From NCBI GenBank assembly GCA_017510335.1, contig JAFWNM010000015.1, positions 38,166-102,165 on the forward strand: a stretch of DNA of 64,000 nt, given 5' to 3'. A model generated the notes under the pieces. The model made no database searches. It was not told where the DNA came from and saw only the letters and a program-made list of their open reading frames with translations. Positions 1 through 64,000 of the stretch are shown here, one piece after another; position 1 is the first letter of the stretch; each line of letters begins with the position of its first letter. Source of the stretch: Paracoccaceae bacterium (GTDB lineage: Bacteria; Pseudomonadota; Alphaproteobacteria; Rhodobacterales; Rhodobacteraceae). The position numbers and the translations under genes were made by a program.

Positions 1-698
1 GCCTGCGCGCTGCACCAGAACGCGCTGCCCGTCACCGAGGTGTCAAGAATGTAATCCGTGCGCCCGTCGCCGTTCATGTCCGCAAGCTGGATGAACCCGG
101 CCCGCTGGACAAGCTGCATGGCACTGGGATCGGACGAGGCCGCGATTTCATCCACCGCGCTGGCCACTGCCGCAGGCAGCCCGTAATTGCCCGCGCTTTG
201 TGCGGGGCTGCGGCCCGACATTTCGTCGCGCACCACCATGACCAGCCCGCGCAACCCGTTGGGGTGGCTCGACACAGTCTGCGCCACCTGCGGGCCGCCG
301 GAAATGGCGCGCTGATGCGCCGTCAGCAGGATATTGCGTTCAAATTCCGACAACTGGCCCGTTCCGGCGAACCCCAGAAACACCTGGTATTCCGAAATTC
401 CCGCACGCGAACGTGGCCCGATGGCCCCGTCCGGTGTGCCGACATTCCAGCCAAAATGGTTCAGCGCGGTCTGCACGGAACGGTTCTGTTCGCGTTGGGC
501 AGTGTTTACCGCCGGGCGCGGGGCGGTGCGCTGGGGCTGCGCGCGCTGCTGGCGGTTGCGCTGGTCATTGGCAATTGCCCCCCCGATGATACCGCCGATA
601 ATGCCACCGACGATACCTTCTTGCGCTTGTGCGCGCTGCACCGGCACAGCTGCAACGCTGATGGACAGCGCAAGGATTAAACTGTATCTGACACCCAT
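1..698 (-). CDS. Exported glycine-zipper / peptidoglycan-binding-like protein (C-terminus off window)
   Basis: This gene runs off the left edge, so only the N-terminal ~232 residues are seen. The start ATG at 698 has a good ribosome site (AGGAG) just upstream. Residues 1-26 look like a Sec signal peptide ending in AQA. Residues ~28-43 form a glycine-zipper run (GIVGGIIGGIIGGAIA), typical of outer-membrane or envelope-associated proteins. Residues ~73-125 resemble a peptidoglycan-binding-like helical domain (VQTALNHFGWNVGTPDGAIG...). Near the visible end a DMNGDGRTDY motif looks like a calcium-binding or FG-GAP-type loop. The role is probably structural in the cell envelope; no enzyme motif is seen. 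Product naming is inference. Confidence 0.6.
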   Translation of the reverse strand, partial: MGVRYSLILALSISVAAVPVQRAQAQEGIVGGIIGGIIGGAIANDQRNRQQRAQPQRTAPRPAVNTAQREQNRSVQTALNHFGWNVGTPDGAIGPRSRAGISEYQVFLGFAGTGQLSEFERNILLTAHQRAISGGPQVAQTVSSHPNGLRGLVMVVRDEMSGRSPAQSAGNYGLPAAVASAVDEIAASSDPSAMQLVQRAGFIQLADMNGDGRTDYILDTSVTGSAFWCSAQ

Positions 699-790
699 TG
701 GAATGCTCCTGCTGAAAATAACATGACTTCACTTTAGCGCGAGCATTCTGTCAGGCCCATCTTTTTTTGCAGCAAATGCAAGAGGACTGC

Positions 791-1471
791 ATGACCGTTT
801 CCACAGTCGAATGGCGCACCCTGCCCGGGCTTGCGGATTATGCCCAGACGCTGCGCGCCATGGAAGACCGTGTTGCGCAAATCGCAGCGGGCACCGCACC
901 CGAAGCCGTGTGGCTGCTGGAACACCCCCCGCTATACACTGCAGGCACCAGCGCCCGCCCCGAAGACCTGACCGCCCCCGACAGGTTTCCGGTGTTCAAC
1001 GCAGGGCGCGGCGGGCAATATACCTATCACGGGCCTGGCCAGCGTGTGGCCTATGCCATGCTGGACCTGAACCGGCGCGGGCGCGATGTGCGCTGTTTCG
1101 TCCACCAGATGGAACACTGGGTCATCACCACACTGGACCAGTTCGGCATTCGCGGCGAACGGCGCGCGGGGCGTGTGGGCGTGTGGGTCACCCGCCCCGA
1201 CAAGGCCCCCAATGCCGACGGGTCGCTGCGCGAAGACAAGATTGCCGCCATCGGAATCAAGCTGCGCCGCTGGGTCAGCTTTCACGGGCTGTCTATCAAT
1301 GTGGAACCTGATCTGGGCCATTTTGACGGAATCATCCCCTGCGGAATCCGGGATCACGGCGTCACATCGCTGGTTGATCTTGGCCTGCCGGTCACGCTGG
1401 AAGATGTCGATATGGCGCTGCAACAGTCTTTCGCGCGGGTCTTCGGGGATGCACTGCAGAAATGTGATTGA
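791..1471 (+). CDS. lipB: Lipoyl(octanoyl) transferase LipB
   Basis: LipB moves octanoyl groups from acyl carrier protein to lipoyl domains of 2-oxoacid dehydrogenases and the glycine cleavage H protein, the first step of lipoate synthesis. The 226-aa product has the usual family length. The signature [12 protein letters not shown], the lysine in [15 protein letters not shown] and the catalytic cysteine in GIIPCGI are all present. An in-frame ATG at 767 exists, but the ATG at 791 is chosen because AGAGGA lies 4 nt before it and the protein then begins like other LipB proteins. It is divergent from the partial envelope gene. Confidence 0.95.
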
Positions 1472-1499
1472 TTCGCCGCGGCAACATGTCACAGGCCCT

Positions 1500-1513
1500 T
1501 TGATCCAGATCAA
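1500..1513. promoter_or_regulatory. FNR/FnrL-type box upstream of ctaD
   Basis: The site reads TTGATCCAGATCAA, an exact match to the FNR-family consensus TTGAT-N4-ATCAA. It lies 193 bp before the ctaD ATG and just after lipB. In Rhodobacter relatives FnrL is the oxygen-responsive regulator that binds this sequence; control of the oxidase gene by it is inferred. Confidence 0.7.
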
Positions 1514-1706
1514 AAAATCCCGGAATTGCGACATATTGACGTTGCCCAAAGGCATGTCACATTCTAAAACCATCATATACCGCTTGTGCGCGGTCGGGCC
1601 TGCCTGACCGCGCGTGACCGGAACATATGCGGGCGGGGATTGTCCCCCGCTTACGAAGGAAAGCAGTCGCGAACAACGCGACAGGAACCGGGAACTGGAG
1701 TAGCCA

Positions 1707-3374
1707 ATGGCCGACGCAGCCACCCATGATCACGGGCATGAAGACACCCGCGGGTTCTTCACCCGCTGGTTCATGTCCACGAATCATAAAGATATCGGGA
1801 TCTTGTATCTCTTTACCGCCGGTATAGTCGGCTTCATCGCGGTCGCTTTTTCGATCTATATGCGCATGGAGTTGATGGAACCCGGCGTCCAATACATGTG
1901 CATGGAAGGCGCCAGCTTCACCGCGCAGACGGACTGCACCCCCAACGGCCATATCTGGAACGTGCTGATCACGGCGCATGGCATCCTGATGATGTTCTTC
2001 GTGCTGATTCCGGCGCTGTTTGGCGGTTTCGGCAACTACTTCATGCCGCTGCATATCGGTGCGCCGGACATGGCATTCCCGCGCCTGAACAACCTGAGTT
2101 ACTGGTTGTTTGTCGCAGGCTCCGCACTGGCGGTTGCATCGGTACTGTCGCCGGGCGGCAATGGGCAGTTGGGGTCTGGCGTGGGCTGGGTTCTGTATCC
2201 GCCACTGTCCACCAATGAAGCGGGCTATTCCATGGATCTTGCGATTTTCGCAGTCCATGTGTCGGGTGCCTCGTCCATTCTGGGGGCGATCAACATCATC
2301 ACGACATTCCTGAACATGCGCGCACCGGGGATGACCCTGTTCAAGGTGCCGCTGTTTGCATGGTCAATCTTCATCACTGCATGGATGATCCTGCTGGCGC
2401 TGCCGGTTCTGGCCGGTGCCATTACCATGTTGCTGACCGACCGGAATTTCGGCACCACTTTCTTTGACCCCTCGGGCGGTGGCGACCCCATCCTGTATCA
2501 GCATATCCTGTGGTTCTTCGGCCACCCGGAAGTGTATATCATCATCATTCCCGGCTTCGGCATCATCAGCCATGTGATTGCCACCTTCTCGCGCAAGCCG
2601 ATCTTCGGTTACATGCCGATGGTCTGGGCCATGATCGCGATTGCGGTTCTGGGCTTCATCGTCTGGGCCCACCACATGTATACGGTGGGCATGTCGCTGA
2701 CGCAGCAAACCTATTTCATGATGGCCACAATGGTGATCGCAGTGCCCACCGGCATCAAGATCTTCAGCTGGATTGCCACCATGTGGCGCGGGTCTGTGTC
2801 GTTTGAAACGCCCATGCTATGGGCTTTCGGCTTCCTGTTCCTGTTCACTGTGGGCGGCGTTACTGGGCTGGTCCTGTCTCAGGCACCGATCGACCGCATC
2901 TATCATGATACCTATTATGTGGTCGCGCATTTCCACTATGTGATGTCGCTGGGCGCCGTCTTCGCGCTGTTTGCAGGCATCTATTTCTGGATGGGCAAGA
3001 TGTCGGGGCGTCAATACCCTGAATGGGCTGGCAAGCTGCATTTCTGGACCATGTTCATCGGCGCGAACATCACCTTCTTCCCACAGCATTTTCTGGGCCG
3101 TCAGGGCATGCCGCGCCGCTATATCGACTACCCGGAAGCCTATGCGCTGTGGAACTACATCAGTTCCATCGGGGCCTTCATCAGCTTCGCTTCCTTCCTG
3201 TTCTTCATCGGCATCGTGGTTTACACGCTGAAATTCGGCCGCCGCGTCACCGAAAAGAACTACTGGAACGAGCATGCGGACACGCTGGAATGGACCCTGC
3301 CCTCGCCCCCGCCCGAGCACACGTTCGAGCAGCTTCCAAAGCGGGCGGACTGGGACAAGCAGCCCGCGCATTGA
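1707..3374 (+). CDS. ctaD: Cytochrome c oxidase subunit I, aa3 type
   Basis: This is the catalytic subunit of the aa3-type terminal oxidase, which reduces oxygen to water with electrons from cytochrome c and pumps protons across the inner membrane. The 555-aa product has the twelve-helix COX1 layout. It carries the heme a histidine in the [11 protein letters not shown] region, the CuB/D-K channel motif [17 protein letters not shown] with its Glu, the HHMYTVGM pair of CuB histidines and the heme histidines of [10 protein letters not shown]. The ATG at 1707 is preceded by CTGGAG. An FNR-type box upstream suggests oxygen control, and a strong hairpin follows the gene. The other subunits of this oxidase are not adjacent. 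Confidence 0.97.
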
Positions 3375-3397
3375 TCAACAGACACACGGCATAACCC

Positions 3398-3934
3398 ATG
3401 CCCGCAATCTGGACGATAACCCCAAAGGCCCCGGGCACTCCGCCCGGGGCCTTTGCCTTGGCCAAAAGCAATTCCGCGCAATACCGCCTGGACCTGCGGC
3501 CCAATATCTCTATGGGCAATCGCGGGTTTGTTCGGGTGATCAGCCTAAGCGCGCTGTTTCTGGCGCTTCCCTTGATCGGGGTTTTGGGCACGCCCGTTTT
3601 GTGGGGGTTGTTGCCGTTTCTGGGGCTGGCCCTTTGGGCATTGTGGTATGCGCTGATGCGCAACCGCACCGACCGGGAGTCGCTGCACGAAATCCTGCAT
3701 CTGACTCGCGAGCAGATCGACCTGACCCATATCCCCCCCCGCAAGCCCCCGCAAACATGGCAGGCCAACCCGTTCTGGGTGCAGCTGTCGCTTAAGGAAA
3801 AGGGCGGGCCAGTGGAAAATTACCTGACATTGCGCGGCGCCGGGCGCGAAGTTGAACTTGGGCGTTTCCTAAGCCCCGAAGAACGCGCCACCTTGCATGA
3901 CGACCTGTCGCGCGCCTTGCGCCATCTGCGCTAG
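3398..3934 (+). CDS. DUF2244 family membrane protein
   Basis: The product resembles the DUF2244 family of small integral membrane proteins found next to oxidase genes in alphaproteobacteria. The family pattern LRPNISMGNRGF is seen near residue 33-45, followed by two close transmembrane segments (~46-85, rich in L/A/W) and a soluble C-terminal domain. Function is unknown. The start is uncertain: the ATG at 3398 (178 aa) has no clear ribosome site, and its first codons lie in the ctaD terminator hairpin. A TTG at 3458, just after the hairpin, would give ~158 aa and keep the family domain. Confidence 0.65.
   Translation: MPAIWTITPKAPGTPPGAFALAKSNSAQYRLDLRPNISMGNRGFVRVISLSALFLALPLIGVLGTPVLWGLLPFLGLALWALWYALMRNRTDRESLHEILHLTREQIDLTHIPPRKPPQTWQANPFWVQLSLKEKGGPVENYLTLRGAGREVELGRFLSPEERATLHDDLSRALRHLR
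3424..3454 (+). terminator. Intrinsic terminator-like hairpin after ctaD
   Basis: A perfect 13-bp stem (AAAGGCCCCGGGC / GCCCGGGGCCTTT) with loop ACTCC lies 49 bp after the ctaD stop. The T tract is short (TTT). If the next gene starts at 3398, the hairpin lies within its first codons. Confidence 0.7.
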
Positions 3935-3935
3935 G

Positions 3936-3981
3936 GCATTTCAAGAAGCTTGAAACCGGTTCCCAGTTTTGAGCACCATGC
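3936..3981 (+). repeat. Interspersed repeat, short copy 1
   Basis: The core CCGGTTCCCAGTTTTGAGCA, preceded by a CAAGAAGCTTG palindrome, matches the 3' half of the longer copies at 17053-17145 (same strand) and 50282-50376 (opposite strand). It lies directly behind the DUF2244 stop codon. Confidence 0.6.
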
Positions 3982-4111
3982 GCCAGGACCACCAGACCGG
4001 GCTGCATGGGCCGCTTGTCTGGATTTGCCCTGCAGGGGAAGTTGAAGGAATGCCCCAATGCGCAATCAAGGCCGCCGCACACGCGGCATGCCGTCCCGCC
4101 GCTTCCCCGGT

Positions 4112-4807
4112 TTATTCATCCGTTACACCCGGGCCATTCGCTGCCTGACGACGCGCCGCTAAAACCCCGTCCGCCACGGCCGCCGCGCGCCTGCGGTCAC
4201 GCGTGTTTTCCGGCCCCTGCCCTGACGGGTGAAACCGCAACCGAAACGCCTGCAGGCGCTTTTCGGGCGTCGCATCGGGGTAGCCAATCGCATCCAGACT
4301 ATCGCAAAGCGGGCGGTCCTGTCCCAGCCCGTCAGGCCACAGCGCCAGCCCCTGAAGTGCCAGTCGCCGCCAGTCAAACCGCGCACCGGGGTCTTCCTTG
4401 CGGTCCGGTGCCATGTCGGAATGCGCAATCACATCCACCGGCGCAATATGCCAGCGTGCCATGATCTGGCGCATAAGCCCCTCAAGCGCGGTCATTTGCG
4501 GGTGTGCGAACGGGCCATCGCCGCGATTTGCCAACTCTATGCCGATGGAACGTGAATTGATATCATCCTTGCCGCACCACTGCCCGGCCCCTGCGTGCCA
4601 GGCACGTTGATCTTCGGCCACCATCTGGACCACATGCCCTTGGGGCGAAATCAGGTAATGGGCGGACACTTCAAATGCAGGGTCGCACAGCCGCGCCAGC
4701 GCAGCATCTGTGCTGTCCATTCCAGTATAGTGCAGGACCAGCAGTTCCGGGCGCATCCCGTTCCGGCGCGGTCCGAAATTCGGTGAAGGCTGCCAAAGAC
4801 GGCGCAT
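4112..4807 (-). CDS. ampD: N-acetylmuramoyl-L-alanine amidase, AmpD-like
   Basis: This is an Amidase_2 (AmpD/PGRP) zinc hydrolase of 231 aa, which cleaves between N-acetylmuramic acid and the peptide stem during peptidoglycan recycling. The zinc and substrate residues are visible: LVLHYTGM near residue 25, QRAWHAGAG near 68, IGIELAN near 92 and VIAHSDMAPDRKEDPG near 132. There is no signal peptide, so it is likely cytoplasmic like AmpD. It follows the lipoprotein gene by only 6 bp, so the two may be cotranscribed. No clear ribosome site precedes the ATG at 4807, suggesting translational coupling. Confidence 0.88.
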   Translation of the reverse strand: MRRLWQPSPNFGPRRNGMRPELLVLHYTGMDSTDAALARLCDPAFEVSAHYLISPQGHVVQMVAEDQRAWHAGAGQWCGKDDINSRSIGIELANRGDGPFAHPQMTALEGLMRQIMARWHIAPVDVIAHSDMAPDRKEDPGARFDWRRLALQGLALWPDGLGQDRPLCDSLDAIGYPDATPEKRLQAFRLRFHPSGQGPENTRDRRRAAAVADGVLAARRQAANGPGVTDE

Positions 4808-4813
4808 CGCGCG

Positions 4814-5608
4814 CTACTCGCGCGCGCGCACAGACGTTGCGGCCTGACGGAATGGCCGGGGGTCCCACCAACAGGCGAATCCATCGCCATCAGGGTCCAG
4901 ATGGTTCGGGTCACGTTCTGGCCCGCCCGCCATCAGGAATGCGTCCTGCGCCAGATCCTGCGTTGCGAATTGCGAACAGGCCGCTTCCCAACGCTGCCAG
5001 CGCAAAGGGTGGCGGCGGGTATAGCGCTGCTCGCCAATATTGTGGCGCGTCGACAGCGCATAGACGAACAGGTTTGGCCCCTCGCCCGTGCCGATTTCAT
5101 CCTGACTGACACGCACTTGCGGGACGTAATCACGGGTCACGACAGTGTTTTGCGCAGGTGTTCCAAAGGGCTGCGGTGTGAACTGCTGGTCGGTGACGCC
5201 TGCGCTGGCGGGGGCGGCGGGCATTTGCGCCGCCGGGCTGGCGCTGGCAGTCTGGAACTGGCCTGCAGGTTGTTGCGCAACAGGCGCCGATTGCACAGGT
5301 TGGCCGCGCAATGCGGCAACCGCTTCGGACCCAATGGTGCCGCCCGCTGTGGTTTGCGGTTGCGTGCTTTGCTGTTGGGTCGCAAATTGCGGCCCGGCGG
5401 GCCCCTGCCCCTGTGCAGCCTGCTGGCGGCGGATGCGCGACAATTCTTCCTGCGCGCGCATGTACTGGGCATAATCACTGAAGCCAACACCGCGGCCCGT
5501 GGTGTCGACCACATTGGAATAGGGCGGTGCCGTGTCACAGGCCGCAAGCGCGATCAACGCGACGATGGCCACAGCAGGGGCAGATGCAAAGCGTTTCACG
5601 TTAGTCAT
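4814..5608 (-). CDS. Putative lipoprotein with excalibur-like calcium-binding C-terminus
   Basis: The 264-aa product starts at the ATG at 5608. The signal sequence ends in ALAACDT, a typical lipobox with Cys near residue 24. The middle (~50-140) is low-complexity and rich in Q, A, P and T, probably a flexible periplasmic linker. The C-terminus contains DPDGDGFACWWDPRPFR, which resembles the excalibur calcium-binding motif (DxDxDGxxC), with a second Cys upstream in ACSQFATQ. An upstream in-frame ATG at 5641 overlaps the end of gatA and would spoil the signal peptide. It lies between gatA and ampD on the same strand. Function unknown. Confidence 0.7.
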   Translation of the reverse strand: MTNVKRFASAPAVAIVALIALAACDTAPPYSNVVDTTGRGVGFSDYAQYMRAQEELSRIRRQQAAQGQGPAGPQFATQQQSTQPQTTAGGTIGSEAVAALRGQPVQSAPVAQQPAGQFQTASASPAAQMPAAPASAGVTDQQFTPQPFGTPAQNTVVTRDYVPQVRVSQDEIGTGEGPNLFVYALSTRHNIGEQRYTRRHPLRWQRWEAACSQFATQDLAQDAFLMAGGPERDPNHLDPDGDGFACWWDPRPFRQAATSVRARE

Positions 5609-5631
5609 GCCTCGGACAGTTTTGCCGGAAC

Positions 5632-7113
5632 TTACCACCATTTCGCAGGTTTGGAAACAAATCCGGCAACCCCTTCAAGAACATGTGCGGTCTTCAGCAA
5701 TTCGCCTTCTTCCCACGGGCGCCCGATCAACTGCAGCCCCAGGGGCAGGCCCTGCGCATCCAGTCCGGCAGGCAGGGCAATGCCCGGCAGACCAGCCAGA
5801 TTGACCGTGACGGTGAACACATCATTCAGATACATCTGCACCGGATCGGCATTGGCCATTTCCCCCAGACCGAACGCAGCCGACGGCGTGGCCGGCGTCA
5901 AAATCGCATCGATGCCATCAGCGAAAACAGTGTCAAAATCGCGCTTGATCAGGCTGCGCACCTTGCGGGCGCGGTTGTAATACGCGTCATAGAACCCCGC
6001 CGACAGAACATAAGTGCCGATCATAACGCGGCGCTGCACTTCGGCCCCGAACCCTTCGGCGCGGGTCTTTTCATACATCTGGGTAATGCCGTCACCGGCC
6101 GCCAGTTTGGCACGGTGGCCATAGCGCACCCCGTCATAGCGCGCCAGGTTGCTGGACGCCTCGGCGGGGGCAATCACATAATAGGCAGGCAGGGCATATT
6201 TCGTATGCGGCAGGGAAATATCGACAATTTTCGCGCCCGCATCGCGCAGCATATCCGCGCCCTGTGCCCAAAGCGCCGCAATTTCGGCAGGCATGCCGTC
6301 AATGCGGTATTCGCGCGGAATGCCGATTGTCTTGCCGCGAATATCGCCTGTCAGCATTGCCTCGAAATCGGGCACTGGCAGGTCTGCGCTGGTCGAATCC
6401 TTGGGGTCATGGCCGCACATCGCCTGCAGCATGATGGCCGCATCGCGCACGGTTTTTGTCATCGGTCCCGCCTGGTCCAGACTGGACGCAAACGCCACAA
6501 TCCCCCAGCGCGAACACCGCCCATAGGTGGGTTTGATCCCCACCGTGCCGGTGAAGGCCGCAGGCTGGCGGATGGACCCGCCCGTATCGGTGCCAGTGGC
6601 CGCAAGGCACAGATCCGCCGCAACCGCCGCCGCCGACCCGCCAGATGACCCCCCCGGCGTCAGGTTGCGCGCGTCCACTTTCCACGGGTTCACGGCATTG
6701 CCATAGACCGAAGTTTCATTGCTGGACCCCATGGCGAATTCGTCCATGTTCAGTTTGCCCAGCATCACCGCGCCCGCATCGCGCAATTGCGCACTGACAG
6801 TGGATTCATATTCGGGGCGAAACCCGTTCAGAATGCCGCTGGCGGCTTGGGACGCCACACCTTCGGTACAAAACAGGTCCTTGATGCCCACGGGAATGCC
6901 GCACATCGCGGGGGCGTCCCCTTGCTGAATGCGCGCATCGGCGGCTTTCGCACGCTCCAGCGCCAGATCGGGGGTTTTATGCACAAAGGCGTTCAACTGG
7001 TCCGCGCCATCGATGGCGGTCAGGCACGCTTCCGTCAGCGCAACCGAAGTCACATCGCCCGCGCGCAGCCGGTCGCGCGCTTCGGCCAGTGTCAGTTTGT
7101 TCAGATCGCTCAT
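5632..7113 (-). CDS. gatA: Asp-tRNA(Asn)/Glu-tRNA(Gln) amidotransferase subunit A
   Basis: GatA is the amidase subunit of the GatCAB complex. It releases ammonia from glutamine, which GatB uses to convert Glu-tRNA(Gln) or Asp-tRNA(Asn). The 493-aa product has the amidase signature with the Ser-cisSer-Lys triad: the lysine in [10 protein letters not shown], and the serines in the stretch [15 protein letters not shown] and in [12 protein letters not shown]. Its start overlaps the gatC stop by 4 bp (ATGA), so the two are translationally coupled. gatB is not in the window. Confidence 0.96.
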
Positions 7114-7400
7114 TCGACCACCTTCGGGACTGCAAAAAAACCTTCGCGCGCGTCGGGCGCATTGGACAGGATGCGTGGCTGAATATCGCCATCCGTCACA
7201 TCATCCACGCGCCGCTTCAGCCGCATGGGGGTCACCGATGTCATCGGCTCCACCCCTGTGACATCGACTTCATTGAGTTCTTCCATGAAGGTCAGGATGC
7301 GCGACAGGTCTTGCGCCAGCGCGGGCAGGTTTTCATCAGGCACGGCAATACGCGCCAGATGGGCGACCTTGCGCGCGGTTTCCAGATCGATTTCGGACAT
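7110..7400 (-). CDS. gatC: Asp-tRNA(Asn)/Glu-tRNA(Gln) amidotransferase subunit C
   Basis: GatC is the small chaperone-like subunit that wraps the GatA-GatB interface. The 95-aa product shows the family pattern: [15 protein letters not shown] near the N-terminus, the central [17 protein letters not shown], and a DVTDGDI...[16 protein letters not shown] tail. The ATG at 7400 is the start that gives the standard length; upstream in-frame codons add an unlikely extension. It forms an operon with gatA. Confidence 0.95.
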
Positions 7401-7531
7401 GATGGCTCCGGCTTGCACAGGGATACACGGGGGTTCTGGGGCGGTTTAGCGGTATGGCGCGGGCGGTGCAAGCGGCGCAGCATGGCAAGGCGGTATTCGC
7501 GCCCTGCCATACCTGTTTTCAACGGCTCAGA

Positions 7532-9430
7532 TTACGGGATCAGCTTGGAAATAATCAGGTCCGCAGCTGCATCCGGTGTCATCTTGGTGGTGTCGATGCG
7601 GATTTCGGCCGCGTCGGGCGCTTCATAGGGGGAATCGATCCCGGTGAAGTTCTTAAGCTGACCGGCACGCGCTTTCGCATACAAACCCTTCACATCGCGC
7701 TTCTCGGCCTCCTCCAGCGGGGTGTCCACGAACACCTCGATGAACTCGCCTGCGGGCAACATGCCGCGCACCATCTCCCGCTCTGACCGGAAGGGCGAAA
7801 TGAACGCTGTGATCACAATAAGCCCCGCATCGGCCATCAGCTTGGCAACCTCGCCCACGCGGCGAATATTTTCGACGCGGTCCGCTTCCGTAAAGCCCAG
7901 ATCCTTGTTCAGCCCATGGCGGACATTATCCCCATCCAGCAAGAATGTATGGCGGTTCATCCGCGCCAGTTTCTTTTCCACCAGATTGGCGATGGTCGAT
8001 TTGCCGGACCCTGAAAGACCCGTCATCCACAACACAGCGGGTTTTTGGTTTTTCAGGCTGGCATGATGCTCGCGCGAAATATCGGTGGCTTGCCAATGGA
8101 TATTCTGCGCGCGCCGCAGCGCGAAGTTCAACAGCCCCGCACCAATCGTGCGGTTGGTCATTTTGTCAATCAGGATAAACCCGCCCAGATCGCGGCTTTG
8201 GGCATAGGGTTCACACGGGATTTCCCGGTCCGTGGTCAGCGTGGCAACGCCAATGCCGTTCAGGTCCAGCGTCTTGGAGGCAAGATGCTCCATCGTGTTG
8301 ACATTGATCTGATACTTGGGCTGCGACACCACAGCATTGACCGTTTGCGGGCCAATTTTCAGCCAATAGGACCGCCCCGGCACCATGTCCTCATCATCCA
8401 TCCAGATGATTGTCGCTTCAAACTGGTCGGCAACTTCGACAGGGTTTTGACCGGCGGTGATGATCTGGCCGCGCGAACAATCGATTTCATCGGCAAAACA
8501 CAGCGTCACCGCCTGCCCCGCAACCGCGCGGTCCAGATCGCCATCCATGGTGACAATACGCGAAATGGTCGTCGTTCTGCCCGATGGCAGCACGCGCACA
8601 TCATCGCCCACCTGCACCTGGCCCGTAGCGATGGTGCCCGCAAAACCGCGGAAATCCAGATTGGGGCGGTTCACCCATTGGACCGGCATGCGAAATGGCT
8701 TCAACTGCTCGGCGGTCTGGTTCAATTCCACCTTTTCCAGATGATCCAGCAGGATGGGGCCATCATACCAGGCAGTGTTCGCGCTGCGTGTGGTTATGTT
8801 GTCACCCGCCAGCCCCGAAAGTGGAATCGGCGTGAATTCCGTGATCCCGATACTTGCCGCGAAGCTGCGATACTCTTCCACGATCTGTTCAAACACAGCG
8901 CGGTCATAATCCACCAGGTCCATTTTGTTGACCGCCAGCACGATATGGCGAATGCCGATCAGATGCGCCAGATAGCTGTGCCGCCGTGTCTGGGTCAGAA
9001 TGCCCTTGCGCGCGTCAATCAGAATGACAGCAAGATCAGCCGTGGACGCGCCGGTAATCATGTTGCGGGTGTATTGTTCATGCCCGGGCGTGTCGGCCAC
9101 GATGAACTTGCGCTTCTCGGTCGCGAAGAACCTGTAGGCCACATCAATGGTGATACCCTGTTCGCGTTCCGCCGCCAGCCCGTCCACCAGAAGCGCGAAA
9201 TCGATCGCTTCGCCTTGCGTGCCCACACGTTTGGAATCCGCTTCAAGGGTGGCAAGCTGGTCTTCAAAAATCATCTTGCTGTCATACAGCAACCGCCCGA
9301 TCAGGGTTGATTTGCCGTCATCCACCGACCCGCAGGTGATGAACCGCAGCATCGTCTTATGCTGATGGATTTCCAGATATTTATCAATATCTTCGGCAAT
9401 CAGCGCATCGGTTTTGTAAATCTCGTTCAT
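7532..9430 (-). CDS. cysNC: Bifunctional sulfate adenylyltransferase subunit 1 / adenylylsulfate kinase
   Basis: This 632-aa fusion carries out two steps of sulfate activation: a CysN GTPase that drives ATP sulfurylase, and a CysC kinase that makes PAPS. CysN (residues ~1-440) has [15 protein letters not shown] (P-loop), [12 protein letters not shown] (G3) and NKMD (G4). CysC (~445-632) has its own P-loop [14 protein letters not shown], followed by [16 protein letters not shown]. The ATG at 9430 fits the usual CysN start; the longer in-frame extension upstream lies in the intergenic region. It follows cysD by 13 bp, forming a cysD-cysNC operon. Confidence 0.95.
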
Positions 9431-9443
9431 TGCGTCATGCCCC

Positions 9444-10349
9444 TCAGAAATAGCCTTCTTGCTTCTTTTTTTCCATGCTCGCGGCCTGATCGTGATCAAT
9501 CGCGCGGCCCTGGCGTTCGGATGTCGTGGTCAAAAGCATTTCCTGGATGATTTCAGGCAGGGTTTTCGCGCCGCTTTCGACCGCGCCGGTCAGCGGGTAG
9601 CACCCCAGCGTGCGGAACCGGATGGAGCGCATCACAGGTTCTTCGCCCTTGGCAAGCGGGAAACGGTCATCATCGACCATCAAAAGCAGCCCGTCGCGCA
9701 TCACAGTCGGGCGTTCATCGGCATAATACAGCGGGACAATTTCGATATTTTCCAGATGGATATATTGCCAGATGTCCAGTTCTGTCCAATTCGACAGCGG
9801 GAACACGCGCATCGATTCCCCCTTGTTCTTGCGCGCATTGTAAGTGCGCCACAATTCGGGGCGCTGGTTTTTTGGGTCCCAGCGGTGGCTTGCGGTGCGG
9901 AAGCTGAAAATACGCTCTTTCGCGCGGCTTTTTTCCTCGTCCCGGCGCGCGCCCCCGAAGGCCGCGTCGAACCCGTGCAGGTCCAGCGCCTGTTTCAGCC
10001 CTTCGGTTTTCCACATATCTGTGTGCACCCCGCCATGATCGAACGGGTTGATCCCCTGACGCACTGCATCGGGGTTCTGATGGACCAGCAATTGCATGCC
10101 CGCCTTGCGCGCGGCCTTGTCACGCAGGGCATACATATCGCGGAATTTCCACGTTGTATCGACATGCAACAAGGGGAAAGGGGGCGGTGCCGGATAGAAG
10201 GCTTTTTTGGCCAGATGCAGCATCACCGCACTGTCCTTGCCGACGCTATACAGCATAACAGGTTTGTCGGCCTGCGTGACCACTTCACGCATGATGTGGA
10301 TCGCTTCAGCCTCCAGGCGCTGAAGGTGGGTCAGATTGGTGACATGCAT
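9444..10349 (-). CDS. cysD: Sulfate adenylyltransferase subunit 2
   Basis: CysD makes adenosine 5'-phosphosulfate from ATP and sulfate, in complex with CysN. The 301-aa product has the PP-loop motif [13 protein letters not shown] and the family pattern [15 protein letters not shown], which shows it belongs to CysD rather than PAPS reductase. The C-terminus [11 protein letters not shown] is the CysD hallmark. The ATG at 10349 is preferred because the upstream in-frame region is intergenic in character. No recognised riboswitch is seen in the 283 bp upstream. Confidence 0.95.
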
Positions 10350-10632
10350 GGGCGAATTCTCTTGTTCTTGAACCATGCATATGGCTTTAGCCGCAATCCC
10401 CCAAGACCGAACCCCCCATATGGGAGGGGTAGCTGCTTGAATATGCCCGAAGGGGCCTGAACCCGCCAACTGGCACAGTTTTTGCACCGCCTGTGCTGAA
10501 AAAACCAGCACCGCACACCTGCCGCCCCCCTTGAACCGGCCAGGTGGCGGCGGGCAAGCAGGCCCAATGCCACCCCATGGCGCAAGTCACGCAAGTCTGC
10601 GCGCCATCTGCAATCCAAGCATATCGCGGCAT

Positions 10633-11424
10633 TCAGCGCCGCAGAAGTTCCAGCGCAATCGATGCCGGCGACATCGAGGCCTGCATTTCCTTGATCTGCG
10701 ACATCACCAGATAGCGCTTGACCAGCTTTTCCATATTTTCGGGTTGCGACAGGTCTTGCAGGTTTGACACGTTAAACCGGCGCGTCACTGCTGATTTCAG
10801 CCGCGTCACCTGCTGGTCCACATCCAATGCCCCGAATTCCTTTGGCAGGCCAAGCGCTGTTTCCATGACCTTGCGCAGGGGGGTATTGCCCAAAACAGCG
10901 AACCATTGCGCGTTTTCCGACGTGAAGCCCTGCACCAGATCGGGCAGTTCCCGTTGCAGGGCCATGGCCATGCGCATATCCTGATTCTGCTCGCCCACCG
11001 CGCGTTCAAAACCGCGCGTCTGGAACTGCGTCACAATCCGGTCCTTCAGACCCTCTGGTGCATCAAGTTTTGACCCGGGCGCAAGAAACTGAAGATCCTG
11101 CGCCAGCGCCTTGTAGCGTTTGTCTGTCAGGCGGTTGGCAAGCGCCTTGCGGTCATCCACGCCATCATCGATGATCTTGCGGATAAACGCCCTGTTGTTG
11201 ATATCATCTTCCAGGCCATAGGCTGACAGGATAACCCGGAACGACCTGCGGTCCTTGACCAGTTCTTCGGTCGATGTGATCGCACCGAAATTCTGGCGAA
11301 AATAATCCAGGTCGTTTTTGACAACAGCCGATTTGACAAAACTGGCTTCCTGCCGTTCTCGGGTCTTGTTCAGAAATGCCCAGCCGGCAAGCCCCCCTGT
11401 GGGAACAACCGGCCGGAAGCTCAT
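10633..11424 (-). CDS. DUF1217 family flagellar-cluster protein
   Basis: The 263-aa product matches the DUF1217 family, found in flagellar gene clusters of Rhodobacterales and other alphaproteobacteria. The conserved features are VVKNDLDYFRQNFG near residue 35, LSAYGLEDDINNRAFIRKI near 65-85, and repeated helical segments of the type SENAQWFAVLGNTPLRKVMETALGLP. It is mostly alpha-helical, with no signal peptide or membrane segment. The ATG at 11424 overlaps the flbT stop by 4 bp, so the two are coupled. The biochemical role is not known. Confidence 0.8.
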   Translation of the reverse strand: MSFRPVVPTGGLAGWAFLNKTRERQEASFVKSAVVKNDLDYFRQNFGAITSTEELVKDRRSFRVILSAYGLEDDINNRAFIRKIIDDGVDDRKALANRLTDKRYKALAQDLQFLAPGSKLDAPEGLKDRIVTQFQTRGFERAVGEQNQDMRMAMALQRELPDLVQGFTSENAQWFAVLGNTPLRKVMETALGLPKEFGALDVDQQVTRLKSAVTRRFNVSNLQDLSQPENMEKLVKRYLVMSQIKEMQASMSPASIALELLRR

Positions 11425-11825
11425 TGCTGGGTCGAGGCAAACAGCCTCGCCTCTCTGGGCAGCAGGGCGCGCAACGCCTTGAGCGCGCAATAATATTCTT
11501 CGTCCATCACAGCAGTGGTCGCGTCGTCCAGCAACTTGCGGCTGTCATGATCGGTGAACACCTGACTCAACTGCTCGATAGAGCGCAGCAGGGGCTGGCG
11601 GGCGTCCTGGGGCGCGGAATCCCCCGACAAGACAAGCTGCGCAAGATAGCAGGTGCGTTTCACTGGTGTGTTGGCCTGCTGCGGGTGGATCGCATCGCGC
11701 AACCGCAGCACATGCGCATTCGGCGTGCGCACCGACAGGCTGGCGCGCCGGTCGCCATTTTCTATTACTGCGCCGTTCAGCAACACGCGTTCATGCGGCG
11801 CAAGGCGGATCACCAGGTTTGTCAT
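11421..11825 (-). CDS. flbT: Flagellar biosynthesis regulator FlbT
   Basis: FlbT binds the 5' region of flagellin mRNA and controls its stability and translation in alphaproteobacteria (best studied in Caulobacter). The 134-aa product shows the family core LRLAPHERVLLNGAVIENGDR type N-terminus, and a helical C-terminus with QVFTDHDSRKLLDDATTAV and YCALKALRALLPREA. It overlaps flaF and the DUF1217 gene by 4 bp each, making a tight three-gene unit downstream of flagellin. Confidence 0.92.
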   Translation of the reverse strand: MTNLVIRLAPHERVLLNGAVIENGDRRASLSVRTPNAHVLRLRDAIHPQQANTPVKRTCYLAQLVLSGDSAPQDARQPLLRSIEQLSQVFTDHDSRKLLDDATTAVMDEEYYCALKALRALLPREARLFASTQQ

Positions 11826-12199
11826 GCCGCGCCTGCCTTGCCGGACAAGCCCCGCATCACTGCCAGATTGATATCGACAAGAACATCGGCGCTATCTTTT
11901 TGGTCCAGCACCAGATCGGTATGGCGCAACGAAAACTGTGCCAACCCAAGTAGTTGCAGGCGCAGCTGGTCAGGCAACTGGTTTCCGGGCGTGGCAAGGT
12001 CGATCGCCAGTTCCACCCAAAGCCTGCGGTTTTCGTGCAGCGCTTCAGCCAAATTTGCAAAGATAAACGGGTGCGCCTTGACCGCAGCGCTTAGCCGGGC
12101 CGTGATTTTTGAAATCAGTTCATACTCGATCGTGCGTGGCGTCTTATAGGCCGTATTCGGCACACCATAGGCGGCGGCAGCCATGACATGGGCGTTCAT
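11822..12199 (-). CDS. flaF: Flagellar biosynthesis regulator FlaF
   Basis: FlaF acts with FlbT in post-transcriptional control and secretion of flagellin. The 125-aa product has the family pattern AYGVPNTAYKTPRTIEYELISKIT and LAEALHENRRLWVELAIDLA. The ATG at 12199 has GGGGA 7 nt upstream; a second ATG at 12184 is possible. It lies 79 bp after the flagellin gene, behind a hairpin, and overlaps flbT by 4 bp. Confidence 0.92.
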   Translation of the reverse strand: MNAHVMAAAAYGVPNTAYKTPRTIEYELISKITARLSAAVKAHPFIFANLAEALHENRRLWVELAIDLATPGNQLPDQLRLQLLGLAQFSLRHTDLVLDQKDSADVLVDINLAVMRGLSGKAGAA

Positions 12200-12242
12200 C
12201 CTGAATCCCCGTTGTGGAATTGAATTAATGACTGATCAGGAC

Positions 12243-12268
12243 GTGAGCCCCCCAAGAAGGGGGCTCAC
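12243..12268 (-). terminator. Hairpin after flagellin gene
   Basis: A perfect 10-bp stem (GTGAGCCCCC / GGGGGCTCAC) with a 6-nt loop sits 10 bp after the flagellin stop codon. There is no T tract on the minus strand, so it may act as a processing or stabilising hairpin rather than a full terminator before flaF. Confidence 0.6.
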
Positions 12269-12278
12269 CTCACTGTTA

Positions 12279-13568
12279 TCAGCGGAACAGTGCCAGAATG
12301 TTCTGGGGCTGCTGGTTCGCAATCGACAGCGACTGGGTTGCCAGCTGCTGCTGCACCTGCAGCGCCTGCAAACGTGCAGACGCGGCTTCCATATCTGCAT
12401 CGACAAGGCTGCCGATGCCCGTTGTCAGTGCGTCAGACAGGTTCTTGATGAATTCTGCCTGTGTGTCGATACGGGTTTGCGCCGAACCGAAAGCCGCTGC
12501 CGAATCAATGGCAGTCTGGATCAGGCCCTCAATCTCGGACAGGGCCGAAGCTGCACCTGTTGCCGAGCTGACATCGATATCATTCAACGCTTCCAGACGG
12601 CCACCAATGGTTGTATCAGCGGCAGCAAATGCGTCCAGACGCACGGAAACGTTGTTGCCCGTACCTGCAGAGTTGGTGAAGGTCAGCTGGTTGTTGCCCG
12701 CACCTGTGACAGTGGCGGTCAGACCTTCAATACCGTTGGCTTCGGCAAAACTGTTGAATGCGGCGGCCAGGCCACGCGCAACATCAGTTTCGGTATCCCC
12801 TTCACGCGCAACATAGCGAATGTCGTTTGCCGACGCGGTTGCCTGTCCAAGGAAAGTGCCAGCGCCAGCGCTTATTGAAACACTGAACCCGTCGCCGGCC
12901 GCAATACCATCAGCCACGATTACGGCGTTCGTCGAGGCGGGCGCAGCGGCGCCGGTAATCGCGGTGGCAGTTCCCGCCGCAGGACCAGTTGCCTTCGCCG
13001 CCAGCGCAGCCGCTGCAAGTGCGGTGCCACTGATCGATGATGCAGTTGTCCCCAGATCCTGTTTGGCCACACCGATATTTGCCGACACAACTGTGCCGTC
13101 AGACGAGCGGTCCAGCGATGACAGCACGTTTACTGCGCCGGAACCCGCGGTTGTTTCACGGTTGGACAACAGGTTCAGACCGTTGAACTGCGCCGCAGTC
13201 GTGATCGAGGTGATCTGTTCGCGCAGCGCAACGATGTCCGTCTGGATTTTCGCACGGTCAACGTTTTCTTCCTGCGCAGAGACAATCGCCCCTTTCATCT
13301 GGGTCAGCAGGTCGGTCACGGTTTCGGCGGCTTGTGTTGCCACAGCCACAGTGGACCGGCCCAGCGCCAGACTGTCAGAAATTGCGGCAAACCCTTTGAC
13401 ATCGGCCTGCATGGTTTTGGAAATGGCCCAGACCGCAGCGTTATCCTTGGCCGAGTTGATGGATTTCCCGGTCGAGATTTCGCTTTGCGTTTGCGCCATG
13501 TTCTTGTTGATACCGCGCATTGTTTGCAGGGCCACCATTGCGCCGGTATTGGTCAGAATGCTTGACAT
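12279..13568 (-). CDS. fliC: Flagellin
   Basis: This is the filament subunit, exported through the flagellar type III system. The 429-aa product has a conserved helical N-terminus (LTNTGAMVALQTMRGINKNM, then STGKSINSAKDNAAVWAIS) and C-terminus (IGSLVDADMEAASARLQALQ...ANQQPQNILALFR) forming the D0/D1 core. Between them is an Ala/Gly/Thr-rich surface domain (~170-330). There is no signal peptide, as expected. The ATG at 13568 gives the normal flagellin start; it is followed downstream by flaF, flbT and DUF1217. No clear sigma-28 or sigma-54 promoter could be picked out by eye in the 218 bp upstream. Confidence 0.95.
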   Translation of the reverse strand: MSSILTNTGAMVALQTMRGINKNMAQTQSEISTGKSINSAKDNAAVWAISKTMQADVKGFAAISDSLALGRSTVAVATQAAETVTDLLTQMKGAIVSAQEENVDRAKIQTDIVALREQITSITTAAQFNGLNLLSNRETTAGSGAVNVLSSLDRSSDGTVVSANIGVAKQDLGTTASSISGTALAAAALAAKATGPAAGTATAITGAAAPASTNAVIVADGIAAGDGFSVSISAGAGTFLGQATASANDIRYVAREGDTETDVARGLAAAFNSFAEANGIEGLTATVTGAGNNQLTFTNSAGTGNNVSVRLDAFAAADTTIGGRLEALNDIDVSSATGAASALSEIEGLIQTAIDSAAAFGSAQTRIDTQAEFIKNLSDALTTGIGSLVDADMEAASARLQALQVQQQLATQSLSIANQQPQNILALFR

Positions 13569-13786
13569 GTTATGCCTTTCGTATTGTGCATTTTGCACAT
13601 GAGTTTTGGGTCACCCACAGGGTGAGGTTTGCTGCATTCTGCATTCAGACGATCAATAACCGCTATCGCCACTCGGATCTTCTGCCGACACCTGAGACAT
13701 TGGCGCAAGCAAGTTACCAGAGCATGAACAGACGCGTGATTCGATATGTTCCACCCTGATTTCCTGCAAACATGGTAAACAAACCC

Positions 13787-14125
13787 TCAGGCGCGATGCG
13801 CCAGTTTCCCCGATCGCGGCAGAAGCGGGCTTTGCGTGCCATCCTTCTGATAAAACGACGTATTTCTTGCCTTGTGGTGGTCCAGGACAATCAGGCGCAC
13901 GCCCGAAATTCCTTTTGCTATCGCGGCCAGAAGTGCTTGATTATGGGCATTTGCATCGCGCAAATCCGCAAGCTTGTTGTCGCGCAAGGGAGTCGCGGAC
14001 AATTTCTGAACCAGGCCTTCCTTTCGTTCGGCCAGCGCCTCAAGGCTGTCGAAATCCGCGCGCAGAAGGGCTTGTTTCTCCTCCTCCAGCAGGGTCCGAA
14101 GCTGTTTGATCATACGCTCACTCAC
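13787..14125 (-). CDS. FlgN-like flagellar chaperone
   Basis: The 112-aa product is highly helical and resembles FlgN-type chaperones, which hold the hook-filament junction proteins before export. Features are the N-terminal heptad-like LRTLLEEEKQALLRADFDSL and the following LAERKEGLVQKL, typical of the FlgN domain. Start: a GTG at 14125 has AGGGGGGACC 7 nt upstream and overlaps the stop of the preceding gene; an ATG at 14113 is the alternative. Similarity is weak in sequence, so the name rests on pattern plus position. Confidence 0.65.
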   Translation of the reverse strand: MSERMIKQLRTLLEEEKQALLRADFDSLEALAERKEGLVQKLSATPLRDNKLADLRDANAHNQALLAAIAKGISGVRLIVLDHHKARNTSFYQKDGTQSPLLPRSGKLAHRA

Positions 14126-14414
14126 GCGCGGTCCCCCCTGTTTCGATCGTGGCGCGCATCACCATTTCGGCCAATCCGATTCCGCCACGCGCGGCAATTG
14201 CGCGGGCCTGCGCATCGACCAGAAACGAGGAAAACTGATCTTCCCCCACCCCGCCTTCAATCCCGGTGGTGGGCTTGCCGGCACCCGCCGCGCGCAGCAT
14301 CTCCGCAAGGACAAGGGCTTCGAATTCCACAGCGCTGGCTGCCTGTTGCGTCTGACTGGTTGACACCCTGTCGCGCGCAGGCATCTGCGCATGAAGTAAT
14401 GTAAGTTCCGGCAT
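14118..14414 (-). CDS. Rod-binding protein, FlgJ N-terminal domain-like
   Basis: The 98-aa product matches the short rod-binding domain (FlgJ N-terminus) without the muramidase domain, as is usual in alphaproteobacteria. Key pattern: EFEALVLAEMLRAAG, then GVGEDQFSSFLVDAQARAIA and GGIGLAEMV. It would help assemble the flagellar rod in the periplasm. The ATG at 14414 has AGGGGAC upstream. It overlaps the FlgN-like gene. Confidence 0.8.
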   Translation of the reverse strand: MPELTLLHAQMPARDRVSTSQTQQAASAVEFEALVLAEMLRAAGAGKPTTGIEGGVGEDQFSSFLVDAQARAIAARGGIGLAEMVMRATIETGGTARE

Positions 14415-14514
14415 CTTTCGTCCCCTTTTCTGAGTCGCGTTCTTCAAAATACCTGCGGTCTGGTAAAGATTCGGTAATCACTTCGTGGGATGGTGCATCA
14501 TCCAGGAGGATGCG

Positions 14515-15939
14515 ATGATCATCGGACTTGTAGTGGACACAAATGTGACGCAAGGCGCGGTTGCTGGCGACATCAAGACGCCGGACCCCGCCGCGCAAAC
14601 CGGACAGAGTTTTGCACGCGTGCTGGCCAACCAGACAGCTGCGGCCACGCGTGGCGCGCAGCCCCTTGCGCCCGCGCAGCCGGAACAGGCCGCCCCCCCC
14701 GCACCGGACCCGTCTGATGAGGATGACATGGTCCTGACAACCATCCTGACCCCAGAAGATGAGGACAACCCGCCAGCGCCAGACCTGTTGGCCATGGATG
14801 AGGGGTCTGAACTTCTGGCGCAAACACCGCTGCCGGATGACATGGAAAACGGGGACATGCTGCCTGCCCCGGATCGCACCGGGCTTTCGCTCCCCCGCGG
14901 GGAAGCCGCGCACGCGGCCCTGCACGACGGGACGCGTGACAAACTGCCCCCGTCCGACACCGGCAGCGCGGTGGGGCGCGGCGACACGGCGCCCGTGACG
15001 CGCAAACGCCCGTTGACGGCGGTTGAATTCCATATCGCACCACAGATCCGGCAGGAAACGCCCACAACATCGCCCATAACAACAGCCGGATACGCAGCTT
15101 CTGCCGGGTCCATGGCGGGGCCGTTGGTGCCAGCGATTGCGGACATGGACGCGGCAGCGCAGGACGCAGTCTGGCAGGCCGGTCCCGCAGACGCCACTGC
15201 AGACATGCCCGCGGCGCAGTTGGCAGGGGCGCTTGCGGCCGGTCAGGACCTTCTCCTTGGTGGGGGGCGCGCAGCCCCCGTTGGGCGCGCGAAATACGGC
15301 GCTGCGGACATTTCCTATGTGGTTCGGACACCCGAAGAAACGGCCGCAAGCCCGGATTACCAGACACGCCCCCAACCAACCCCCGCACAGCCACAGACCG
15401 ACACGCTTTTGCAGACTGACGCATTTGCTGTGGAGCAGCTTCTGAACCAGGCCACCGCCGAGTCACAAGTTCAAACCTCTGATCCGCAGACCCTTGCGGC
15501 CAGTGAAAACCCGACCAGCCAGGTCCTGCGCGCTACCGGCGCGATGATGCGCGCCGAGGCGGCTTTGTCCTCCAGCGTGGCGCAGGCGTTGCAAACTGTG
15601 TCCGAAAACGGTCAAGGCGTGTTCGAACTTGATATCTGGGACGGTGTGGGCGGCAAGTTGCGGATTTCCGTGTCGGCAATTGATGGCGCAGTCCAGATTT
15701 CCATGCTGTCCGGCAGGGTCGATATGCTGGACCTGTTGAAAAGATCCCTCAACCTGCTGCGCGACGACCTGACAGCGCTCGGGTTCAAAAGCATCGACCT
15801 AAAACTGGTCAACGCCGGCGCGGCCACGCCGTTGCACCAGTTGCAGGTTTCGCACCCCGCCACCCGGCCCCGGGCCGATATGGTTTTCGACACCCCGTCC
15901 AGCCCGCCGCGCCCCGCCGGGATTGACCTTCGGCTATAG
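14515..15939 (+). CDS. fliK: Flagellar hook-length control protein FliK-like
   Basis: The 474-aa product is low-complexity (Ala, Pro, Asp, Thr rich) for its first ~350 residues. It ends in a Flg_hook-type domain, with GVFELDIWDGVGGKLRISVSA and MLSGRVDMLDLLKRSLNLLRDDLTALGFKSIDLKLV. Such proteins measure hook length and switch the export apparatus to filament subunits. The ATG at 14515 has a strong AGGAGG site, so the upstream in-frame codons are dismissed. It is divergent from the FlgJ-like gene and 77 bp upstream of flgD, the cap protein made at the same stage. Confidence 0.85.
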   Translation: MIIGLVVDTNVTQGAVAGDIKTPDPAAQTGQSFARVLANQTAAATRGAQPLAPAQPEQAAPPAPDPSDEDDMVLTTILTPEDEDNPPAPDLLAMDEGSELLAQTPLPDDMENGDMLPAPDRTGLSLPRGEAAHAALHDGTRDKLPPSDTGSAVGRGDTAPVTRKRPLTAVEFHIAPQIRQETPTTSPITTAGYAASAGSMAGPLVPAIADMDAAAQDAVWQAGPADATADMPAAQLAGALAAGQDLLLGGGRAAPVGRAKYGAADISYVVRTPEETAASPDYQTRPQPTPAQPQTDTLLQTDAFAVEQLLNQATAESQVQTSDPQTLAASENPTSQVLRATGAMMRAEAALSSSVAQALQTVSENGQGVFELDIWDGVGGKLRISVSAIDGAVQISMLSGRVDMLDLLKRSLNLLRDDLTALGFKSIDLKLVNAGAATPLHQLQVSHPATRPRADMVFDTPSSPPRPAGIDLRL

Positions 15940-16016
15940 CCGCCCCCCGCACCGGCACAGGCCCGGCCCTGTCCCGCCATCACGCCCGCGCAGCCACATA
16001 TATATCGAGAGCGACC

Positions 16017-16673
16017 ATGTTCAGCATCCAAAACGACATATCCGCCAATCCAGCAACAAACGCTGCACCGCAAGCGGCGAAAACAGCTTTCAGCGACGGG
16101 TCCGATTTTGCGATGTTTCTGCGCATGTTGACCACACAAATGCAGAACCAGAACCCGTTGAACCCGGTTGAGGCATCCGACTTCGCGGTACAGCTTGCGA
16201 CATTTTCGGGGGTCGAACAACAAATCCAGACCAACCAGTTGCTGGGCCGGCTGGCCGACCAGATGGTATTTTCCGATCTGGCGAACTGGTTGAACAAGGA
16301 CGTGGCGACAGATGCGCCAGTCCGGTATTCCGGGGCACCCCTGACACTTCACGCCGCCCCTGTCCCAGAGGCGACACAGCGCGAACTGGTGATTTCTTCA
16401 GTTCAAGGGCAGGAACTTGCGCGCGTCCCCGTCGGCGCCGGACAAAGTGACATTGTCATTGACCTGGCCCATGACGTGCCAACCGCCCTTCCCCACGGAT
16501 CTTACCAGTTCACGGTAGAGGATTTCAACACCAGCGGCAGGTTGTCCACTACCAGCGCCATGCATTATTCCCCTGTTCAGGAAGTGCGCAACATCAACGG
16601 CCAGGTTGTTCTGGTTCTGGACGGCGGGGCGCAGGTCAACAGTTCGCAGATCACCGGCATACGGGGGTCGTAA
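16017..16673 (+). CDS. flgD: Flagellar hook assembly scaffold FlgD
   Basis: FlgD caps the growing hook and is needed for its assembly. The 218-aa product has the FlgD signature FLRMLTTQMQNQNPLNPVEASDFAVQLATFSGVEQQ in its N-terminal domain (quoted in parts: LTTQMQNQNPLNP, then DFAVQLATFSGVEQ). A central FLIG/FlgD-Ig-like beta region follows. It sits directly behind fliK on the same strand, so the two likely form one unit. Confidence 0.93.
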   Translation: MFSIQNDISANPATNAAPQAAKTAFSDGSDFAMFLRMLTTQMQNQNPLNPVEASDFAVQLATFSGVEQQIQTNQLLGRLADQMVFSDLANWLNKDVATDAPVRYSGAPLTLHAAPVPEATQRELVISSVQGQELARVPVGAGQSDIVIDLAHDVPTALPHGSYQFTVEDFNTSGRLSTTSAMHYSPVQEVRNINGQVVLVLDGGAQVNSSQITGIRGS

Positions 16674-17146
16674 CAGGTCAGGGCGGGGTATCCCGCGGCG
16701 GTGCCCTTGCAGATACACGCCACCCGCGCGCCGTTTTGGGGTGACGGGCGGCGTGCGGAACGCAAGATGCCTGAAACCGCCCTGCCAGTCTTTCACCGCA
16801 AATAGCCGGCACCTGCCCGATCACGGCAGGAAAGCTTTGGCTTAGGTGTTCGCGCCGCAGGGCATCACGCACTCCCTCGTCGTAAGGCAGCAGGCATGCC
16901 CCTTGGCTGCGCTTGTCAACCAGCCCGCGCGCGAATGAAAACTCGCCCCAGCGCGTGCCCCGGACGCAAGGAACCAGTCCCCGCGCTTGTGCAACATACC
17001 GTCGAAACCCGACGCGCAATCCGGGCACGGGCCACCTGCCTTGCGCTTGAAACATGTCACCGCGCAGTCACGCGACATACTCTAAGTTATTGATTTTGAA
17101 ATCCAAGAAAGCTCAAAACCAGTTCCCGGCTTTGCGCAGAATTGCC
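16674..17146. other. Gene-free stretch between flgD and betA
   Basis: Roughly 470 bp contain no open frame I can assign. A 125-codon minus-strand frame (16678-17055) has a basic, Arg/Ala-rich product with no recognisable family or ribosome site. The right end holds copy 2 of the interspersed repeat. It may be a remnant of a lost gene, but I see no specific homology to support that. Confidence 0.5.
17053..17145 (+). repeat. Interspersed repeat, long degenerate copy 2
   Basis: The unit starts with an imperfect ATGTC...GACAT stem. It continues through TCTAAGTTATTGATTTTG and CCAAGAAAGCTC and ends with the core AACCAGTTCCCGGCTTTG. It aligns along its length with the reverse complement of 50282-50376. 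It lies directly before the betA stop. Confidence 0.6.
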
Positions 17147-18787
17147 CTAGCGCTGGGACATTTCCCAGTCAGGATGACTGCGCGGCGACAGGTTTTCAGA
17201 AGCAAGCCTGCGCCCCAGAATATGGTCGGCCATCTTTTCCCCCACCATGATGGAAGGTGCATTCAGGTTCCCGTTGGTGATGCGCGGAAAAACAGAACTG
17301 TCGGCCACCCGCAGGCCCTGAACCCCGATAACGCGCCCCTGCGGGTCAACAACCGCGCCGGGGTCATCTGCCCGGCCCATACGCGCCGTGCCGCAAGGGT
17401 GATAGGCACTTTCGACATGGTCGCGAATGAACGCATCCAGTTGAGCATCCTCGACCAGATCGGCCCCTGGCTGGATTTCGCGGTCCAGATAGGGTTTGAA
17501 CGCCGCCTGCCCCGTGATGTCACGCGTCAGGCGGATGCAGCTGCGAAATTCCGACCAGTCATCAGGATGGCTCATGTAGTTGAAACACACGCGCGGGGCG
17601 TCTTGGGGGTGCGCGGAACGCAGGCGCACCCACCCCCGGCTTTTCGACCGCATCGGCCCCACATGGGTCTGGAATCCGTGCCCCTCGGCCACGGCCTTGC
17701 CGTCATAGCGCACTGCAATGGGCAGGAAATGATACTGGATGTCGGGATAATCGACACCGGCGCGCGACCTGATAAAGGCACAGGCTTCAAACTGGTTCGA
17801 CGCCCCCGGCCCCCTGCGCGTGAACAACCACCTTGCCCCCACCCATGCCTTGCCCGGCAGCGACCAGTATTTATAAAGCGTGATGGGCTGTGTGGCGGCA
17901 TATTGTAAATACAGCTCCAGATGATCTTGCAGGTTTTGCCCGACACCGGCACGGTCCGCGCGCAGCGCAATGCCATGTTCCGCCAGATGGGCGGCAGGGC
18001 CAATGCCCGACAGCATCAGCAATTTCGGGGTGTTCAGGCTGGACGCGGCCAAAATAACCTCTGCGCGCGCCAGAAGACTGCGCCCATCTGTCAGCCTGAC
18101 ACCAGTTGCGCGGTTGTGGTCGTCAAACACCACCTGTGCCACTTCGGCACGCAACAGGCGCGCGTTGCCAGTTGCCAGCGCGGGGCGCAAATATGCATCG
18201 GCCGCCGACCAGCGCCGCCCCCGCCAGATCGTGGCCTCCATGGCGCCAAACCCTTCTTGGGCGGCCCCGTTGTAATCATCGGTCAGGGCATAGCCTGCCT
18301 GCGCACCGGCCTGGATAAAGGCATCGAATAACGGGTTTTCGCGCGTCCCGCGCGTGACATGCAATGGCCCGTCCGTCCCGCGCCAGGGCGACGGGGCCGG
18401 GCCGTGCCAGTGCTCCATGCGTTTGAAGTAGGGCAGCACATCGCTATAGCCCCAGCCGCTTGCGCCACTCTCGGCCCAATGGTCGAAATCGCGCGCATGA
18501 CCGCGCACATAGACCATGCCATTAATGCTGGACGACCCGCCAATGACCCGCCCGCGCGGGCAGGCCAGAACCCGCCCCCCCAGATGTGGTTCCGGTTCGG
18601 TGCGATAGCCCCAGTCATACCGGCGCATGTTCATCGGATAGGACAGCGCACCGGGCATACGGATGAAGGGGCCCGCATCACTGCCCCCCGCTTCGATGAC
18701 CAGCACGCGATGGCCCGCCTCTGACAGCCGCAAGGCAACAGCGGACCCACCGGACCCGGCACCTACGATAATATAATCAGCCTCCAT
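17147..18787 (-). CDS. betA: Choline dehydrogenase (GMC oxidoreductase)
   Basis: BetA is a membrane-associated FAD enzyme that oxidises choline to betaine aldehyde. The 546-aa product has the GMC fold: the N-terminal dinucleotide motif [21 protein letters not shown] signature 1 in [19 protein letters not shown], signature 2 near [17 protein letters not shown], and a C-terminal active-site region [11 protein letters not shown]...[12 protein letters not shown]. The ATG at 18787 is used; a GTG directly upstream is in frame. It follows betB after a hairpin, completing the choline-to-glycine-betaine pathway with betB. Confidence 0.92.
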
Positions 18788-18842
18788 CACGGCCTACCCC
18801 TACCCTAGCGGTTGCGCCCGCGCGCGCCTGCGCGCGCCAAGG

Positions 18843-18871
18843 AAAAAACAGTCGCGCGCCGTCAGGCGCGC
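18843..18871 (-). terminator. Intrinsic terminator after betB
   Basis: On the minus strand a 7-bp stem (GCGCGCC / GGCGCGC) with loop TGAC is followed, after five bases, by six T residues. It lies 28 bp after the betB stop and before betA, so betA may depend on read-through or its own promoter. Confidence 0.6.
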
Positions 18872-18899
18872 GTCCGCAAGGTCAAGCCGGGTCAGGCGG

Positions 18900-20351
18900 T
18901 CAATAGGGGGCGTCGACATCGCCCAAACCCAGATAGACCGACTTGATGCGTGTGTAATGCTCCAGCGCCGCATGCCCGTTTTCGCGCCCCACGCCGCTGG
19001 CCTTTACCCCCCCGAAAGGCATTTCCACCGGGGTCAGGTTATAGGCATTCACCCAGACTGTGCCCGCCTGCATTGCGCCCGCGACACGGTGCGCGCGCGC
19101 CAGATCGCGGGTGAACACCCCGGCGGCCAGGCCATATTCGGTTGCATTGGCGCGCGCGACCACATCGGTTTCCCCGTTGAAATCCAGAACCGACATCACG
19201 GGGCCAAAAATTTCCTGCTGCGCCAGCGCCATGTCATCGCGCACATCTGCAAAAACAGTCGGTTGCACGAAACAGCCGCTTGTTCCGTGGCGTGCGCCGC
19301 CACAGACCAGCCGCGCACCATCTTTGACACCGCGCGCAATATGGCCCAGCACCTTGTCCATCTGCGCTTCAGACACAAGCGGGCCCATCTGTGTCTGTGG
19401 GTCCAGTGGGTCGCCCAGCCTGATCTGGCGGGTGCGCACGACCAGCCGGTCCAGAAATTCCGCCTTGATACGCTGGTGCACGAAGACCCGCGTGCCGTTG
19501 GAACAGATTTGCCCCGCCGAATAGAAATTGCCCAAAATGGCCGCGCTGACCGCGTTTTCCACATCGGCATCGTCGAAAATGATCAACGGTGATTTGCCGC
19601 CCAGTTCCATGGTTACGGCACGAATACCTTGCGCAGCCGCAGCATAGACCTTGCGCCCTGTGGGCACAGACCCCGTCAGCGACACTTTGGCCACGCGCGC
19701 GTCGCTGGCCAGCGCTGCCCCCACAGCACCGCGCCCCTGCACCACATTGAACAGCCCTGCAGGCAAGCCCGCCTCTTGCAGGATTTCGGCCAGCGCCAGC
19801 GCGCTCAGCGGGGTCAGTTCTGAGGGCTTGAACACCATTGCATTGCCAAATGCCAGCGCGGGCGCGGCTTTCCAGCAGGCAATCTGGATGGGGTAATTCC
19901 ACGCCCCGATCCCCGCGCAAACCCCCAGCGCCTCGCGCAGGGTATAGGCCATGTCGCGGCCCAGCGGAATGGTCTGGCCTGTGACCGTGGGCGCGAAACC
20001 CGCGAAATATTCAAACGCATCCGCGCCCGATGCCGCATCTGCGACCAGTGTTTCCTGCAGGGGTTTGCCTGTGTCCTGCGTTTCCAGCACTGACAATTCC
20101 TGGTTGCGCGCGCGCAATATCATTGCTGCGCGGTGCAGAATACGCCCGCGCTCCACTGGTGGCAGTGCGGCCCATGCCGGTTGTGCATCGCGCGCCGCGT
20201 CCAGGGCGCGCGACATGATGTCGGGTGTCGCCTCGTGCAGGCGCGCGATCACCGCGCCAGTGGCAGGATGGGTGCTGTCGAATGCCGCGCCGCGCGTGTC
20301 CTCGACGAAGTCGCCGGCAATGAAATGGCTGGCTTTGGGCTGTGCGTTCAT
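18900..20351 (-). CDS. betB: Betaine aldehyde dehydrogenase
   Basis: BetB is an NAD(P)-dependent aldehyde dehydrogenase that makes glycine betaine, an osmoprotectant and, in marine bacteria, a carbon and nitrogen source. The 483-aa product has the family residues: the Glu in [13 protein letters not shown], the catalytic Cys in [16 protein letters not shown], and the C-terminal [15 protein letters not shown]. The start codon overlaps the betI stop by 4 bp, so betI-betB are coupled. Confidence 0.94.
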
Positions 20352-20932
20352 TCTGTCCTCCTGCTCAAGGCGGCCTGCAGCCAGCTTGTGACCTGTTGTT
20401 CGGCGCGTGTGCCGTTGGGTTCGCCCGTGCCCAGCGCCTCGCGCAGATAAACGCCGTCAATCATGGCCGCCGCGCCTTCTGCCAGATCGGCGGCGCGCGC
20501 GCCCGCAATCGGACGCAGCGCATGGCGCAGATTGCTGCGCAAGCGTTGCTGGTAGATGCGCAGCAGGCGCGCGGCCTGCGCGTTGCGCTGCGCCATCACA
20601 TAGAAATTCAGCCATGCCGAAACCGCATCACGGCGAAAATTGCTGCCACTGAAGGACACGCGGACCAGCGCTTGCAAGCGCTGTTCCGGCCCGCGCGCCA
20701 TGACCAGCGCGCCGCGCATTTCCGCGCCATAAACCGCCAGAATATGGCGCATGGCCGCAAGAAACATCTGTTCCTTGGACCCGAAATAATGATGCGCCAG
20801 CGCCGACGACATGCCCGCACGCCGTGCTATGCGGCTTACTGTCACCTCTAATGCGCCGGTTGCGCCAATCTCGGCAATTGCTGCCTTGATCAGCGCGTCC
20901 CGCCTGATAGGTTCCATTCCAAGCTTCGGCAT
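20348..20932 (-). CDS. betI: HTH-type transcriptional repressor BetI
   Basis: The 194-aa product is a TetR-family regulator of the BetI type. The N-terminal HTH (~residues 10-55) reads [45 protein letters not shown] (seen in parts). The BetI feature [27 protein letters not shown] follows in the ligand domain. In known systems BetI represses bet genes until choline is present. A perfect palindrome 61 bp before its start is the likely operator. It is divergent from the choline transporter genes. Confidence 0.92.
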
Positions 20933-20993
20933 GGTCGCGTCCTGTAGCCTTTGTTCATGATTTCTGGTTGCAAGATGACTAGCTGATTGTTTA

Positions 20994-21009
20994 TTGATTG
21001 GTCAATCAA
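20994..21009. promoter_or_regulatory. Putative BetI operator
   Basis: TTGATTGGTCAATCAA is a perfect inverted repeat (TTGATTG / CAATCAA around GT). It lies in the 104-bp space between betI and choX. An extra half site (CTGATTG) is adjacent at about 20983-20989. Its position suits repression of both divergent units by BetI with choline as inducer. The match to BetI is inference from symmetry and context. Confidence 0.7.
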
Positions 21010-21036
21010 GAAAAAACAGAACCGGGAGAACTGCCT

Positions 21037-21963
21037 ATGACCCTTCGTCTGACATCCTTTGCCGCTGCCGCAACGCTGGCCGCAGCACCCGCATTCGCCA
21101 CCTGCGAACAGATCACCTTTTCCGATGTGGGCTGGACCGACATCACCGCCACCACCGCTGTTGCAACCACGCTTCTGGACGCGCTTGGGTATGATACCAC
21201 CACCTTGGTTCTGTCGGTGCCGGTTACCTATACATCCATGGCCAATGGCGATGTGGATGTGTTTCTTGGCAACTGGATGCCCACCATGGAAGCCGACATC
21301 GCCCCCTACCGCGACGCGGGCAGCGTGGACACAGTGCGCCGCAACCTGACCGGGGCGAAATACACGCTGGCCACCAATGCCGCCGGTGCAGCGCTTGGCA
21401 TTTCCGGTTTCGCGGATATTGCCGCGCAGGCCGAGGCGCTTGAAAACCGCATCTATGGTATTGAGCCGGGCAATGACGGCAACCGCCTGATTCTGGACAT
21501 GATCGAAGCCGGTGCTTTCGGCCTGTCCGGGTTCGAGGTTGTCGAAAGCTCCGAACAGGGCATGCTGGCGCAGGTGGCCCGCGCCGACCGTCGCGGTGAA
21601 CCTGTCGTCTTTCTGGGATGGGAACCCCACCCGATGAATTCCAATTTCGACCTGACCTATCTGGCGGGGGGGGATGACTGGTTCGGGCCGGATTTTGGCT
21701 TCGCGGAAGTCTATACCAACACCCGCGCCGGACTGGGTGCAGAGTGCCCCAATCTGGGACAGTTCCTGAACAATCTTGAATTCACGCTGGACCTGGAAAA
21801 TGAAATCATGGGCGCGATCCTCAACGACGGCACCCTGCCCGAAGATGCGGCGCGTGCATGGCTGTCGGCCAACCGTGATGCACTTGCCCCATGGCTGGAC
21901 GGGGTGACCACCCGTGACGGCGACGACGCGCTGGCGGCTGTGCTGTCCGCGCTTGACGGCTAA
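21037..21963 (+). CDS. choX: Choline ABC transporter substrate-binding protein
   Basis: This is the periplasmic choline receptor (OpuAC/ChoX type) of a high-affinity importer. The 308-aa product has a signal peptide (~1-21, LAAAPAFA). The aromatic-rich mature domain includes FSDVGWTDITATTAV, VDVFLGNWMPTMEADI and VVFLGWEPHPMNSNFD, matching the aromatic cage of ChoX-type proteins. The ATG at 21037 follows GGGAGAA. It heads a choXWV operon divergent from betI; a hairpin separates it from the permease gene. Confidence 0.9.
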   Translation: MTLRLTSFAAAATLAAAPAFATCEQITFSDVGWTDITATTAVATTLLDALGYDTTTLVLSVPVTYTSMANGDVDVFLGNWMPTMEADIAPYRDAGSVDTVRRNLTGAKYTLATNAAGAALGISGFADIAAQAEALENRIYGIEPGNDGNRLILDMIEAGAFGLSGFEVVESSEQGMLAQVARADRRGEPVVFLGWEPHPMNSNFDLTYLAGGDDWFGPDFGFAEVYTNTRAGLGAECPNLGQFLNNLEFTLDLENEIMGAILNDGTLPEDAARAWLSANRDALAPWLDGVTTRDGDDALAAVLSALDG

Positions 21964-22007
21964 CCCGCCCTTGACCTGCCGCGCCGGACCATGTCCGGGG
22001 CCAACGC

Positions 22008-22032
22008 GCGCCGGGTCTGACCCGGCGCCTTT
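22008..22032 (+). terminator. Hairpin between choX and choW
   Basis: A perfect 9-bp stem GCGCCGGGT / ACCCGGCGC with loop CTG is followed by CTTTTG. It sits 44 bp after choX and 21 bp before choW. It is most likely a partial terminator or mRNA-stabilising structure that lets the receptor be made in excess over the membrane parts. Confidence 0.6.
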
Positions 22033-22053
22033 TGCCAGAACTGGAGCAGATGC

Positions 22054-22905
22054 GTGTCAGATACTCTAACAACCCTGCTGACCGACATGAAACTTCCTGT
22101 CGGGCGCAGCATCGCAGCGGGGTTTGACTGGCTTCAGGATACGTTCATCACGGCCTTTGACGGGCTGGAAGCGGCGCTGCGCAGCGTGATCGGGCTGTTG
22201 GCCACAATGCTGCAAACCCCCCATCCTTTCGCCGTGATCGCGGGGTTTTGCGCTGTCACATGGGTTTTGCAACGCAGGTCTGTTCCGGTGCTGATTGTGG
22301 CGGCCTGTGCGCTGTTTGCACTCAATCAGGGCTATTGGGTGCTGACCATGCAGACGCTGACACTGGTTCTGGCATCGTGCATTGTGTGCATGGGGGTGGG
22401 CGTGCCACTGGGCATTTATTCCGCCCATCACCCGCGCTTTTACCGCGCCTTGACGCCGGTTCTGGACCTGATGCAAACCTTGCCGGTGTTTGTGTATCTG
22501 ATACCCGTTCTGGTGCTGTTCGGGCTGGGCATGGTGCCGGGGCTGGTGGCCACTGTCATTTTCGCCATGCCCGCCGCCATCCGGTTGACGGAACTGGGCA
22601 TCCGCTCCACCCCCAAAGCACTGACCGAGGCCGCGACCGCCTTTGGCGCGACCACAGGCCAGCGCATCCGCAAGGTGGAATTGCCCTATGCGTTTCCCCA
22701 AATCATGGCCGGACTGAACCAGACCATCATGCTGTCGCTGTCCATGGTGGTGATTGCGGGGCTGGTGGGTGCGCCGGGGCTTGGGGTTCCCATCGTGCGC
22801 GCGTTGAACACAGTCAATGCCGCGCTGGGGTTCGAAGCGGGCGCGGTCATTGTGACAGTCGCCATCATGCTGGACCGCATGCTGCGCGTGGAGGTGAAAC
22901 AATGA
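22054..22905 (+). CDS. choW: Choline ABC transporter permease
   Basis: The 283-aa product is the inner-membrane channel of the choline importer. It has about six to seven membrane helices and the BPD_transp_1 EAA-type loop, EAATAFGATTGQRIRKVELPYAFPQIMAG. The start is a GTG at 22054 with CTGGAG upstream. The stop overlaps the choV start (ATGA). Confidence 0.92.
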   Translation: MSDTLTTLLTDMKLPVGRSIAAGFDWLQDTFITAFDGLEAALRSVIGLLATMLQTPHPFAVIAGFCAVTWVLQRRSVPVLIVAACALFALNQGYWVLTMQTLTLVLASCIVCMGVGVPLGIYSAHHPRFYRALTPVLDLMQTLPVFVYLIPVLVLFGLGMVPGLVATVIFAMPAAIRLTELGIRSTPKALTEAATAFGATTGQRIRKVELPYAFPQIMAGLNQTIMLSLSMVVIAGLVGAPGLGVPIVRALNTVNAALGFEAGAVIVTVAIMLDRMLRVEVKQ

Positions 22906-23942
22906 CCGACCCCGCCATCCGGTTTCGCAACGTCTCCATTGTGTTCGGCAAGAACCCCTACAAGGCCATTCCCCTGATGGAAACCGGCCAAAGCCGCGAT
23001 GACATCAAGCGCGCCACAGGGCAGGTTCTGGGGGTGCATGACTGCACGCTGGATGTCGGGCATGGCGAAATCGTTGTTCTGATGGGGCTGTCGGGGTCCG
23101 GCAAGTCCACATTGCTGCGCGCGGTCAACGGGTTGAACCCCATTGTTCAGGGCGATGTGCTGGTTCATGACGGATCAGGCCTTGTCAGTGTGCCAAAGGC
23201 GGGCAGCGCCACATTGCGCCGGTTGCGCAGGCGCTGTGTGGCGATGGTTTTTCAGCAATTCGGCCTGCTGCCCTGGCGCAGCGTGCGCGAAAATGTGGGC
23301 TTCGGGCTGGAACTTGCGGGCGTGGCGCGGCGCGACAGACGCGACAAGGTGGCCCAGCAACTGGAACTTGTGGGCCTGTCGCAATGGGCGGATCAGCCTG
23401 TCAGCGCCTTGTCAGGCGGCATGCAGCAGCGCGTAGGGCTGGCGCGCGCGTTCGCCACGGATGCGCCCATCTTGCTGATGGACGAACCGTTTTCCGCGCT
23501 GGACCCGCTAATTCGCACCAGATTGCAGGATGAATTGCTGGAATTGCAGCAGCGCCTGAAACGCACCATCGTGTTTGTCAGCCATGACCTGGACGAGGCC
23601 TTCAAGCTGGGCAACCGCATTGCCATTCTTGATGGCGGGCGCATCATCCAGTCGGGCACGCCTGCGCAAATCTATGCACGCCCTGCCACGCCCTATGTTG
23701 CTGATTTTGTGGCCAATATGAACCCGCTGCAAGTGTTGTGCGCGCGCGATGCACTGGCGCTGTCAAACACGCCTGCCGCCAGCGGCACCATTGATGCCGC
23801 GCTGCCCATCCGGCAGGTCATGGACCGGATGGACACCCGCACCACCTGCCTTGAAGTTACCGAAAACGGGCGCAGTCTGGGGTTCGTGACCCCGCAATCC
23901 GTGCTGGCCGCCCTGTCCGCGCGCCACGGGGGCACATCCTGA
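22902..23942 (+). CDS. choV: Choline ABC transporter ATP-binding protein
   Basis: The 346-aa product powers the importer. It has Walker [15 protein letters not shown], the Q-loop in MVFQQFGLLPW, signature LSGGMQQRVGLARA, Walker B ILLMDEPFSALDP and the H-loop in VFVSHDLDEAF. An N-terminal segment (FGKNPYKAIPLMETG) is typical of quaternary amine (ProV/ChoV) ATPases. The C-terminal ~60 residues resemble part of a regulatory CBS-like region. The ATG at 22902 overlaps choW. Confidence 0.93.
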   Translation: MTDPAIRFRNVSIVFGKNPYKAIPLMETGQSRDDIKRATGQVLGVHDCTLDVGHGEIVVLMGLSGSGKSTLLRAVNGLNPIVQGDVLVHDGSGLVSVPKAGSATLRRLRRRCVAMVFQQFGLLPWRSVRENVGFGLELAGVARRDRRDKVAQQLELVGLSQWADQPVSALSGGMQQRVGLARAFATDAPILLMDEPFSALDPLIRTRLQDELLELQQRLKRTIVFVSHDLDEAFKLGNRIAILDGGRIIQSGTPAQIYARPATPYVADFVANMNPLQVLCARDALALSNTPAASGTIDAALPIRQVMDRMDTRTTCLEVTENGRSLGFVTPQSVLAALSARHGGTS

Positions 23943-24030
23943 CGGGAACGCGCGGGAAAATGCGCCAGTGCGGGCGTGGTCCAAGCGTGAATGCCCCATC
24001 ACGCCCCCCCGAACCCAAGGTAACGCTGCG

Positions 24031-24885
24031 CTAGCCCGCTTGCCCTATGCGAAACACACACCCGTCACTGGGCAGTTCCGGCAAGCTTGCGCACAGGCCA
24101 CGCGCGACCAGCCATGACGCCAGCACCTTTGGCACATAATCGCGGGTTTCCGCAAACGGGGGCACACCGGAATTGCGCCGCACGGCCCCTTCGCCAGCAT
24201 TATAGCCCGCCAGCGCCAGCACGATGTCATTGTCGAAATGGCGCAGCAGCCAATCCAGATAGGCCACACCACCACGAATATTCTGGCCCGTATCGAACGC
24301 ATCACTTACCGAAAACCGCGCCGCTGTGGCGGGGATCAGCTGCATCAGCCCCTGGGCACCAGCATGGCTTATGGCATCCGCGCGGCCAGCCGATTCGACC
24401 GCGATCACGGCCAGCACCAGCGCGGGGGATATGTTCGTGCCCACTGTGGCGCGAAGGATATCGGGCCCATAGGCCTGCGCCAGTTCCTGCAGGAACTGCA
24501 AGCGCGGCACTGGCACATCGCGCCCGTCCGGCGGGGTGTTCAGCGCGGTCATGGCCGACAGGAAACGCCCCGAACCATCCTCCAGCGCGGGCGACACCCT
24601 GTCCCAGAACCAAGCCAGACTGGACGGCGGCGCAGGGGTCTGGCCACCGGGCACGGGGCGCGCTAGGGTTTGCGGGCTGGGGCGCGCGGCCATGAATCTG
24701 GCCTGTTCTTCAGGGTCGATCTGCACTGTAATGCGTGGCCCCGCTGTCTGGCCCGGAACCACCCGCCGAAAGGTGAAATCCCCGTCTTGTGCGCCCCCCG
24801 CATGTGGCACCACAGCCAGCACCGCCCCGAACACCAAGGGTGCGGCCCATGCGGCCTTGCGGCGGTGCGGCGCGATTTTCGACAT
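24031..24885 (-). CDS. Lytic transglycosylase, SLT-domain
   Basis: The 284-aa exported product has an N-terminal signal (~1-32, ending AGGAQ). A linker follows, then a C-terminal SLT-type domain (~150-260). The catalytic Glu lies in ALVLAVIAVESAGRADAISHAGAQGLMQLIP (seen in parts: VIAVESAGRAD and GAQGLMQLIP). Downstream, GGVAYLDWLLRHFDNDIVLALAGYNAGEGAV is the conserved muramidase region. It would cut peptidoglycan in the periplasm. Its position divergent from the Flp pilin gene suggests, but does not prove, a role in letting the pilus pass the wall. Confidence 0.9.
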   Translation of the reverse strand: MSKIAPHRRKAAWAAPLVFGAVLAVVPHAGGAQDGDFTFRRVVPGQTAGPRITVQIDPEEQARFMAARPSPQTLARPVPGGQTPAPPSSLAWFWDRVSPALEDGSGRFLSAMTALNTPPDGRDVPVPRLQFLQELAQAYGPDILRATVGTNISPALVLAVIAVESAGRADAISHAGAQGLMQLIPATAARFSVSDAFDTGQNIRGGVAYLDWLLRHFDNDIVLALAGYNAGEGAVRRNSGVPPFAETRDYVPKVLASWLVARGLCASLPELPSDGCVFRIGQAG

Positions 24886-24905
24886 TGGGTTAACTGCTCA
24901 TTTAG

Positions 24906-24921
24906 ATATTCGCGTGAATAT
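24906..24921. promoter_or_regulatory. Inverted repeat between transglycosylase and pilin genes
   Basis: ATATTCGCGTGAATAT has perfect ATATTC/GAATAT arms around GCGT and lies 20 bp before the transglycosylase start, 231 bp before the pilin. It may be an operator; no regulator is suggested by the sequence. Confidence 0.3.
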
Positions 24922-25152
24922 GACGACAAGGCCGGTTTTGCACCAGCCCCTGATGATGTGTTCTGCCTATCATAGGTCCCAAAGGGGATTAAGGAAAAAC
25001 TAAGAAAATTCGCCATGCGCGAAAATCGTACCTTTTTTGCCCAAATCAGAACACGATTCACTGGCTTATTCAGCCTCAGCCAAGCGGTGAACAAAACATG
25101 GTCTGAGTAACCGGTTCGGCAGAGTAGCAAACGTAAAACCTGGAGAGTAAAA

Positions 25153-25383
25153 ATGAAATTGTTCGCAAACATCAAATCCTTCGCCGCAGACGAATCTGGT
25201 GCTGTCACTGTCGATTGGGTTGTTCTGACCGCCGCTATCGTTGGCCTTGGCATTGCTGTTATCGCCTCTGTTCAGGGCGGTGTGAACAGCCTGGCAAACT
25301 CGATTTCCAGCGCAGTTTCCGGCACCTCCGTTGGCACAACGCCCGGCGCGGCCCCTGTTCCTGCCGAAGAACCCGAAACCTGA
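25153..25383 (+). CDS. Flp/Fap-type pilin
   Basis: The 76-aa product is the likely main subunit of a Tad (type IVc) pilus. It has a short charged leader followed by DESGAVTVDWVVLTAAIVGLG, the prepilin cleavage region with Gly before the hydrophobic helix, and a short tail ending in PAEEPET. TGGAGAG lies 6 nt before the ATG. A hairpin follows the gene, so it is probably expressed alone at a high level. Confidence 0.88.
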   Translation: MKLFANIKSFAADESGAVTVDWVVLTAAIVGLGIAVIASVQGGVNSLANSISSAVSGTSVGTTPGAAPVPAEEPET

Positions 25384-25433
25384 TCTCAAACCTGGCACCG
25401 CGCTGTCTAGCGCGTGACCAGACAAAGATGAAA

Positions 25434-25463
25434 GCGGCAGGGGCACAGGCACCCTGCCGCCTT
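25434..25463 (+). terminator. Hairpin after the Flp pilin gene
   Basis: GCGGCAGGG and CCCTGCCGC form a 9-bp stem with a 9-nt loop, then CTTGTT. It would end or stabilise the pilin transcript before cpaB. Confidence 0.6.
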
Positions 25464-25619
25464 GTTCAGTTATAGCGCCACATTGAACGCGCGCGCAGCG
25501 CCCCCCCCTGCGCAAACTTGCCACAGTCGGGCCAACAAGGTGCCGCAGCTTTGTGGACGGGTTCTTTGTAACGGTAAACACCCCCAACCGGGGTCATCGT
25601 AAACGTAAGGAAACACGCC

Positions 25620-26462
25620 ATGCGCCTTTTATTTGCAGCAGTTCTTCTGGCAGGGCTTGGGCTTGCAGGCTTTGCTGTCTATCAAACCCAGCAATATGTT
25701 GGCCAGATGGAACGCGAACTGGTCGCGGCCCGGTCCGCGCAGGTCACTTCAGGCCCCGAAACTGTGGATGTCTATCTGACGCGGCGCGATTTGCGCTATG
25801 GCGAGCGTATGACCCCCGCGGACCTGATCACCGCCCCCTTCCCCGCCAATGCCATTCCCGTGGGCAGTTTCACCGATATCGACAAGATTTTCCCTGACGG
25901 CATTCCCCACCGCACAGTTTTGCGCGCGATGGACACCCGCGAACCCCTGTTGACCAGCAAACTGACCGAACCGGGCAAGGAAGCGGGCATCACATCGCAC
26001 CTGACACCGGGCAAACGCGCCTTCACGATCGACGTGAACCAGACCAGCGGTGTTGCGGGCTTCTTGCGCCCGGGCGACCATGTCGATGTGTTCTGGACCG
26101 GGCGCACCCGCGAATCCGGCGATATGACAAGCCTGATTGAGCCGCGCATGCGCATCATTGCCGTCGACCAAAGCGCCGATATGGAACGCAGGTCCGAAGC
26201 TACGCTTGCGCGCAACGTCACGGTAGAGGCCCTGCCCGAACAGGCCGCAGCCCTGGCGCAGGCCCAAAGTTCCGGCCGTTTGTCGCTGGCGCTGGTGGGC
26301 ATAAATGACGATTCCATCTCCGACTCCATCGAAATGACGCAAGACCGTCTTCTGGGTGTGGTGCGCGAAGAACGCGTGGCCGTAGAAGCGGAACGCACCT
26401 GTCATGTGCGCACCCGTCGCGGCAACCAGCTTGTGCTGATTGAAACCGCCTGCACGAACTGA
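25620..26462 (+). CDS. cpaB: Flp pilus assembly protein CpaB/RcpC
   Basis: The 280-aa product is the periplasmic CpaB/RcpC component of Tad pilus machinery. It has a single N-terminal membrane anchor (~1-22), then a SAF-like domain (VDVYLTRRDLRYGERMTPADL) and an RcpC region (KRAFTIDVNQTSGVAGFLRPGDHVDV). Late Cys residues occur in ERTCHVRTRRG and ETACTN. The ATG at 25620 follows AAGGAAAC. A strong hairpin separates it from cpaC. Confidence 0.92.
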   Translation: MRLLFAAVLLAGLGLAGFAVYQTQQYVGQMERELVAARSAQVTSGPETVDVYLTRRDLRYGERMTPADLITAPFPANAIPVGSFTDIDKIFPDGIPHRTVLRAMDTREPLLTSKLTEPGKEAGITSHLTPGKRAFTIDVNQTSGVAGFLRPGDHVDVFWTGRTRESGDMTSLIEPRMRIIAVDQSADMERRSEATLARNVTVEALPEQAAALAQAQSSGRLSLALVGINDDSISDSIEMTQDRLLGVVREERVAVEAERTCHVRTRRGNQLVLIETACTN

Positions 26463-26489
26463 CAATATTGCAACAATTCCATCGACCTT

Positions 26490-26524
26490 AAGCGCGCGCG
26501 ACCTGACATCGCGCGCGCTTTTGC
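26490..26524 (+). terminator. Intrinsic terminator between cpaB and cpaC
   Basis: A 12-bp stem (AAGCGCGCGCGA / TCGCGCGCGCTT) with loop CCTGACA is followed by a T tract. It lies 27 bp after the cpaB stop and 234 bp before cpaC, so cpaC may have its own promoter. Confidence 0.7.
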
Positions 26525-26757
26525 ATATTCTGGCCATGCCTGCGCTGCAAACCCGCCGACCCGGCGCTACCATATAAGGTAAGGAATTCCTGCAACCCTG
26601 CAAAATGGGGCCATAGCGCAGGCCAAAGTTGCAAATTTCACATCAAGAACGCCTGCGAAGCACTGAAAACTTGCAAAAAAAACCGATTTGGGCCATGCTT
26701 TGTCAAAATCGGGGAAAACCCCACCATGAAACAGGCAGTTGTTCGAGGCAGGTTCAA

Positions 26758-28164
26758 ATGAATTTCAAGACATTGGCGGCGGCGCTGCTTGCAGGAAGCG
26801 CGGTTGCGCTTATGGTTCCATCGGGTGCGCAGTCGGAAACCTTGCGCGTGCTCAATGGCACATCTTCTTCCACGCTGAGCATTCCCATGAACAGGGCCGT
26901 TGTCGTGGAAACCGACATGCCCTTTGCGGAACTGTCGATTGCCAATCCCGGCATTGCCGATATTTCCACATTGTCGGACCGATCCATCTATGTGCTGGGC
27001 AAGGCACCGGGGCGCACCACGCTGACAATTCTGGGCGCGGATGGCAGCCTGTTTTCGAATGTTGATGTGCAGGTCACCCCCGATATTGCGGAAATCCGCG
27101 AAAGATTGCGCCAGATCCTGCCCAATGAACGTATCGAAGTGCGCACCGCCAATGACGGCCTTGTGCTGTCGGGTGTCGTGTCTACTGCTGCGCGTCTGGA
27201 TGCGGCCATGGAACTGGCGCAGCGCTACGCCCCTGACCGCGTGTCCAACCTGATGAGTCTGGGGGGCACGCAACAGGTCATGCTGAAAGTGCGCTTTTCC
27301 GAAATGAACCGCGAAGTTCGCAAGAATCTTGGCATCAGTTTTCAATTGAGTTCCAGCATCAGTTCCGGTCCCAATGTGCGCCTGGGGACAGGAACGCTTG
27401 ATGGGACGGCAAACAGTGTTGACCTGCCCGGTTCCCCTGGCGGGCGGCAAGGGGCGCTTGGCTTTCGCGTCGGGGGCGGAAGCCTGACCGCGCAAGTTCT
27501 GCTGGAAGCGCTGGAATCGCAAGGCCTTGCGCGCACATTGGCCGAGCCGAACCTGACGGCGCTTTCGGGTCAGGAAGCCTCTTTCCTTGCCGGGGGCGAG
27601 GTTCCGGTGCCTGTGGCCTCGTCAGATGGTAATATCGCCGTACAATACAGACCCTTTGGTGTGGAACTTCAGTTCACACCTCGTGTCTTGGATGACAATG
27701 TCATCAACCTGACGTTAAACGCGTCTGTCAGTTCCATCGATACGGCCTTGTCAGGCGATGGTATCGGGGCGGGCGGCATTCCTGCGCGCGCCTTTCGCAC
27801 ACGCGCGACTCAAACCACAGTTGAACTGCGTGATGGCGAAAGCTTTGCCATCGCGGGCCTGCTGGAAGATGATTTCCGCGCCAATTCAAGTTCCGTTCCA
27901 TGGCTGTCCGATATTCCGGTGCTGGGGGCATTGTTCCGCAGTTCAGGATACGAACGCCGCCAGACCGAGCTTGTCATCATCATAACCGCCCATCTGGTCA
28001 CCCCCACCCGCGGCGAGGCCCTGATGCTGCCCACAGACCGCGTGCGCCCGCCGTCAGAACGCGACCTGTTCCTAAGCGGGCGGTTGACATCGCGCAACAG
28101 TGGCGCCGAAGGCGAAGTCGCGCGGCAGGATTTTGGCGGCCCCTACGGCTATGTTCTGGATTGA
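26758..28164 (+). CDS. cpaC: Tad pilus outer-membrane secretin CpaC/RcpA
   Basis: The 468-aa product forms the outer-membrane channel for Tad pili. It has a signal peptide (~1-26, ending AQS), an N-terminal BON-like/N0 region (LSIPMNRAVVVETDMPFAELSIANP) and a C-terminal secretin domain with FLAGGEVPVPV and a region ending RRQTELVIIITAHLVTP. The ATG at 26758 is chosen because it gives a proper signal peptide; the in-frame extension to 26629 does not look coding. Confidence 0.93.
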   Translation: MNFKTLAAALLAGSAVALMVPSGAQSETLRVLNGTSSSTLSIPMNRAVVVETDMPFAELSIANPGIADISTLSDRSIYVLGKAPGRTTLTILGADGSLFSNVDVQVTPDIAEIRERLRQILPNERIEVRTANDGLVLSGVVSTAARLDAAMELAQRYAPDRVSNLMSLGGTQQVMLKVRFSEMNREVRKNLGISFQLSSSISSGPNVRLGTGTLDGTANSVDLPGSPGGRQGALGFRVGGGSLTAQVLLEALESQGLARTLAEPNLTALSGQEASFLAGGEVPVPVASSDGNIAVQYRPFGVELQFTPRVLDDNVINLTLNASVSSIDTALSGDGIGAGGIPARAFRTRATQTTVELRDGESFAIAGLLEDDFRANSSSVPWLSDIPVLGALFRSSGYERRQTELVIIITAHLVTPTRGEALMLPTDRVRPPSERDLFLSGRLTSRNSGAEGEVARQDFGGPYGYVLD

Positions 28165-28297
28165 TGCGTGTCGCCCCGGTTCGGGAAACGATTTGCGGCA
28201 CGGTGAACATACGGTAACAATAGCGCAAGGCGCGCGCACGCGCCGGCATTCAAGTAACCTGCAAGGTCAGCCGGGCCATAACGAACGGATAGATACC

Positions 28298-28909
28298 ATG
28301 AACAGACGTTTTTTTATGCTTGGCGCTGCGGGAACAACATTGGCCGCCTGTGCCGGCCCGAATGCGCGCGAAGCGGGCGTGGTGGTGGATGAAGGGGGCT
28401 TCGGCAACCCCACAATGCACAACACGCTGGTGCAGACGGGCCGCATCAATATTGCGGAAATCATGACCCGCCGCTTCGAGGCAGAGGTCCCCGCAATGGT
28501 GAATTTCGCCTTTGACAGCGCCACCCTGGACGCCGAGGCACGCCGCATCCTGCGCCATCAGGCCCATTGGATGAAGCAGTTTCCAGAACTGCGCTTTCGC
28601 ATTTTCGGCCATACCGATGCCGTGGGCAGCGCGTCATACAACCAGCGCCTGGGCCAGCGCCGTGCCGATGCCGCGCGCCATTTCCTGATGCAACAAGGCG
28701 TCCCGCAAGACAGCATCATTGCCACCGTTTCGCGCGGGCAATCGCAGCCCTTGATCGTCACGCAAGGACGTGAACGCGCCAACCGGCGCACTGTGACCGA
28801 AATTGCGGGCGCAATTCGCCGCCACCCAACTGTAATGAACGGCGAATATGCGCGCATCCTGCACCGCGAATATGTTGCCAGCGCCGCGCCCCAATCAACC
28901 GACGGGTAG
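28298..28909 (+). CDS. OmpA-family lipoprotein of the Tad cluster
   Basis: The 203-aa product has a lipobox (TTLAACAGP, Cys near residue 18), so it is probably an outer-membrane lipoprotein. It has a C-terminal OmpA/MotB domain (~70-175) that binds peptidoglycan: VNFAFDSATLDAEARRIL, FRIFGHTDAVGSASYNQRLGQRRADA and RGQSQPLIVTQGRERANRRT. OmpA-like genes commonly follow cpaC in Rhodobacterales Tad loci. Here the cluster then stops; the ATPase genes cpaE/cpaF and tadB/tadC are not in the window. Confidence 0.88.
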   Translation: MNRRFFMLGAAGTTLAACAGPNAREAGVVVDEGGFGNPTMHNTLVQTGRINIAEIMTRRFEAEVPAMVNFAFDSATLDAEARRILRHQAHWMKQFPELRFRIFGHTDAVGSASYNQRLGQRRADAARHFLMQQGVPQDSIIATVSRGQSQPLIVTQGRERANRRTVTEIAGAIRRHPTVMNGEYARILHREYVASAAPQSTDG

Positions 28910-28950
28910 CCCCTGCCGGCATGGCAGCGTGCAACAGCCAGCGGGCCGGT

Positions 28951-29598
28951 TTACAGCGCGGGCCGGTCGGGCCGGACATGGCGGAGATAGACACGAATCA
29001 TCCAGCCCAGCATCACTGCATTCAGGATGTGCCACATGAAATGCGTGCCCAGCGCGAATTGCGCGCAGAACGCCGCATCTGCCATACGAAACCCCAGCGA
29101 CACGCACAGCACGCCAGCGCCCACCAAAAGCCCCTTGCCGGTGGGCGTATCACGCAACCACAGCCCGTAGCCCGCAATCAGCACTGCAACACTGAAATAC
29201 AGCGCATTCGCCCCCGCACCGGGCACCAGCAAACCGGCCAGCCACCCAAAACCCGCCGCATAGGGGACAAACCCCACACTGACCAGCGCCGCCAGCCAAA
29301 CCGGCGCGCGCAGGAAATCGCGCGTTGCCACAAACAGATAGACCAGTATGAACACCACAATCGGCGCCACATCCAAAAGCCCCGCCCAGCCCGTGGCGTG
29401 GGTGTGCCATAAATAAGACCCGACGCCGATCGCCATCAGGACAATGGCCATCAACCGCGCGGCGGCCACGCCCCGCGTTTGCGGCCAGACAATCAGCCCG
29501 GCTATCACGAACGCAACATTTGTCACGGCATTCACAGGCTCGGACCAATAGGAAAAATCGGTGCGTTCGCAATACGCTATGACCTGTTCTTGCCACAT
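28951..29598 (-). CDS. Ceramidase-family membrane protein
   Basis: The 215-aa product has about seven membrane helices and matches the alkaline ceramidase superfamily (CREST-type hydrolases). The N-terminal ERTDFSYWSEPVNAVTNVAFV resembles the family's glutamate/tryptophan/asparagine start. The metal-binding pattern is the serine-histidine helix (GVGSYLWHTHATGWAGLLD) and the late H...H helix (GTHFMWHILNAVMLG). The substrate in bacteria is not known. It lies 6 bp before the stop side of tadA on the same strand and may be cotranscribed with it. Confidence 0.8.
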   Translation of the reverse strand: MWQEQVIAYCERTDFSYWSEPVNAVTNVAFVIAGLIVWPQTRGVAAARLMAIVLMAIGVGSYLWHTHATGWAGLLDVAPIVVFILVYLFVATRDFLRAPVWLAALVSVGFVPYAAGFGWLAGLLVPGAGANALYFSVAVLIAGYGLWLRDTPTGKGLLVGAGVLCVSLGFRMADAAFCAQFALGTHFMWHILNAVMLGWMIRVYLRHVRPDRPAL

Positions 29599-29604
29599 GC
29601 CGTT

Positions 29605-30057
29605 CTACCGCAACTTGTCAAAAAACAACTTCAGCATCTGTTCTGCCTCTTGGGCGCGCAATCCGTCGTATATTTCGGGGACATGATGACATTGCGCATG
29701 CGAAAACACCCGCGGCCCCTGCGCAACCCCGCCAGATTTGGGGTCGGACGCGCCATAATACAGCCGCGCAATGCGCGCATGCGACAGCGCCATTGCGCAC
29801 ATCGGGCAGGGTTCCAGCGTGACATATAAATCATAACCTGACAGCCGTTCCTGCCCCAGCGCCGCACAGGCCGCGCGAATGGCCAGAATTTCAGCATGCG
29901 CCGTGGGGTCGTTCAGTTCGCGTGTGCGGTTGCCGGCTACGGCAATAACCGTGCCGTTACGATGGGCAACCACGGCCCCCACAGGCACTTCGCCACGCAA
30001 GGCGGCGGCGCGCGCTTCCTCCAGCGCAAGGGTCATATGGCTGCGAAAGGGACTCAT
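29605..30057 (-). CDS. tadA: tRNA-specific adenosine deaminase
   Basis: TadA converts adenosine 34 to inosine in tRNA-Arg(ACG). The 150-aa product has the zinc deaminase motif: HAEILAIR with the catalytic Glu, and PCPMCAMALSHARI with the zinc cysteines. The ATG at 30057 gives the usual length; an in-frame extension to 30093 lacks support. It is the tRNA enzyme, not the Tad pilus ATPase of the same name. Confidence 0.94.
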   Translation of the reverse strand: MSPFRSHMTLALEEARAAALRGEVPVGAVVAHRNGTVIAVAGNRTRELNDPTAHAEILAIRAACAALGQERLSGYDLYVTLEPCPMCAMALSHARIARLYYGASDPKSGGVAQGPRVFSHAQCHHVPEIYDGLRAQEAEQMLKLFFDKLR

Positions 30058-30230
30058 CTTTCCCCAGATGACGCGCGACAGGACGCGATTCAAGCAAAAT
30101 CAGATATTGGCGCAAATCAAGAAGCATGTCCCGTGAAGGCGAATGAAAGCGGTATCCTCTGCCTGAGCTGCGCGCACCTGCGTTCAGGTGGGTCCATGGC
30201 ACCGAATCACCCGCCAGACGGGGGGGGGTG

Positions 30231-31331
30231 TCACGCCTGACCCGCGCGCGACCATATCTGCACGACATCGCCGCCCACAGGCTGCACACGCGCCAGCCGG
30301 AATTGCGGCGCATCGCCAAGCTGCGCAAGGCCCAGATCGCCCAGCCCCGCGCGCCCGTCCGCGCCAATCAGCTTGCCTGCGCTGAACACCACCATCCGGT
30401 CCACCAGCCCCGCGCGCAGCAAACTGGCCGCAAGCGTGCCGCCCCCTTCGCAAAACACCCGCGTCAGCCCGCGCCCCGCAAGGGTCTGCATCATGGCGAC
30501 AGGGTCCAAGCCACCCGCCCCCATGGGACAGGCCAGCGTCATGGCGCCCGCATCCCGCCAGGCCTGCGCGCGCGCGGGGTCGGCCTGCGGGCCATGCAGC
30601 AACCACACAGGCGCATCACGCGCGGACCGCCCCAGCCTGCTGTCACAGCTCAGGTCCAGCCGGGGCATGGCCACAATCCGCACAGGGTTATGACTGGTGC
30701 CCAGACCCCGCACCCGCAAATCCGGGTCATCCGCGCGCGCAGTGCCTGCGCCCACCAACACCGCATCATGGCACGCGCGCATCGCATGCACGGCGCGGCG
30801 CGCCTGTGGTCCGGTAATCCAGCGGCTTTCGCCCGTGGCCGTGGCAATGCGCCCGTCCAGTGTCAGCGCCAGTTTCAGCGTGACCAACGGGCGGTTTTGC
30901 GTCAGGCGCAGCAAAAAGCCCGCATTGGCGGCATGGGCAGCAGCGGCTTCGACACCTTCGACAACCTCCACCCCGGCGGCGCGCAACATCGCATGCCCGC
31001 GCCCCGCCACGCGCGGGTCAGGGTCGGTCAGGGCGGTGACCACGCGCGCCACCCCCGCGCGCACCAGCGCCTCGGAACATGGTGGCGTCTTGCCATGATG
31101 GGCGCAGGGTTCCAGACTGACATAGGCAGTCGCGCCGCGCGCATCACAGGCCGCAAGGGCCATCGCTTCGGCATGGGGGCGCCCGCCCGGTTGCGTCCAG
31201 CCCCGCGCCAGAATGCGCCCGTCCTTCACAATCACGCAGCCCACAGCGGGGTTGGGCCATACCCGCCCAAGGCCGCGCCGCCCCAGCGCAATGGCCAGCC
31301 GCATGAAGGCGGGGTCAATCGGGTGCGTCAA
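30231..31331 (-). CDS. ribD: Riboflavin biosynthesis protein RibD (deaminase/reductase)
   Basis: RibD carries out the second and third steps of riboflavin synthesis. The 366-aa product has an N-terminal deaminase domain (GGRPHAEAMAL and LEPCAHHGKTPPC zinc motifs) and a C-terminal reductase domain (VTLKLALTLDGRIAT, GAGTARADDPDLRVRG, FCEGGGTLAASLL). The start appears to be a TTG at 31331, 3 bp after the nrdR stop; an ATG at 31304 is the alternative. nrdR-ribD is a common pairing. Confidence 0.94.
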   Translation of the reverse strand: MTHPIDPAFMRLAIALGRRGLGRVWPNPAVGCVIVKDGRILARGWTQPGGRPHAEAMALAACDARGATAYVSLEPCAHHGKTPPCSEALVRAGVARVVTALTDPDPRVAGRGHAMLRAAGVEVVEGVEAAAAHAANAGFLLRLTQNRPLVTLKLALTLDGRIATATGESRWITGPQARRAVHAMRACHDAVLVGAGTARADDPDLRVRGLGTSHNPVRIVAMPRLDLSCDSRLGRSARDAPVWLLHGPQADPARAQAWRDAGAMTLACPMGAGGLDPVAMMQTLAGRGLTRVFCEGGGTLAASLLRAGLVDRMVVFSAGKLIGADGRAGLGDLGLAQLGDAPQFRLARVQPVGGDVVQIWSRAGQA

Positions 31332-31334
31332 GGT

Positions 31335-31802
31335 CTAGTCGGCCTCTTTGGGTTCGGGGCGCAGTTCGGACACGAATTTGTCGAAATCATCCGCTTCCTG
31401 GAAGTTCTTGTAAACACTGGCAAACCGCACATAAGCCACAGTATCGATACGCGCCAGCGTTTCCATGACAATCTCGCCGATCATCTTGGACGGGATGTCG
31501 GTATCGCCCAGCGATTCCAGACGCCGCACCATGCCTGAAATCATCTGGTCAATGCGGTCATGTTCAATCGGGCGTTTTTGCATGGCTATCCGGATGGAGC
31601 GTTCCAGCTTCTCGCGGTCGAAGGCTTCGCGCCGGCCATTGGTCTTGACCACAACCAGATCGCGCAATTGCACACGTTCATAGGTCGTGAACCGCCCCCC
31701 GCAGGCCGGGCAAAAGCGCCGTCGCCGGATGGCGCCATGATCCTCGGCGGGGCGTGAATCCTTCACTTGCGTGTCGGTATTGCCACAGAACGGACAGCGC
31801 AT
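31335..31802 (-). CDS. nrdR: Transcriptional repressor NrdR
   Basis: NrdR is a zinc-ribbon/ATP-cone repressor of ribonucleotide reductase genes. The 155-aa product begins with the zinc ribbon [17 protein letters not shown] and [15 protein letters not shown], followed by the ATP cone ([20 protein letters not shown]). The ATG at 31802 is the family start; the longer frame upstream is spurious. It heads the nrdR-ribD unit. Confidence 0.96.
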
Positions 31803-32035
31803 GACCTCTCCCTCGGGTTTGTTGGGGTAACTGACGCAAGAACTATAGGCAAACCCCGACCGCTTGGGTAGCGCGAAATTCCAGCCACCAGATACAGGCG
31901 CGGCGCTGTTGCATGCCGGACTCAGGACGCGGCACAGCGGGCGGTTTGCGCGGGTGCGGCATTTTCCCAGCAATGGCCCGTCCGTGCGGCATGCTGGCCC
32001 TTGTCTTGGCGTCAAACCAGTGGCAAGGAATGGCC

Positions 32036-32698
32036 ATGACACAGCACCCTGAAAAAAAGCTTGCCCTGATCACGGGCGCATCGCGCGGCCTTGGGGCCGC
32101 ATTGGCCGAAACCCTTGCAGGCGCAGGCTGGCATATTGTGGCCGTCGGGCGCACCCTGGGCGCGCTGGAAGACCTGGATGACCGCATCCAGGCGCTTGGC
32201 GGCAGCGCGACGCTGGCAACGCTGGACATCACCAATGACGATGCCATGCGCCATTTGTGCCGCGACATACATGACCGTTGGGGCGCACTGGACCTGTGGG
32301 CGCATATGGCCATTTATGCCCCGCCCATGACGCCTGCCGACCACATTCCCCTGAAGGACTGGGACAAATGCGTGGCCGTGAACATGCGTGCGACAGGGTT
32401 CCTGATTCCCATGGTCGCGCCGCTGCTTGCGGCCAGCGCGGACCGTGGCACAGCGCTGTTTGTCGATGACCCTGCCGCGTCCGGGCGGTTCATGGGGGCC
32501 TATGGCGCGTCCAAAGCCGCACAGATGGCGCTGGCGCGCGCATGGCAGGCCGAAAGCACGAAAACCGGCCCGCGCGTGCTGATTGACGCAGCCCCCCCCA
32601 TGCCCACCGCCACCCGCGCGCGTTTTTTCCCAGGCGAGGATCGCGCGGCCCTGACGCCCTGCGCCACGCAGGCCGCCCGACTGGCCGCACTGCTGTAA
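32036..32698 (+). CDS. Short-chain dehydrogenase/reductase
   Basis: The 220-aa product has the Rossmann motif [19 protein letters not shown] near residue 13-31. The YxxxK pair is in [12 protein letters not shown], near residue 158. The usual NNAG motif is replaced (AHMAIYAP), and the Ser of the catalytic triad is not clear (FVDDPAASG), so it may be a divergent or atypical SDR. AAGGA precedes the ATG at 32036. Substrate unknown. Confidence 0.8.
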
Positions 32699-32895
32699 CG
32701 CCCGGCCCCGCGCCAAACGGCGCGCGACAGCCCCATGATGCACCGATTTGGGCGCAAAGCCGCCCAAATGCCGCCACAATACCCCCCTAATTTTATGAAT
32801 AATTAAGGTTGGTAGGCGTAGTCCCGACAGGCAGTCCTGACGGGGTGCGCAGGCAGCGTTTTTTACGCTGCCACGGTGTTAAAAGGTGCAAAGTC

Positions 32896-34215
32896 ATGCT
32901 GAAGCGAGTCCACGCCCGATCAGGCCTAGCGCCCCTGTGGCGGCGCATTGCCATTTTCCAGCGTGCCGAAGATGGTGCCATCCTGATATTTGGTCTGTTC
33001 GCCTTCGTCATCATGCTGATGGTGGGGGGGGTTGCCGTGGACATGATGCGCTATGAGGCGCATCGCGTCCATATGCAGGGCACCGCCGACAGGGCCGTTC
33101 TGGCCGCGGCCATGCTGCGCGAAAACCCCGCCAACCCCGACCCGCGCGATGTTGTTCAGGCCTATTTTGACGCCGAAGGGCTGGGTGATCATGTGCGCGG
33201 GCGTATTTCCGTGCAGGAATCAGCTGCGACAGGGCGCACTGTCAGCGTCGACCCCGAAGGCAACATGGACACCTTCTTCCTGCGCTGGAGTGGGGTAAAC
33301 AGGCTGAACATGTCCACCCCCGCCACCGCAAGCGAGGGCCTGGCGAGTGTGGACATCGAAATCGTCATGGTGCTGGATGTGTCAGGGTCGATGAATGACG
33401 TGGGGCGCATGGACAATCTGCGCTCTGCGGCGATCGACTTTGTCGAGGATATGCTGCGCGACAGCCAGAACGGCAATGTGGCCATCACCTTCGTGCCCTA
33501 CAGCACCGAAGTTATCATGCCCGCAGGCACGCTGGGGTATTTCAACAATCTGGCCGATCCGCTGTCAGGGTCGATGAACAACGCCTTCTGCATTGATTTC
33601 CAGTCATGGGACAGCGTGACCGACAGCATCAACGCGCCCATGATCCGGCGCAATTGCGTGCTAAATTCGAACACCAGCTACCTGATCAACGAAATGCCCA
33701 TCCGCCCATATGTGCGCGATGTAAATACGGCCACGGCCATCATCAACGCGCTTGGGCCGAACTGGGGCACATCCATTGATCTGGGGGTACGCGCGGGCGC
33801 AATGTTCTTCGACCCCACCTTGCGCCCTGTCATCAACCATCTGGTGGACAATGGCGAAGTGGACAGCATTTTTGCCAACCGCCCCCATGACTGGGAACGC
33901 CCCGCCACTGTGCGCGCCATGGTCCTGATGACCGATGGTGAAAACTGCTGTTTCTGGGCGAACGACCCCAGCACCCGCAAACCCGATCTTGTAACCCAGG
34001 ATGCCGACACAGTATCGGTGTGCACTGCGCTGAAAGCCCAGAATGTGCAAATCTACGGCGTCGCGTTTGAAGCGCCCGAAGGCGGGGCCGCATTGATGGA
34101 AGCCTGCGCATCTTCGCCCAACCACTATTTCAACAGCTCCGGCGAAGAACTGATCGCGGCGTTCCAGTCCATCGCTACACATGTGCAAACCTTCTCGCTG
34201 CGGCTGACACAATGA
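32896..34215 (+). CDS. TadG-like pilus protein with vWA domain
   Basis: The 439-aa product has one N-terminal membrane helix (~25-50) after a short charged leader (RAEDGAILIFGLFAFVIM), as in TadG/TadE-like pseudopilins. A von Willebrand A-like domain follows (~150-435) with a MIDAS-type motif VMVLDVSGSMNDV and later VLMTDGENC. Cysteines near CIDFQS, RRNCVL, ENCCFW and VCTAL may form disulfides. It probably acts at the outside face of the inner membrane or at the pilus tip. The ATG at 32896 is favoured; upstream in-frame codons cover the leader with its hairpin. It overlaps the next gene (ATGA). Confidence 0.85.
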   Translation: MLKRVHARSGLAPLWRRIAIFQRAEDGAILIFGLFAFVIMLMVGGVAVDMMRYEAHRVHMQGTADRAVLAAAMLRENPANPDPRDVVQAYFDAEGLGDHVRGRISVQESAATGRTVSVDPEGNMDTFFLRWSGVNRLNMSTPATASEGLASVDIEIVMVLDVSGSMNDVGRMDNLRSAAIDFVEDMLRDSQNGNVAITFVPYSTEVIMPAGTLGYFNNLADPLSGSMNNAFCIDFQSWDSVTDSINAPMIRRNCVLNSNTSYLINEMPIRPYVRDVNTATAIINALGPNWGTSIDLGVRAGAMFFDPTLRPVINHLVDNGEVDSIFANRPHDWERPATVRAMVLMTDGENCCFWANDPSTRKPDLVTQDADTVSVCTALKAQNVQIYGVAFEAPEGGAALMEACASSPNHYFNSSGEELIAAFQSIATHVQTFSLRLTQ

Positions 34216-34763
34216 AACACCTTTGCGCAATCACACATGCGCTCTGGCGCTTTCGCCGCAATGATGCGGGCGCGGCCACGGTCGAATTTGTCATCCTGTT
34301 CCCGCTGGTGCTGACCATGATGCTGGGCGCCATCGATCTGGGGATTACCATGTTGCGTCAGGTCATGCTGGACCGCGCCGTGGACATGACCGTGCGCGAT
34401 GTGCGCCTTGGCAAGATCGGCACCAGCGGGTCCGACCGCATGTCTGACCTGATCTGTTCCAACGCCATGTTGCTGCCTGACTGCAACAGCAACATTACTG
34501 TGGAAATGATGCCCGTGAACACATCGGATTTCACTGGCCTTGACGGTCCGTTTCCCTGCATCGACGACCAGCAGGAAATCACCGCTTCCGTCACTTTCAA
34601 CCCCGGTGCCGGCGGCGCAGAGCAGGAACTGATGCTGCTGCGCATCTGTGTGATCGCCGAACCCTTCTTGCGCGTGACCGGCCTGTTTTCCGGTCTGGAC
34701 ATCAACCCTGACGGAAAACTTGTGCTGACCAGCCGTAGTGTATTTGTCAACGAACCAAGGTAA
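34212..34763 (+). CDS. TadE-family pilus assembly protein
   Basis: The 183-aa product has the TadE pattern: a charged leader then GAATVEFVILFPLVLTMMLGAIDLG (processing site AATVEF) and a periplasmic domain with Cys residues at LICSN, LPDCNSN, PFPCID and RICVI. It is a minor pseudopilin-like component. Its start overlaps the vWA-TadG gene and its stop is 6 bp before the next gene, so the three form one operon. Confidence 0.88.
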   Translation: MKHLCAITHALWRFRRNDAGAATVEFVILFPLVLTMMLGAIDLGITMLRQVMLDRAVDMTVRDVRLGKIGTSGSDRMSDLICSNAMLLPDCNSNITVEMMPVNTSDFTGLDGPFPCIDDQQEITASVTFNPGAGGAEQELMLLRICVIAEPFLRVTGLFSGLDINPDGKLVLTSRSVFVNEPR

Positions 34764-34769
34764 CACGCC

Positions 34770-36773
34770 ATGATCTGCCAATCTGTGCTTGCCCGTCTGA
34801 TGCGCCCCATCACGCAGTTCCGCGCCGATATTCGCGGTTCTGTCAGTGTGGAAATGGTGCTGGTGCTGCCGCTTCTGATTTTTGCCTATGTCGCAAGTCT
34901 GGTGTTCTTTGACGCCTTTCGCGCGCGGCGCGATGCGCAGGTGGCCGCGCTGACTGTGGCCGACCTGTTGTCGCGCAACACCGCCGCTGTCACCACCGCC
35001 TATATGGACGGCCTGAACGAAGTGTATGATTTCCTGATTTCAGGCGATCAGGAAACGCGTTTGCGCATGTCGTCCATCATGTGGGACCAGATCGCGGATG
35101 AACCGCAGGTCATGTGGTCCTATGGCACGCGCGATTTCCTGTCGCTTGAAGATTTTGCCGCTGTCACCGCCGATGATGACCGCGCCGAGGATTATGCCGC
35201 AAGTCGCGGTCTGAATGTGGCTGCCAGCAATCTGGCGCGGGCGCAGGCCAATGGGGGCGGGATCGGACTAAGCGTTGTACAGGAACGTATCAACGCGCGC
35301 CTTGGCACCATACCCAGCGCGCCTGTGGCAGAAAACGACACCACCCCCTCACTGACCGGCCAACATGGCCGCTTCGATAGTGTCGACATGCATGCGCCAA
35401 TAGCCGATTTGAATGATCGCATCCCCCCCGTCCTGCCCGGCGAGGCGCTGCTGCTGGTGGAAAGTTTCAGCATGTGGCAGCCACTCTTTACCCAAATCGT
35501 GCCCGCCACGCGCCTGACCCCCATTGCCGTGACCCGCCCGCGCTTTTCCCCCTTCATCAATTACGAAGGCAACACCACCAACTTCCCCGAAGGATTGCCC
35601 GAAACCTTTCCAGAAGTGGGCGAACCCGAAGCCCCCATCGAGGAGGAGGAGGAAGAAGAAGAAACCCCGCCCGAACCTGAAACCAATGTCACAATTATCG
35701 ACACCGCGTTCACCAGCGGCGTGCCCGCAGGCTGGTCCAGCACCACAGTGACGCAAACAGCAAATCCCGCGATCGGCAATTTCCTTGGCCCGTTTGGCGG
35801 TGCAACATGGGCCGCGCCGGTAACCTATGGGGTAAACCTTGGCGAACAGTCCAAAACTGCGCGGTTCGAATTCGACCTGTTCATCATCGACAGCTGGGAT
35901 GGCTATGATTTAAGCTGGGCGCAGCCCGCAGGCGAAATGTTCGCCCTGACAGTCAATGGCCAGTCCATCGCCACCGAAGCCTTTCTGGTTGGCCCATGGG
36001 GCAATATGACCGCCACGCGCCGCACTGTGGCAGACCGCGCAGAAGGGCGCTTCACCACCACCATGACCCTGCTGGAAGGCAACCAGAACCATTGGGGCAC
36101 CGGCTGGACCGACCAGATCTGGCGTGTGGTTGTCGATGTGGAAAACCCCGCAACCACCTTCACCATGGGGTTCAGTGCCAATCTGGATGAAGCCATCGAC
36201 AATGAATCCTTCGGCCTGCTGAATTTCAAGCTGACGGCGGAACGCGGTACCCATGGCAGCCATTTCATTCCCCCGGCAAGTTTCGCACTGAACGCCACCA
36301 ATAAATTCCCCCGCTATGCCGGCTGCCCCGACACGCGCCTGTCTGCCAAAACCCACAATCTTAGTGTCGATAACCTGTGGTCCCCCGAACTGCGCCACAG
36401 CGCCCGTGCGGGCGGCGGCCAACGGCTGACCAGTTGTTCCGGCTTTGGCGGATTGTTCAGCCCCTATAGCGGCTATTTCGACGCGAACCCCAGCTTTGTC
36501 ATCAATTACGACAAACAAGGCACAAACTGGGATGGCAGCCGCCTGCGCATTGAAACCAACGATGGCAATTCCGGCTATAGCTGCAATTCCGCCTTGCTGG
36601 CACGCGATTCCGTGGGCCAGTGGCATTTCAGCGACCGCATCAGCTTGCTGGGATTGCTCAACAACAATGCGCGGCTGAATATGGGCCATGTTCCCAGCGG
36701 GACAGTTCATGTCTGGGTGGGACGCTCCTCATCCGGGCAGTGCAACACGCATATCAGCTTCAGCAATTACTGA
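34770..36773 (+). CDS. TadE-like protein fused to a large C-terminal beta-domain
   Basis: The 667-aa product starts like TadE/TadG pseudopilins (RGSVSVEMVLVLPLLIF, residues ~22-40, one membrane helix), then a helical stalk. Near residue 290 lies an acidic hinge of consecutive glutamates. The remaining ~370 residues are rich in Trp, Asn and Gly with a pattern like a secreted beta-sandwich: FEFDLFIIDSWDGYD, FALTVNGQS, TGWTDQIWRVVVDVEN. The last ~150 residues carry Cys pairs (YAGCPDT, LTSCSGFGG, YSCNSA, GQCNTH). TadE proteins are usually ~150-200 aa, so this is about 450 residues longer. A role as a tip-displayed binding module is inference. It is the last gene of the tadG-tadE operon. Confidence 0.7.
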   Translation: MICQSVLARLMRPITQFRADIRGSVSVEMVLVLPLLIFAYVASLVFFDAFRARRDAQVAALTVADLLSRNTAAVTTAYMDGLNEVYDFLISGDQETRLRMSSIMWDQIADEPQVMWSYGTRDFLSLEDFAAVTADDDRAEDYAASRGLNVAASNLARAQANGGGIGLSVVQERINARLGTIPSAPVAENDTTPSLTGQHGRFDSVDMHAPIADLNDRIPPVLPGEALLLVESFSMWQPLFTQIVPATRLTPIAVTRPRFSPFINYEGNTTNFPEGLPETFPEVGEPEAPIEEEEEEEETPPEPETNVTIIDTAFTSGVPAGWSSTTVTQTANPAIGNFLGPFGGATWAAPVTYGVNLGEQSKTARFEFDLFIIDSWDGYDLSWAQPAGEMFALTVNGQSIATEAFLVGPWGNMTATRRTVADRAEGRFTTTMTLLEGNQNHWGTGWTDQIWRVVVDVENPATTFTMGFSANLDEAIDNESFGLLNFKLTAERGTHGSHFIPPASFALNATNKFPRYAGCPDTRLSAKTHNLSVDNLWSPELRHSARAGGGQRLTSCSGFGGLFSPYSGYFDANPSFVINYDKQGTNWDGSRLRIETNDGNSGYSCNSALLARDSVGQWHFSDRISLLGLLNNNARLNMGHVPSGTVHVWVGRSSSGQCNTHISFSNY

Positions 36774-37117
36774 TCTCCGCCCGTAAACGCGAATGGACTG
36801 TTGCGAAGTTTGGGTGTGCCGCGAAGTGCCCGACCGCGGGGGGGGCTCCCACGATTTTGGCGGGCTGTTTATGCTGCGGCCCATTGCGACGGTTCAAGGG
36901 GGCGGAACGGTGAACAGCGCCCGCCCGGGGGGCGGTCGGGCGCTGCGCGGCACTCTCGCGCGCCTTGATTCCGCGCGGGGGCCTGCGCACTCGGCAGGCT
37001 GGCGGGACGGCCCGCCGATGGCGCGGGCCACCTGCGGCCTTGATTCCGCGCCTTGGGGGACTGCGTCAGACCACGGAGTGCCCCGTAACCGCCCCCCTGC
37101 ACTGCACTGCTACGCCA
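36774..37117. other. Intergenic stretch after the pilus operon
   Basis: No gene is seen in these ~340 bp. They contain a 9-bp stem hairpin at 36915-36945 (CAGCGCCCG / CGGGCGCTG) that could end the pilus transcript. A 14-bp direct repeat GCCTTGATTCCGCG occurs at 36962-36975 and 37037-37050. Confidence 0.5.
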
Positions 37118-37588
37118 TCACGCAGCAGCGCTTGCCGCACCTAGCGCAAGCCCGTCATAAAGCTGCGTCACCTGCAGCGCCGCATCTGCAGCTTCGCGGC
37201 CCTTTTTCACGAAATGATCGTGGAAGAACCCTTCATGCTCTGCAGATGGCTGGAAATGATGCGGCGTCAGCGACACCGACAACACTGGCACGCCGGTTTT
37301 CAGCCCTGCCTCCATCAGGCCGGACACAACGGCCTGCGCCACGAAATCATGGCGGTAAATGCCGCCATCCACCACCAGCGCCGCCGCCACGATGGCGTCA
37401 TACTGGCCCGTCGCCGCCAGCCGCTGCGCCAGTAGCGGCATTTCAAACGCGCCGGGCACATCGAAACACCGGATTTCGGCCTTAACGCCCAGTTCCGACA
37501 GGCGCGCGCGGAACCCCACAAGCGCCTGATCCACGATGCCAGCATGCCAGCGCGCCTTGATGAAGGCAAATTCAGGGGATTTTGTCAT
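37118..37588 (-). CDS. ribH: 6,7-dimethyl-8-ribityllumazine synthase
   Basis: RibH condenses the ribitylamino-uracil and dihydroxybutanone phosphate intermediates to lumazine, the last step before riboflavin synthase. The 156-aa product has the patterns FAFIKARWHAGIVDQAL, RCFDVPGAFEMPLLAQRLA, GGIYRHDFVAQAV and LTPHHFQPSAEHEGFFHDHFVKKG (in parts). The N-terminal RWH rather than FN-type start is like the second (RibH2-type) enzymes of rhizobia and Brucella. The gene stands alone behind an FMN riboswitch, away from ribD. Confidence 0.92.
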   Translation of the reverse strand: MTKSPEFAFIKARWHAGIVDQALVGFRARLSELGVKAEIRCFDVPGAFEMPLLAQRLAATGQYDAIVAAALVVDGGIYRHDFVAQAVVSGLMEAGLKTGVPVLSVSLTPHHFQPSAEHEGFFHDHFVKKGREAADAALQVTQLYDGLALGAASAAA

Positions 37589-37660
37589 AGCTCCAGATCC
37601 TTTCAACATGACAGAATCCCAGAGCGTCAGGGCCGGGCGGACCTGCGCCCGACCGTCCCC

Positions 37661-37790
37661 CTTCTCTCCCATCCGGACTATAACCGTCGGCCCCGGAATT
37701 TCACCGGATCTGCTGACCCTTCCACAAGTGAAAGGCGCTCGCGGGCTGTCACCGCCGGTGGGGAATTTCACCCCGCCCTGAGAATGGCCT
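37661..37790 (-). promoter_or_regulatory. FMN riboswitch (RFN element) upstream of ribH
   Basis: Read on the minus strand, the element has the conserved RFN blocks in order: GGGGTGAAATTCCCCACCGG, then AGCCCGCGAGCGCC, CCGGTGAAATTCCGGGGCCG, and ACGGTTATAGTCCGGATGGG with a GAGAAG tail. These build the multi-branched FMN aptamer. It ends 72 bp before the ribH start. FMN binding would lower ribH expression; whether it acts on transcription or translation is not clear from the sequence. Confidence 0.93.
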
Positions 37791-37847
37791 TTAGCTAGGG
37801 TCTGGAACAGGGCTTGTCAATCGCGCCCCGCATCCCGCAACCGCGCG

Positions 37848-38558
37848 TCATTGCGCGGCAGCATCACTTAACCCCAGCGCGGCGCGCAAATCGACAGCGG
37901 GGGATTTGGCCTCATGCAGTTGCAGCGCGGATTCCAGATGGTGCAGATGATGCTCCATCATATCCGCCGCGCGCGCCGCGTCGCGCGCCTCGATGGCATT
38001 GACAATGGCCTCATGCTCGTCCGGACCACAGGTCTGCGTGGATTCCGTCTGATACATGGCCGTAATCAACGAGGTTCTGGTTGTCAGCGTGCGCAGGATC
38101 TTGCCCAGAAACTGCGCATCCGTCAGCCGCGCAATCAACAGGTGGAACTCCCCTGACAAGCGGATCACGGCCTCGCTGTCCTGCCCGGCATGGGCAGCGC
38201 GTTCCTTGGCGATATGATCGCGCAATGCGGCAATGTCGGCCTGCGTGGCAAGCGCGCATAACCGTTCCACCAGCCGTTTTTCAATGAAACCGCGCGTGTA
38301 GAACGCATCGCGCGCCTCGGCCACGCCGGGTTCGGCAATACAGGCCCCCCGATTGGGCACCAGTGACACCAACCCGTCCTTTTCCAGCACCGCCAGCGCC
38401 TGACGCACCCGCGCGCGGCTGACACCGAAGGCTTCGGCCAAATCCTCGTCCTTCAGGCGCGCGCCGGGGCGCAGGCTGCGCTGCACCACAGCCAGCCAGA
38501 CCCGATCGCAAATCAGGGTCACCGTGTCATTCTTCGATGCATCCGTCAGCCAAGGCAT
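37848..38558 (-). CDS. GntR-family regulator, FCD subfamily
   Basis: The 236-aa product has an N-terminal winged HTH (~residues 15-80: ARLKDEDLAEAFGVSRARVRQALAVLEKDGLVSLVPNRGA, in parts) and a C-terminal FCD ligand domain with metal-type residues in SGEFHLLIARLTD and EHEAIVNAIEARDAARAADMMEHHLHHL. The ATG at 38558 follows a GGGGTGAG site; an in-frame ATG at 38594 would add 12 residues. It is divergent from the racemase gene, with a TATTGTCGACAATA palindrome between. The same site occurs before the ABC importer operon, so this regulator probably controls both. Confidence 0.88.
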   Translation of the reverse strand: MPWLTDASKNDTVTLICDRVWLAVVQRSLRPGARLKDEDLAEAFGVSRARVRQALAVLEKDGLVSLVPNRGACIAEPGVAEARDAFYTRGFIEKRLVERLCALATQADIAALRDHIAKERAAHAGQDSEAVIRLSGEFHLLIARLTDAQFLGKILRTLTTRTSLITAMYQTESTQTCGPDEHEAIVNAIEARDAARAADMMEHHLHHLESALQLHEAKSPAVDLRAALGLSDAAAQ

Positions 38559-38643
38559 CCGCTCACCCCTGTCCTGCGATATGCTTACCCCCATAACGGC
38601 CAAAAGCAAAGCAGCTTCGCTGTGCAGGGCGGCAACAGCGCAA

Positions 38644-38657
38644 TATTGTCGACAATA
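38644..38657. promoter_or_regulatory. Palindromic operator, site 1 (GntR-type)
   Basis: TATTGTCGACAATA is a perfect palindrome in the 186-bp gap between the gntR and racemase genes. The 12-bp core ATTGTCGACAAT recurs only at 45436-45447 in this window. FadR-subfamily GntR proteins often bind short palindromes of the TTGT...ACAA type, so the adjacent regulator is the best candidate. Confidence 0.75.
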
Positions 38658-38744
38658 AAATTGACAAAATGCACAGAAACCAACACAGTTCAACAGGCCC
38701 GCCCCGCGCGGGCGCGCGCGCGCCCCAAAGCAGAAAGATGGACC

Positions 38745-39491
38745 TTGCAACTCTTCGTATACAACCCGAATTCCAGCGCCGCCATGACAACCCTGATTGC
38801 CCGGCAGGCCCGCGCTGCGGCCAGTGCAGGTGTCACAATCGCGGCGGGCGGTGCCACTGCGCCAGTTCCCCCCAGCATCGAAGGGCACCATGACGAAGCC
38901 ATGGCCGTCCCCGCCATGCTCGACGCGCTGCGCCGGGCCGAAGCGGCCGGCGCGCAGGCCCATGTCATCGCCTGTTTCGACGATCCCGGCCTGGGCGCCG
39001 CGCGCGAAGTGGTGCATGGCCCGGTCATCGGAATCGCACAAGCGGCAATGCAGGTCGCCACCATGCTGGCCAGCCGGTTCAGCATCGTAACCACCCTGCC
39101 CCGTTCGGTCCCCATCATCGAGGATATGGCCCTGCGCTATGGGATGGGCCACGCATTGCGCCGCGTGCGCGCGGTCGATCTGCCAGTGCTCTCGCTGGAA
39201 GCGGATCCCGCACACGCACAGGCCTTGCTGGAACGCGAAATCATGCAAGCCCGCGACCATGACGGCGCCGAAGCCGTCATTCTGGGCTGCGCGGGCATGT
39301 CCGACATGTGCGCCACCCTTAGCGCGGAAACCGGCATCACGGTAATTGACGGGGTCCATGCGGCTGTGCGCCTTGCAGAAGCACTGGCAGGCGGGGGGTA
39401 TCAGACCGCCAAAACCGGCGCATATGGCTGGCCGCGCGACAAATCGCACGACCTCTCCCCGCTGGCAGCCCTGCGCAAACCCGCAGAATAA
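38745..39491 (+). CDS. Asp/Glu/hydantoin racemase family protein
   Basis: The product resembles HyuE-type hydantoin racemases and related cysteine racemases. With a TTG start at 38745 the protein (248 aa) begins QLFVYNPNSS after the initiator, which is the family N-terminus (xLxxxNPNxS). The two active-site cysteines appear in HVIACFDDPGLGAAR and VILGCAGMSDMC. Upstream ATG codons in the same frame would add a Lys/Arg/Ala-rich stretch across the operator and are unlikely. It sits divergent from the GntR gene and shares its operator type with the importer genes. Confidence 0.82.
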   Translation: MQLFVYNPNSSAAMTTLIARQARAAASAGVTIAAGGATAPVPPSIEGHHDEAMAVPAMLDALRRAEAAGAQAHVIACFDDPGLGAAREVVHGPVIGIAQAAMQVATMLASRFSIVTTLPRSVPIIEDMALRYGMGHALRRVRAVDLPVLSLEADPAHAQALLEREIMQARDHDGAEAVILGCAGMSDMCATLSAETGITVIDGVHAAVRLAEALAGGGYQTAKTGAYGWPRDKSHDLSPLAALRKPAE

Positions 39492-39644
39492 CGCCCCGCC
39501 CCACCGCGCGGCCCCATGGCGCATATGCCAACGCGCGGTTCGGGCCCATCCGCCGGACCGCCTTTAGCGGCCGTTGTGCCATATCCCGACCCAGCAAACC
39601 CTCCAGACCAGTCCCGACATCACGCCCGCCTCCGCGCGCTGGTC

Positions 39645-39701
39645 CTTCATCTTGCGAAAAATACTCTCGGGGGGTGCGGGGGGCAGACAGCCCCCCGCCT
39701 G
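39645..39701 (-). repeat. Rhodobacterales-type intergenic hairpin and conserved tail
   Basis: On the minus strand a GC-rich hairpin (GCGGGGGG / CCCCCCGC, 7-nt loop, stem at 39677-39699) is followed by CCCCCCGAGAGTATTTTTCG and CAAGATGAAGG. I recall such 'CCCCCGAG-A/T-rich-CAAGATGAA' tails as common between genes in this order. It lies in the 327-bp convergent gap between the racemase and importer genes, where it may act as a terminator. Confidence 0.45.
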
Positions 39702-39784
39702 CCCCACGCTTGTGCCGGGCCGCAGGCCCGGCTGCAAAATCGCGTTTTGCGCTTCTCGGACACATGAAATCAATACGTCACAAC

Positions 39785-39815
39785 ATGTCGCGTGCACGCC
39801 AATGCACCGCGACAT
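39785..39815. repeat. Stem-loop related to the interspersed repeat (copy 4, stem only)
   Basis: ATGTCGCG and CGCGACAT arms enclose a TGCA...TGCA inner stem. The same ATGTCGCG/CGCGACAT arms form one end of the 50282-50376 repeat. It lies a few bases before the importer ATPase stop codon. Confidence 0.5.
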
Positions 39816-39818
39816 ATT

Positions 39819-40814
39819 CTATTGTGCCGCGTGCATATCAAGCGTCTGCGCCAGCTTGCGGCAGCGCGCCTGATGGGTCGCGCCGATTTGCTGCATCTCG
39901 ATCCGACCTGTATGACAGGCATCTTCGGCCAGAAAACAGCGCGGCGCAAACGGGCACCCGTCGGGCAGGTTCGCCAGATCGGGCGGCGCGCCGGGAATGG
40001 CCTCCAGCCGCGCACCTTTGACCATCGCCCCGTCGGCACGGCTTTTCAGCAGGCCCAGCGTATAGGGGTGGCGGGGGCTGCGGATCAAATCGCGCGCGGT
40101 CCCCTGTTCCACAATCTGGCCTGCATACATCACCGCAATGCGGTCGGCCACTTCCACTGCCGCGCCAATGTCATGGGTCACGAAAATAATCGACAGGCCC
40201 AGATCGCGCTGCAATTCGCGCAGCAACAACAGCACCTGGATTTGCACAGTGGCGTCCAGTGCTGTGGTGGGTTCATCGGCCAGCAGCAATTTGGGCCTGC
40301 ATGACAGCGCCAGCGCAATCATGGCCCGCTGGCGCATGCCGCCCGACATTTCATGCGGGTAATTGTCCAGCCGCGATTTGGCCGACGGAATACGCACCCG
40401 TTCAAACAGCTCCAGCGCGCGGGCGCGCGCGGCCTCGCGGCTTATGGGTTCATGGCGGCGAATGGTTTCGACAATCTGATCGCCCAGCGAATAGACAGGG
40501 TCCAGCGCCAGCAGCGGTTCCTGAAAGATCATGGCCGCCTGCGCCCCGCGCAAGGCCCGCAACTCGCGCGGGGTCATTTTCAGAATGTCGCGCCCGTCCA
40601 AGTCAATACTGCCTTGCAATCGGGTGCGCTTTTCGGGGTTCAGCCGCATGATGGCGCGCATGGTCACTGACTTGCCCGACCCGGATTCACCGATCAAGGC
40701 AACTGCTTCGCCCTGCCCCACATCCAGCGACACATCATTGACCGCGCGCACTGGCCGCGTGCCACCGGTAAACGCAACCCCAAGGTTGCGGATCGAAAGG
40801 AACGGGGCGCTCAT
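39819..40814 (-). CDS. Peptide-type ABC transporter ATP-binding protein (OppD/DppD-like)
   Basis: The 331-aa ATPase has Walker A IGESGSGKSVTMRAI, signature MSGGMRQRAMIALAL, Walker B LLLADEPTTALD and the OppD-type C-terminal iron-sulfur-like Cys region (DGCPFAPRCFLAEDACHTG). It is the last gene of the five-gene importer; its start overlaps the next ATPase gene by 4 bp. The family moves peptides, but also opines, nickel and sugars, so substrate is open. Confidence 0.92.
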   Translation of the reverse strand: MSAPFLSIRNLGVAFTGGTRPVRAVNDVSLDVGQGEAVALIGESGSGKSVTMRAIMRLNPEKRTRLQGSIDLDGRDILKMTPRELRALRGAQAAMIFQEPLLALDPVYSLGDQIVETIRRHEPISREAARARALELFERVRIPSAKSRLDNYPHEMSGGMRQRAMIALALSCRPKLLLADEPTTALDATVQIQVLLLLRELQRDLGLSIIFVTHDIGAAVEVADRIAVMYAGQIVEQGTARDLIRSPRHPYTLGLLKSRADGAMVKGARLEAIPGAPPDLANLPDGCPFAPRCFLAEDACHTGRIEMQQIGATHQARCRKLAQTLDMHAAQ

Positions 40815-41830
40815 TGTGCGGCCTCCTGCAGGGCGCGGGCCGGGGCATAGCCCGATGCGGGGTCATGGGCGTGGCACGCCACAAGGTGCTGCGCGGCACG
40901 CTGCGTCAATGCGGGCACCTTGCGCGCGCAGACATCGCCAACCACAGGGCAGCGCGTGTGGAACCGGCAGCCCGATGGCGGGTCAATGGGGTTGGGCGGG
41001 TCACCTGTCAGCGCGGGTTCCATCGTGCGGTTGTCGGGGTCCATGGACGGCATGGACGACAACAGCGCGCGCGAATAGGGGTGCAGCGGCCTGTCATACA
41101 GCGCTTCCGCCGTGCCGATTTCGGCCACCTGTCCCAGATACATGACCATCACGCGGTCAGACACAAACCGCACCACATTCAAATCATGGCTGATGAACAC
41201 ATAGGTCAGGCCGAATTCGGCCTTCAGGTCCGCAAGCAGGTTCAGCACCTGCGCTTCCACCGATTTGTCCAGCGCCGACACGGCTTCATCCAGAATGATG
41301 ACCTTCGGGCGCAAGGCCAGCGCGCGCGCAATATTGACGCGCTGGCGCTGGCCGCCCGACAATTCATGTGGATAGCGCCCCGCAAACCGCGCTGGCGCAA
41401 GCCCCACCCGCGCCAGCAAATCATGCGTGCGCGCCAGCGCGTCCTGTGCGGGCGTGCCGTGGACACGCGCACCAAAGGCAATGTTGTCCTCAATGGTCAG
41501 GCGCGGGTTCAGCGACGAATAGCTGTCCTGAAACACCATCTGCACCTGACGGCGATACTCTTTCAGCGGCAATTCGGGGCTGCCCACCAGCTTGCCTTCG
41601 AAATACAGCGCGCCCTGATCGGGGGCGATCAGCTGCATCAGCAACCGCGCCGTGGTGGATTTGCCGCAGCCCGATTCGCCCACAACGCCCAGCGTTTCAC
41701 CGGCAAACACCTCCAGATCGACCCCATCGACCGCATGCACATTCTTGACTGTCCGGCCAAGGATACCGCCCTTGATGGGGAAATATTTGCGCAATCCGCG
41801 CACGGTCAGAATAGCGCCTTGCGTGGTCAT
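40811..41830 (-). CDS. Peptide-type ABC transporter ATP-binding protein (OppF/DppF-like)
   Basis: The 339-aa product is the second ATPase of the importer. It has VVGESGCGKSTTARLLMQL, the LSGGQRQRVNIARALAL signature, Walker B VIILDEAVSALD and the oligopeptide-transporter C-terminal domain (NPIDPPSGCRFHTRCPVVGDVC). It overlaps its neighbours by 4 bp on both sides. Confidence 0.92.
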   Translation of the reverse strand: MTTQGAILTVRGLRKYFPIKGGILGRTVKNVHAVDGVDLEVFAGETLGVVGESGCGKSTTARLLMQLIAPDQGALYFEGKLVGSPELPLKEYRRQVQMVFQDSYSSLNPRLTIEDNIAFGARVHGTPAQDALARTHDLLARVGLAPARFAGRYPHELSGGQRQRVNIARALALRPKVIILDEAVSALDKSVEAQVLNLLADLKAEFGLTYVFISHDLNVVRFVSDRVMVMYLGQVAEIGTAEALYDRPLHPYSRALLSSMPSMDPDNRTMEPALTGDPPNPIDPPSGCRFHTRCPVVGDVCARKVPALTQRAAQHLVACHAHDPASGYAPARALQEAAQ

Positions 41831-42714
41831 TGGCGCACCTCCATCGCGGACCGCAGCCCGTCAGACAACATGTTGAACGAAATCGACACCATGAAAATCA
41901 TGGCACCGGGCAGCGCTGCAACCCATGGCTGCACATAAATGGCCGTGCGCAAGGTGTTCAGCATCAGCCCCCATTCGGGGTTGGGCGGGCGCACCCCAAG
42001 CCCAAGGAAGGACAGGCCAGAGGCCAGGATCATGCTGACCGCAATCAGCGATGTCGCATAAACAAAGATCGGCCCCAGCACATTGCCCAGCACATGCACC
42101 CGCACAATCGTCAGCGCACCCGCGCCCGATGCGCGCGCGGCTTCAATGAAATCCGAACTGCGCAGCCGCGTGGTAACCGATTCCGCCACCCGCGCAATGG
42201 GCGGAATGAACACCACGGTCAGCGACAGCAGCGCATTGCCCAACCCCGCCCCCAGCGCCCCCGACAGCGCCACCGCCAGCAGCACCGACGGAAACGCATA
42301 GAACACATCAATCGTGCGCATGATCAGCGTATTGGTCCAGCCGCCCGCATAGCCCGCGATGATGCCCACCGCCGATCCGATGACAAACGCCAGCACCACC
42401 GGCGTGACCCCCATCAGCAACGACAAGCGCCCGCCCCAGATCAGCCGCGACAGCATATCGCGGCCCAACTCATCCGTGCCCAGCCAGTGCCCTTCGGTGC
42501 CGATGGGTTTCAGACGGTTGGACAACCGCCCGTCCAGCGGGTCCAGCGGCGCGACAAGCGGCGCGAAAATGGCCGCCAGCAGGAAAATCAGCAGCACCGC
42601 CGCCGCTGCCATGGCCGTCTTGTCGCGCACCAGCCGCGCGCCCACATTCTGCCAATAGCCTGCACTGCGCACAGCCACAGCGGGGGGGGCTTGGGTCAAG
42701 GTCATGTCTGCCAT
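41827..42714 (-). CDS. Peptide-type ABC transporter permease (DppC-like)
   Basis: The 295-aa product has an N-terminal OppC_N segment and about six membrane helices. It has the permease loop EAARASGAGALTIVRVHVLGNVLGPIFV (in parts). The segment GTDELGRDMLSRLIWGGRLSL is typical of DppC/OppC. It forms the channel with the DppB-like protein. Confidence 0.92.
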   Translation of the reverse strand: MADMTLTQAPPAVAVRSAGYWQNVGARLVRDKTAMAAAAVLLIFLLAAIFAPLVAPLDPLDGRLSNRLKPIGTEGHWLGTDELGRDMLSRLIWGGRLSLLMGVTPVVLAFVIGSAVGIIAGYAGGWTNTLIMRTIDVFYAFPSVLLAVALSGALGAGLGNALLSLTVVFIPPIARVAESVTTRLRSSDFIEAARASGAGALTIVRVHVLGNVLGPIFVYATSLIAVSMILASGLSFLGLGVRPPNPEWGLMLNTLRTAIYVQPWVAALPGAMIFMVSISFNMLSDGLRSAMEVRQ

Positions 42715-42720
42715 GTCACG

Positions 42721-43671
42721 TTACCTTTTGATACGGGGGTCAAGCGCGCTTTGCAGCACATCCACAGCCAGGTTCAGCACCACAAAAAACAGCGCCAGAA
42801 CCAGAATCGTGCCTTGCAACAGCGGCAAATCGCGCTGGAAAATGGCCGAATTCAGCAACATGCCCGTGCCGGGCCAGCTGAACACCGTTTCAATCAGGAT
42901 GGACCCGCCCAGCAAATAGCCCAGTTGCACACCCATGACGGCCAGCGCCGTGGGGGCCGCGTTCTTGACCACATGCAGGAAAACGCCCAGTTCCGACAGG
43001 CCGCGCGCGCGCAACCCGATGACAAATTCCTGCGCCAGAATTTCGGCCACCAGCGCGCGCACAGTGCGCGCGATAATGCCCATGGGGATGACGCTCATGG
43101 TCAGGGCGGGCAGCACCATGTAGCTTAGATGCTCCATATCGAATTTCCACCCGCTGGACCCGCCCGGCCCCGCGCCCGCAGCAGGCAACCAGCCCAACTG
43201 CGCCGAGAAAATGATCACCAGCACCATGCCCAGCCAGTAATGCGGCACCGACACCCCGAACACCGCCGCCGCCGATGCGGCCTTGTCCAGGGGCGAATTG
43301 CTGAAATAGCCGGCCACAAACCCGAAGAAGCACCCCAGCACAAACCCTATGACTGTGGCCACAGCTGCCAGCATCAGCGTATTGGACACCGCGCGCATGA
43401 CTTCTGTGGTTACTGGCCGCCCCGACGCGATGGACGTGCCCAGATCACCTTGCAGGGCGCGCCCCAGCCACAAGATGAACTGTTCGGGATAGCTGCGGTC
43501 AAACCCGTAGAGCACGCGCAGCCGGTCTTGCAGTTCAACCGACGCATCCGCAGGCAGGATCGAGATCAGCGGGTCGCCGGGCGAAATATGCACCAGCGCG
43601 AAACACACCACCGCAACCCCCAAAAGCACAGGGGCGGTATAGATGATGCGTTGCAGGGTATAGCCAAACAT
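42721..43671 (-). CDS. Peptide-type ABC transporter permease (DppB-like)
   Basis: The 316-aa product begins with the OppB/DppB signature (LQRIIYTAPVLLGVAVVCFALVHISPGDP, in parts) and has six membrane helices with the loop RALVAEILAQEFVIGLRARGLSE. It follows the binding-protein gene after a hairpin. Confidence 0.92.
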   Translation of the reverse strand: MFGYTLQRIIYTAPVLLGVAVVCFALVHISPGDPLISILPADASVELQDRLRVLYGFDRSYPEQFILWLGRALQGDLGTSIASGRPVTTEVMRAVSNTLMLAAVATVIGFVLGCFFGFVAGYFSNSPLDKAASAAAVFGVSVPHYWLGMVLVIIFSAQLGWLPAAGAGPGGSSGWKFDMEHLSYMVLPALTMSVIPMGIIARTVRALVAEILAQEFVIGLRARGLSELGVFLHVVKNAAPTALAVMGVQLGYLLGGSILIETVFSWPGTGMLLNSAIFQRDLPLLQGTILVLALFFVVLNLAVDVLQSALDPRIKR

Positions 43672-43703
43672 GGGCTGTCCTTTCGGGTGGCAGACAGGAA
43701 CGG

Positions 43704-43736
43704 CACAGGCCCCGGCGCGAAGGTCCGGGGCCTGTG
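43704..43736 (-). terminator. Hairpin between binding-protein and permease genes
   Basis: CACAGGCCCCGG and CCGGGGCCTGTG form a 12-bp stem with a 9-nt loop. It lies 7 bp after the binding-protein stop. There is no T tract, so it is more likely a 3' stabiliser that raises binding-protein expression over the membrane genes. Confidence 0.6.
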
Positions 43737-43743
43737 ATATCGC

Positions 43744-45375
43744 TTAGTTCATATCCATCGGCGCAATGTCGATGAACCAGCTTTTGGGTTGGACAACCCC
43801 TGTCACGCGGCCCGACATGGCGCGCGGGCCAGCGTCATGGGCCACCCACACGAAGGGCGCTTCTTCCACAAGGCGCTTGTGCAACCGCCCCAGGGCCGCA
43901 TCGCGGGCGTCATCTTCGAATGTGGTGCGGGCCTCGGCAATCAGGGCGTCGAATTCATCATTGCCGAAATACCCCCAGTTGTTGGACACAGGCGGGAAGG
44001 TGCCTGTGGAACTGAAGCGCACCATCGCAAAGAACGGGTCCATCGTGGCGAAAGTCACGTTGATGGCATGCGCGCCATTGGCGCTTTCATCCGTGGCCCC
44101 GCGCCGCCAGTTGGTAAACAGCGTATTCCATTCGATGACATCCAGTTCCACATCGAAATAACAATCGCGCAGCGCCTGTTGCAGGTATTCGTTCATCGGG
44201 ATGGGCTGCATCTGCCCCGACCCCGAAGCGGATGTCTGCACCTTCACGCGCAGCGGGTTTTCCGCCGAGAAGCCCGCCTCGCTCATCAGGCGCTGCGCCT
44301 CATCCAGGTCATAGCGGATGTCGAATTCCGGGTTGCCCCACCAGGGATGTGTCGGGTCAACTGTGCCCTTGGGAATGCCCATATACCCGCCCAGCAGGAT
44401 TTGCAGGTCTTCGCGGTCAAAGCACAGGTTGGCCGCATGGCGCACGCGAATGTCCAGCCATGGGCTGTCTTCCGCGAAGGACAATTGCCACGGCCACACA
44501 TGCGGTTGCGGGTTGGCGTAAATGGTGAAACCGCGCGCTTCGATCTGGGGAATGGCATCGGGCGCGGGCGCTTCGATCCAGTCCACCTGCCCCGACAGCA
44601 ATGCGGCTGTGCGCGCATTCGCTTCGGGCAGCGGCACCAGAACCACGCCATCCAGTTTTGGGGTGCGGTCGGGGTTCCAGTAGTCGGTATTGGCCGCCAG
44701 TTCCAGCCGTTCGCGCGGCACAAACCCGGTCACGCGGAACGGGCCGGACCCCGACGGATCGGCCGCAAAGGCCGCCCATGCGGATTCCGCATCGCCGGTT
44801 TCGTCAAATTTCGCCTGCCAATGGCTGGGCGACGCCATGAAAAGGTTGGTCAGGTTGATGGGCAGAAAGCTGTCGGGTTCAGATGTGGCCAGTTCGACGG
44901 TGAATTCGTCAATCGCCTGCGCAGAACGCAAGGTCGGCATGCGCGATGCGGTCACACCGACCTGGCTTGCATCAAAATGGGGCGCGCTTTCGTCCAGAAC
45001 TTTCTGGACGTTCCAGACCACCGCTTCGGCATTGAAAGGGCTGCCATCATGGAAGGTGACATCATCGCGCAGAACGAAGGTCCATTTGGTGGTGTCATCG
45101 GCATCCACCGACCAGCTTGTGGCCAGTGACGGAATGACGACCGACGCTTCGTCTTCCTTGCTCAGGTCCCATGCGGTCAGGCTGTCATAGATTGTCATGC
45201 CCGTGAAGCGGTTTCCCTCGAAGCCCTGATCGGGCTGGCCAAGGGTGCGCGGAATGTCAGCTGCCGTCATGCCGATGCGTAAGATCTTGTCTTGCGCGAC
45301 CGCCATAACCGGAACGGACAGGACAGTGCTTGCAAGCAGGGCGGCGGTTAGGGTGCGTTTGGCGTGCGCCATCAT
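43744..45375 (-). CDS. Peptide-type ABC transporter substrate-binding protein
   Basis: The 543-aa product is an SBP_bac_5 (DppA/OppA-like) protein with a signal peptide (~1-28, ending AVAQ). The domain has VIPSLATSWSVDADDTTKWTF, LRDDVTFHDGSPFNAEAVVWN and a late LVEEAPFVWVAHDAGPRAMS. GGAGATC precedes the double ATG at 45375/45372. It is first in the operon, 60 bp downstream of the second ATTGTCGACAAT palindrome, which ties it to the GntR regulator and the racemase. Confidence 0.92.
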   Translation of the reverse strand: MMAHAKRTLTAALLASTVLSVPVMAVAQDKILRIGMTAADIPRTLGQPDQGFEGNRFTGMTIYDSLTAWDLSKEDEASVVIPSLATSWSVDADDTTKWTFVLRDDVTFHDGSPFNAEAVVWNVQKVLDESAPHFDASQVGVTASRMPTLRSAQAIDEFTVELATSEPDSFLPINLTNLFMASPSHWQAKFDETGDAESAWAAFAADPSGSGPFRVTGFVPRERLELAANTDYWNPDRTPKLDGVVLVPLPEANARTAALLSGQVDWIEAPAPDAIPQIEARGFTIYANPQPHVWPWQLSFAEDSPWLDIRVRHAANLCFDREDLQILLGGYMGIPKGTVDPTHPWWGNPEFDIRYDLDEAQRLMSEAGFSAENPLRVKVQTSASGSGQMQPIPMNEYLQQALRDCYFDVELDVIEWNTLFTNWRRGATDESANGAHAINVTFATMDPFFAMVRFSSTGTFPPVSNNWGYFGNDEFDALIAEARTTFEDDARDAALGRLHKRLVEEAPFVWVAHDAGPRAMSGRVTGVVQPKSWFIDIAPMDMN

Positions 45376-45435
45376 GTGATCTCCTGTTGGGCCGTTTTAT
45401 ATGCCGACGACGTCAGACTTTGGGTTGACTACAAA

Positions 45436-45447
45436 ATTGTCGACAAT
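45436..45447. promoter_or_regulatory. Palindromic operator, site 2 (GntR-type)
   Basis: ATTGTCGACAAT, identical to the core of the site at 38644-38657, lies 60 bp before the binding-protein start. Its place overlaps the expected promoter region, which suits repression. Confidence 0.75.
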
Positions 45448-45629
45448 CCGAAGACTGGGACTCTTCTTTTTTTCAGTCAAGTTTTTTCACAAAGCAGGGC
45501 GTGCACAACGCCGCCCCCGCATATGCGCACAAAAATAAAACACTCTGGCAGACATGCGCCCAATAAACAGGCACCACCCGAACGCGCGCCCCCGTCACAT
45601 GGCGACATGCAGCGCGATGGCGCGAAACG

Positions 45630-45654
45630 GGAACCCAACGGGCCGCGCTGCGTT
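45630..45654 (+). promoter_or_regulatory. EcfG-type promoter for csbD
   Basis: GGAAC and CGTT are separated by exactly 16 bp and end 41 bp before the csbD start. This is the -35/-10 consensus of EcfG (general stress) sigma factors. Confidence 0.85.
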
Positions 45655-45695
45655 CTGTAGTCATGACCGAAATTCAAAACGCACAGGAGCAAGTG

Positions 45696-45893
45696 ATGAA
45701 TTGGGATATTGTCGAAGGTAAATGGAAACAGTTCACCGGGTCCGCCAAGGAAAACTGGGGCAAGCTGACCGATGACGACCTGGACCAGGCCGCTGGCAAA
45801 CGCGACAAGCTGGTGGGCAAGGTTCAGGAAAAATACGGCGTTGCCCGCGATGAAGCCGAAAAGCAGGTCGACGCCTGGTCGTCCAAGCTTTGA
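45696..45893 (+). CDS. CsbD-family stress protein
   Basis: The 65-aa hydrophilic protein matches the CsbD family: MNWDIVEGKWKQFTGSAKENWGKLTDDDLDQAAG (in parts) with the KYGVARDEAEKQVDAW end. CsbD proteins are general stress induced in many bacteria; biochemical function is unknown. The ATG at 45696 has an AGGAG site, so the upstream ATG codons are rejected. An EcfG promoter precedes it and a hairpin follows. Confidence 0.9.
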   Translation: MNWDIVEGKWKQFTGSAKENWGKLTDDDLDQAAGKRDKLVGKVQEKYGVARDEAEKQVDAWSSKL

Positions 45894-45903
45894 CAGCGGC
45901 ATA

Positions 45904-45933
45904 GGGGCCACCGTGCGACTGCGGGGTGGCCCC
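45904..45933 (+). terminator. Hairpin after csbD
   Basis: GGGGCCACC and GGTGGCCCC form a 9-bp stem with a 12-nt loop, 10 bp after the csbD stop. There is no T tract; it may be a partial terminator or stabiliser before the DUF883 gene. Confidence 0.5.
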
Positions 45934-46007
45934 GCACATTGATACATGACCAGTGAAATACCAACCGGCGAAGATGCAGTTCCGCACCGCCACAAAAGGG
46001 GGTTACT

Positions 46008-46409
46008 ATGTCACGACAACCCGTGTCCAAACTGAAACAGGACGGCAAGGAAACCGCCGAGAATGTCAAAGCGCATGCCGATGCGGCCGCCGCTGAAATT
46101 TCCGATCTGGCAGATCTGACTTATGAGGAGTTGAAAGAACAACTCGCCCTTGTCAAATCCGATCTGGCAGACCTGACAGAAGCCACAAAACAAGCGGGCT
46201 ATGCGAAAGCCCAACAAGCCCGGTCCAGTGCCCGGCGCACGGGCAGGCGCGCTGTCAAAATGGCCGAAGACGGCTATGACTATGCCACAGACCAGCTGGA
46301 CGAGGCGCTGGAAAGCGCCGAAACCTTCACCCGCGAACGCCCGGCCATGGCCATGGGTCTTGCTGCGGGCGCAGGGTTCTTGCTGGCACTGGCCTTGTCG
46401 CGCCGCTGA
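46008..46409 (+). CDS. DUF883 (ElaB/YqjD-like) membrane-anchored protein
   Basis: The 133-aa product is a charged helical protein with Ala/Glu/Lys heptads. It ends in a glycine-rich membrane anchor (AMAMGLAAGAGFLLALALSRR). This layout fits the DUF883/YqjD family, stationary-phase membrane proteins, some of which bind ribosomes. It overlaps the holin-like gene by one base (TGATG). It is likely cotranscribed with csbD from the EcfG promoter. Confidence 0.85.
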   Translation: MSRQPVSKLKQDGKETAENVKAHADAAAAEISDLADLTYEELKEQLALVKSDLADLTEATKQAGYAKAQQARSSARRTGRRAVKMAEDGYDYATDQLDEALESAETFTRERPAMAMGLAAGAGFLLALALSRR

Positions 46410-46807
46410 TGCTGCAATCCGTGCACCATATCAAGCGTCAGGCCAACTGGCATGGCGGCAATATCGCGCTGGCGCTTTGCGCTGGCGCGATGCTGGTTGT
46501 GGGGCTTGGTTTCATGGTGGCCGCAATCTGGATGATGCTGGCGCTGCAGTTTTCATCGCTGATCGCCACTTATGTGATCGGGCTGTTCTTTCTTGGCCTG
46601 TCGGGTATTTTGCTGCTGGTCAAACGCACAAGACGCCCCCCGCCCATTCCCACGCTGGACGCGCAGTTGCGCGCCAATGCCGCACGGGGGCGGGCCTATC
46701 AGCCAAAGGGGGAATTTCCTGCCTTGCTGGAAGCGTTCCTGTTCGGGGTGAACACCTATGTCCAGCTTCGCAACCGCCGCCCCCCGCCGCCCGACCGGGA
46801 CACATGA
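46409..46807 (+). CDS. YqjE/holin-X-like membrane protein
   Basis: The 132-aa product has two close membrane helices (~20-45 and ~52-72) and a Pro/Arg-rich C-terminus. It resembles phage_holin_3_6/YqjE-type proteins that sit next to DUF883 genes in many proteobacteria. It is translationally coupled to the DUF883 gene. Function unknown. Confidence 0.75.
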   Translation: MLQSVHHIKRQANWHGGNIALALCAGAMLVVGLGFMVAAIWMMLALQFSSLIATYVIGLFFLGLSGILLLVKRTRRPPPIPTLDAQLRANAARGRAYQPKGEFPALLEAFLFGVNTYVQLRNRRPPPPDRDT

Positions 46808-46829
46808 CGTCCCCGCAACACCGCACCCG

Positions 46830-46866
46830 AACCGCCGCGCCATACCCTGGCGCGGCGGTTTTGTTT
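46830..46866 (+). terminator. Intrinsic terminator of the csbD operon
   Basis: AACCGCCGCGCC and GGCGCGGCGGTT form a 12-bp stem with a 7-nt loop, followed by TTGTTTTG. It lies 22 bp after the holin-like gene. Confidence 0.8.
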
Positions 46867-47036
46867 TGTGGCCCAGCCCGTTTTGTGGCCCTGCCCCGCT
46901 ATGCCCCTGCCCCTGACAGGCCAGTGCCCGCCAGCCAGACGGCGCGCACGCGCACACCACCCTGATACCCTGTGGCGTTCATGCGCAATCACGCTGCAGC
47001 ATTGACCTGCGCGCTTATGGCCCAACGCATGTTGCC

Positions 47037-48212
47037 CTAGTCAGGTGGCGCAGGGCGGGGGTGTGTGTCATCCGACAACAGGTTTGCAACCTTGGCCGCC
47101 CCCGGGAATTGTTCCAGAATAACCCGCATCATCACCAGCATGGGCACTGCGATCAACATTCCCATGAACGACCACATCCACGCCCAGAACGCCACTGACA
47201 TGAACACAATCACCCGGTTCATGGCCAGCCGCCGCGCCAGCAGATGCGGGGTGATCAACTGCCCCTCCAATGTGGTCAGCGTGAAATAGGCCAGCGTGAC
47301 CATCAGCACGCTTTGCAGGTCGTCAAACCACAAGATCGCAATCATGCTGGTCAGCACAACCCCCGCCACCGCACCCAGATAGGGAATGAAGTTCAACGTG
47401 AAGGCCAGCGCGGCAAACAGCAACGGCACCGGCATGCCCAACCCCCACATCGCCGCCCCCACACAAACGCCAAGCCCCGCATTGATCAACGTCACTGTGC
47501 CCAGATACCCGCCCAGATCGCGTTCAATCTTGTAAAGCGTATTGATGGCCACCCGCTTGTCGGAAAACGTGCTGACGCTTTGCACGATCTTCAGGTAAAT
47601 CAGTTCGCTGGACGACAACAGGAAAAACAGCAAGATCAGCATGAACACCACCTGCCCCACTTTCGCAGGCGCTTCGGCCAGATAGGTCAACGCGCCGCTT
47701 GCGGTGCTCAGCATCACATCCGCACTGCTGCTGTCCTCAGCCGAGGCAAGCGCGCGGTTCGTGCTCTGGCGCAGGTCGGGGACAAAGCCCCGGTCACTTT
47801 CGCCCAACCCGACCAGCACGTTCATCACGGCCGCTTGCAACGATTGCAGGCGCGTGCTGATGTCGCGCAAAATATCGGGCAGGTTATCGGCAAGCTGCAT
47901 GACCGGGCCACTTAGCAGCACAAAAACCGCCGCTATACCCGCCATCAGACCCAGAACCAGCGCCGCAGCAACCGGCGTGGCAGGCAGGCCCACCGCCAGC
48001 AACCGCCGCTGCAGGGGCATGAACACAAAAAACAGCAACACTGCCGTGAACACCGGCAACAGCAGACTGCCCGCATAATGCACCGCCCCCAGCAACAGAA
48101 TACAGAAAATGCCCGTCACCATAACAGATATGCGCTGCGTGCTTGCCGCTGCACTGGCAGGGGAAATGGCCCGAACAGGGCCTTTGCCCGGCCGGTTGGG
48201 TGACAGGGGCAT
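47037..48212 (-). CDS. AI-2E family transporter (first of two)
   Basis: The 391-aa product has about eight membrane helices and matches the AI-2E/UPF0118 family, with a large extracytoplasmic loop (~120-220) and the late pattern FIPYLGAVAGVVLTS. Members export autoinducer-2 or act in ion or pH tolerance; which applies here is open. The ATG at 48212 is the likely start. An EcfG promoter lies 54 bp upstream on the minus strand. Confidence 0.88.
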   Translation of the reverse strand: MPLSPNRPGKGPVRAISPASAAASTQRISVMVTGIFCILLLGAVHYAGSLLLPVFTAVLLFFVFMPLQRRLLAVGLPATPVAAALVLGLMAGIAAVFVLLSGPVMQLADNLPDILRDISTRLQSLQAAVMNVLVGLGESDRGFVPDLRQSTNRALASAEDSSSADVMLSTASGALTYLAEAPAKVGQVVFMLILLFFLLSSSELIYLKIVQSVSTFSDKRVAINTLYKIERDLGGYLGTVTLINAGLGVCVGAAMWGLGMPVPLLFAALAFTLNFIPYLGAVAGVVLTSMIAILWFDDLQSVLMVTLAYFTLTTLEGQLITPHLLARRLAMNRVIVFMSVAFWAWMWSFMGMLIAVPMLVMMRVILEQFPGAAKVANLLSDDTHPRPAPPD

Positions 48213-48266
48213 GGTGGGCGGCCTTTCGGTTGGGGGACGTCGCACAAATGCGGCACTCCATAACGT

Positions 48267-48291
48267 AACGCAGACCACAAGATGCGGTTCC
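48267..48291 (-). promoter_or_regulatory. EcfG-type promoter for the first AI-2E transporter
   Basis: On the minus strand GGAAC (48291-48287) and CGTT (48270-48267) are 16 bp apart. Confidence 0.8.
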
Positions 48292-48321
48292 CCGAACCAC
48301 CCCCATCTTGCACCCGGGAAC

Positions 48322-48347
48322 GGAACCTAACCCCCCGTGCATGCGTT
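48322..48347 (+). promoter_or_regulatory. EcfG-type promoter for the 93-aa membrane protein
   Basis: GGAAC and CGTT are 17 bp apart on the plus strand, 127 bp before the ATG at 48475. It is divergent from the AI-2E promoter, only 30 bp away. Confidence 0.75.
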
Positions 48348-48474
48348 TACACAACGATACCATGAAGCGGCAGCGCAATGACACCTTTTCAGGACCGCAC
48401 GCGCCAGCCGCAGCCGGACCCAAGACATGGCGCCATCGCGCCTGCGGGTCCGCAGGCCCAGAAAGGACCAAACC

Positions 48475-48756
48475 ATGAGTGCACCTGACACGAATCTGAA
48501 CAAACAGGCCCGTCGCCATCGCGGCCCATTGGTGGGGATGGCAATCGCGGTCATTCTTGCTGTGGCGTTTTTGGGGTGGTTGCTGGTCAGGACACTGGTT
48601 GTCGAACCCGAACCGCCCGAACAACCCGCACAGGCGCCCGCAGGGCAAACCCAGTCCGATACCGGCATTCCCGCAGAAGGGACAATAACCGGCCCCTCCA
48701 ACCAGGCGGAAGAAACACCCCAGATCATTGAGGAACCTGCCCCCGCCGCAGATTGA
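48475..48756 (+). CDS. Small single-pass membrane protein
   Basis: The 93-aa product has a short basic N-terminus, one membrane helix (~22-44) and an acidic, Pro/Glu/Gln-rich outer tail. I recognise no family. AAAGGA lies before the ATG at 48475. It has an EcfG-type promoter and a two-way terminator shared with the second AI-2E gene. Confidence 0.7.
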   Translation: MSAPDTNLNKQARRHRGPLVGMAIAVILAVAFLGWLLVRTLVVEPEPPEQPAQAPAGQTQSDTGIPAEGTITGPSNQAEETPQIIEEPAPAAD

Positions 48757-48888
48757 TCACACGCAGACAGCGCATGCTGCCCAAAACCTGGGCGCGGTTC
48801 CAAGCTTCCCGAACATGCGACAACGATATGTCAGCGTATGTCGTGTGAATGCCCATGAACCCGCCATCCTTAAGGCAGCGCACATATA

Positions 48889-48916
48889 AAGGCCCCTGTC
48901 CCGCGACAGGGGCCTT
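48889..48916. terminator. Bidirectional terminator
   Basis: AAGGCCCCTGTC / GACAGGGGCCTT form a 12-bp stem with loop CCGC between two convergent genes. A/T bases flank both sides. Confidence 0.75.
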
Positions 48917-48932
48917 CGAGTATGCGCCCGCA

Positions 48933-50075
48933 TCAGCGCGCGCCGCCCCGATACAACGTGCTTTGCCAATACCGATGCACCCCGAAACGGACCACCACCC
49001 CCGTTGCCGCCGCCAGCGGCACCGCAATCAGCGCCCCCACAAACCCCAACAGCGTGCCAAAGGCGATGACTGCGAAAATCAGCCACACCGGATGCAGGTT
49101 GACCGCATCCCCCACCAGCCGCGGCACCAGAACCTCGCTTTCGGCAAACAGGCCCAGCGCGTAAATCGCCACCACTGCCGCAATCCAGCCCGGATCGCCC
49201 CAGAACTGCCACGCGGCAATGCCCACCCCCAGCGACGTGCCAATGAACATGCCCACATAGGGAATGAAGGACACAGCCCCCGTCACCACACCCACAACAA
49301 TGGCAAAGGGCAACCCGACCAGCGACAACGCCACGCTGTAATACCCGATCAGGATGGAACAAACCATCACCTGCCCGCGAATATAGCCCGCCAGCGCCGC
49401 ATCCATGTCGCGGGCCAACCCGCGCAGGGTGGGCGCTTGCGGGCGCGGCAGCAGGCTATCCACGGCGGCAATCAGGCGCGGCCAGTCCATCAGCAAATAC
49501 ACAGTGACAACCGGCATCACGACCCAGAACATCAGCACCGAAATCAGGCCCGACACACTGCCTGCCATCTGTTCGGCCAGATTGGGCAAAGTGTCGCGCA
49601 ATGTGCCCAGCGCGCGCGACACCAGATCGCCCACCCCTGCAAACCGTTCCTCCACGACGTCAGGAATGGTGTCTTCCAACTGGTCTTCGGCTTGCGCCCA
49701 ACTGTCGGGCAACATGCCCATCAACTCGGACCCTTGCGCCAGCACCAAGGGCACCATGCCCCCCACCACCGCCAGCAAGGTGCCAAATGTGAGCAGCGCC
49801 ACCATCAGCGCGGCCACCACCCGCGACAGGCCACGCCGTGTCAGCGCCCGCACCACAGGGTCCAGAAAATACGACAGGATCAGCGCGATGACAAAAGGCA
49901 GCAGCATCGACGACAGCAACCACAACAGCCCCCCCGCAACCAGCGCGATTGCCACCCAGGCAAACACCTTGCCATAGGGCTGCATGGGGTCGCGGGGCGG
50001 GGCGGGGGCCGGGGTAGAACTGCGGGCCGGTGCAGGATCGGCGGGCGGTGTGCGCGTCGGGTCATATGCGGTCAT
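48933..50075 (-). CDS. AI-2E family transporter (second)
   Basis: The 380-aa product is a second AI-2E/UPF0118 permease with a Pro/Ala-rich N-terminal tail (~1-30). It has about eight helices and the late pattern SFIPYVGMFIGTSLGVGIA. It shares the fold, but little detailed sequence, with the first copy. The ATG at 50075 has AAGGA upstream. No EcfG element is seen on its own strand. Confidence 0.88.
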   Translation of the reverse strand: MTAYDPTRTPPADPAPARSSTPAPAPPRDPMQPYGKVFAWVAIALVAGGLLWLLSSMLLPFVIALILSYFLDPVVRALTRRGLSRVVAALMVALLTFGTLLAVVGGMVPLVLAQGSELMGMLPDSWAQAEDQLEDTIPDVVEERFAGVGDLVSRALGTLRDTLPNLAEQMAGSVSGLISVLMFWVVMPVVTVYLLMDWPRLIAAVDSLLPRPQAPTLRGLARDMDAALAGYIRGQVMVCSILIGYYSVALSLVGLPFAIVVGVVTGAVSFIPYVGMFIGTSLGVGIAAWQFWGDPGWIAAVVAIYALGLFAESEVLVPRLVGDAVNLHPVWLIFAVIAFGTLLGFVGALIAVPLAAATGVVVRFGVHRYWQSTLYRGGAR

Positions 50076-50127
50076 GCAATATTCCTTCATGTGCGCGTCC
50101 TTGCGCGGGCAACTTGCGCTTTTTTCC

Positions 50128-50152
50128 GGAACCAACCGGCGTCAGGCGCGTT
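50128..50152 (+). promoter_or_regulatory. EcfG-type promoter with no protein gene downstream
   Basis: GGAAC (50128-50132) and CGTT (50149-50152) are 16 bp apart on the plus strand, between the second AI-2E gene and a minus-strand oxidase gene. The expected start of transcription is near 50160. Confidence 0.75.
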
Positions 50153-50159
50153 TCATGTA

Positions 50160-50260
50160 TGTCCCTGTTGGGGCGTCAGGCTTTTGTCCCTGACTGATGT
50201 CCTCCAGTCCTGACTTGCCCATCTTGCGGCCATTGGCCTGCAGGATGGGCTTTTTCTTTG
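50160..50260 (+). ncRNA. Candidate EcfG-dependent small RNA
   Basis: No protein gene fits here on the plus strand, yet an exact EcfG promoter is followed by a strong intrinsic terminator. The terminator has stem GCCCATC / GATGGGC (50217-50250), an inner TGC-GGCC / GGCC-GCA stem and then TTTTTCTTT. The ~100-nt transcript would also hold a GTCAGG / CCTGAC hairpin (50175-50194). A second CCTGAC at 50209-50214 could compete for the same arm. Between them lies an exposed TGTCCTCCAGTCC stretch, complementary to Shine-Dalgarno-like AGGA sequences. I infer a trans-acting regulatory RNA made under general stress. The transcript boundaries are predicted. Confidence 0.6.
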
Positions 50261-50281
50261 GCGCAGGACCACCCCCCCGGC

Positions 50282-50376
50282 GCATGTTGCTCAAAATCGG
50301 GAACCGGATTCAAGAAACACGCAAACTCAATAAGTTAAAGCATGTCGCGAGTCATAAGAATGAACGCGACATGCGC
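50282..50376 (-). repeat. Interspersed repeat, full copy 3
   Basis: Read on the minus strand: a CATGTCGCG...CGCGACATG stem-loop, then TTTAACTTATTGAGTTTGCG, TTTCTTGAATCCGG and the core TTCCCGATTTTGAGCAACAT. Copies 1 and 2 share the second half and whole length respectively. I recall related A/T-rich 'CTTATTGA...CCGGTTCCC' units from other alphaproteobacterial genomes. Confidence 0.65.
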
Positions 50377-50675
50377 TAGCAACTGCTGACCAGCAGCAGC
50401 GGCAAAAGCGTGAACGCTGTTGCAACCAGCCCGATCCACGCCCCCGCCCGCGGAATGAAAACTGCGCGCGCAGGGCCTGCGGGCAGCGCGCGCAACACGA
50501 CCACATGCACGGCCAATCCGCCCGCCCAGACCGCGATCATGGCCCCCCGCGCCCCCATGCCCAAACTGCCTGGCACCCCATGGCCCGCACAGGCCACCCC
50601 ATGCAGCCCATAGACCGCGACAAACACCACCGCCCACACTGTCGGGCCGGCAAGGGTCAGGGCCAGCCATTTCAT
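50376..50675 (-). CDS. Small membrane protein at the end of the second oxidase operon
   Basis: The 99-aa product has about three membrane helices (KWLALTLAGPTVWAVVFVAVYG; AMIAVWAGGLAVHVVVL; WIGLVATAFTLLPLLLV) and a CAGHG motif. I recognise no family. Its ATG at 50675 overlaps the preceding reading frame by 4 bp (ATGA). It is therefore probably an accessory part of the subunit I/III-type oxidase. Confidence 0.7.
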   Translation of the reverse strand: MKWLALTLAGPTVWAVVFVAVYGLHGVACAGHGVPGSLGMGARGAMIAVWAGGLAVHVVVLRALPAGPARAVFIPRAGAWIGLVATAFTLLPLLLVSSC

Positions 50676-51879
50676 GACGCACCCGCCGCCTGAACCACAA
50701 ACACCACCGCTGTGACAAGGGCACTCACGGCCGTGAAGCCCTGCCAGCTGTTCCATGCCCGCGCAGCGCCTTCGCGCGCAGGCCCCGCCGCGGTCAGCGG
50801 CGCAATTTCGCCGCGCCGGACCTGATCGGCAGTGAATGCGGCCATCGCGCCCGCAACCAGCACATGCAGCGCGACATAGCCCAGCATGGCCGCGCGCAAC
50901 GCATCGCGGGCATGGGCGCGGGGTCATCCAGTTGGGTGGCCAGCCCGATCAACGCGCCCAGCGCCACAAGGTTGCACAGCACCCCCGCCAGCGCGACCCA
51001 CCGCGCGCCCCGCCCCGCCGCTGCGGCGCGCGCGCATCCCGCCCCCAGGGCCAGCGCGCCCACACTTCCGCCCAGCACCAGCGCCACAGTCAGGTTTTCC
51101 ACCAGCGCGGGCGGTGGCGCTGGCCCTTGGGTGACAACCGACAAAAACGCCACCCCGAACAGCAATGATGCAAACAGCGCCCCATCCGCCACCAAAAGCG
51201 CATGAAGCCCGCTTTGCGCCAGTGTCGGGCGCGGCGTGCAATGCTGCACAGGCACAACCACAGCAGGGGCAATTTCAACAGGGCGCATATCGCCGGACGG
51301 GGCCATGACACGCACCCACATCCAGACCAGCACCGCCACCGGCAGCAGCGCCGCCGCCGCCAGCGCATACAGGCTGGCCAGCATCAGCAGCACAAACACC
51401 GCGATACATGCCGCCAGCGCCAGCGGCAGGCCCGTATTGCCCGGCAAAACCGCCACATGGCAAGGACGGGCATCACCGGGTGTGGTGACCAGCACTTCGC
51501 GCCGCCCGCGCGGGGCGCCCGCCAGCACCCCTTCGCCGCGCGCCAGCGCATGGATCACATCGCGCGCACGCATTCCCAGATGGCGCGCCACCGGCAGAGA
51601 GGCAAAATTGTAATTGGGCGCAGGCAACGGCATGGCCCAATCCAGCGTCGGCGCGCGCCACGGGTCCCGGCGCGCGCGCTGGCCAAGCGTGGCTTGCAAA
51701 ATCAGGTCCAGCGCGAAAATGGCAAAACCGATGGTCAGCACAAACCCGAACAGCGATGATGTCAGGTTCAGCCACTCCCATTCAGGGTTATCAGGATAGG
51801 CATCAATCCGGCGCGGCATGCCCAGCAAGCCTGTCAGATGCATGATGAAAAACGTGCCGTGAAACCCCGGCAGGATCAC
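50672..51879 (-). pseudogene. Continuation of the oxidase subunit I+III gene, separated by two frameshifts
   Basis: After the stop of the upstream reading frame the protein continues in another frame with ILPGFHGTFFIMHLTGLLG and MPRRIDAYPDNPEWEWLNL, the usual COX1 ending. It then runs into a long hydrophobic subunit III-like region. Adding one base near 51884 restores GEAAFWVILPG. A second break lies near 50910: adding one base there joins ATQLDDPAPM to ARDALRAAMLGYVALHVLV, and the frame then runs to the stop at 50672. Intact I+III fusions are about 830 aa. The damage may be real decay or sequencing error; both sites are single-base losses near short G/C runs. Confidence 0.75.
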
Positions 51880-53219
51880 CCAGAGGCAGCCTCTCCCACG
51901 CCCTTGACGCGCGCCTTGCCGGTAATCAGCGGCATCCAGTAGGTCACAGCCGCCATCATCGGGAACACGAACCCGCCAATCAGCACATAATGCAGATGCG
52001 CTGTCACAAAGGCGGTGTCATGGGCCTGCCAGTTGAAGGGCACAATCGCCAGCATCACCCCCGTCAACCCGCCCATCACGAAGGTCAGGAAAAACCCCAG
52101 GATATGCAGCATGGGCAAATGCAGTTCCGGCCTGCCCTTCCAGATGGTGCCGATCCAGGCAAACACCTGCACCGCCGTGGGCACGGCCACCAGCACCGAC
52201 GCGGCCGAAAAAAACGCCAGCGCCAGATGCGGAATGCCCACAGTGAACATATGATGCACCCACAACCCGAAGGACAAAAACACCAGCCCCAGAATGGCCG
52301 CCACAATCGCGCCATAGCCCAGAATGGGCGTGCGGCACATCACCGGAATGATGGTCGACATGGCCCCCGCCGCTGGCAGGAAAATAATATAGACCTCAGG
52401 GTGCCCGAACAGCCAGAACAGGTGCTGCCACAAAAGCGGGTCGCCCCCGCGCAGCGGGTCGAAGAACGGCCAGCCGAAGGCGCGCTCCACCTCCAGCAAC
52501 ACCGACCCCGCAATCAGCGGCGGAAAGCCCACCAGCATCATCGCGCTTGTGCCCAGCATATACCATGCAAACAGCGGCATTTCAGTCAGCTTCATGCCCG
52601 GCGCGCGCTGGCGCAGAATGGTGACGGTAATTTCCACCGCCGCCGCAACCGCCGAGATTTCCACAAACGTCACGCCCAGCAACCACACATCCGCATTGAT
52701 GCCGGGGCTGTAGGTGGCCCCCGACAGCGGCGTATACATGAACCAGCCATCGCGCGGGGCCACGCCGAACAAAAGCGCTGTCAGCATGATCAGCCCGCCA
52801 AACAAGTAGCACCAATACCCCAGCGCCGTCAGGCGCGGGAATGCCATGTCCCGCGTGCCCAGCAATTTGGGCAACAGCCATATCCCCAACCCTTCCAGCA
52901 TGGGAATGGCAAACAGGAACATCATGATACTGCCATGCATGGTGAAGATCTGGTTATACAGGTCGGTATCCAGAAACGCGCCCTGGCGGGTGGCCAGCTG
53001 CGCGCGGATCAGCATCGACAAAATCCCGCCAATGGCGAAGAACACAAACGCCGTCGCCATGAAGCGCAGGCCCAATGTCGTGTGGCTTACCGCTGTGACC
53101 TGCCCCCAGACCCCGCGATCATTGGCCCAGACCCGCGCCAGTTCGCGGTGCAGCCGCAGTGCGCGCCGGGGGGCGTTGGGCGGCAGGTCCTGCGCGTCAT
53201 GCTGCACTGTGTCGTTCAT
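51876..53219 (-). CDS. Cytochrome c oxidase subunit I (5' part; frameshifted I+III fusion)
   Basis: This 447-aa frame holds eleven or so helices of a second haem-copper oxidase subunit I, distinct from ctaD. It has FTMHGSIMMFLF (low-spin heme His), [18 protein letters not shown] (CuB His and channel Glu), WVHHMFTVG (CuB His pair) and VTAHLHYVLIGG (heme His). It stops early at GVGEAASG where a one-base loss breaks the frame; the rest follows in the 50672-51879 region. The order ctaG, CopD/HemJ-like, subunit II, subunit I+III resembles the coxMNOP-type oxidase loci of alphaproteobacteria. Its start overlaps the subunit II stop by 4 bp. Confidence 0.85.
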   Translation of the reverse strand: MNDTVQHDAQDLPPNAPRRALRLHRELARVWANDRGVWGQVTAVSHTTLGLRFMATAFVFFAIGGILSMLIRAQLATRQGAFLDTDLYNQIFTMHGSIMMFLFAIPMLEGLGIWLLPKLLGTRDMAFPRLTALGYWCYLFGGLIMLTALLFGVAPRDGWFMYTPLSGATYSPGINADVWLLGVTFVEISAVAAAVEITVTILRQRAPGMKLTEMPLFAWYMLGTSAMMLVGFPPLIAGSVLLEVERAFGWPFFDPLRGGDPLLWQHLFWLFGHPEVYIIFLPAAGAMSTIIPVMCRTPILGYGAIVAAILGLVFLSFGLWVHHMFTVGIPHLALAFFSAASVLVAVPTAVQVFAWIGTIWKGRPELHLPMLHILGFFLTFVMGGLTGVMLAIVPFNWQAHDTAFVTAHLHYVLIGGFVFPMMAAVTYWMPLITGKARVKGVGEAASG

Positions 53220-53890
53220 GGGTGCCCTTCCTGAATGGTGCGGTCCGCCACAGCAGGCGGCCAGACATCATGCGCCCTTACGTCAAACCGCATGGCGGCA
53301 TGGCCCAGCCCGCAAAATTCCGCGCATAGCCCGTCAAACCGGCCCGCGCGGTCGGCCTGCACCCGCAGCCGGTTCACACGGCCGGGAATGGCATCCATCT
53401 TGCCCGCCAGTTGGGGCACCCAGAAGGAATGGATCACATCCTGTGATGTGACCAGAATATCCACGGGCTGGCCTGCGGGAATATGAAGCGTGCGCGTATC
53501 CGTCACGGGCCGGCCGTCCGCGCCGTCATGGGTGAAGTGCCAGCCCCATTGCACTGCATGCGCGCGCACAGTCACCGCGCCGTCGTCGCGCGGCACAATG
53601 CGTTCGCCCACCCACAGCCCCGCGCCCAGAACCACAGCCAGCACCGCCATCGAGAACCACAGGCCCAGCCCGTATATCCAGTGCCGTTGCAACGCAGCCC
53701 GCGGCCGCCCGAAGCCCAGCGCCAGCAACACCAGCACAAACACCGTGATCAGCACTGCCCCCGCCAGCATACCCCACCAAAGCCGCGCAATGTCGCGCGC
53801 CACATCGCCGCCCGGGTCCAGCGTGGATAGCGGCCCCGAACAGGCCGCCAGCACCACAGGCGCAGCCGCTATGGCCCGGCTGCATTTCAT
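53216..53890 (-). CDS. Cytochrome c oxidase subunit II
   Basis: The 224-aa product has a lipoprotein-like start (APVVLAACSG), two membrane helices (~35-60, ~72-95) and a CuA domain. It has VQWGWHFTHDG, then DVIHSFWVPQLAGKMDAIPG, and the CuA ligand stretch CAEFCGLGHAAM (two Cys, His, Met, Glu). It receives electrons from cytochrome c. It overlaps neighbours by 4 bp on both sides. Confidence 0.9.
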   Translation of the reverse strand: MKCSRAIAAAPVVLAACSGPLSTLDPGGDVARDIARLWWGMLAGAVLITVFVLVLLALGFGRPRAALQRHWIYGLGLWFSMAVLAVVLGAGLWVGERIVPRDDGAVTVRAHAVQWGWHFTHDGADGRPVTDTRTLHIPAGQPVDILVTSQDVIHSFWVPQLAGKMDAIPGRVNRLRVQADRAGRFDGLCAEFCGLGHAAMRFDVRAHDVWPPAVADRTIQEGHP

Positions 53891-54393
53891 AGCGGGTCAA
53901 ACCTTGCAGGGATGGCATGCCCGCGCGGTTCGCGCAGCATCTCGGGCAACAGCGCGATCAACTCCTCCAGCGCGGGCTTGGCCAGCACCAGCCACAACAC
54001 CACCCCCATCAACGGCACCAATGCCCCCAGTGCAAACGCGGCCGGCGGCAAACGATAGGCGTTGCGGTGCTCTCCGGCCTGGCCGATGATATGGCCCAGC
54101 CATGCATGCACCAACACCATGCCACTGACCGCCACCAGCTTGACCAGCAACCACGCATCCAGCACCTCCAGCGCGAAAATCAGCACAGTGCCCGCCGTGA
54201 CAGCAATTACCGCTGCAGGTGTCAGAACAAGGCGATAAGCGTGATGTGTCACCCAGCGAAATTCCGTAAATCCCGTCTGATTGCGCGACGCATAATCAAG
54301 CCGGTGCAACTGGATGACAACCGGCAGCAGGATCAACCCCGCGCACCAGACCGAAAGCGCCGCGATATGAAGCGCCTTGAGCAGGGCAATCAT
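53887..54393 (-). CDS. CopD/HemJ-like four-helix membrane protein
   Basis: The 168-aa product has four to five helices. It starts MIALLKALHIAALSVWCAGL, the histidine-helix pattern of CopD and HemJ-type proteins, with further His in THHAYRLVLTP and MVLVHAWLGHIIG. It may bind heme or copper for oxidase assembly; which is open. The ATG at 54393 overlaps ctaG. Confidence 0.7.
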   Translation of the reverse strand: MIALLKALHIAALSVWCAGLILLPVVIQLHRLDYASRNQTGFTEFRWVTHHAYRLVLTPAAVIAVTAGTVLIFALEVLDAWLLVKLVAVSGMVLVHAWLGHIIGQAGEHRNAYRLPPAAFALGALVPLMGVVLWLVLAKPALEELIALLPEMLREPRGHAIPARFDPL

Positions 54394-55139
54394 GCGCGCC
54401 GCCCCCCCTGCCCCAATGTCTGTTCTGGTGCCTGCCCCAAAGCTTGCCATGTCATAATGGCCGCCAGCACCGCCAGCGGCACCATGCCGGGCACCCACAT
54501 GATCAGGCCCGCCAGTTGCTGGTCTTGCAGCGCGCTGACGCCAAAGCGCGGCGCATGGGCCAGATGTTCCACATAAAAGGCGCGCGGCGCGAAAGTCAGC
54601 AGCGCGCCCAGCATCCCCATCTGCCCCACCAGCGACACCAGCCCAACAGCGCCCGCCACCCTGCCCGCACCTTGCCCCAGAACAGTGGACCAGAACGCCC
54701 AACCCGGCACAATCAACGCAAGCTGCAGCGCCCAATAGACGGCCGCATTGTCCCAGGCGGCACTATAGACAACCGGCAAGTGCCACAGCCACAACGCCGC
54801 TGACACGGCCAGGACGGCCAGCACCTGCGGGCTGCGCCGCAGCGGAAAAGCCAGCGCAAGCGCGGGCGCCAGAACGGCAATCACCACCAGATGATGCAGC
54901 GTGCGCGCCGAAAACAATGCCACGCTCATGGCGCATAGCGGGGACACGAACGCCAGCACCGCCGCAAACATCGCCACCCCGAAGGCACGACGGCGCGGCG
55001 CTGGTTGCGCGCGCAACTGCCACATTCCGCCCAGCGCCAACACGCCAAGGCAGCCAATCAGAACAGGGTCAAGGTTCCATGCCGTGACCCATGCATGCGG
55101 GTCGGGGGCGGGTCCACAATAGGGCAAATCAGGGTCCAT
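54390..55139 (-). CDS. ctaG: Cytochrome c oxidase assembly factor, CtaG (caa3) family
   Basis: The 249-aa product has six to seven helices and matches the Bacillus-type caa3_CtaG family, with PYCGPAPDPHAW near the start, SARTLHHLVVIAVLAPALAL, and YSAAWDNAAVYWALQLALIVPG. It is linked to insertion of the CuB or heme centre. It is first gene of the second oxidase operon. An exact EcfG promoter lies 31 bp before the ATG at 55139. Confidence 0.85.
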   Translation of the reverse strand: MDPDLPYCGPAPDPHAWVTAWNLDPVLIGCLGVLALGGMWQLRAQPAPRRRAFGVAMFAAVLAFVSPLCAMSVALFSARTLHHLVVIAVLAPALALAFPLRRSPQVLAVLAVSAALWLWHLPVVYSAAWDNAAVYWALQLALIVPGWAFWSTVLGQGAGRVAGAVGLVSLVGQMGMLGALLTFAPRAFYVEHLAHAPRFGVSALQDQQLAGLIMWVPGMVPLAVLAAIMTWQALGQAPEQTLGQGGRRA

Positions 55140-55170
55140 CACATTCAGGCATCACGCGGTGTTGTGACTC

Positions 55171-55195
55171 AACGCGCGCCATGCCAGCCGGTTCC
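55171..55195 (-). promoter_or_regulatory. EcfG-type promoter for the ctaG-cox operon
   Basis: On the minus strand GGAAC (55195-55191) and CGTT (55174-55171) are 16 bp apart, 31 bp before ctaG. It places the second oxidase under general stress control. Confidence 0.8.
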
Positions 55196-55387
55196 AAGTG
55201 GCTGCGCAAATCCTTCAGCAAAAGGGCGCGGGCCGCCAGTCGCGGCACCGCGCCGTTTTGGTGCTTTATGGCGTATCGCGTTCCTTCGCAGTCATACAAC
55301 ACGCCGAAAAACTGTTGGTGCCGCAAACCCCGGCCGCAGAAAACAGGTTTCCGTTTTGGCCCGGGAGACGGTCTGCGCGCCTTGGTT

Positions 55388-55465
55388 TCAGAACACACCA
55401 AACAGATAAAGCAAGATGATCAATGGCAACGGAATGCCAATTATCCACAGCAACAAACCACGCAT
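55388..55465 (-). CDS. 25-aa single-helix membrane peptide
   Basis: The frame encodes MRGLLLWIIGIPLPLIILLY and then LFGVF before TGA, a single hydrophobic helix with one Arg at the start. AAAGGA lies 8 nt before the ATG at 55465. An exact EcfG promoter lies 48 bp upstream. Promoter, ribosome site and clean frame together support a real gene of a size usually missed. A role in membrane stress or as a subunit of a membrane complex is speculation. Confidence 0.65.
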   Translation of the reverse strand: MRGLLLWIIGIPLPLIILLYLFGVF

Positions 55466-55513
55466 TCTTAGGTCCTTTCGCAGGTCAACAGGTTGAGTTC
55501 GCTTATATTTATC

Positions 55514-55538
55514 AACGGGCAACGCCGCAAAAAGTTCC
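55514..55538 (-). promoter_or_regulatory. EcfG-type promoter for the 25-aa peptide
   Basis: On the minus strand GGAAC (55538-55534) and CGTT (55517-55514) are 16 bp apart. Confidence 0.8.
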
Positions 55539-55707
55539 GCCCGAAAGGACCGCTATCCATTCCCCCCCCCCCCGCGCGCGCGGGCAGCCTGACGGGGTGC
55601 ATGCGCTTTCATGCCGTGGGGCACATCGCACACCCCCCTTTTCAGGAAAATCATCTGGTGCCGGATACGCAGGTTTGGTGTTGCACATGCCATGGCCTGG
55701 ACAACAC

Positions 55708-55736
55708 TAGGCCCCGCCGGAAACCGGCGGGGCCTA
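55708..55736 (-). terminator. Hairpin after the PRC-barrel gene
   Basis: TAGGCCCCGCCGG / CCGGCGGGGCCTA form a 13-bp stem with a 3-nt loop, about 51 bp after the gene's stop. The region from here to 55540 otherwise holds only a C-run (about 55563-55572) and no gene. Confidence 0.65.
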
Positions 55737-55787
55737 AAACAGTTCAGCTTCGGTCACACACCAAAGTGGCGGATGACACGCGCCAGA

Positions 55788-56774
55788 TTACCCTTGGTAT
55801 TCAGGCACGCTTTCCAGTTGTTCCTGAGTCATCGGAACGGAAACACGCACGTCGCCATCTTGGTCGTTCCACATGATGTCGACATCGGCAAGTTCAAGGG
55901 CGATGGTGTGGCTTGCAAGTCCAAGAAACCCGCCCACGTCCATGATGACATGGGTCATCGTGCCATCATCGCCAATCACCACATCATCCACAGTTGCGAT
56001 GTTGTCACCTTCGGCGCCATAGACATTCGCACCCAGCAGGTTTTCGGCAGTGCGGTCCTGCTCACCCATTTCGGTGTAGCCGTCCATGGTTGCCTGATCC
56101 GCACCCGGTGTCGCTGGCTGGGTCGACATTCCGGTGCCATCTTGCGCCATCGTGCCGTCTTGCGTCATGCTATCATCGCCGTCCAGCATGCCCATGTCGT
56201 GACCGCCTGCGGCCTGGTCATAGCCTTGCGCCTCGAAGCCGATATCCAGTTGGTCATCTTCCCATTCGGGCAAGGCTTCCAGCTGCTCCTGGCTCATGGA
56301 TGCCACGACGAAGAAATCGGACAGGTCTTCGGGTGCCGTATCATCGGCCACGAAATACAGCTCGCTGATGTCAACCATCACTGTGCGCGCCCCAAGGCCT
56401 AGGAAACCGCCAACATCAATCAAGATGCCGCGCACTTCGCCGTCTTGGGTCATGACAATGTCTTCGATATTGCCGACATCATTCCAGGCATCGCGCTCGG
56501 ATGTGAAGGTGTCGCTGCTTTCCCAGCGCATGCTGGTGCGGTCCCAGGCGCTGCGGTCGTCGGACGCGCGGTCTTGTTGCAGCGTGCGGGTTTGTTCATT
56601 GTCCAGCGTATACAGGTTTTTGCCCGTAAAATCCGATGACAGGAACGCCGGAACAAATTGGCCTTGCGTCCCTTGTGCAGCAGTATCGCCACCCATGGTC
56701 GTGTCGGCCGTTTGCGCATATGCCCCCATCGAGGTAACTGCGACAATTGCGGTAGTCAGCATAAGGTTTTTCAT
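55788..56774 (-). CDS. Exported protein with two PRC-barrel domains
   Basis: The 328-aa product has a signal peptide (~1-21, ending GAYAQ) and two PRC-barrel-like domains (~80-155 and ~240-315). The repeated pattern DVGGFLGLGARTVMVDISEL / DVGGFLGLASHTIALELADV shows an internal duplication, with the same MTQEQLE...LP ending. A Met/Asp/Gly/Thr-rich linker lies between. Such periplasmic PRC proteins are often stress induced; partner unknown. A possible weak EcfG-like site upstream has poor spacing. Confidence 0.85.
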   Translation of the reverse strand: MKNLMLTTAIVAVTSMGAYAQTADTTMGGDTAAQGTQGQFVPAFLSSDFTGKNLYTLDNEQTRTLQQDRASDDRSAWDRTSMRWESSDTFTSERDAWNDVGNIEDIVMTQDGEVRGILIDVGGFLGLGARTVMVDISELYFVADDTAPEDLSDFFVVASMSQEQLEALPEWEDDQLDIGFEAQGYDQAAGGHDMGMLDGDDSMTQDGTMAQDGTGMSTQPATPGADQATMDGYTEMGEQDRTAENLLGANVYGAEGDNIATVDDVVIGDDGTMTHVIMDVGGFLGLASHTIALELADVDIMWNDQDGDVRVSVPMTQEQLESVPEYQG

Positions 56775-56977
56775 AGTCTTTCTCTCCTACGTTGTCTCTG
56801 GCCTTCTCGAAGGCTCTGCAAACACAACAACGGGGGGCGCATCAAAGTTCCAAAATAATCCTAAAAAGTTTATTTTTTTGAATGACTTAACGTAAACCAC
56901 GGGCAATAACACCAGCCCGTTGCCGGACTGGTGCCAAAAGCCGCACCCTTCTGAAATTCCGCGCGGGCAAACCCGCG

Positions 56978-57205
56978 TCAGCGCCGTTCGCGAGAGCGTT
57001 CCCGCGCAGGTTTGTCGCCCACGTCATCAAACGCGCCCGACGGGGCCTGATCCACATGTTCAATACGGCGCATGCCCAGATCGGGGGTCTTGTCATTGGC
57101 CGCAGGGTGGGTCGGGTCCACGCTGGCGCCTTCTTTTTTCAGCTTGCGCGCTTCTTTTGCGAATTTTTCTTGCGCAGTGGTACTGGTGTTTTTCGGTGCA
57201 GTCAT
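56978..57205 (-). CDS. 75-aa hydrophilic protein of unknown function
   Basis: The product is highly charged (Lys/Arg/Asp/Glu), with a helical N-terminal half (AQEKFAKEARKLKKEGASVD) and a Pro/Asp-rich end. No family is recognised. AAAGGACG precedes the ATG at 57205 and an exact EcfG promoter lies 42 bp upstream. Confidence 0.75.
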   Translation of the reverse strand: MTAPKNTSTTAQEKFAKEARKLKKEGASVDPTHPAANDKTPDLGMRRIEHVDQAPSGAFDDVGDKPARERSRERR

Positions 57206-57247
57206 CGTTGCGTCCTTTCCGGTCGTATCGTGGTGCATCCCCCAAGA

Positions 57248-57272
57248 AACGCGGCACCCCCAAAAGCGTTCC
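57248..57272 (-). promoter_or_regulatory. EcfG-type promoter for the 75-aa gene
   Basis: On the minus strand GGAAC (57272-57268) and CGTT (57251-57248) are 16 bp apart. Confidence 0.8.
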
Positions 57273-57322
57273 ACCGGCCCCCACCCCTGCGCGGCAATCC
57301 GCCGAACCGCGCACCTGCAGGC

Positions 57323-57353
57323 CAAAAAAAAAACGCTGGCACAAGGGCCAGCG
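57323..57353 (-). terminator. Intrinsic terminator after the PLDc_N gene
   Basis: On the minus strand ACGCTGGC / GCCAGCGT with a 6-nt loop is followed by a run of nine or more T residues. It separates the 60-aa and 75-aa genes. Confidence 0.85.
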
Positions 57354-57399
57354 TAAAGTGTGCCGACGGGAAACATCCCATTCGACAGGAGGGAAAGCT

Positions 57400-57582
57400 T
57401 CAACCCTTCTTCGGGCCGGCAATGAACCATATGATCAGCCCGACAACCGGGAACAACAAAACCAGCAATATCCAAAGAACCTTTTGTCCCTGGCTGGAAG
57501 GCGAGCCCAGAATGGACACCGCCGCCCAGACAACTAGCGCCAGATGCAAAATACCCAGAAACCCCGTGAAATTCGTGTTCAT
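57400..57582 (-). CDS. PLD nuclease N-terminal-like membrane protein
   Basis: The 60-aa product has two membrane helices (FTGFLGILHLALVVWAAVSIL and KVLWILLVLLFPVVGLIIWF) and a KKG end. It matches the PLDc_N domain, found alone in many small proteins. Function unknown. A GGAAC-N16-GGTT element (one mismatch to EcfG consensus) lies 37 bp upstream. Confidence 0.8.
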   Translation of the reverse strand: MNTNFTGFLGILHLALVVWAAVSILGSPSSQGQKVLWILLVLLFPVVGLIIWFIAGPKKG

Positions 57583-57619
57583 AACTCTTTTGCCTCATCC
57601 ATCAGACCATCTGGAACCC

Positions 57620-57644
57620 AACCCCCTGCCGCCCGGAAGGTTCC
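57620..57644 (-). promoter_or_regulatory. EcfG-like promoter variant for the PLDc_N gene
   Basis: GGAAC (57644-57640) and GGTT (57623-57620) are 16 bp apart on the minus strand; the -10 differs in one base from CGTT. Confidence 0.5.
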
Positions 57645-57658
57645 CGAAAAACTGCACG

Positions 57659-57748
57659 TTACAGTCCGGCCTGCGCCAGCCACACGGCCAGCGCTATGGC
57701 AAGCGCGGTCATCATCACAGCAAAAGCAAGGGCAAGTTTCGGGCGCAT
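57659..57748 (-). CDS. 29-aa hydrophobic peptide
   Basis: The frame starts MRPKLALAFAVMMTALAIAL and ends AVWLAQAGL. It begins 4 bp after the ferric-reductase-like gene's stop, and TTAGGA precedes the ATG closely. It could be a small membrane peptide cotranscribed with that gene. Evidence is limited to frame, position and hydrophobic character. Confidence 0.35.
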   Translation of the reverse strand: MRPKLALAFAVMMTALAIALAVWLAQAGL

Positions 57749-57752
57749 GTTC

Positions 57753-59153
57753 CTAAACCAGTTCGAAAATTTCGTAATCGATATGGCGATCACGCACACC
57801 AAGGCGCTGCAGATCAGCCCGCAAGGACGCGATCATAGGGCCGGGACCACACAGCAAATGCGGCCAGTCGCGCGTATCGGCGGCAAGATGGCGCGTCAGA
57901 ATGTCGAAATCGACCTGTCCGCTTTCGCCGTCCCACCCTTCGGGCGGGTCATCCAGCACATGCACCAGCGTCATGTTCAGACTTTTGCGCAAGCGCTCCA
58001 GCTCCTGCCGGAAGGCAATCATGTCCAAGGACGGGTTGGCATAGATCACGATGACAGGGCGCGTGTCACCACGCGCATCCAGCGCATGCAAATTGGCAAT
58101 GATGGGCGTAATCCCGACCCCGCCCGCGACCATCACAAACCCTTTGGCGCGCGCCATCCGGTCCACCGAAAACGCCCCATACGGCCCATCCACATAGGCC
58201 CGCGCCCCGATTCTGGTTTGCGCCAGGTCCTTGCTATGGTCGCCCAGCGCCTTGATGGCAAAGGACAGGTTCGGGCCATGTTCGGGCGCTGTGGAAATGG
58301 TGAACGGGTGCTGGATCATCCCATAGGGCGAATGATCGACCGTCAGCCATGCGAACTGCCCGGGCTTCCAGCGCTTCAGCGCGCGCCCCTCGGGGGCAAG
58401 TTCCAGACGGCGCACCCCGCCGCCTTCGTCATGGTTGCCGACAACCCGCCACGGGTTGCGCGTCTGGACCCAGGGACGGATGACACGCGTGAACACCAAC
58501 AATCCCAGCCACCCCAGCGTGACCCCCAGCCACAAGACGCGCTTTTGCGGCGTATCGGTCAGGTTGCCCACCCCCAGAACATGCGCAATCGCGGCCACAA
58601 ACCCCGAAATCGCCAGCCCCAGATGCAGCCTGCGCCACCACTCATAGCGCAGGCCCAACGGACGGCGCCATTGCGACGTGACCACAAGCGCGGCAAAGCA
58701 CAAAGCCGCCACACGCCCCGCCGTCAGTTCCCAACGTGCCTGAAACGGGTTCAACGCGCCCAATGCAGGTTGATGAAACACATATAGCACAGCGAAATGC
58801 GCGGCCATCAGCACAAGCGCGCCCCAACTCAGGTACCGGTGCGCCAGATAGACGATATCGGCCCCGAACGGGTGCGTGACCCAGCGCAGGCGGCCTGTCA
58901 GCGCGAATTGCAACGTCACCATCGCCAGCGCCCCAAAGCCCAGCCCCATGCTGAAATCCCACATCAGCCCGCCGGACGGCACCGCCTCGGCGGTGAAAAC
59001 AAGCACCGCGAAGGGCAGCCCCAGCGCCAGAACCCCCAGCGCCAGCACGGCCACCGCATGCAACAGGACAACCCCGCGCCGGTCATGACGGGGCTGGAAC
59101 TGGCGGGCTTTTTGGGTGCGCGCCGTAGCGGATGGGAAGGAAGGACCATTCAT
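57753..59153 (-). CDS. Ferric-reductase-like transmembrane oxidoreductase
   Basis: The 466-aa product has an N-terminal ferric reductase-like membrane domain (~25-220; paired His in AHRYLSWGALVLMAAHFAVLYVFH, in parts, and RRLHLGLAISGFVAAIAHVLG). A C-terminal FAD/NAD(P) domain follows, with HPFTIST, DGPYGAFSV, GGVGITPIIANLHAL and LLCGPGPMI. It likely moves electrons from cytoplasmic NAD(P)H across the membrane; substrate unknown. An EcfG -10 lies only 8 bp before the ATG at 59153, so the mRNA would be almost leaderless, or translation starts further in. Confidence 0.88.
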   Translation of the reverse strand: MNGPSFPSATARTQKARQFQPRHDRRGVVLLHAVAVLALGVLALGLPFAVLVFTAEAVPSGGLMWDFSMGLGFGALAMVTLQFALTGRLRWVTHPFGADIVYLAHRYLSWGALVLMAAHFAVLYVFHQPALGALNPFQARWELTAGRVAALCFAALVVTSQWRRPLGLRYEWWRRLHLGLAISGFVAAIAHVLGVGNLTDTPQKRVLWLGVTLGWLGLLVFTRVIRPWVQTRNPWRVVGNHDEGGGVRRLELAPEGRALKRWKPGQFAWLTVDHSPYGMIQHPFTISTAPEHGPNLSFAIKALGDHSKDLAQTRIGARAYVDGPYGAFSVDRMARAKGFVMVAGGVGITPIIANLHALDARGDTRPVIVIYANPSLDMIAFRQELERLRKSLNMTLVHVLDDPPEGWDGESGQVDFDILTRHLAADTRDWPHLLCGPGPMIASLRADLQRLGVRDRHIDYEIFELV

Positions 59154-59161
59154 CCCCCTTC

Positions 59162-59186
59162 AACGTGGCACCCCCGCGCCGGTTCC
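59162..59186 (-). promoter_or_regulatory. EcfG-type promoter for the ferric-reductase-like gene
   Basis: On the minus strand GGAAC (59186-59182) and CGTT (59165-59162) are 16 bp apart, immediately before the coding region. Confidence 0.75.
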
Positions 59187-59290
59187 CTGCTCTGCACCAC
59201 TAAAGTCCGTTGCAGGGAACCAGTGTTGTGCTTCCCCAACATGCGGAAACAGGAAACTACAGCGGGGCGCGCGTGTGAATGCGGCCCGCG

Positions 59291-59800
59291 TCAGGACAGG
59301 TCGTCGGGCGGTTTTGTGCCGATCCTGTAGTCAAAGACCAGCTTGCCGCCATGCCAGCCGGTCACCGCCGTCAACCCTGCCGCAACGAAGGACAGCATCA
59401 ACCCCAGCGGCAGAACCGCCTCCTCGGGTTGGCCGATGCGAAACGCCCAGTTTGCCCCGATCAGCGACAACAACATGACCGCCAGAATAAAATGCGTCCA
59501 GCTTGCCGACCTGTTGCGGATGCCACGCACCACCAGCAATTCAACAGTGCCCGTGATGCCCGCAATCACCCCCATCAGGAACGCGCCGAACGCGGCCCAG
59601 CCCGCCACCTGTGTCCAGAACGCATCTGCGGTCCACCAATACAGCAGATCCGCCCCCAGAACCGACAATGTCAGCGCTATGGGAAATGCAACCAGCATCG
59701 CATGCAGGGGATGGCCCGCAATGGCAATGCGCGATTCTGTGTCCAACAGCGCGCGGTGTTCCTCAATGGGGTCGGTAAAACGGGTGTCGTTGCCTGTCAT
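59291..59800 (-). CDS. DUF2231 membrane protein
   Basis: The product (169 aa from the ATG at 59800) has four membrane helices and matches DUF2231: the conserved GHPLHAMLVAFPIALTL start, and HFILAVMLLSLIGANW, TAVTGWHGGKLVFDYRIG. The upstream ATG at 59848 is less likely because an EcfG-like -10 is only 2 bp before it. Function unknown; often found near stress genes. Confidence 0.8.
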   Translation of the reverse strand: MTGNDTRFTDPIEEHRALLDTESRIAIAGHPLHAMLVAFPIALTLSVLGADLLYWWTADAFWTQVAGWAAFGAFLMGVIAGITGTVELLVVRGIRNRSASWTHFILAVMLLSLIGANWAFRIGQPEEAVLPLGLMLSFVAAGLTAVTGWHGGKLVFDYRIGTKPPDDLS

Positions 59801-59850
59801 GCGCGTGGTGCCCCCTTGCCCGGATATGTCTGGCAGATGTTCAGGCATTT

Positions 59851-59875
59851 AACCCGCAACTTGCGTGCCAGTTCC
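59851..59875 (-). promoter_or_regulatory. EcfG-like promoter variant for the DUF2231 gene
   Basis: GGAAC (59875-59871) and GGTT (59854-59851) are 16 bp apart on the minus strand, 50 bp before the ATG at 59800. Confidence 0.5.
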
Positions 59876-59892
59876 CGCGCGCGCGCCAACAC

Positions 59893-61608
59893 TCAGGCCA
59901 GCGCGGGGGCTTGGGGCACCTGTTCGGCCACCCGCAAACACACCTGCCACCCGTCGCGCCCGTCGCGCTGATGGGGGCCTATTTCAATATCGCCATGGAT
60001 TTGCAGCGCAAAGGCCGTCATCAATTCGCGCCCCAGCCCGTCGCCTGGCACATCATCGGGCGCGCCGGACACCGAATTCCACACACGCAACTGGGCAAAC
60101 CCGTCCTTGCGCGACAGGCTGATATCCAGCAGATTTTCCCCGCCATGCGCGCTGGAGGCGTATTTCACCGCATTGGTCAGCGCTTCGGCAAACAGCAACG
60201 ATGCCGGGATGATCTTGTCATGGGCCATATTCACGCCCTCGAACTGGGTCGTGACCTTCAGATCCGTGGTGCCGGAACGTGCCAGCGACAATGTTTCTTG
60301 CAAAATACTGTCAAAGAAACTGGCGGCATAGCGTTCTGAAATCCGGTCTTGTTCATATAGCGTGCGATGGATTGTCGCCAGTGACCGCACCCGCGCCTGA
60401 ACCCCTTGCAAAATCAGCCGCGCATCAGGGTCGCGCAAACGGCGCATCTGCAAATTCAGGATCGAGGCGATAAGCTGCAGGTTGTTTTTCACACGGTGAT
60501 GCACTTCTTTCAGCAAAATGGTCTTTTCTGCCAGCGCGTCCTCACGCTCGCGCTCGTCACGGCGGATCAGAAGCGCCATTTTCGAAAAGGTGGAATCAAT
60601 CTCGCGCAATTCGGCGGGTGCTTCATCGGGCAGGCGCTGGAATTCCTCGCGGTTGCCAAGCGCGAAGCGGCTCAACTGCGAATTCAACCGCTTCAGGTGG
60701 CGCACGACCATGTAATCCACGGCGAACATGACAACCGCCAAGGATGCAAACCACATAAGCACCGGGAACCCAAGCCGCCAGTAACTCTGGGCGGCTGCGA
60801 AGGGCAACTGATCGCTCGACCAGCTTCCCAGCGCATAAAGCTGGCCGGGGATCACCTCGGCAATGGTGAACATGCGCTTGTCACCGCTTTCGCTGGGACC
60901 GCGGAAAACCCCGTTGCGGGCCTGCAAAAACTCCTCCAGGGCGGTGCCTTCGGGCAGCCGGTCCACTGCATCGGCGGTATCTTCATTGGTCAGGGTATCG
61001 CCTGCGGGGTTGACCAGGTAGGTCATGCGCAGACCGCTGCTTTCGTCAGGTTCCGTGGAAATCAGGCTGAAGGTCTGGCGCGATATCGAAATGCTGATAT
61101 AGCCCATGAAATCGCCATCGGAATAGACCGGCCTGTTGGCCAGCACCACTGGCCGCCCCGTTATGGCGCCTGACGGCTGAAAACTGAAAAAACTGCGCGG
61201 GTCCGCCATAGTGGCCTGCAACCGTTCGGACGCACCAAAATCCACCGGCTCGCCCTGTGACAGGCAACGCATCACGCCGTCGCGCGGAATAAACCCCGCA
61301 AAGGAAAACAGCCCCGTCGCATCAATGAATTCGCGCAAGAACCCCGAACAGGCGGCGGAATCGTCCAGCCGTTCCAGCACCAGCGGCGTCAGGCGGTGCG
61401 CGGACAACATGGCGCTTTCCAGCAAACCCCGCTGCCCTGCCACCGCATCCAGCGTGCGCGACACCAGCATGGCATCATTGGCGCGCGCCTGTTCGCGCAG
61501 CGCCTGATATTCCGAATAGATGGAAATCGCCCCCAAAGGGGCAAGCGCCAGCGTCATCAGAATCGCCAGTCGTGTCGCCAATCGGTCATTGATTTCGAAC
61601 ACTGCCAC
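59893..61608 (-). CDS. Membrane sensor histidine kinase, HWE/HisKA_2 type
   Basis: The product (571 aa from a GTG at 61608) has a first membrane helix (~10-35), a periplasmic sensing region (~36-275) with a dCache-like pattern (MTYLVNPAGDTLTNEDTADA), and a second helix (~285-305). A HAMP-like linker and the HisKA_2 phosphoacceptor motif LLKEVHHRVKNNLQLIASIL follow, then an HATPase region (ASLLFAEALTNAVKYASSAHGG). This class donates phosphate to PhyR in the general stress response. AAGG lies 6 nt before the GTG; a TTG at 61638 overlapping ecfG is the alternative. Confidence 0.88.
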   Translation of the reverse strand: MAVFEINDRLATRLAILMTLALAPLGAISIYSEYQALREQARANDAMLVSRTLDAVAGQRGLLESAMLSAHRLTPLVLERLDDSAACSGFLREFIDATGLFSFAGFIPRDGVMRCLSQGEPVDFGASERLQATMADPRSFFSFQPSGAITGRPVVLANRPVYSDGDFMGYISISISRQTFSLISTEPDESSGLRMTYLVNPAGDTLTNEDTADAVDRLPEGTALEEFLQARNGVFRGPSESGDKRMFTIAEVIPGQLYALGSWSSDQLPFAAAQSYWRLGFPVLMWFASLAVVMFAVDYMVVRHLKRLNSQLSRFALGNREEFQRLPDEAPAELREIDSTFSKMALLIRRDEREREDALAEKTILLKEVHHRVKNNLQLIASILNLQMRRLRDPDARLILQGVQARVRSLATIHRTLYEQDRISERYAASFFDSILQETLSLARSGTTDLKVTTQFEGVNMAHDKIIPASLLFAEALTNAVKYASSAHGGENLLDISLSRKDGFAQLRVWNSVSGAPDDVPGDGLGRELMTAFALQIHGDIEIGPHQRDGRDGWQVCLRVAEQVPQAPALA

Positions 61609-61634
61609 TGCCTGCCTTAAACCATATTCAGTTA

Positions 61635-62210
61635 TCAAAACCCGTTCGGCGCACCAGCCATCACCATGGCGACAGATTTATCTGTGGACTCAGGGTTCTC
61701 GCCTTTTTCAAGATACAGCATTTCTGCCAATGCCTTGCGCGCACGGTTGGCGCGGCTTTTTATTGTGCCGGGCGCGCAATTGCAGGTTTCTGCGGCTTCC
61801 TCGATGGAAAACCCCATCGCCCCCACCAGAATCAGCGCCTCGCGCTGTTCAATGGGCAACAATTTCATCGCGGCAGTCAGTTCTTGCAACGCAAGACGGC
61901 CATCATGGTCGGGCTTGGAGGCCATCCGCGCGGCAAAGAGTCCTTCGCCATCGGACACTTCGCGCGACTGTTTGCGGCGCTTGGACAGATAGGTGTTGCG
62001 CAAAATGGTGAACAACCACGCCCGCAGATTGGTCCCTGCATTATACTGGCCGAATTTGGTCCAGGCTTTCAGGACGGTTTCCTGCACCAGATCATCAGCG
62101 GCCGACATGTCCCCTGACAGACCACGCGCAAAGGCGCGCAGGGCGGGCAGATGGGTCACAATTTCGTCGCGCGGGTCGGGGGTTGTGTCAGGCGGTAATG
62201 TGCCAGTCAT
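61635..62210 (-). CDS. ecfG: General stress sigma factor EcfG (RpoE2-type)
   Basis: This ECF sigma factor directs RNA polymerase to general stress promoters. The 191-aa product has region 2 (MSAADDLVQETVLKAWTKFGQYNAGTNLRAWLFTIL, in parts) and region 4 (LLPIEQREALILVGAMGFSIEEAAETCNCAPGTIKSRANRAR, in parts). It overlaps nepR by 4 bp, which keeps sigma and anti-sigma made together. Its own promoter sequence lies upstream of nepR, so it should be autoregulated. Confidence 0.93.
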   Translation of the reverse strand: MTGTLPPDTTPDPRDEIVTHLPALRAFARGLSGDMSAADDLVQETVLKAWTKFGQYNAGTNLRAWLFTILRNTYLSKRRKQSREVSDGEGLFAARMASKPDHDGRLALQELTAAMKLLPIEQREALILVGAMGFSIEEAAETCNCAPGTIKSRANRARKALAEMLYLEKGENPESTDKSVAMVMAGAPNGF

Positions 62211-62395
62211 TGCTTCCCCGCCTTCTTCTGTGCATCCTGCTGTCGCAGCGCTTCCAGAAGATCGGTCAGGGATTTGGGCAATTCCTCGGACGTGGTATCG
62301 GTATAGAGCCGCTTGAGGTTTTCATCAATCTGTCTGGAAACAGCCGGCGCGATGTCCTTCTTGCTTCCGTTACGTTTCCCGCTCATTATCGACAT
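62207..62395 (-). CDS. nepR: Anti-sigma factor NepR
   Basis: NepR holds EcfG inactive until phosphorylated PhyR titrates it. The 62-aa product has the conserved helices RQIDENLKRLYTDTTSEELP and KSLTDLLEALRQQD. The ATG at 62395 follows AAAGG; ATG at 62386 is possible. It starts the nepR-ecfG operon. Confidence 0.92.
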   Translation of the reverse strand: MSIMSGKRNGSKKDIAPAVSRQIDENLKRLYTDTTSEELPKSLTDLLEALRQQDAQKKAGKQ

Positions 62396-62474
62396 ACAGC
62401 CTTTTGCTCCACAAATCTCAATCTGGCATTTTACGTTGCAGCGCGCAAGCATGGTATAAGATGCAACAACCTTC

Positions 62475-62506
62475 GGAACCGAACGCCGCGCGCTGCGTTT
62501 GGTTCC
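62475..62506. promoter_or_regulatory. Palindromic two-way EcfG promoter between nepR and phyR
   Basis: Plus strand: GGAAC (62475-62479), 16 bp, CGTT (62496-62499). Minus strand: GGAAC (62506-62502), 16 bp, CGTT (62485-62482). The 32-bp unit is nearly a perfect palindrome (GGAACCGAACG...CGTTTGGTTCC), so one site serves both phyR and nepR-ecfG. Confidence 0.85.
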
Positions 62507-62593
62507 CGAAGAATATGTGTTTTTTACAATCTGCCCGGGCACGGGCCGCAAGATCGGAAAGTTCAGATGATGCCGGAAGTCCAAGGAGAGAAG

Positions 62594-63388
62594 ATGTCGA
62601 TGTCGATGCGTATTGCAAAAGAACTGCCCTATCTGCGCCGGTATGCGCGCGCGCTGACCGGCAGCCAGCACACAGGCGACAGATATGCAGCCGCCACGCT
62701 GGAAGCGATCCTTGAAGACCGGTCCTTGCTGGACAGCGACATGTCCCCGAAACTGGGGCTGTTCCGGGCGTTCCACACTGTGTGGCAAACCACCGGCGCC
62801 CCTGTCAGCGAAGACCCTGCCACAGGCACCGAAGCGCGCGCGCAATCGCTGCTGGCAGCGCTGACAACCAACACCCGCGAAGCGCTGCTGCTGCGTTCAC
62901 TGGAAGAATTCAGCTATGACGACATTGCGCAAATCGTCCAGATCACCGAATCCGAAGCCCGCGAACTGGTGACTATCGCCTATGGGGAAATGTCGCGGTC
63001 AGTGCAGGGGCGCATCCAGATCATCGAAGATGAACCGCTGATCGCGCTGGATATCAAAAGCATTGTCACCGAAATGGGCCATGAGGTGACAGGCATCGCG
63101 CGCACCCACAAGGAAGCTGTGGAACTGGGCAATCGCACGCGCCCGGACCTTATTCTGGCCGATATCCACCTTGCCGACGATTCCTCGGGGGTGGAAGCAG
63201 TGGCCGAATTGCTGCGCGACAATGCCGATATTCCGGTCATTTTCATCACCGCCTATCCCGAACGCCTGCTGACCGGCGAAAAACCCGAACCCGCCTTCCT
63301 GATCACCAAACCCTTCGAGGAAGAACAGGTCCGCTCTGCAGTGTCGCAAGCCATGTTCTTTGCATCCACGACGACACTCAACGCCTGA
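62594..63388 (+). CDS. phyR: General stress response regulator PhyR
   Basis: PhyR couples stress kinases to EcfG: its N-terminal sigma-like domain, once released by phosphorylation, binds NepR. The 264-aa product has the EcfG-mimic domain (~1-130: ELPYLRRYARALTGSQHTGD and SLEEFSYDDIAQIVQITESEARELV) and a receiver domain (~140-255) with the phospho-Asp in LILADIHLADDSSG and the later FITAYPERLL and FLITKPFEE. AAGGAGAG precedes the ATG at 62594. Confidence 0.95.
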   Translation: MSMSMRIAKELPYLRRYARALTGSQHTGDRYAAATLEAILEDRSLLDSDMSPKLGLFRAFHTVWQTTGAPVSEDPATGTEARAQSLLAALTTNTREALLLRSLEEFSYDDIAQIVQITESEARELVTIAYGEMSRSVQGRIQIIEDEPLIALDIKSIVTEMGHEVTGIARTHKEAVELGNRTRPDLILADIHLADDSSGVEAVAELLRDNADIPVIFITAYPERLLTGEKPEPAFLITKPFEEEQVRSAVSQAMFFASTTTLNA

Positions 63389-63408
63389 TTGGCCTGAACC
63401 GTATCGAA

Positions 63409-63436
63409 AAGCCGGCAATTTTGCCGGCTTTTTTCA
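63409..63436 (+). terminator. Intrinsic terminator of phyR
   Basis: AAGCCGGC / GCCGGCTT form an 8-bp stem with loop AATTTT, followed by TTTT. It lies 20 bp after the stop codon. Confidence 0.88.
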
Positions 63437-63587
63437 TTTTATAAGGGTATTTTCAGAATAGTTTTTTCAGCCCCCGCCCTTCAGCAGAAAAATAAATTCG
63501 ATACCGCTGAAAATAACCCAAAGAAAACCAAGGTTTTTCAAAAAAACCAGCGCGCATCTTTTGGCATGTCACAAAACACTGATACCG

Positions 63588-63612
63588 GGAACCAATCCCG
63601 CCTTCATCCGTT
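63588..63612 (+). promoter_or_regulatory. EcfG-type promoter for the DUF1328 gene
   Basis: GGAAC (63588-63592) and CGTT (63609-63612) are 16 bp apart, 50 bp before the ATG at 63663. The 100 bp further upstream are A/T-rich and hold no gene. Confidence 0.85.
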
Positions 63613-63662
63613 TTCTTTACTGATGCCGCAAAAGCGGCCCTTAAAAAAGGAAAGGAAATACA

Positions 63663-63836
63663 ATGTTAGGCTGGGCACTTACTTTTCTTATCGTCGCACT
63701 TATCGCAGCAGCGCTAGGATTTACCGGAATCGCCGGTGCCGCATCGTCAATTGCGCAAATCCTTTTCGTGGTCTTCCTGATCCTGTTCGTTGTGGCCATG
63801 ATCGCACGCGCCGTTCGCGGACGCCCGCCAATGTGA
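63663..63836 (+). CDS. DUF1328 family small membrane protein
   Basis: The 57-aa product has two membrane helices and the family pattern [20 protein letters not shown], then [20 protein letters not shown]. Such YtjA-like proteins are stress induced in many proteobacteria; function unknown. AAAGGAAA precedes the ATG and an exact EcfG promoter lies upstream. Confidence 0.88.
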
Positions 63837-63947
63837 CGCACCGCCCGCATGTGGTGGACAAGACAACATGCGCCATCACACCGCCAGACGCTGTGACGGC
63901 GTGTTAGGGCACGAAGCCACAGGCTGGCACATAGAAGGAATGCTTCA

Positions 63948-64000
63948 ATGAAAGCGACCGAAATCAAACATATGCACCCCAAACTTGATGAAACCGCCGC
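63948..64000 (+). CDS. Start of a protein gene cut by the window end
   Basis: AGAAGGAA lies 7 nt before an ATG that opens MKATEIKHMHPKLDETA, running off the right edge. Too short to assign. It is downstream of DUF1328 on the same strand and may share its stress promoter. Confidence 0.5.
   Translation, partial: MKATEIKHMHPKLDETA

Follow-up and report, generated by a model that had tools for sequence, protein, structure and literature searches.

In this soda-lake bacterium, the switch that governs the general stress response lies in an 18-kb block together with about a dozen predicted target genes. The GGAAC-N16/17-CGTT elements of the block are very probably EcfG promoters, and the region a general-stress regulon block conserved in the genus Roseinatronobacter. 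The system itself is known; its layout here is clustered to an unusual degree, and it includes a new candidate sRNA. A rescan of the 64-kb window (the whole stretch of DNA that was analysed) returned the same count as the first-pass annotation, eleven exact elements, of which ten have N16 and one has N17 spacing (48322), and all of them lie within 45630-63612. Two near-consensus sites (57620-57644 and 56826-56851) were absent from that list of eleven. The features of the block are given below, with the state of the sites in the relatives G231, G226, and G199:

45630..45654 (+): EcfG-type promoter, csbD; exact, at the aligned position in all three relatives
45696-45893 (+): csbD (CsbD Pfam); likely start by eye, the ORF opens at 45663
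47037-48278 (-): AI-2E family transporter ORF (Pfam)
48267..48291 (-): EcfG-type promoter, AI-2E family transporter; exact, kept in G231 and G226, not alignable in G199
48322..48347 (+): EcfG-type promoter (N17), 93-aa membrane protein; exact, kept in all three
48475-48756 (+): 93-aa membrane protein; no Pfam family
50128..50152 (+): EcfG-type promoter, candidate sRNA; exact, CGTT in G231 and G226, GGTT in G199
50156..50257 (+): candidate sRNA gene, ~100 nt; intrinsic terminator formed by stem-loop 50217-50250; from conservation and structure (z -5.2)
54390-55142 (-): ctaG (Pfam), first of a series of genes that continues to 50376 (CopD-like, cox2, cox1, small proteins)
55171..55195 (-): EcfG-type promoter, ctaG; exact, kept in all three
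55388-55465 (-): 25-aa hydrophobic peptide ORF, conserved together with its promoter
55514..55538 (-): EcfG-type promoter, 25-aa hydrophobic peptide ORF; exact
55788-56774 (-): PRC-barrel gene (Pfam)
56826..56851 (-): near-consensus EcfG-type site, PRC-barrel gene; GGAAC-N17-TGTT, a TGTT site in all three
56978-57205 (-): 75-aa protein; no Pfam family
57248..57272 (-): EcfG-type promoter, 75-aa protein; exact, kept in G231 and G226, not alignable in G199
57400-57582 (-): PLDc_N membrane protein (Pfam)
57620..57644 (-): near-consensus EcfG-type site, PLDc_N gene; GGAAC-N16-GGTT, CGTT in all three
57753-59153 (-): ferric-reductase-like gene (Pfam)
59162..59186 (-): EcfG-type promoter, ferric-reductase-like gene; exact, kept in all three
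59893..61638 (-): PhyK-like sensor histidine kinase (HisKA_2/HWE, Cache; Pfam)
61635..62210 (-): ecfG, general stress sigma factor (Pfam sigma-70 regions 2 and 4)
62207..62395 (-): nepR, anti-sigma factor (Pfam NepR 38.6 bits, cut-off 25.7); start by eye
62475..62499 (+): EcfG-type promoter, phyR; exact, kept in all three
62482..62506 (-): EcfG-type promoter, nepR-ecfG, overlapping the phyR promoter; exact, kept in all three
62594..63388 (+): phyR, anti-anti-sigma response regulator (NCBIfam PhyR 354.5 bits, cut-off 240; Pfam)
63588..63612 (+): EcfG-type promoter, DUF1328; exact, kept in all three
63663-63836 (+): DUF1328 (Pfam)

Pfam upheld the first-pass names csbD, AI-2E, ctaG, ferric reductase, phyR, nepR, ecfG, and DUF1328. 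PhyR has both the sigma-like and the receiver domain (Pfam; NCBIfam above cut-off), and nepR-ecfG is divergent from it, with an EcfG-type promoter on each unit. The sigma factor is EcfG (ECF15), an assignment that comes mainly from context; its top NCBIfam model reached 260.4 bits, slightly below the cut-off of 270. The NCBIfam search gave no match for NepR, and the kinase matched NCBIfam PhyK with an E-value of 3e-60, but at 204 bits for a cut-off of 750. A later start of the AI-2E ORF is likely because the site at 48267..48291 overlaps the first possible start. The 25-aa ORF with its upstream site was found in six loci and also in G231 and on a G226 contig. A GGTT site before DUF2231 (59851-59875, -) was rejected, being absent at that place in all three aligned relatives. 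The window's end is the contig end; in G231, a DUF2383 gene comes after DUF1328.

The genome-wide density comparison that had been suggested with the first-pass annotation found not an equal density everywhere but a ~43-fold enrichment in the block over the remaining genome. The genome (3,614,859 bases, 43 contigs) has 62 exact sites, 11 in the block and 51 outside, and its second-densest 18 kb contains 4. From the rest-of-genome rate, 0.26 sites are expected in 18 kb (Poisson P ~6e-15 for 11), and dinucleotide shuffles of the 64-kb window (n = 100) gave a mean of 0.92 sites and a maximum of 4. The 11 exact and the two near-consensus sites occupy promoter positions, and a codon-model gene caller placed 11/11 exact block sites between genes. 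The outside sites comprise 26 intergenic ones and 25 within genes, and 15 precede a gene; in G200, a control species lacking PhyR, 4/30 sites are intergenic and 0/30 precede a gene. Because 26/51 outside sites are intergenic as well, the block is part of the regulon, not all of it.

The promoters are conserved in the relatives: 13/14 in G231, 13/14 in G226, and 11/12 alignable ones in G199. Among same-length pairs (8/13 promoters in G231, 9/11 in G199), 1/72 and 2/81 box positions changed, versus 49/128 and 67/145 spacer positions, a comparison that is partly circular because the boxes in the relatives were located with the pattern itself. G231 has the same block, with 12/76 of its genome-wide sites inside 17.5 kb. 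EcfG-type sites are also crowded near phyR in other Rhodobacteraceae; 107 were counted in 24 of the 26 eligible loci, all but L011 and L030, and the count was then extended to all 26. Consensus, position, and conservation thus point to EcfG-dependent promoters, and another ECF sigma factor may cross-recognise them.

The stretch after 50128, which the first pass called gene-free, has no protein gene, as stated, yet it holds an sRNA-like gene, a candidate for a previously unrecognised sRNA 12 kb from phyR. A second copy lies on another contig of the same genome, and 9/9 copies examined in the genus are behind an EcfG-like site (7 exact, 1 GGTT, 1 TGTT). The 5' end is conserved, C-rich, and UGUCCCUG-like, with variable predicted pairing, and the conserved loop is rich in pyrimidines (UUUUGUCC in block copies, shorter in second copies). 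In a pair control for which the structure was taken from the same alignment, 0/500 shuffles equalled the real alignment in paired cells, in doubly changed cells, or in covariation score; 32/500 matched the count of double-change pairs and 406/500 the further pair types, so the covariation is supportive, not overwhelming. An Rfam scan of 43000-64000 (E ≤ 1) gave four weak matches, all of them short of the gathering score and away from the sRNA. Model R1 (E ≤ 1) matched 17 of 38 genus genomes, strongly only G000, G199, G226, G231, and G203, and a copy in G233 was detected only by model R2, in a fetched stretch. BLAST matches in G204 and G230 spanned 21 and 23 bases only and were disregarded. Run under stricter filters on 199 genomes of the family (E ≤ 0.1), R2 matched 11 genomes; its 11 matches in 10 genomes beyond the source genome (E 7e-5 to 0.05) are taken as chance because an EcfG-like site lies directly upstream of 0/11, and the sRNA appears genus-restricted at this sensitivity.

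The RNA at 50156-50257 could instead be a mere terminator or leader by-product of adjacent genes rather than an sRNA gene: it has an AI-2E gene on one side and the cox run on the other, and an intrinsic terminator makes up its 3' half. We consider this unlikely, as the match begins 4 nt downstream of the EcfG site, the 5' stem pairs too, with changes on both sides, and EcfG-like sites also precede the G203 and G233 copies as well as the second copy, whose locus is unrelated. Still less credible is an ordinary locus, with EcfG promoters only at phyR, nepR-ecfG, and a few neighbours and chance matches for the rest: GC-rich genomes do produce these, as the 25/51 outside sites within genes illustrate, and many relatives have only 1-4 sites around phyR, but such a locus would hardly give 11 sites where 0.26 are expected, all intergenic and with boxes retained in three relatives.

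The first-pass annotation read the region as a possible "stress island". PhyR was found in 20/38 genus genomes, and most tested block genes are absent from 12 near-complete genomes lacking it (PLDc_N occurs in 9/12, ctaG and DUF2231 in G207). Genus-wide, the block genes remain close to phyR at differing chromosomal addresses. This patchiness, the differing addresses, and a right end that faces the 3' end of a tRNA-Arg in G231 would suit an integrative element that carried the block and inserted beside tRNA-Arg in this clade. Such an origin is improbable all the same: integrase and transposase families were not found in the 20 window proteins scanned, nor a border repeat in G231; the G+C of the block is ordinary, and the tRNA-Arg is near sufS in 7/7 suf loci that lack the block. 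An integration event at the tRNA-Arg border was rejected on the missing repeat and these block-free loci, and transfer by other means, or loss, may account for the history of the block. What stands of the island is that switch and many predicted targets adjoin, with the EcfG reading supported; marks of a mobile island were not seen.

In the proposed mechanism, the kinase would sense stress and lead to phosphorylation of PhyR, which would remove NepR from EcfG, and EcfG-RNA polymerase would then activate the block promoters plus a dispersed set; phyR and nepR-ecfG, being autoregulated, would amplify the response. The sRNA may add a post-transcriptional arm, by analogy with GsrN of Caulobacter. 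The products (CsbD, ElaB/DUF883-like, DUF1328, PRC-barrel, PLDc_N, AI-2E, ctaG/cox, and ferric-reductase-like proteins) suggest envelope and redox protection. More tentatively, and with somewhat less than even confidence, we propose that the stress response is a self-contained regulon cassette of kinase, switch, sigma factor, protein targets, micropeptide, and sRNA, including a lineage-specific EcfG-driven sRNA pair, which selection keeps together and which is gained, moved, or lost mostly as a unit, leaving each species with either the response or nearly none of it.

Available text on Sphingopyxis granuli describes the consensus GGAAC-N16-CGTT and the use of TGTT -10 boxes (PMC7083833; review PMC8103513). 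The locus described here resembles that system in its consensus, in a nepR-ecfG operon that diverges from phyR, in having EcfG-type promoters on each of these units, in a kinase nearby, and in csbD among the (here predicted) targets, and it differs in that the S. granuli regulon has 79 transcriptional units, with named targets at widely spaced locus tags (PMC7083833, PMC8103513). Here, unlike in S. granuli, 11/62 exact sites are inside 18 kb round the switch. Rhodobacter sphaeroides belongs to the same bacterial family. Its sigma factor and kinase genes are likewise on the strand opposite phyR; a Crp-Fnr gene comes after phyR there, PhyR has a specialised membrane-stress role, and the accessible part of the report describes no target block for the locus (PMC5830050). 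GsrN, like the candidate sRNA, has ~100 nt, an EcfG/SigT promoter, and an intrinsic terminator, a likeness of features, not sequence, and its predicted homologs are mostly near the GSR locus, in the text available (PMC5869019). It differs in that GsrN has an exposed C-rich 5' loop and acts on katG (PMC5869019), where the RNA here has the UGUCCCUG-like 5' end and the pyrimidine-rich loop. The word "Rhodobacter" is absent from the GsrN paper (PMC5869019), and the accessible open-licence literature yielded neither an EcfG target block nor an EcfG-driven sRNA in Rhodobacteraceae.

The EcfG literature, as far as accessible, lists targets singly, gene by gene, genome-wide. Here the switch clusters with its targets, and because block presence differs between species of one genus, some of these species have the response and others lack it. 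Two questions thereby become testable: what benefit the response brings in salt and soda lakes, and whether regulon clustering aids retention or movement. For a bacterial family in which the accessible literature showed no post-transcriptional arm, the sRNA provides a candidate that is short and concrete.

A pattern scan for the exact EcfG-type promoter element, GGAAC-N16/17-CGTT, returned 11 matches within the window, all confined to 45630-63612. The spacer is N16 in ten of them and N17 in the other, in agreement with the count and spacing split of the first-pass annotation. Shuffled windows held a mean of 0.92 and a maximum of 4 sites. Genome-wide (3.61 Mb, 43 contigs) there are 62 exact sites, 51 of them outside the window, which corresponds to positions 38166-102165 of contig C9. 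The annotation had held that equal density everywhere would speak against a cluster; the outside rate predicts 0.26 sites in 18 kb, and 11 were seen (Poisson P ~6e-15), so that condition does not hold. One-mismatch sites upstream of PLDc_N and of PRC add two to the 11 exact ones. The runner-up 18-kb stretch, on contig C8 (G000:C8:121523-139301, L075-L077, in the genome of the window), holds 4 sites, one preceding a PRC-barrel-like gene.

The block around phyR reads from left to right as follows.

(+) csbD, DUF883-like and holin-like genes
(-) AI-2E transporter
(+) 93-aa membrane protein
(-) second AI-2E protein
(+) candidate small RNA (sRNA), 50156-50257
(-) run of a small protein, cox1 (two ORFs), cox2, a CopD-like gene (named by eye) and ctaG
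(-) 25-aa peptide
(-) PRC-barrel protein
(-) 75-aa protein
(-) PLDc_N protein
(-) ferric-reductase-like protein
(-) DUF2231 protein
(-) PhyK-like kinase, ecfG and nepR
(+) phyR
(+) DUF1328 protein

The contig ends where the window ends; in the relative G231, the genes beyond DUF1328 are a DUF2383 gene, then tRNA-Arg, then the suf operon (named by eye). Among the PhyR matches found, the closest from a named organism, at 93% identity, belongs to Roseinatronobacter sp. HJB301, and other close ones come from Roseinatronobacter, Natronohydrobacter and metagenome assemblies. These are Rhodobacteraceae of salt and soda lakes. The cox1 frame at 50794-53219 (-) is broken into two overlapping ORFs, and is a single frame of 843-945 codons in the seven loci checked from relatives in which no locus end cuts the gene; either the frame has changed here or the assembly is wrong.

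We compared 14 window promoters (11 exact, 3 near-consensus) with three relatives, counting a site as present when GGAAC and [CGT]GTT stood at the aligned place. This was so for 13 of 14 in each of G231 and G226 and for 11 of the 12 that could be aligned in G199, and the PLDc_N site has the full consensus in all three. In promoter pairs whose spacers match in length, changes fell on 1 of 72 box positions (nine per promoter) and 49 of 128 spacer positions in G231 (8 promoters), and on 2 of 81 and 67 of 145, respectively, in G199 (9 promoters), a comparison that is partly circular because the boxes were located with the pattern itself. As the spacers have diverged, box identity reflects more than mere recent descent. 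The candidate upstream of DUF2231 (GGTT, 59851-59875, -) was the sole promoter to fail in all three relatives and was rejected.

The site at 50128-50152 had been assigned to a gene-free stretch. No protein gene is called after 50128, which upholds the description for proteins, but the stretch carries the sRNA candidate, with a terminator at 50217-50250 and a predicted fold of -47.6 kcal/mol (z -5.2). BLAST matches to the candidate occur inside the G226, G231 and G199 blocks. A covariance model built from these and the window copy (R1) detected G203 as a further carrier (E 2.5e-8), and also a second copy in the window's own genome (C23:122706-122802, E 5e-4), which begins 4 nt past an exact EcfG site. 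The scores of second copies in G231 and G226 were weak (19-21 bits). A model of eight copies (R2) recovered a ninth in G233, absent from model building (E 2e-11), with an exact EcfG site just upstream. All nine copies have an EcfG-like site upstream (seven exact, GGTT in G199, TGTT in G203). Standard pairs fill 93.8% of pair cells in the eight-copy alignment versus 35-45% for slid versions, and double changes occur in 8 of 22 pairs, with mixed results from shuffle controls. The only matches in PhyR-lacking genomes are weak and probably due to chance.

The peptide ORF (24-25 aa) is shared by the window, HJB301, Natronohydrobacter thiooxidans, G233, G203 and G205. Its copies differ by many synonymous changes, and each starts 64-87 nt after an EcfG-like site (GGTT in N. 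thiooxidans); the ORF also lies downstream of the aligned sites in G231 and the G226 contig. The 25-aa ORF has no family match in Pfam or NCBIfam and, judged from sequence, is a candidate micropeptide.

PhyR (E <1e-100) is encoded in 20 of 38 genomes of the genus; limiting the set to completeness of ≥90% and contamination of ≤5% leaves 25 genomes, 13 with PhyR and 12 without. PhyR-lacking G200 has 30 exact sites, 26 inside genes and 4 intergenic, and none of the 30 both lies outside other genes and is followed by a called gene within 400 bp. Beyond the block, the 51 sites of the window's genome comprise 25 inside genes and 26 intergenic, and 15 of the 51 stand before a called gene (Fisher P versus G200 ~8e-4 for intergenic, ~6e-4 for before a called gene). 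This intergenic excess indicates that a dispersed regulon exists beside the block. With the G200 intergenic rate as background, we estimate that ~20 outside sites are real and that the block holds ~1/3 of the real exact sites, figures that depend on a single control species and on simple gene calling. Dispersed sites precede entericidin-, OmpA-, PRC-barrel-, phospholipase-D-, universal-stress- and ectoine-hydroxylase-like genes (names by eye). The last of these, with an exact site 69 bp upstream (G000:C43:80140-80164, L106:3441-3465), would link the stress response with osmoprotection.

Six block genes (csbD, PLDc_N, DUF1328, DUF2231, ctaG and ecfG) were queried jointly against the 12 near-complete of the 18 PhyR-lacking genomes and two PhyR-bearing controls, both of which have all six. 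Among the 12, ecfG had no match above 47% identity, those found being other ECF factors; DUF1328 had no clear match, csbD a single weak partial one (G159), and DUF2231 and ctaG occurred in one genome (G207). Five of the genomes have a PLDc_N match of ≥57% identity and another four have one of 40-46%; its frequent persistence without PhyR argues against a strictly all-or-none block.

Both transfer and loss with rearrangement are possible explanations for the block's distribution. In G231 the block is flanked by a peptide ABC operon and tRNA-Arg/suf, and each flank occurs without it: the operon in G232, G233 and G234, the suf locus in PhyR-lacking G200, G201, G159 and G232. In G234, G233 and G203 the suf operon is separate from phyR with no block adjoining it, and the block genes lie close to phyR, as one stretch in G234 and split in two in G233 and G203. 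No integrase family was found among the window proteins scanned and no border repeat was found; the G+C of the block is ordinary. Each of the eight suf loci examined (G231, with the tRNA at L054:12387-12463, and seven others) has tRNA-Arg(CCG) close to sufS, and the G231 block starts on the 3' side of this tRNA. On another contig, G231 carries a second, sparser set of block-gene relatives (G231:C3:405000-464999, L172-L174; ecfG paralog (45%), ctaG, DUF2231, cox genes, csbD, DUF883 and holin-like) with 3 exact sites. The phyR of G203 (L057:16415-18140) is broken by a ~0.86 kb insert, transposase-like by eye, and 11 exact sites are still present over 35 kb around it.

For the wider family we took 26 of 40 phyR loci, each of at least 12 kb, excluding shorter, non-Rhodobacteraceae and partial matches. 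They hold 113 exact sites versus 8.3 expected from permuted motifs, and 83 of the 113 fall beyond the stretch between phyR and nepR. Taken by themselves, the 15 loci from more distant Rhodobacteraceae hold 65 versus 4.9. The number per locus ranges between 0 in Kangsaoukella and 13 in Aliiroseovarius S1339, so clustering near phyR is common, not universal. In Aliiroseovarius, 18.5 kb holds 13 of 71 genome-wide sites, with gene types partly shared with the block and in a different order. Within ~21 kb around phyR we counted 13 sites in Aliiroseovarius sp. S1339 (L027) and 10 in Roseobacter sp. H9 (L029), with partly different gene content.

The block shares its consensus, locus layout and switch with the alphaproteobacterial general stress response (PMC7083833, PMC8103513, PMC6599016). 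The nearest experimentally studied PhyR is that of Rhodobacter sphaeroides, whose main action is in membrane stress (PMC5830050). GsrN (PMC5869019) serves as a functional model for the candidate sRNA, a proposed likeness of function and not a claim of homology. The block is thus a known system in an unusually clustered layout; the candidate sRNA and candidate micropeptide are new, and the genus provides species with and without the response.
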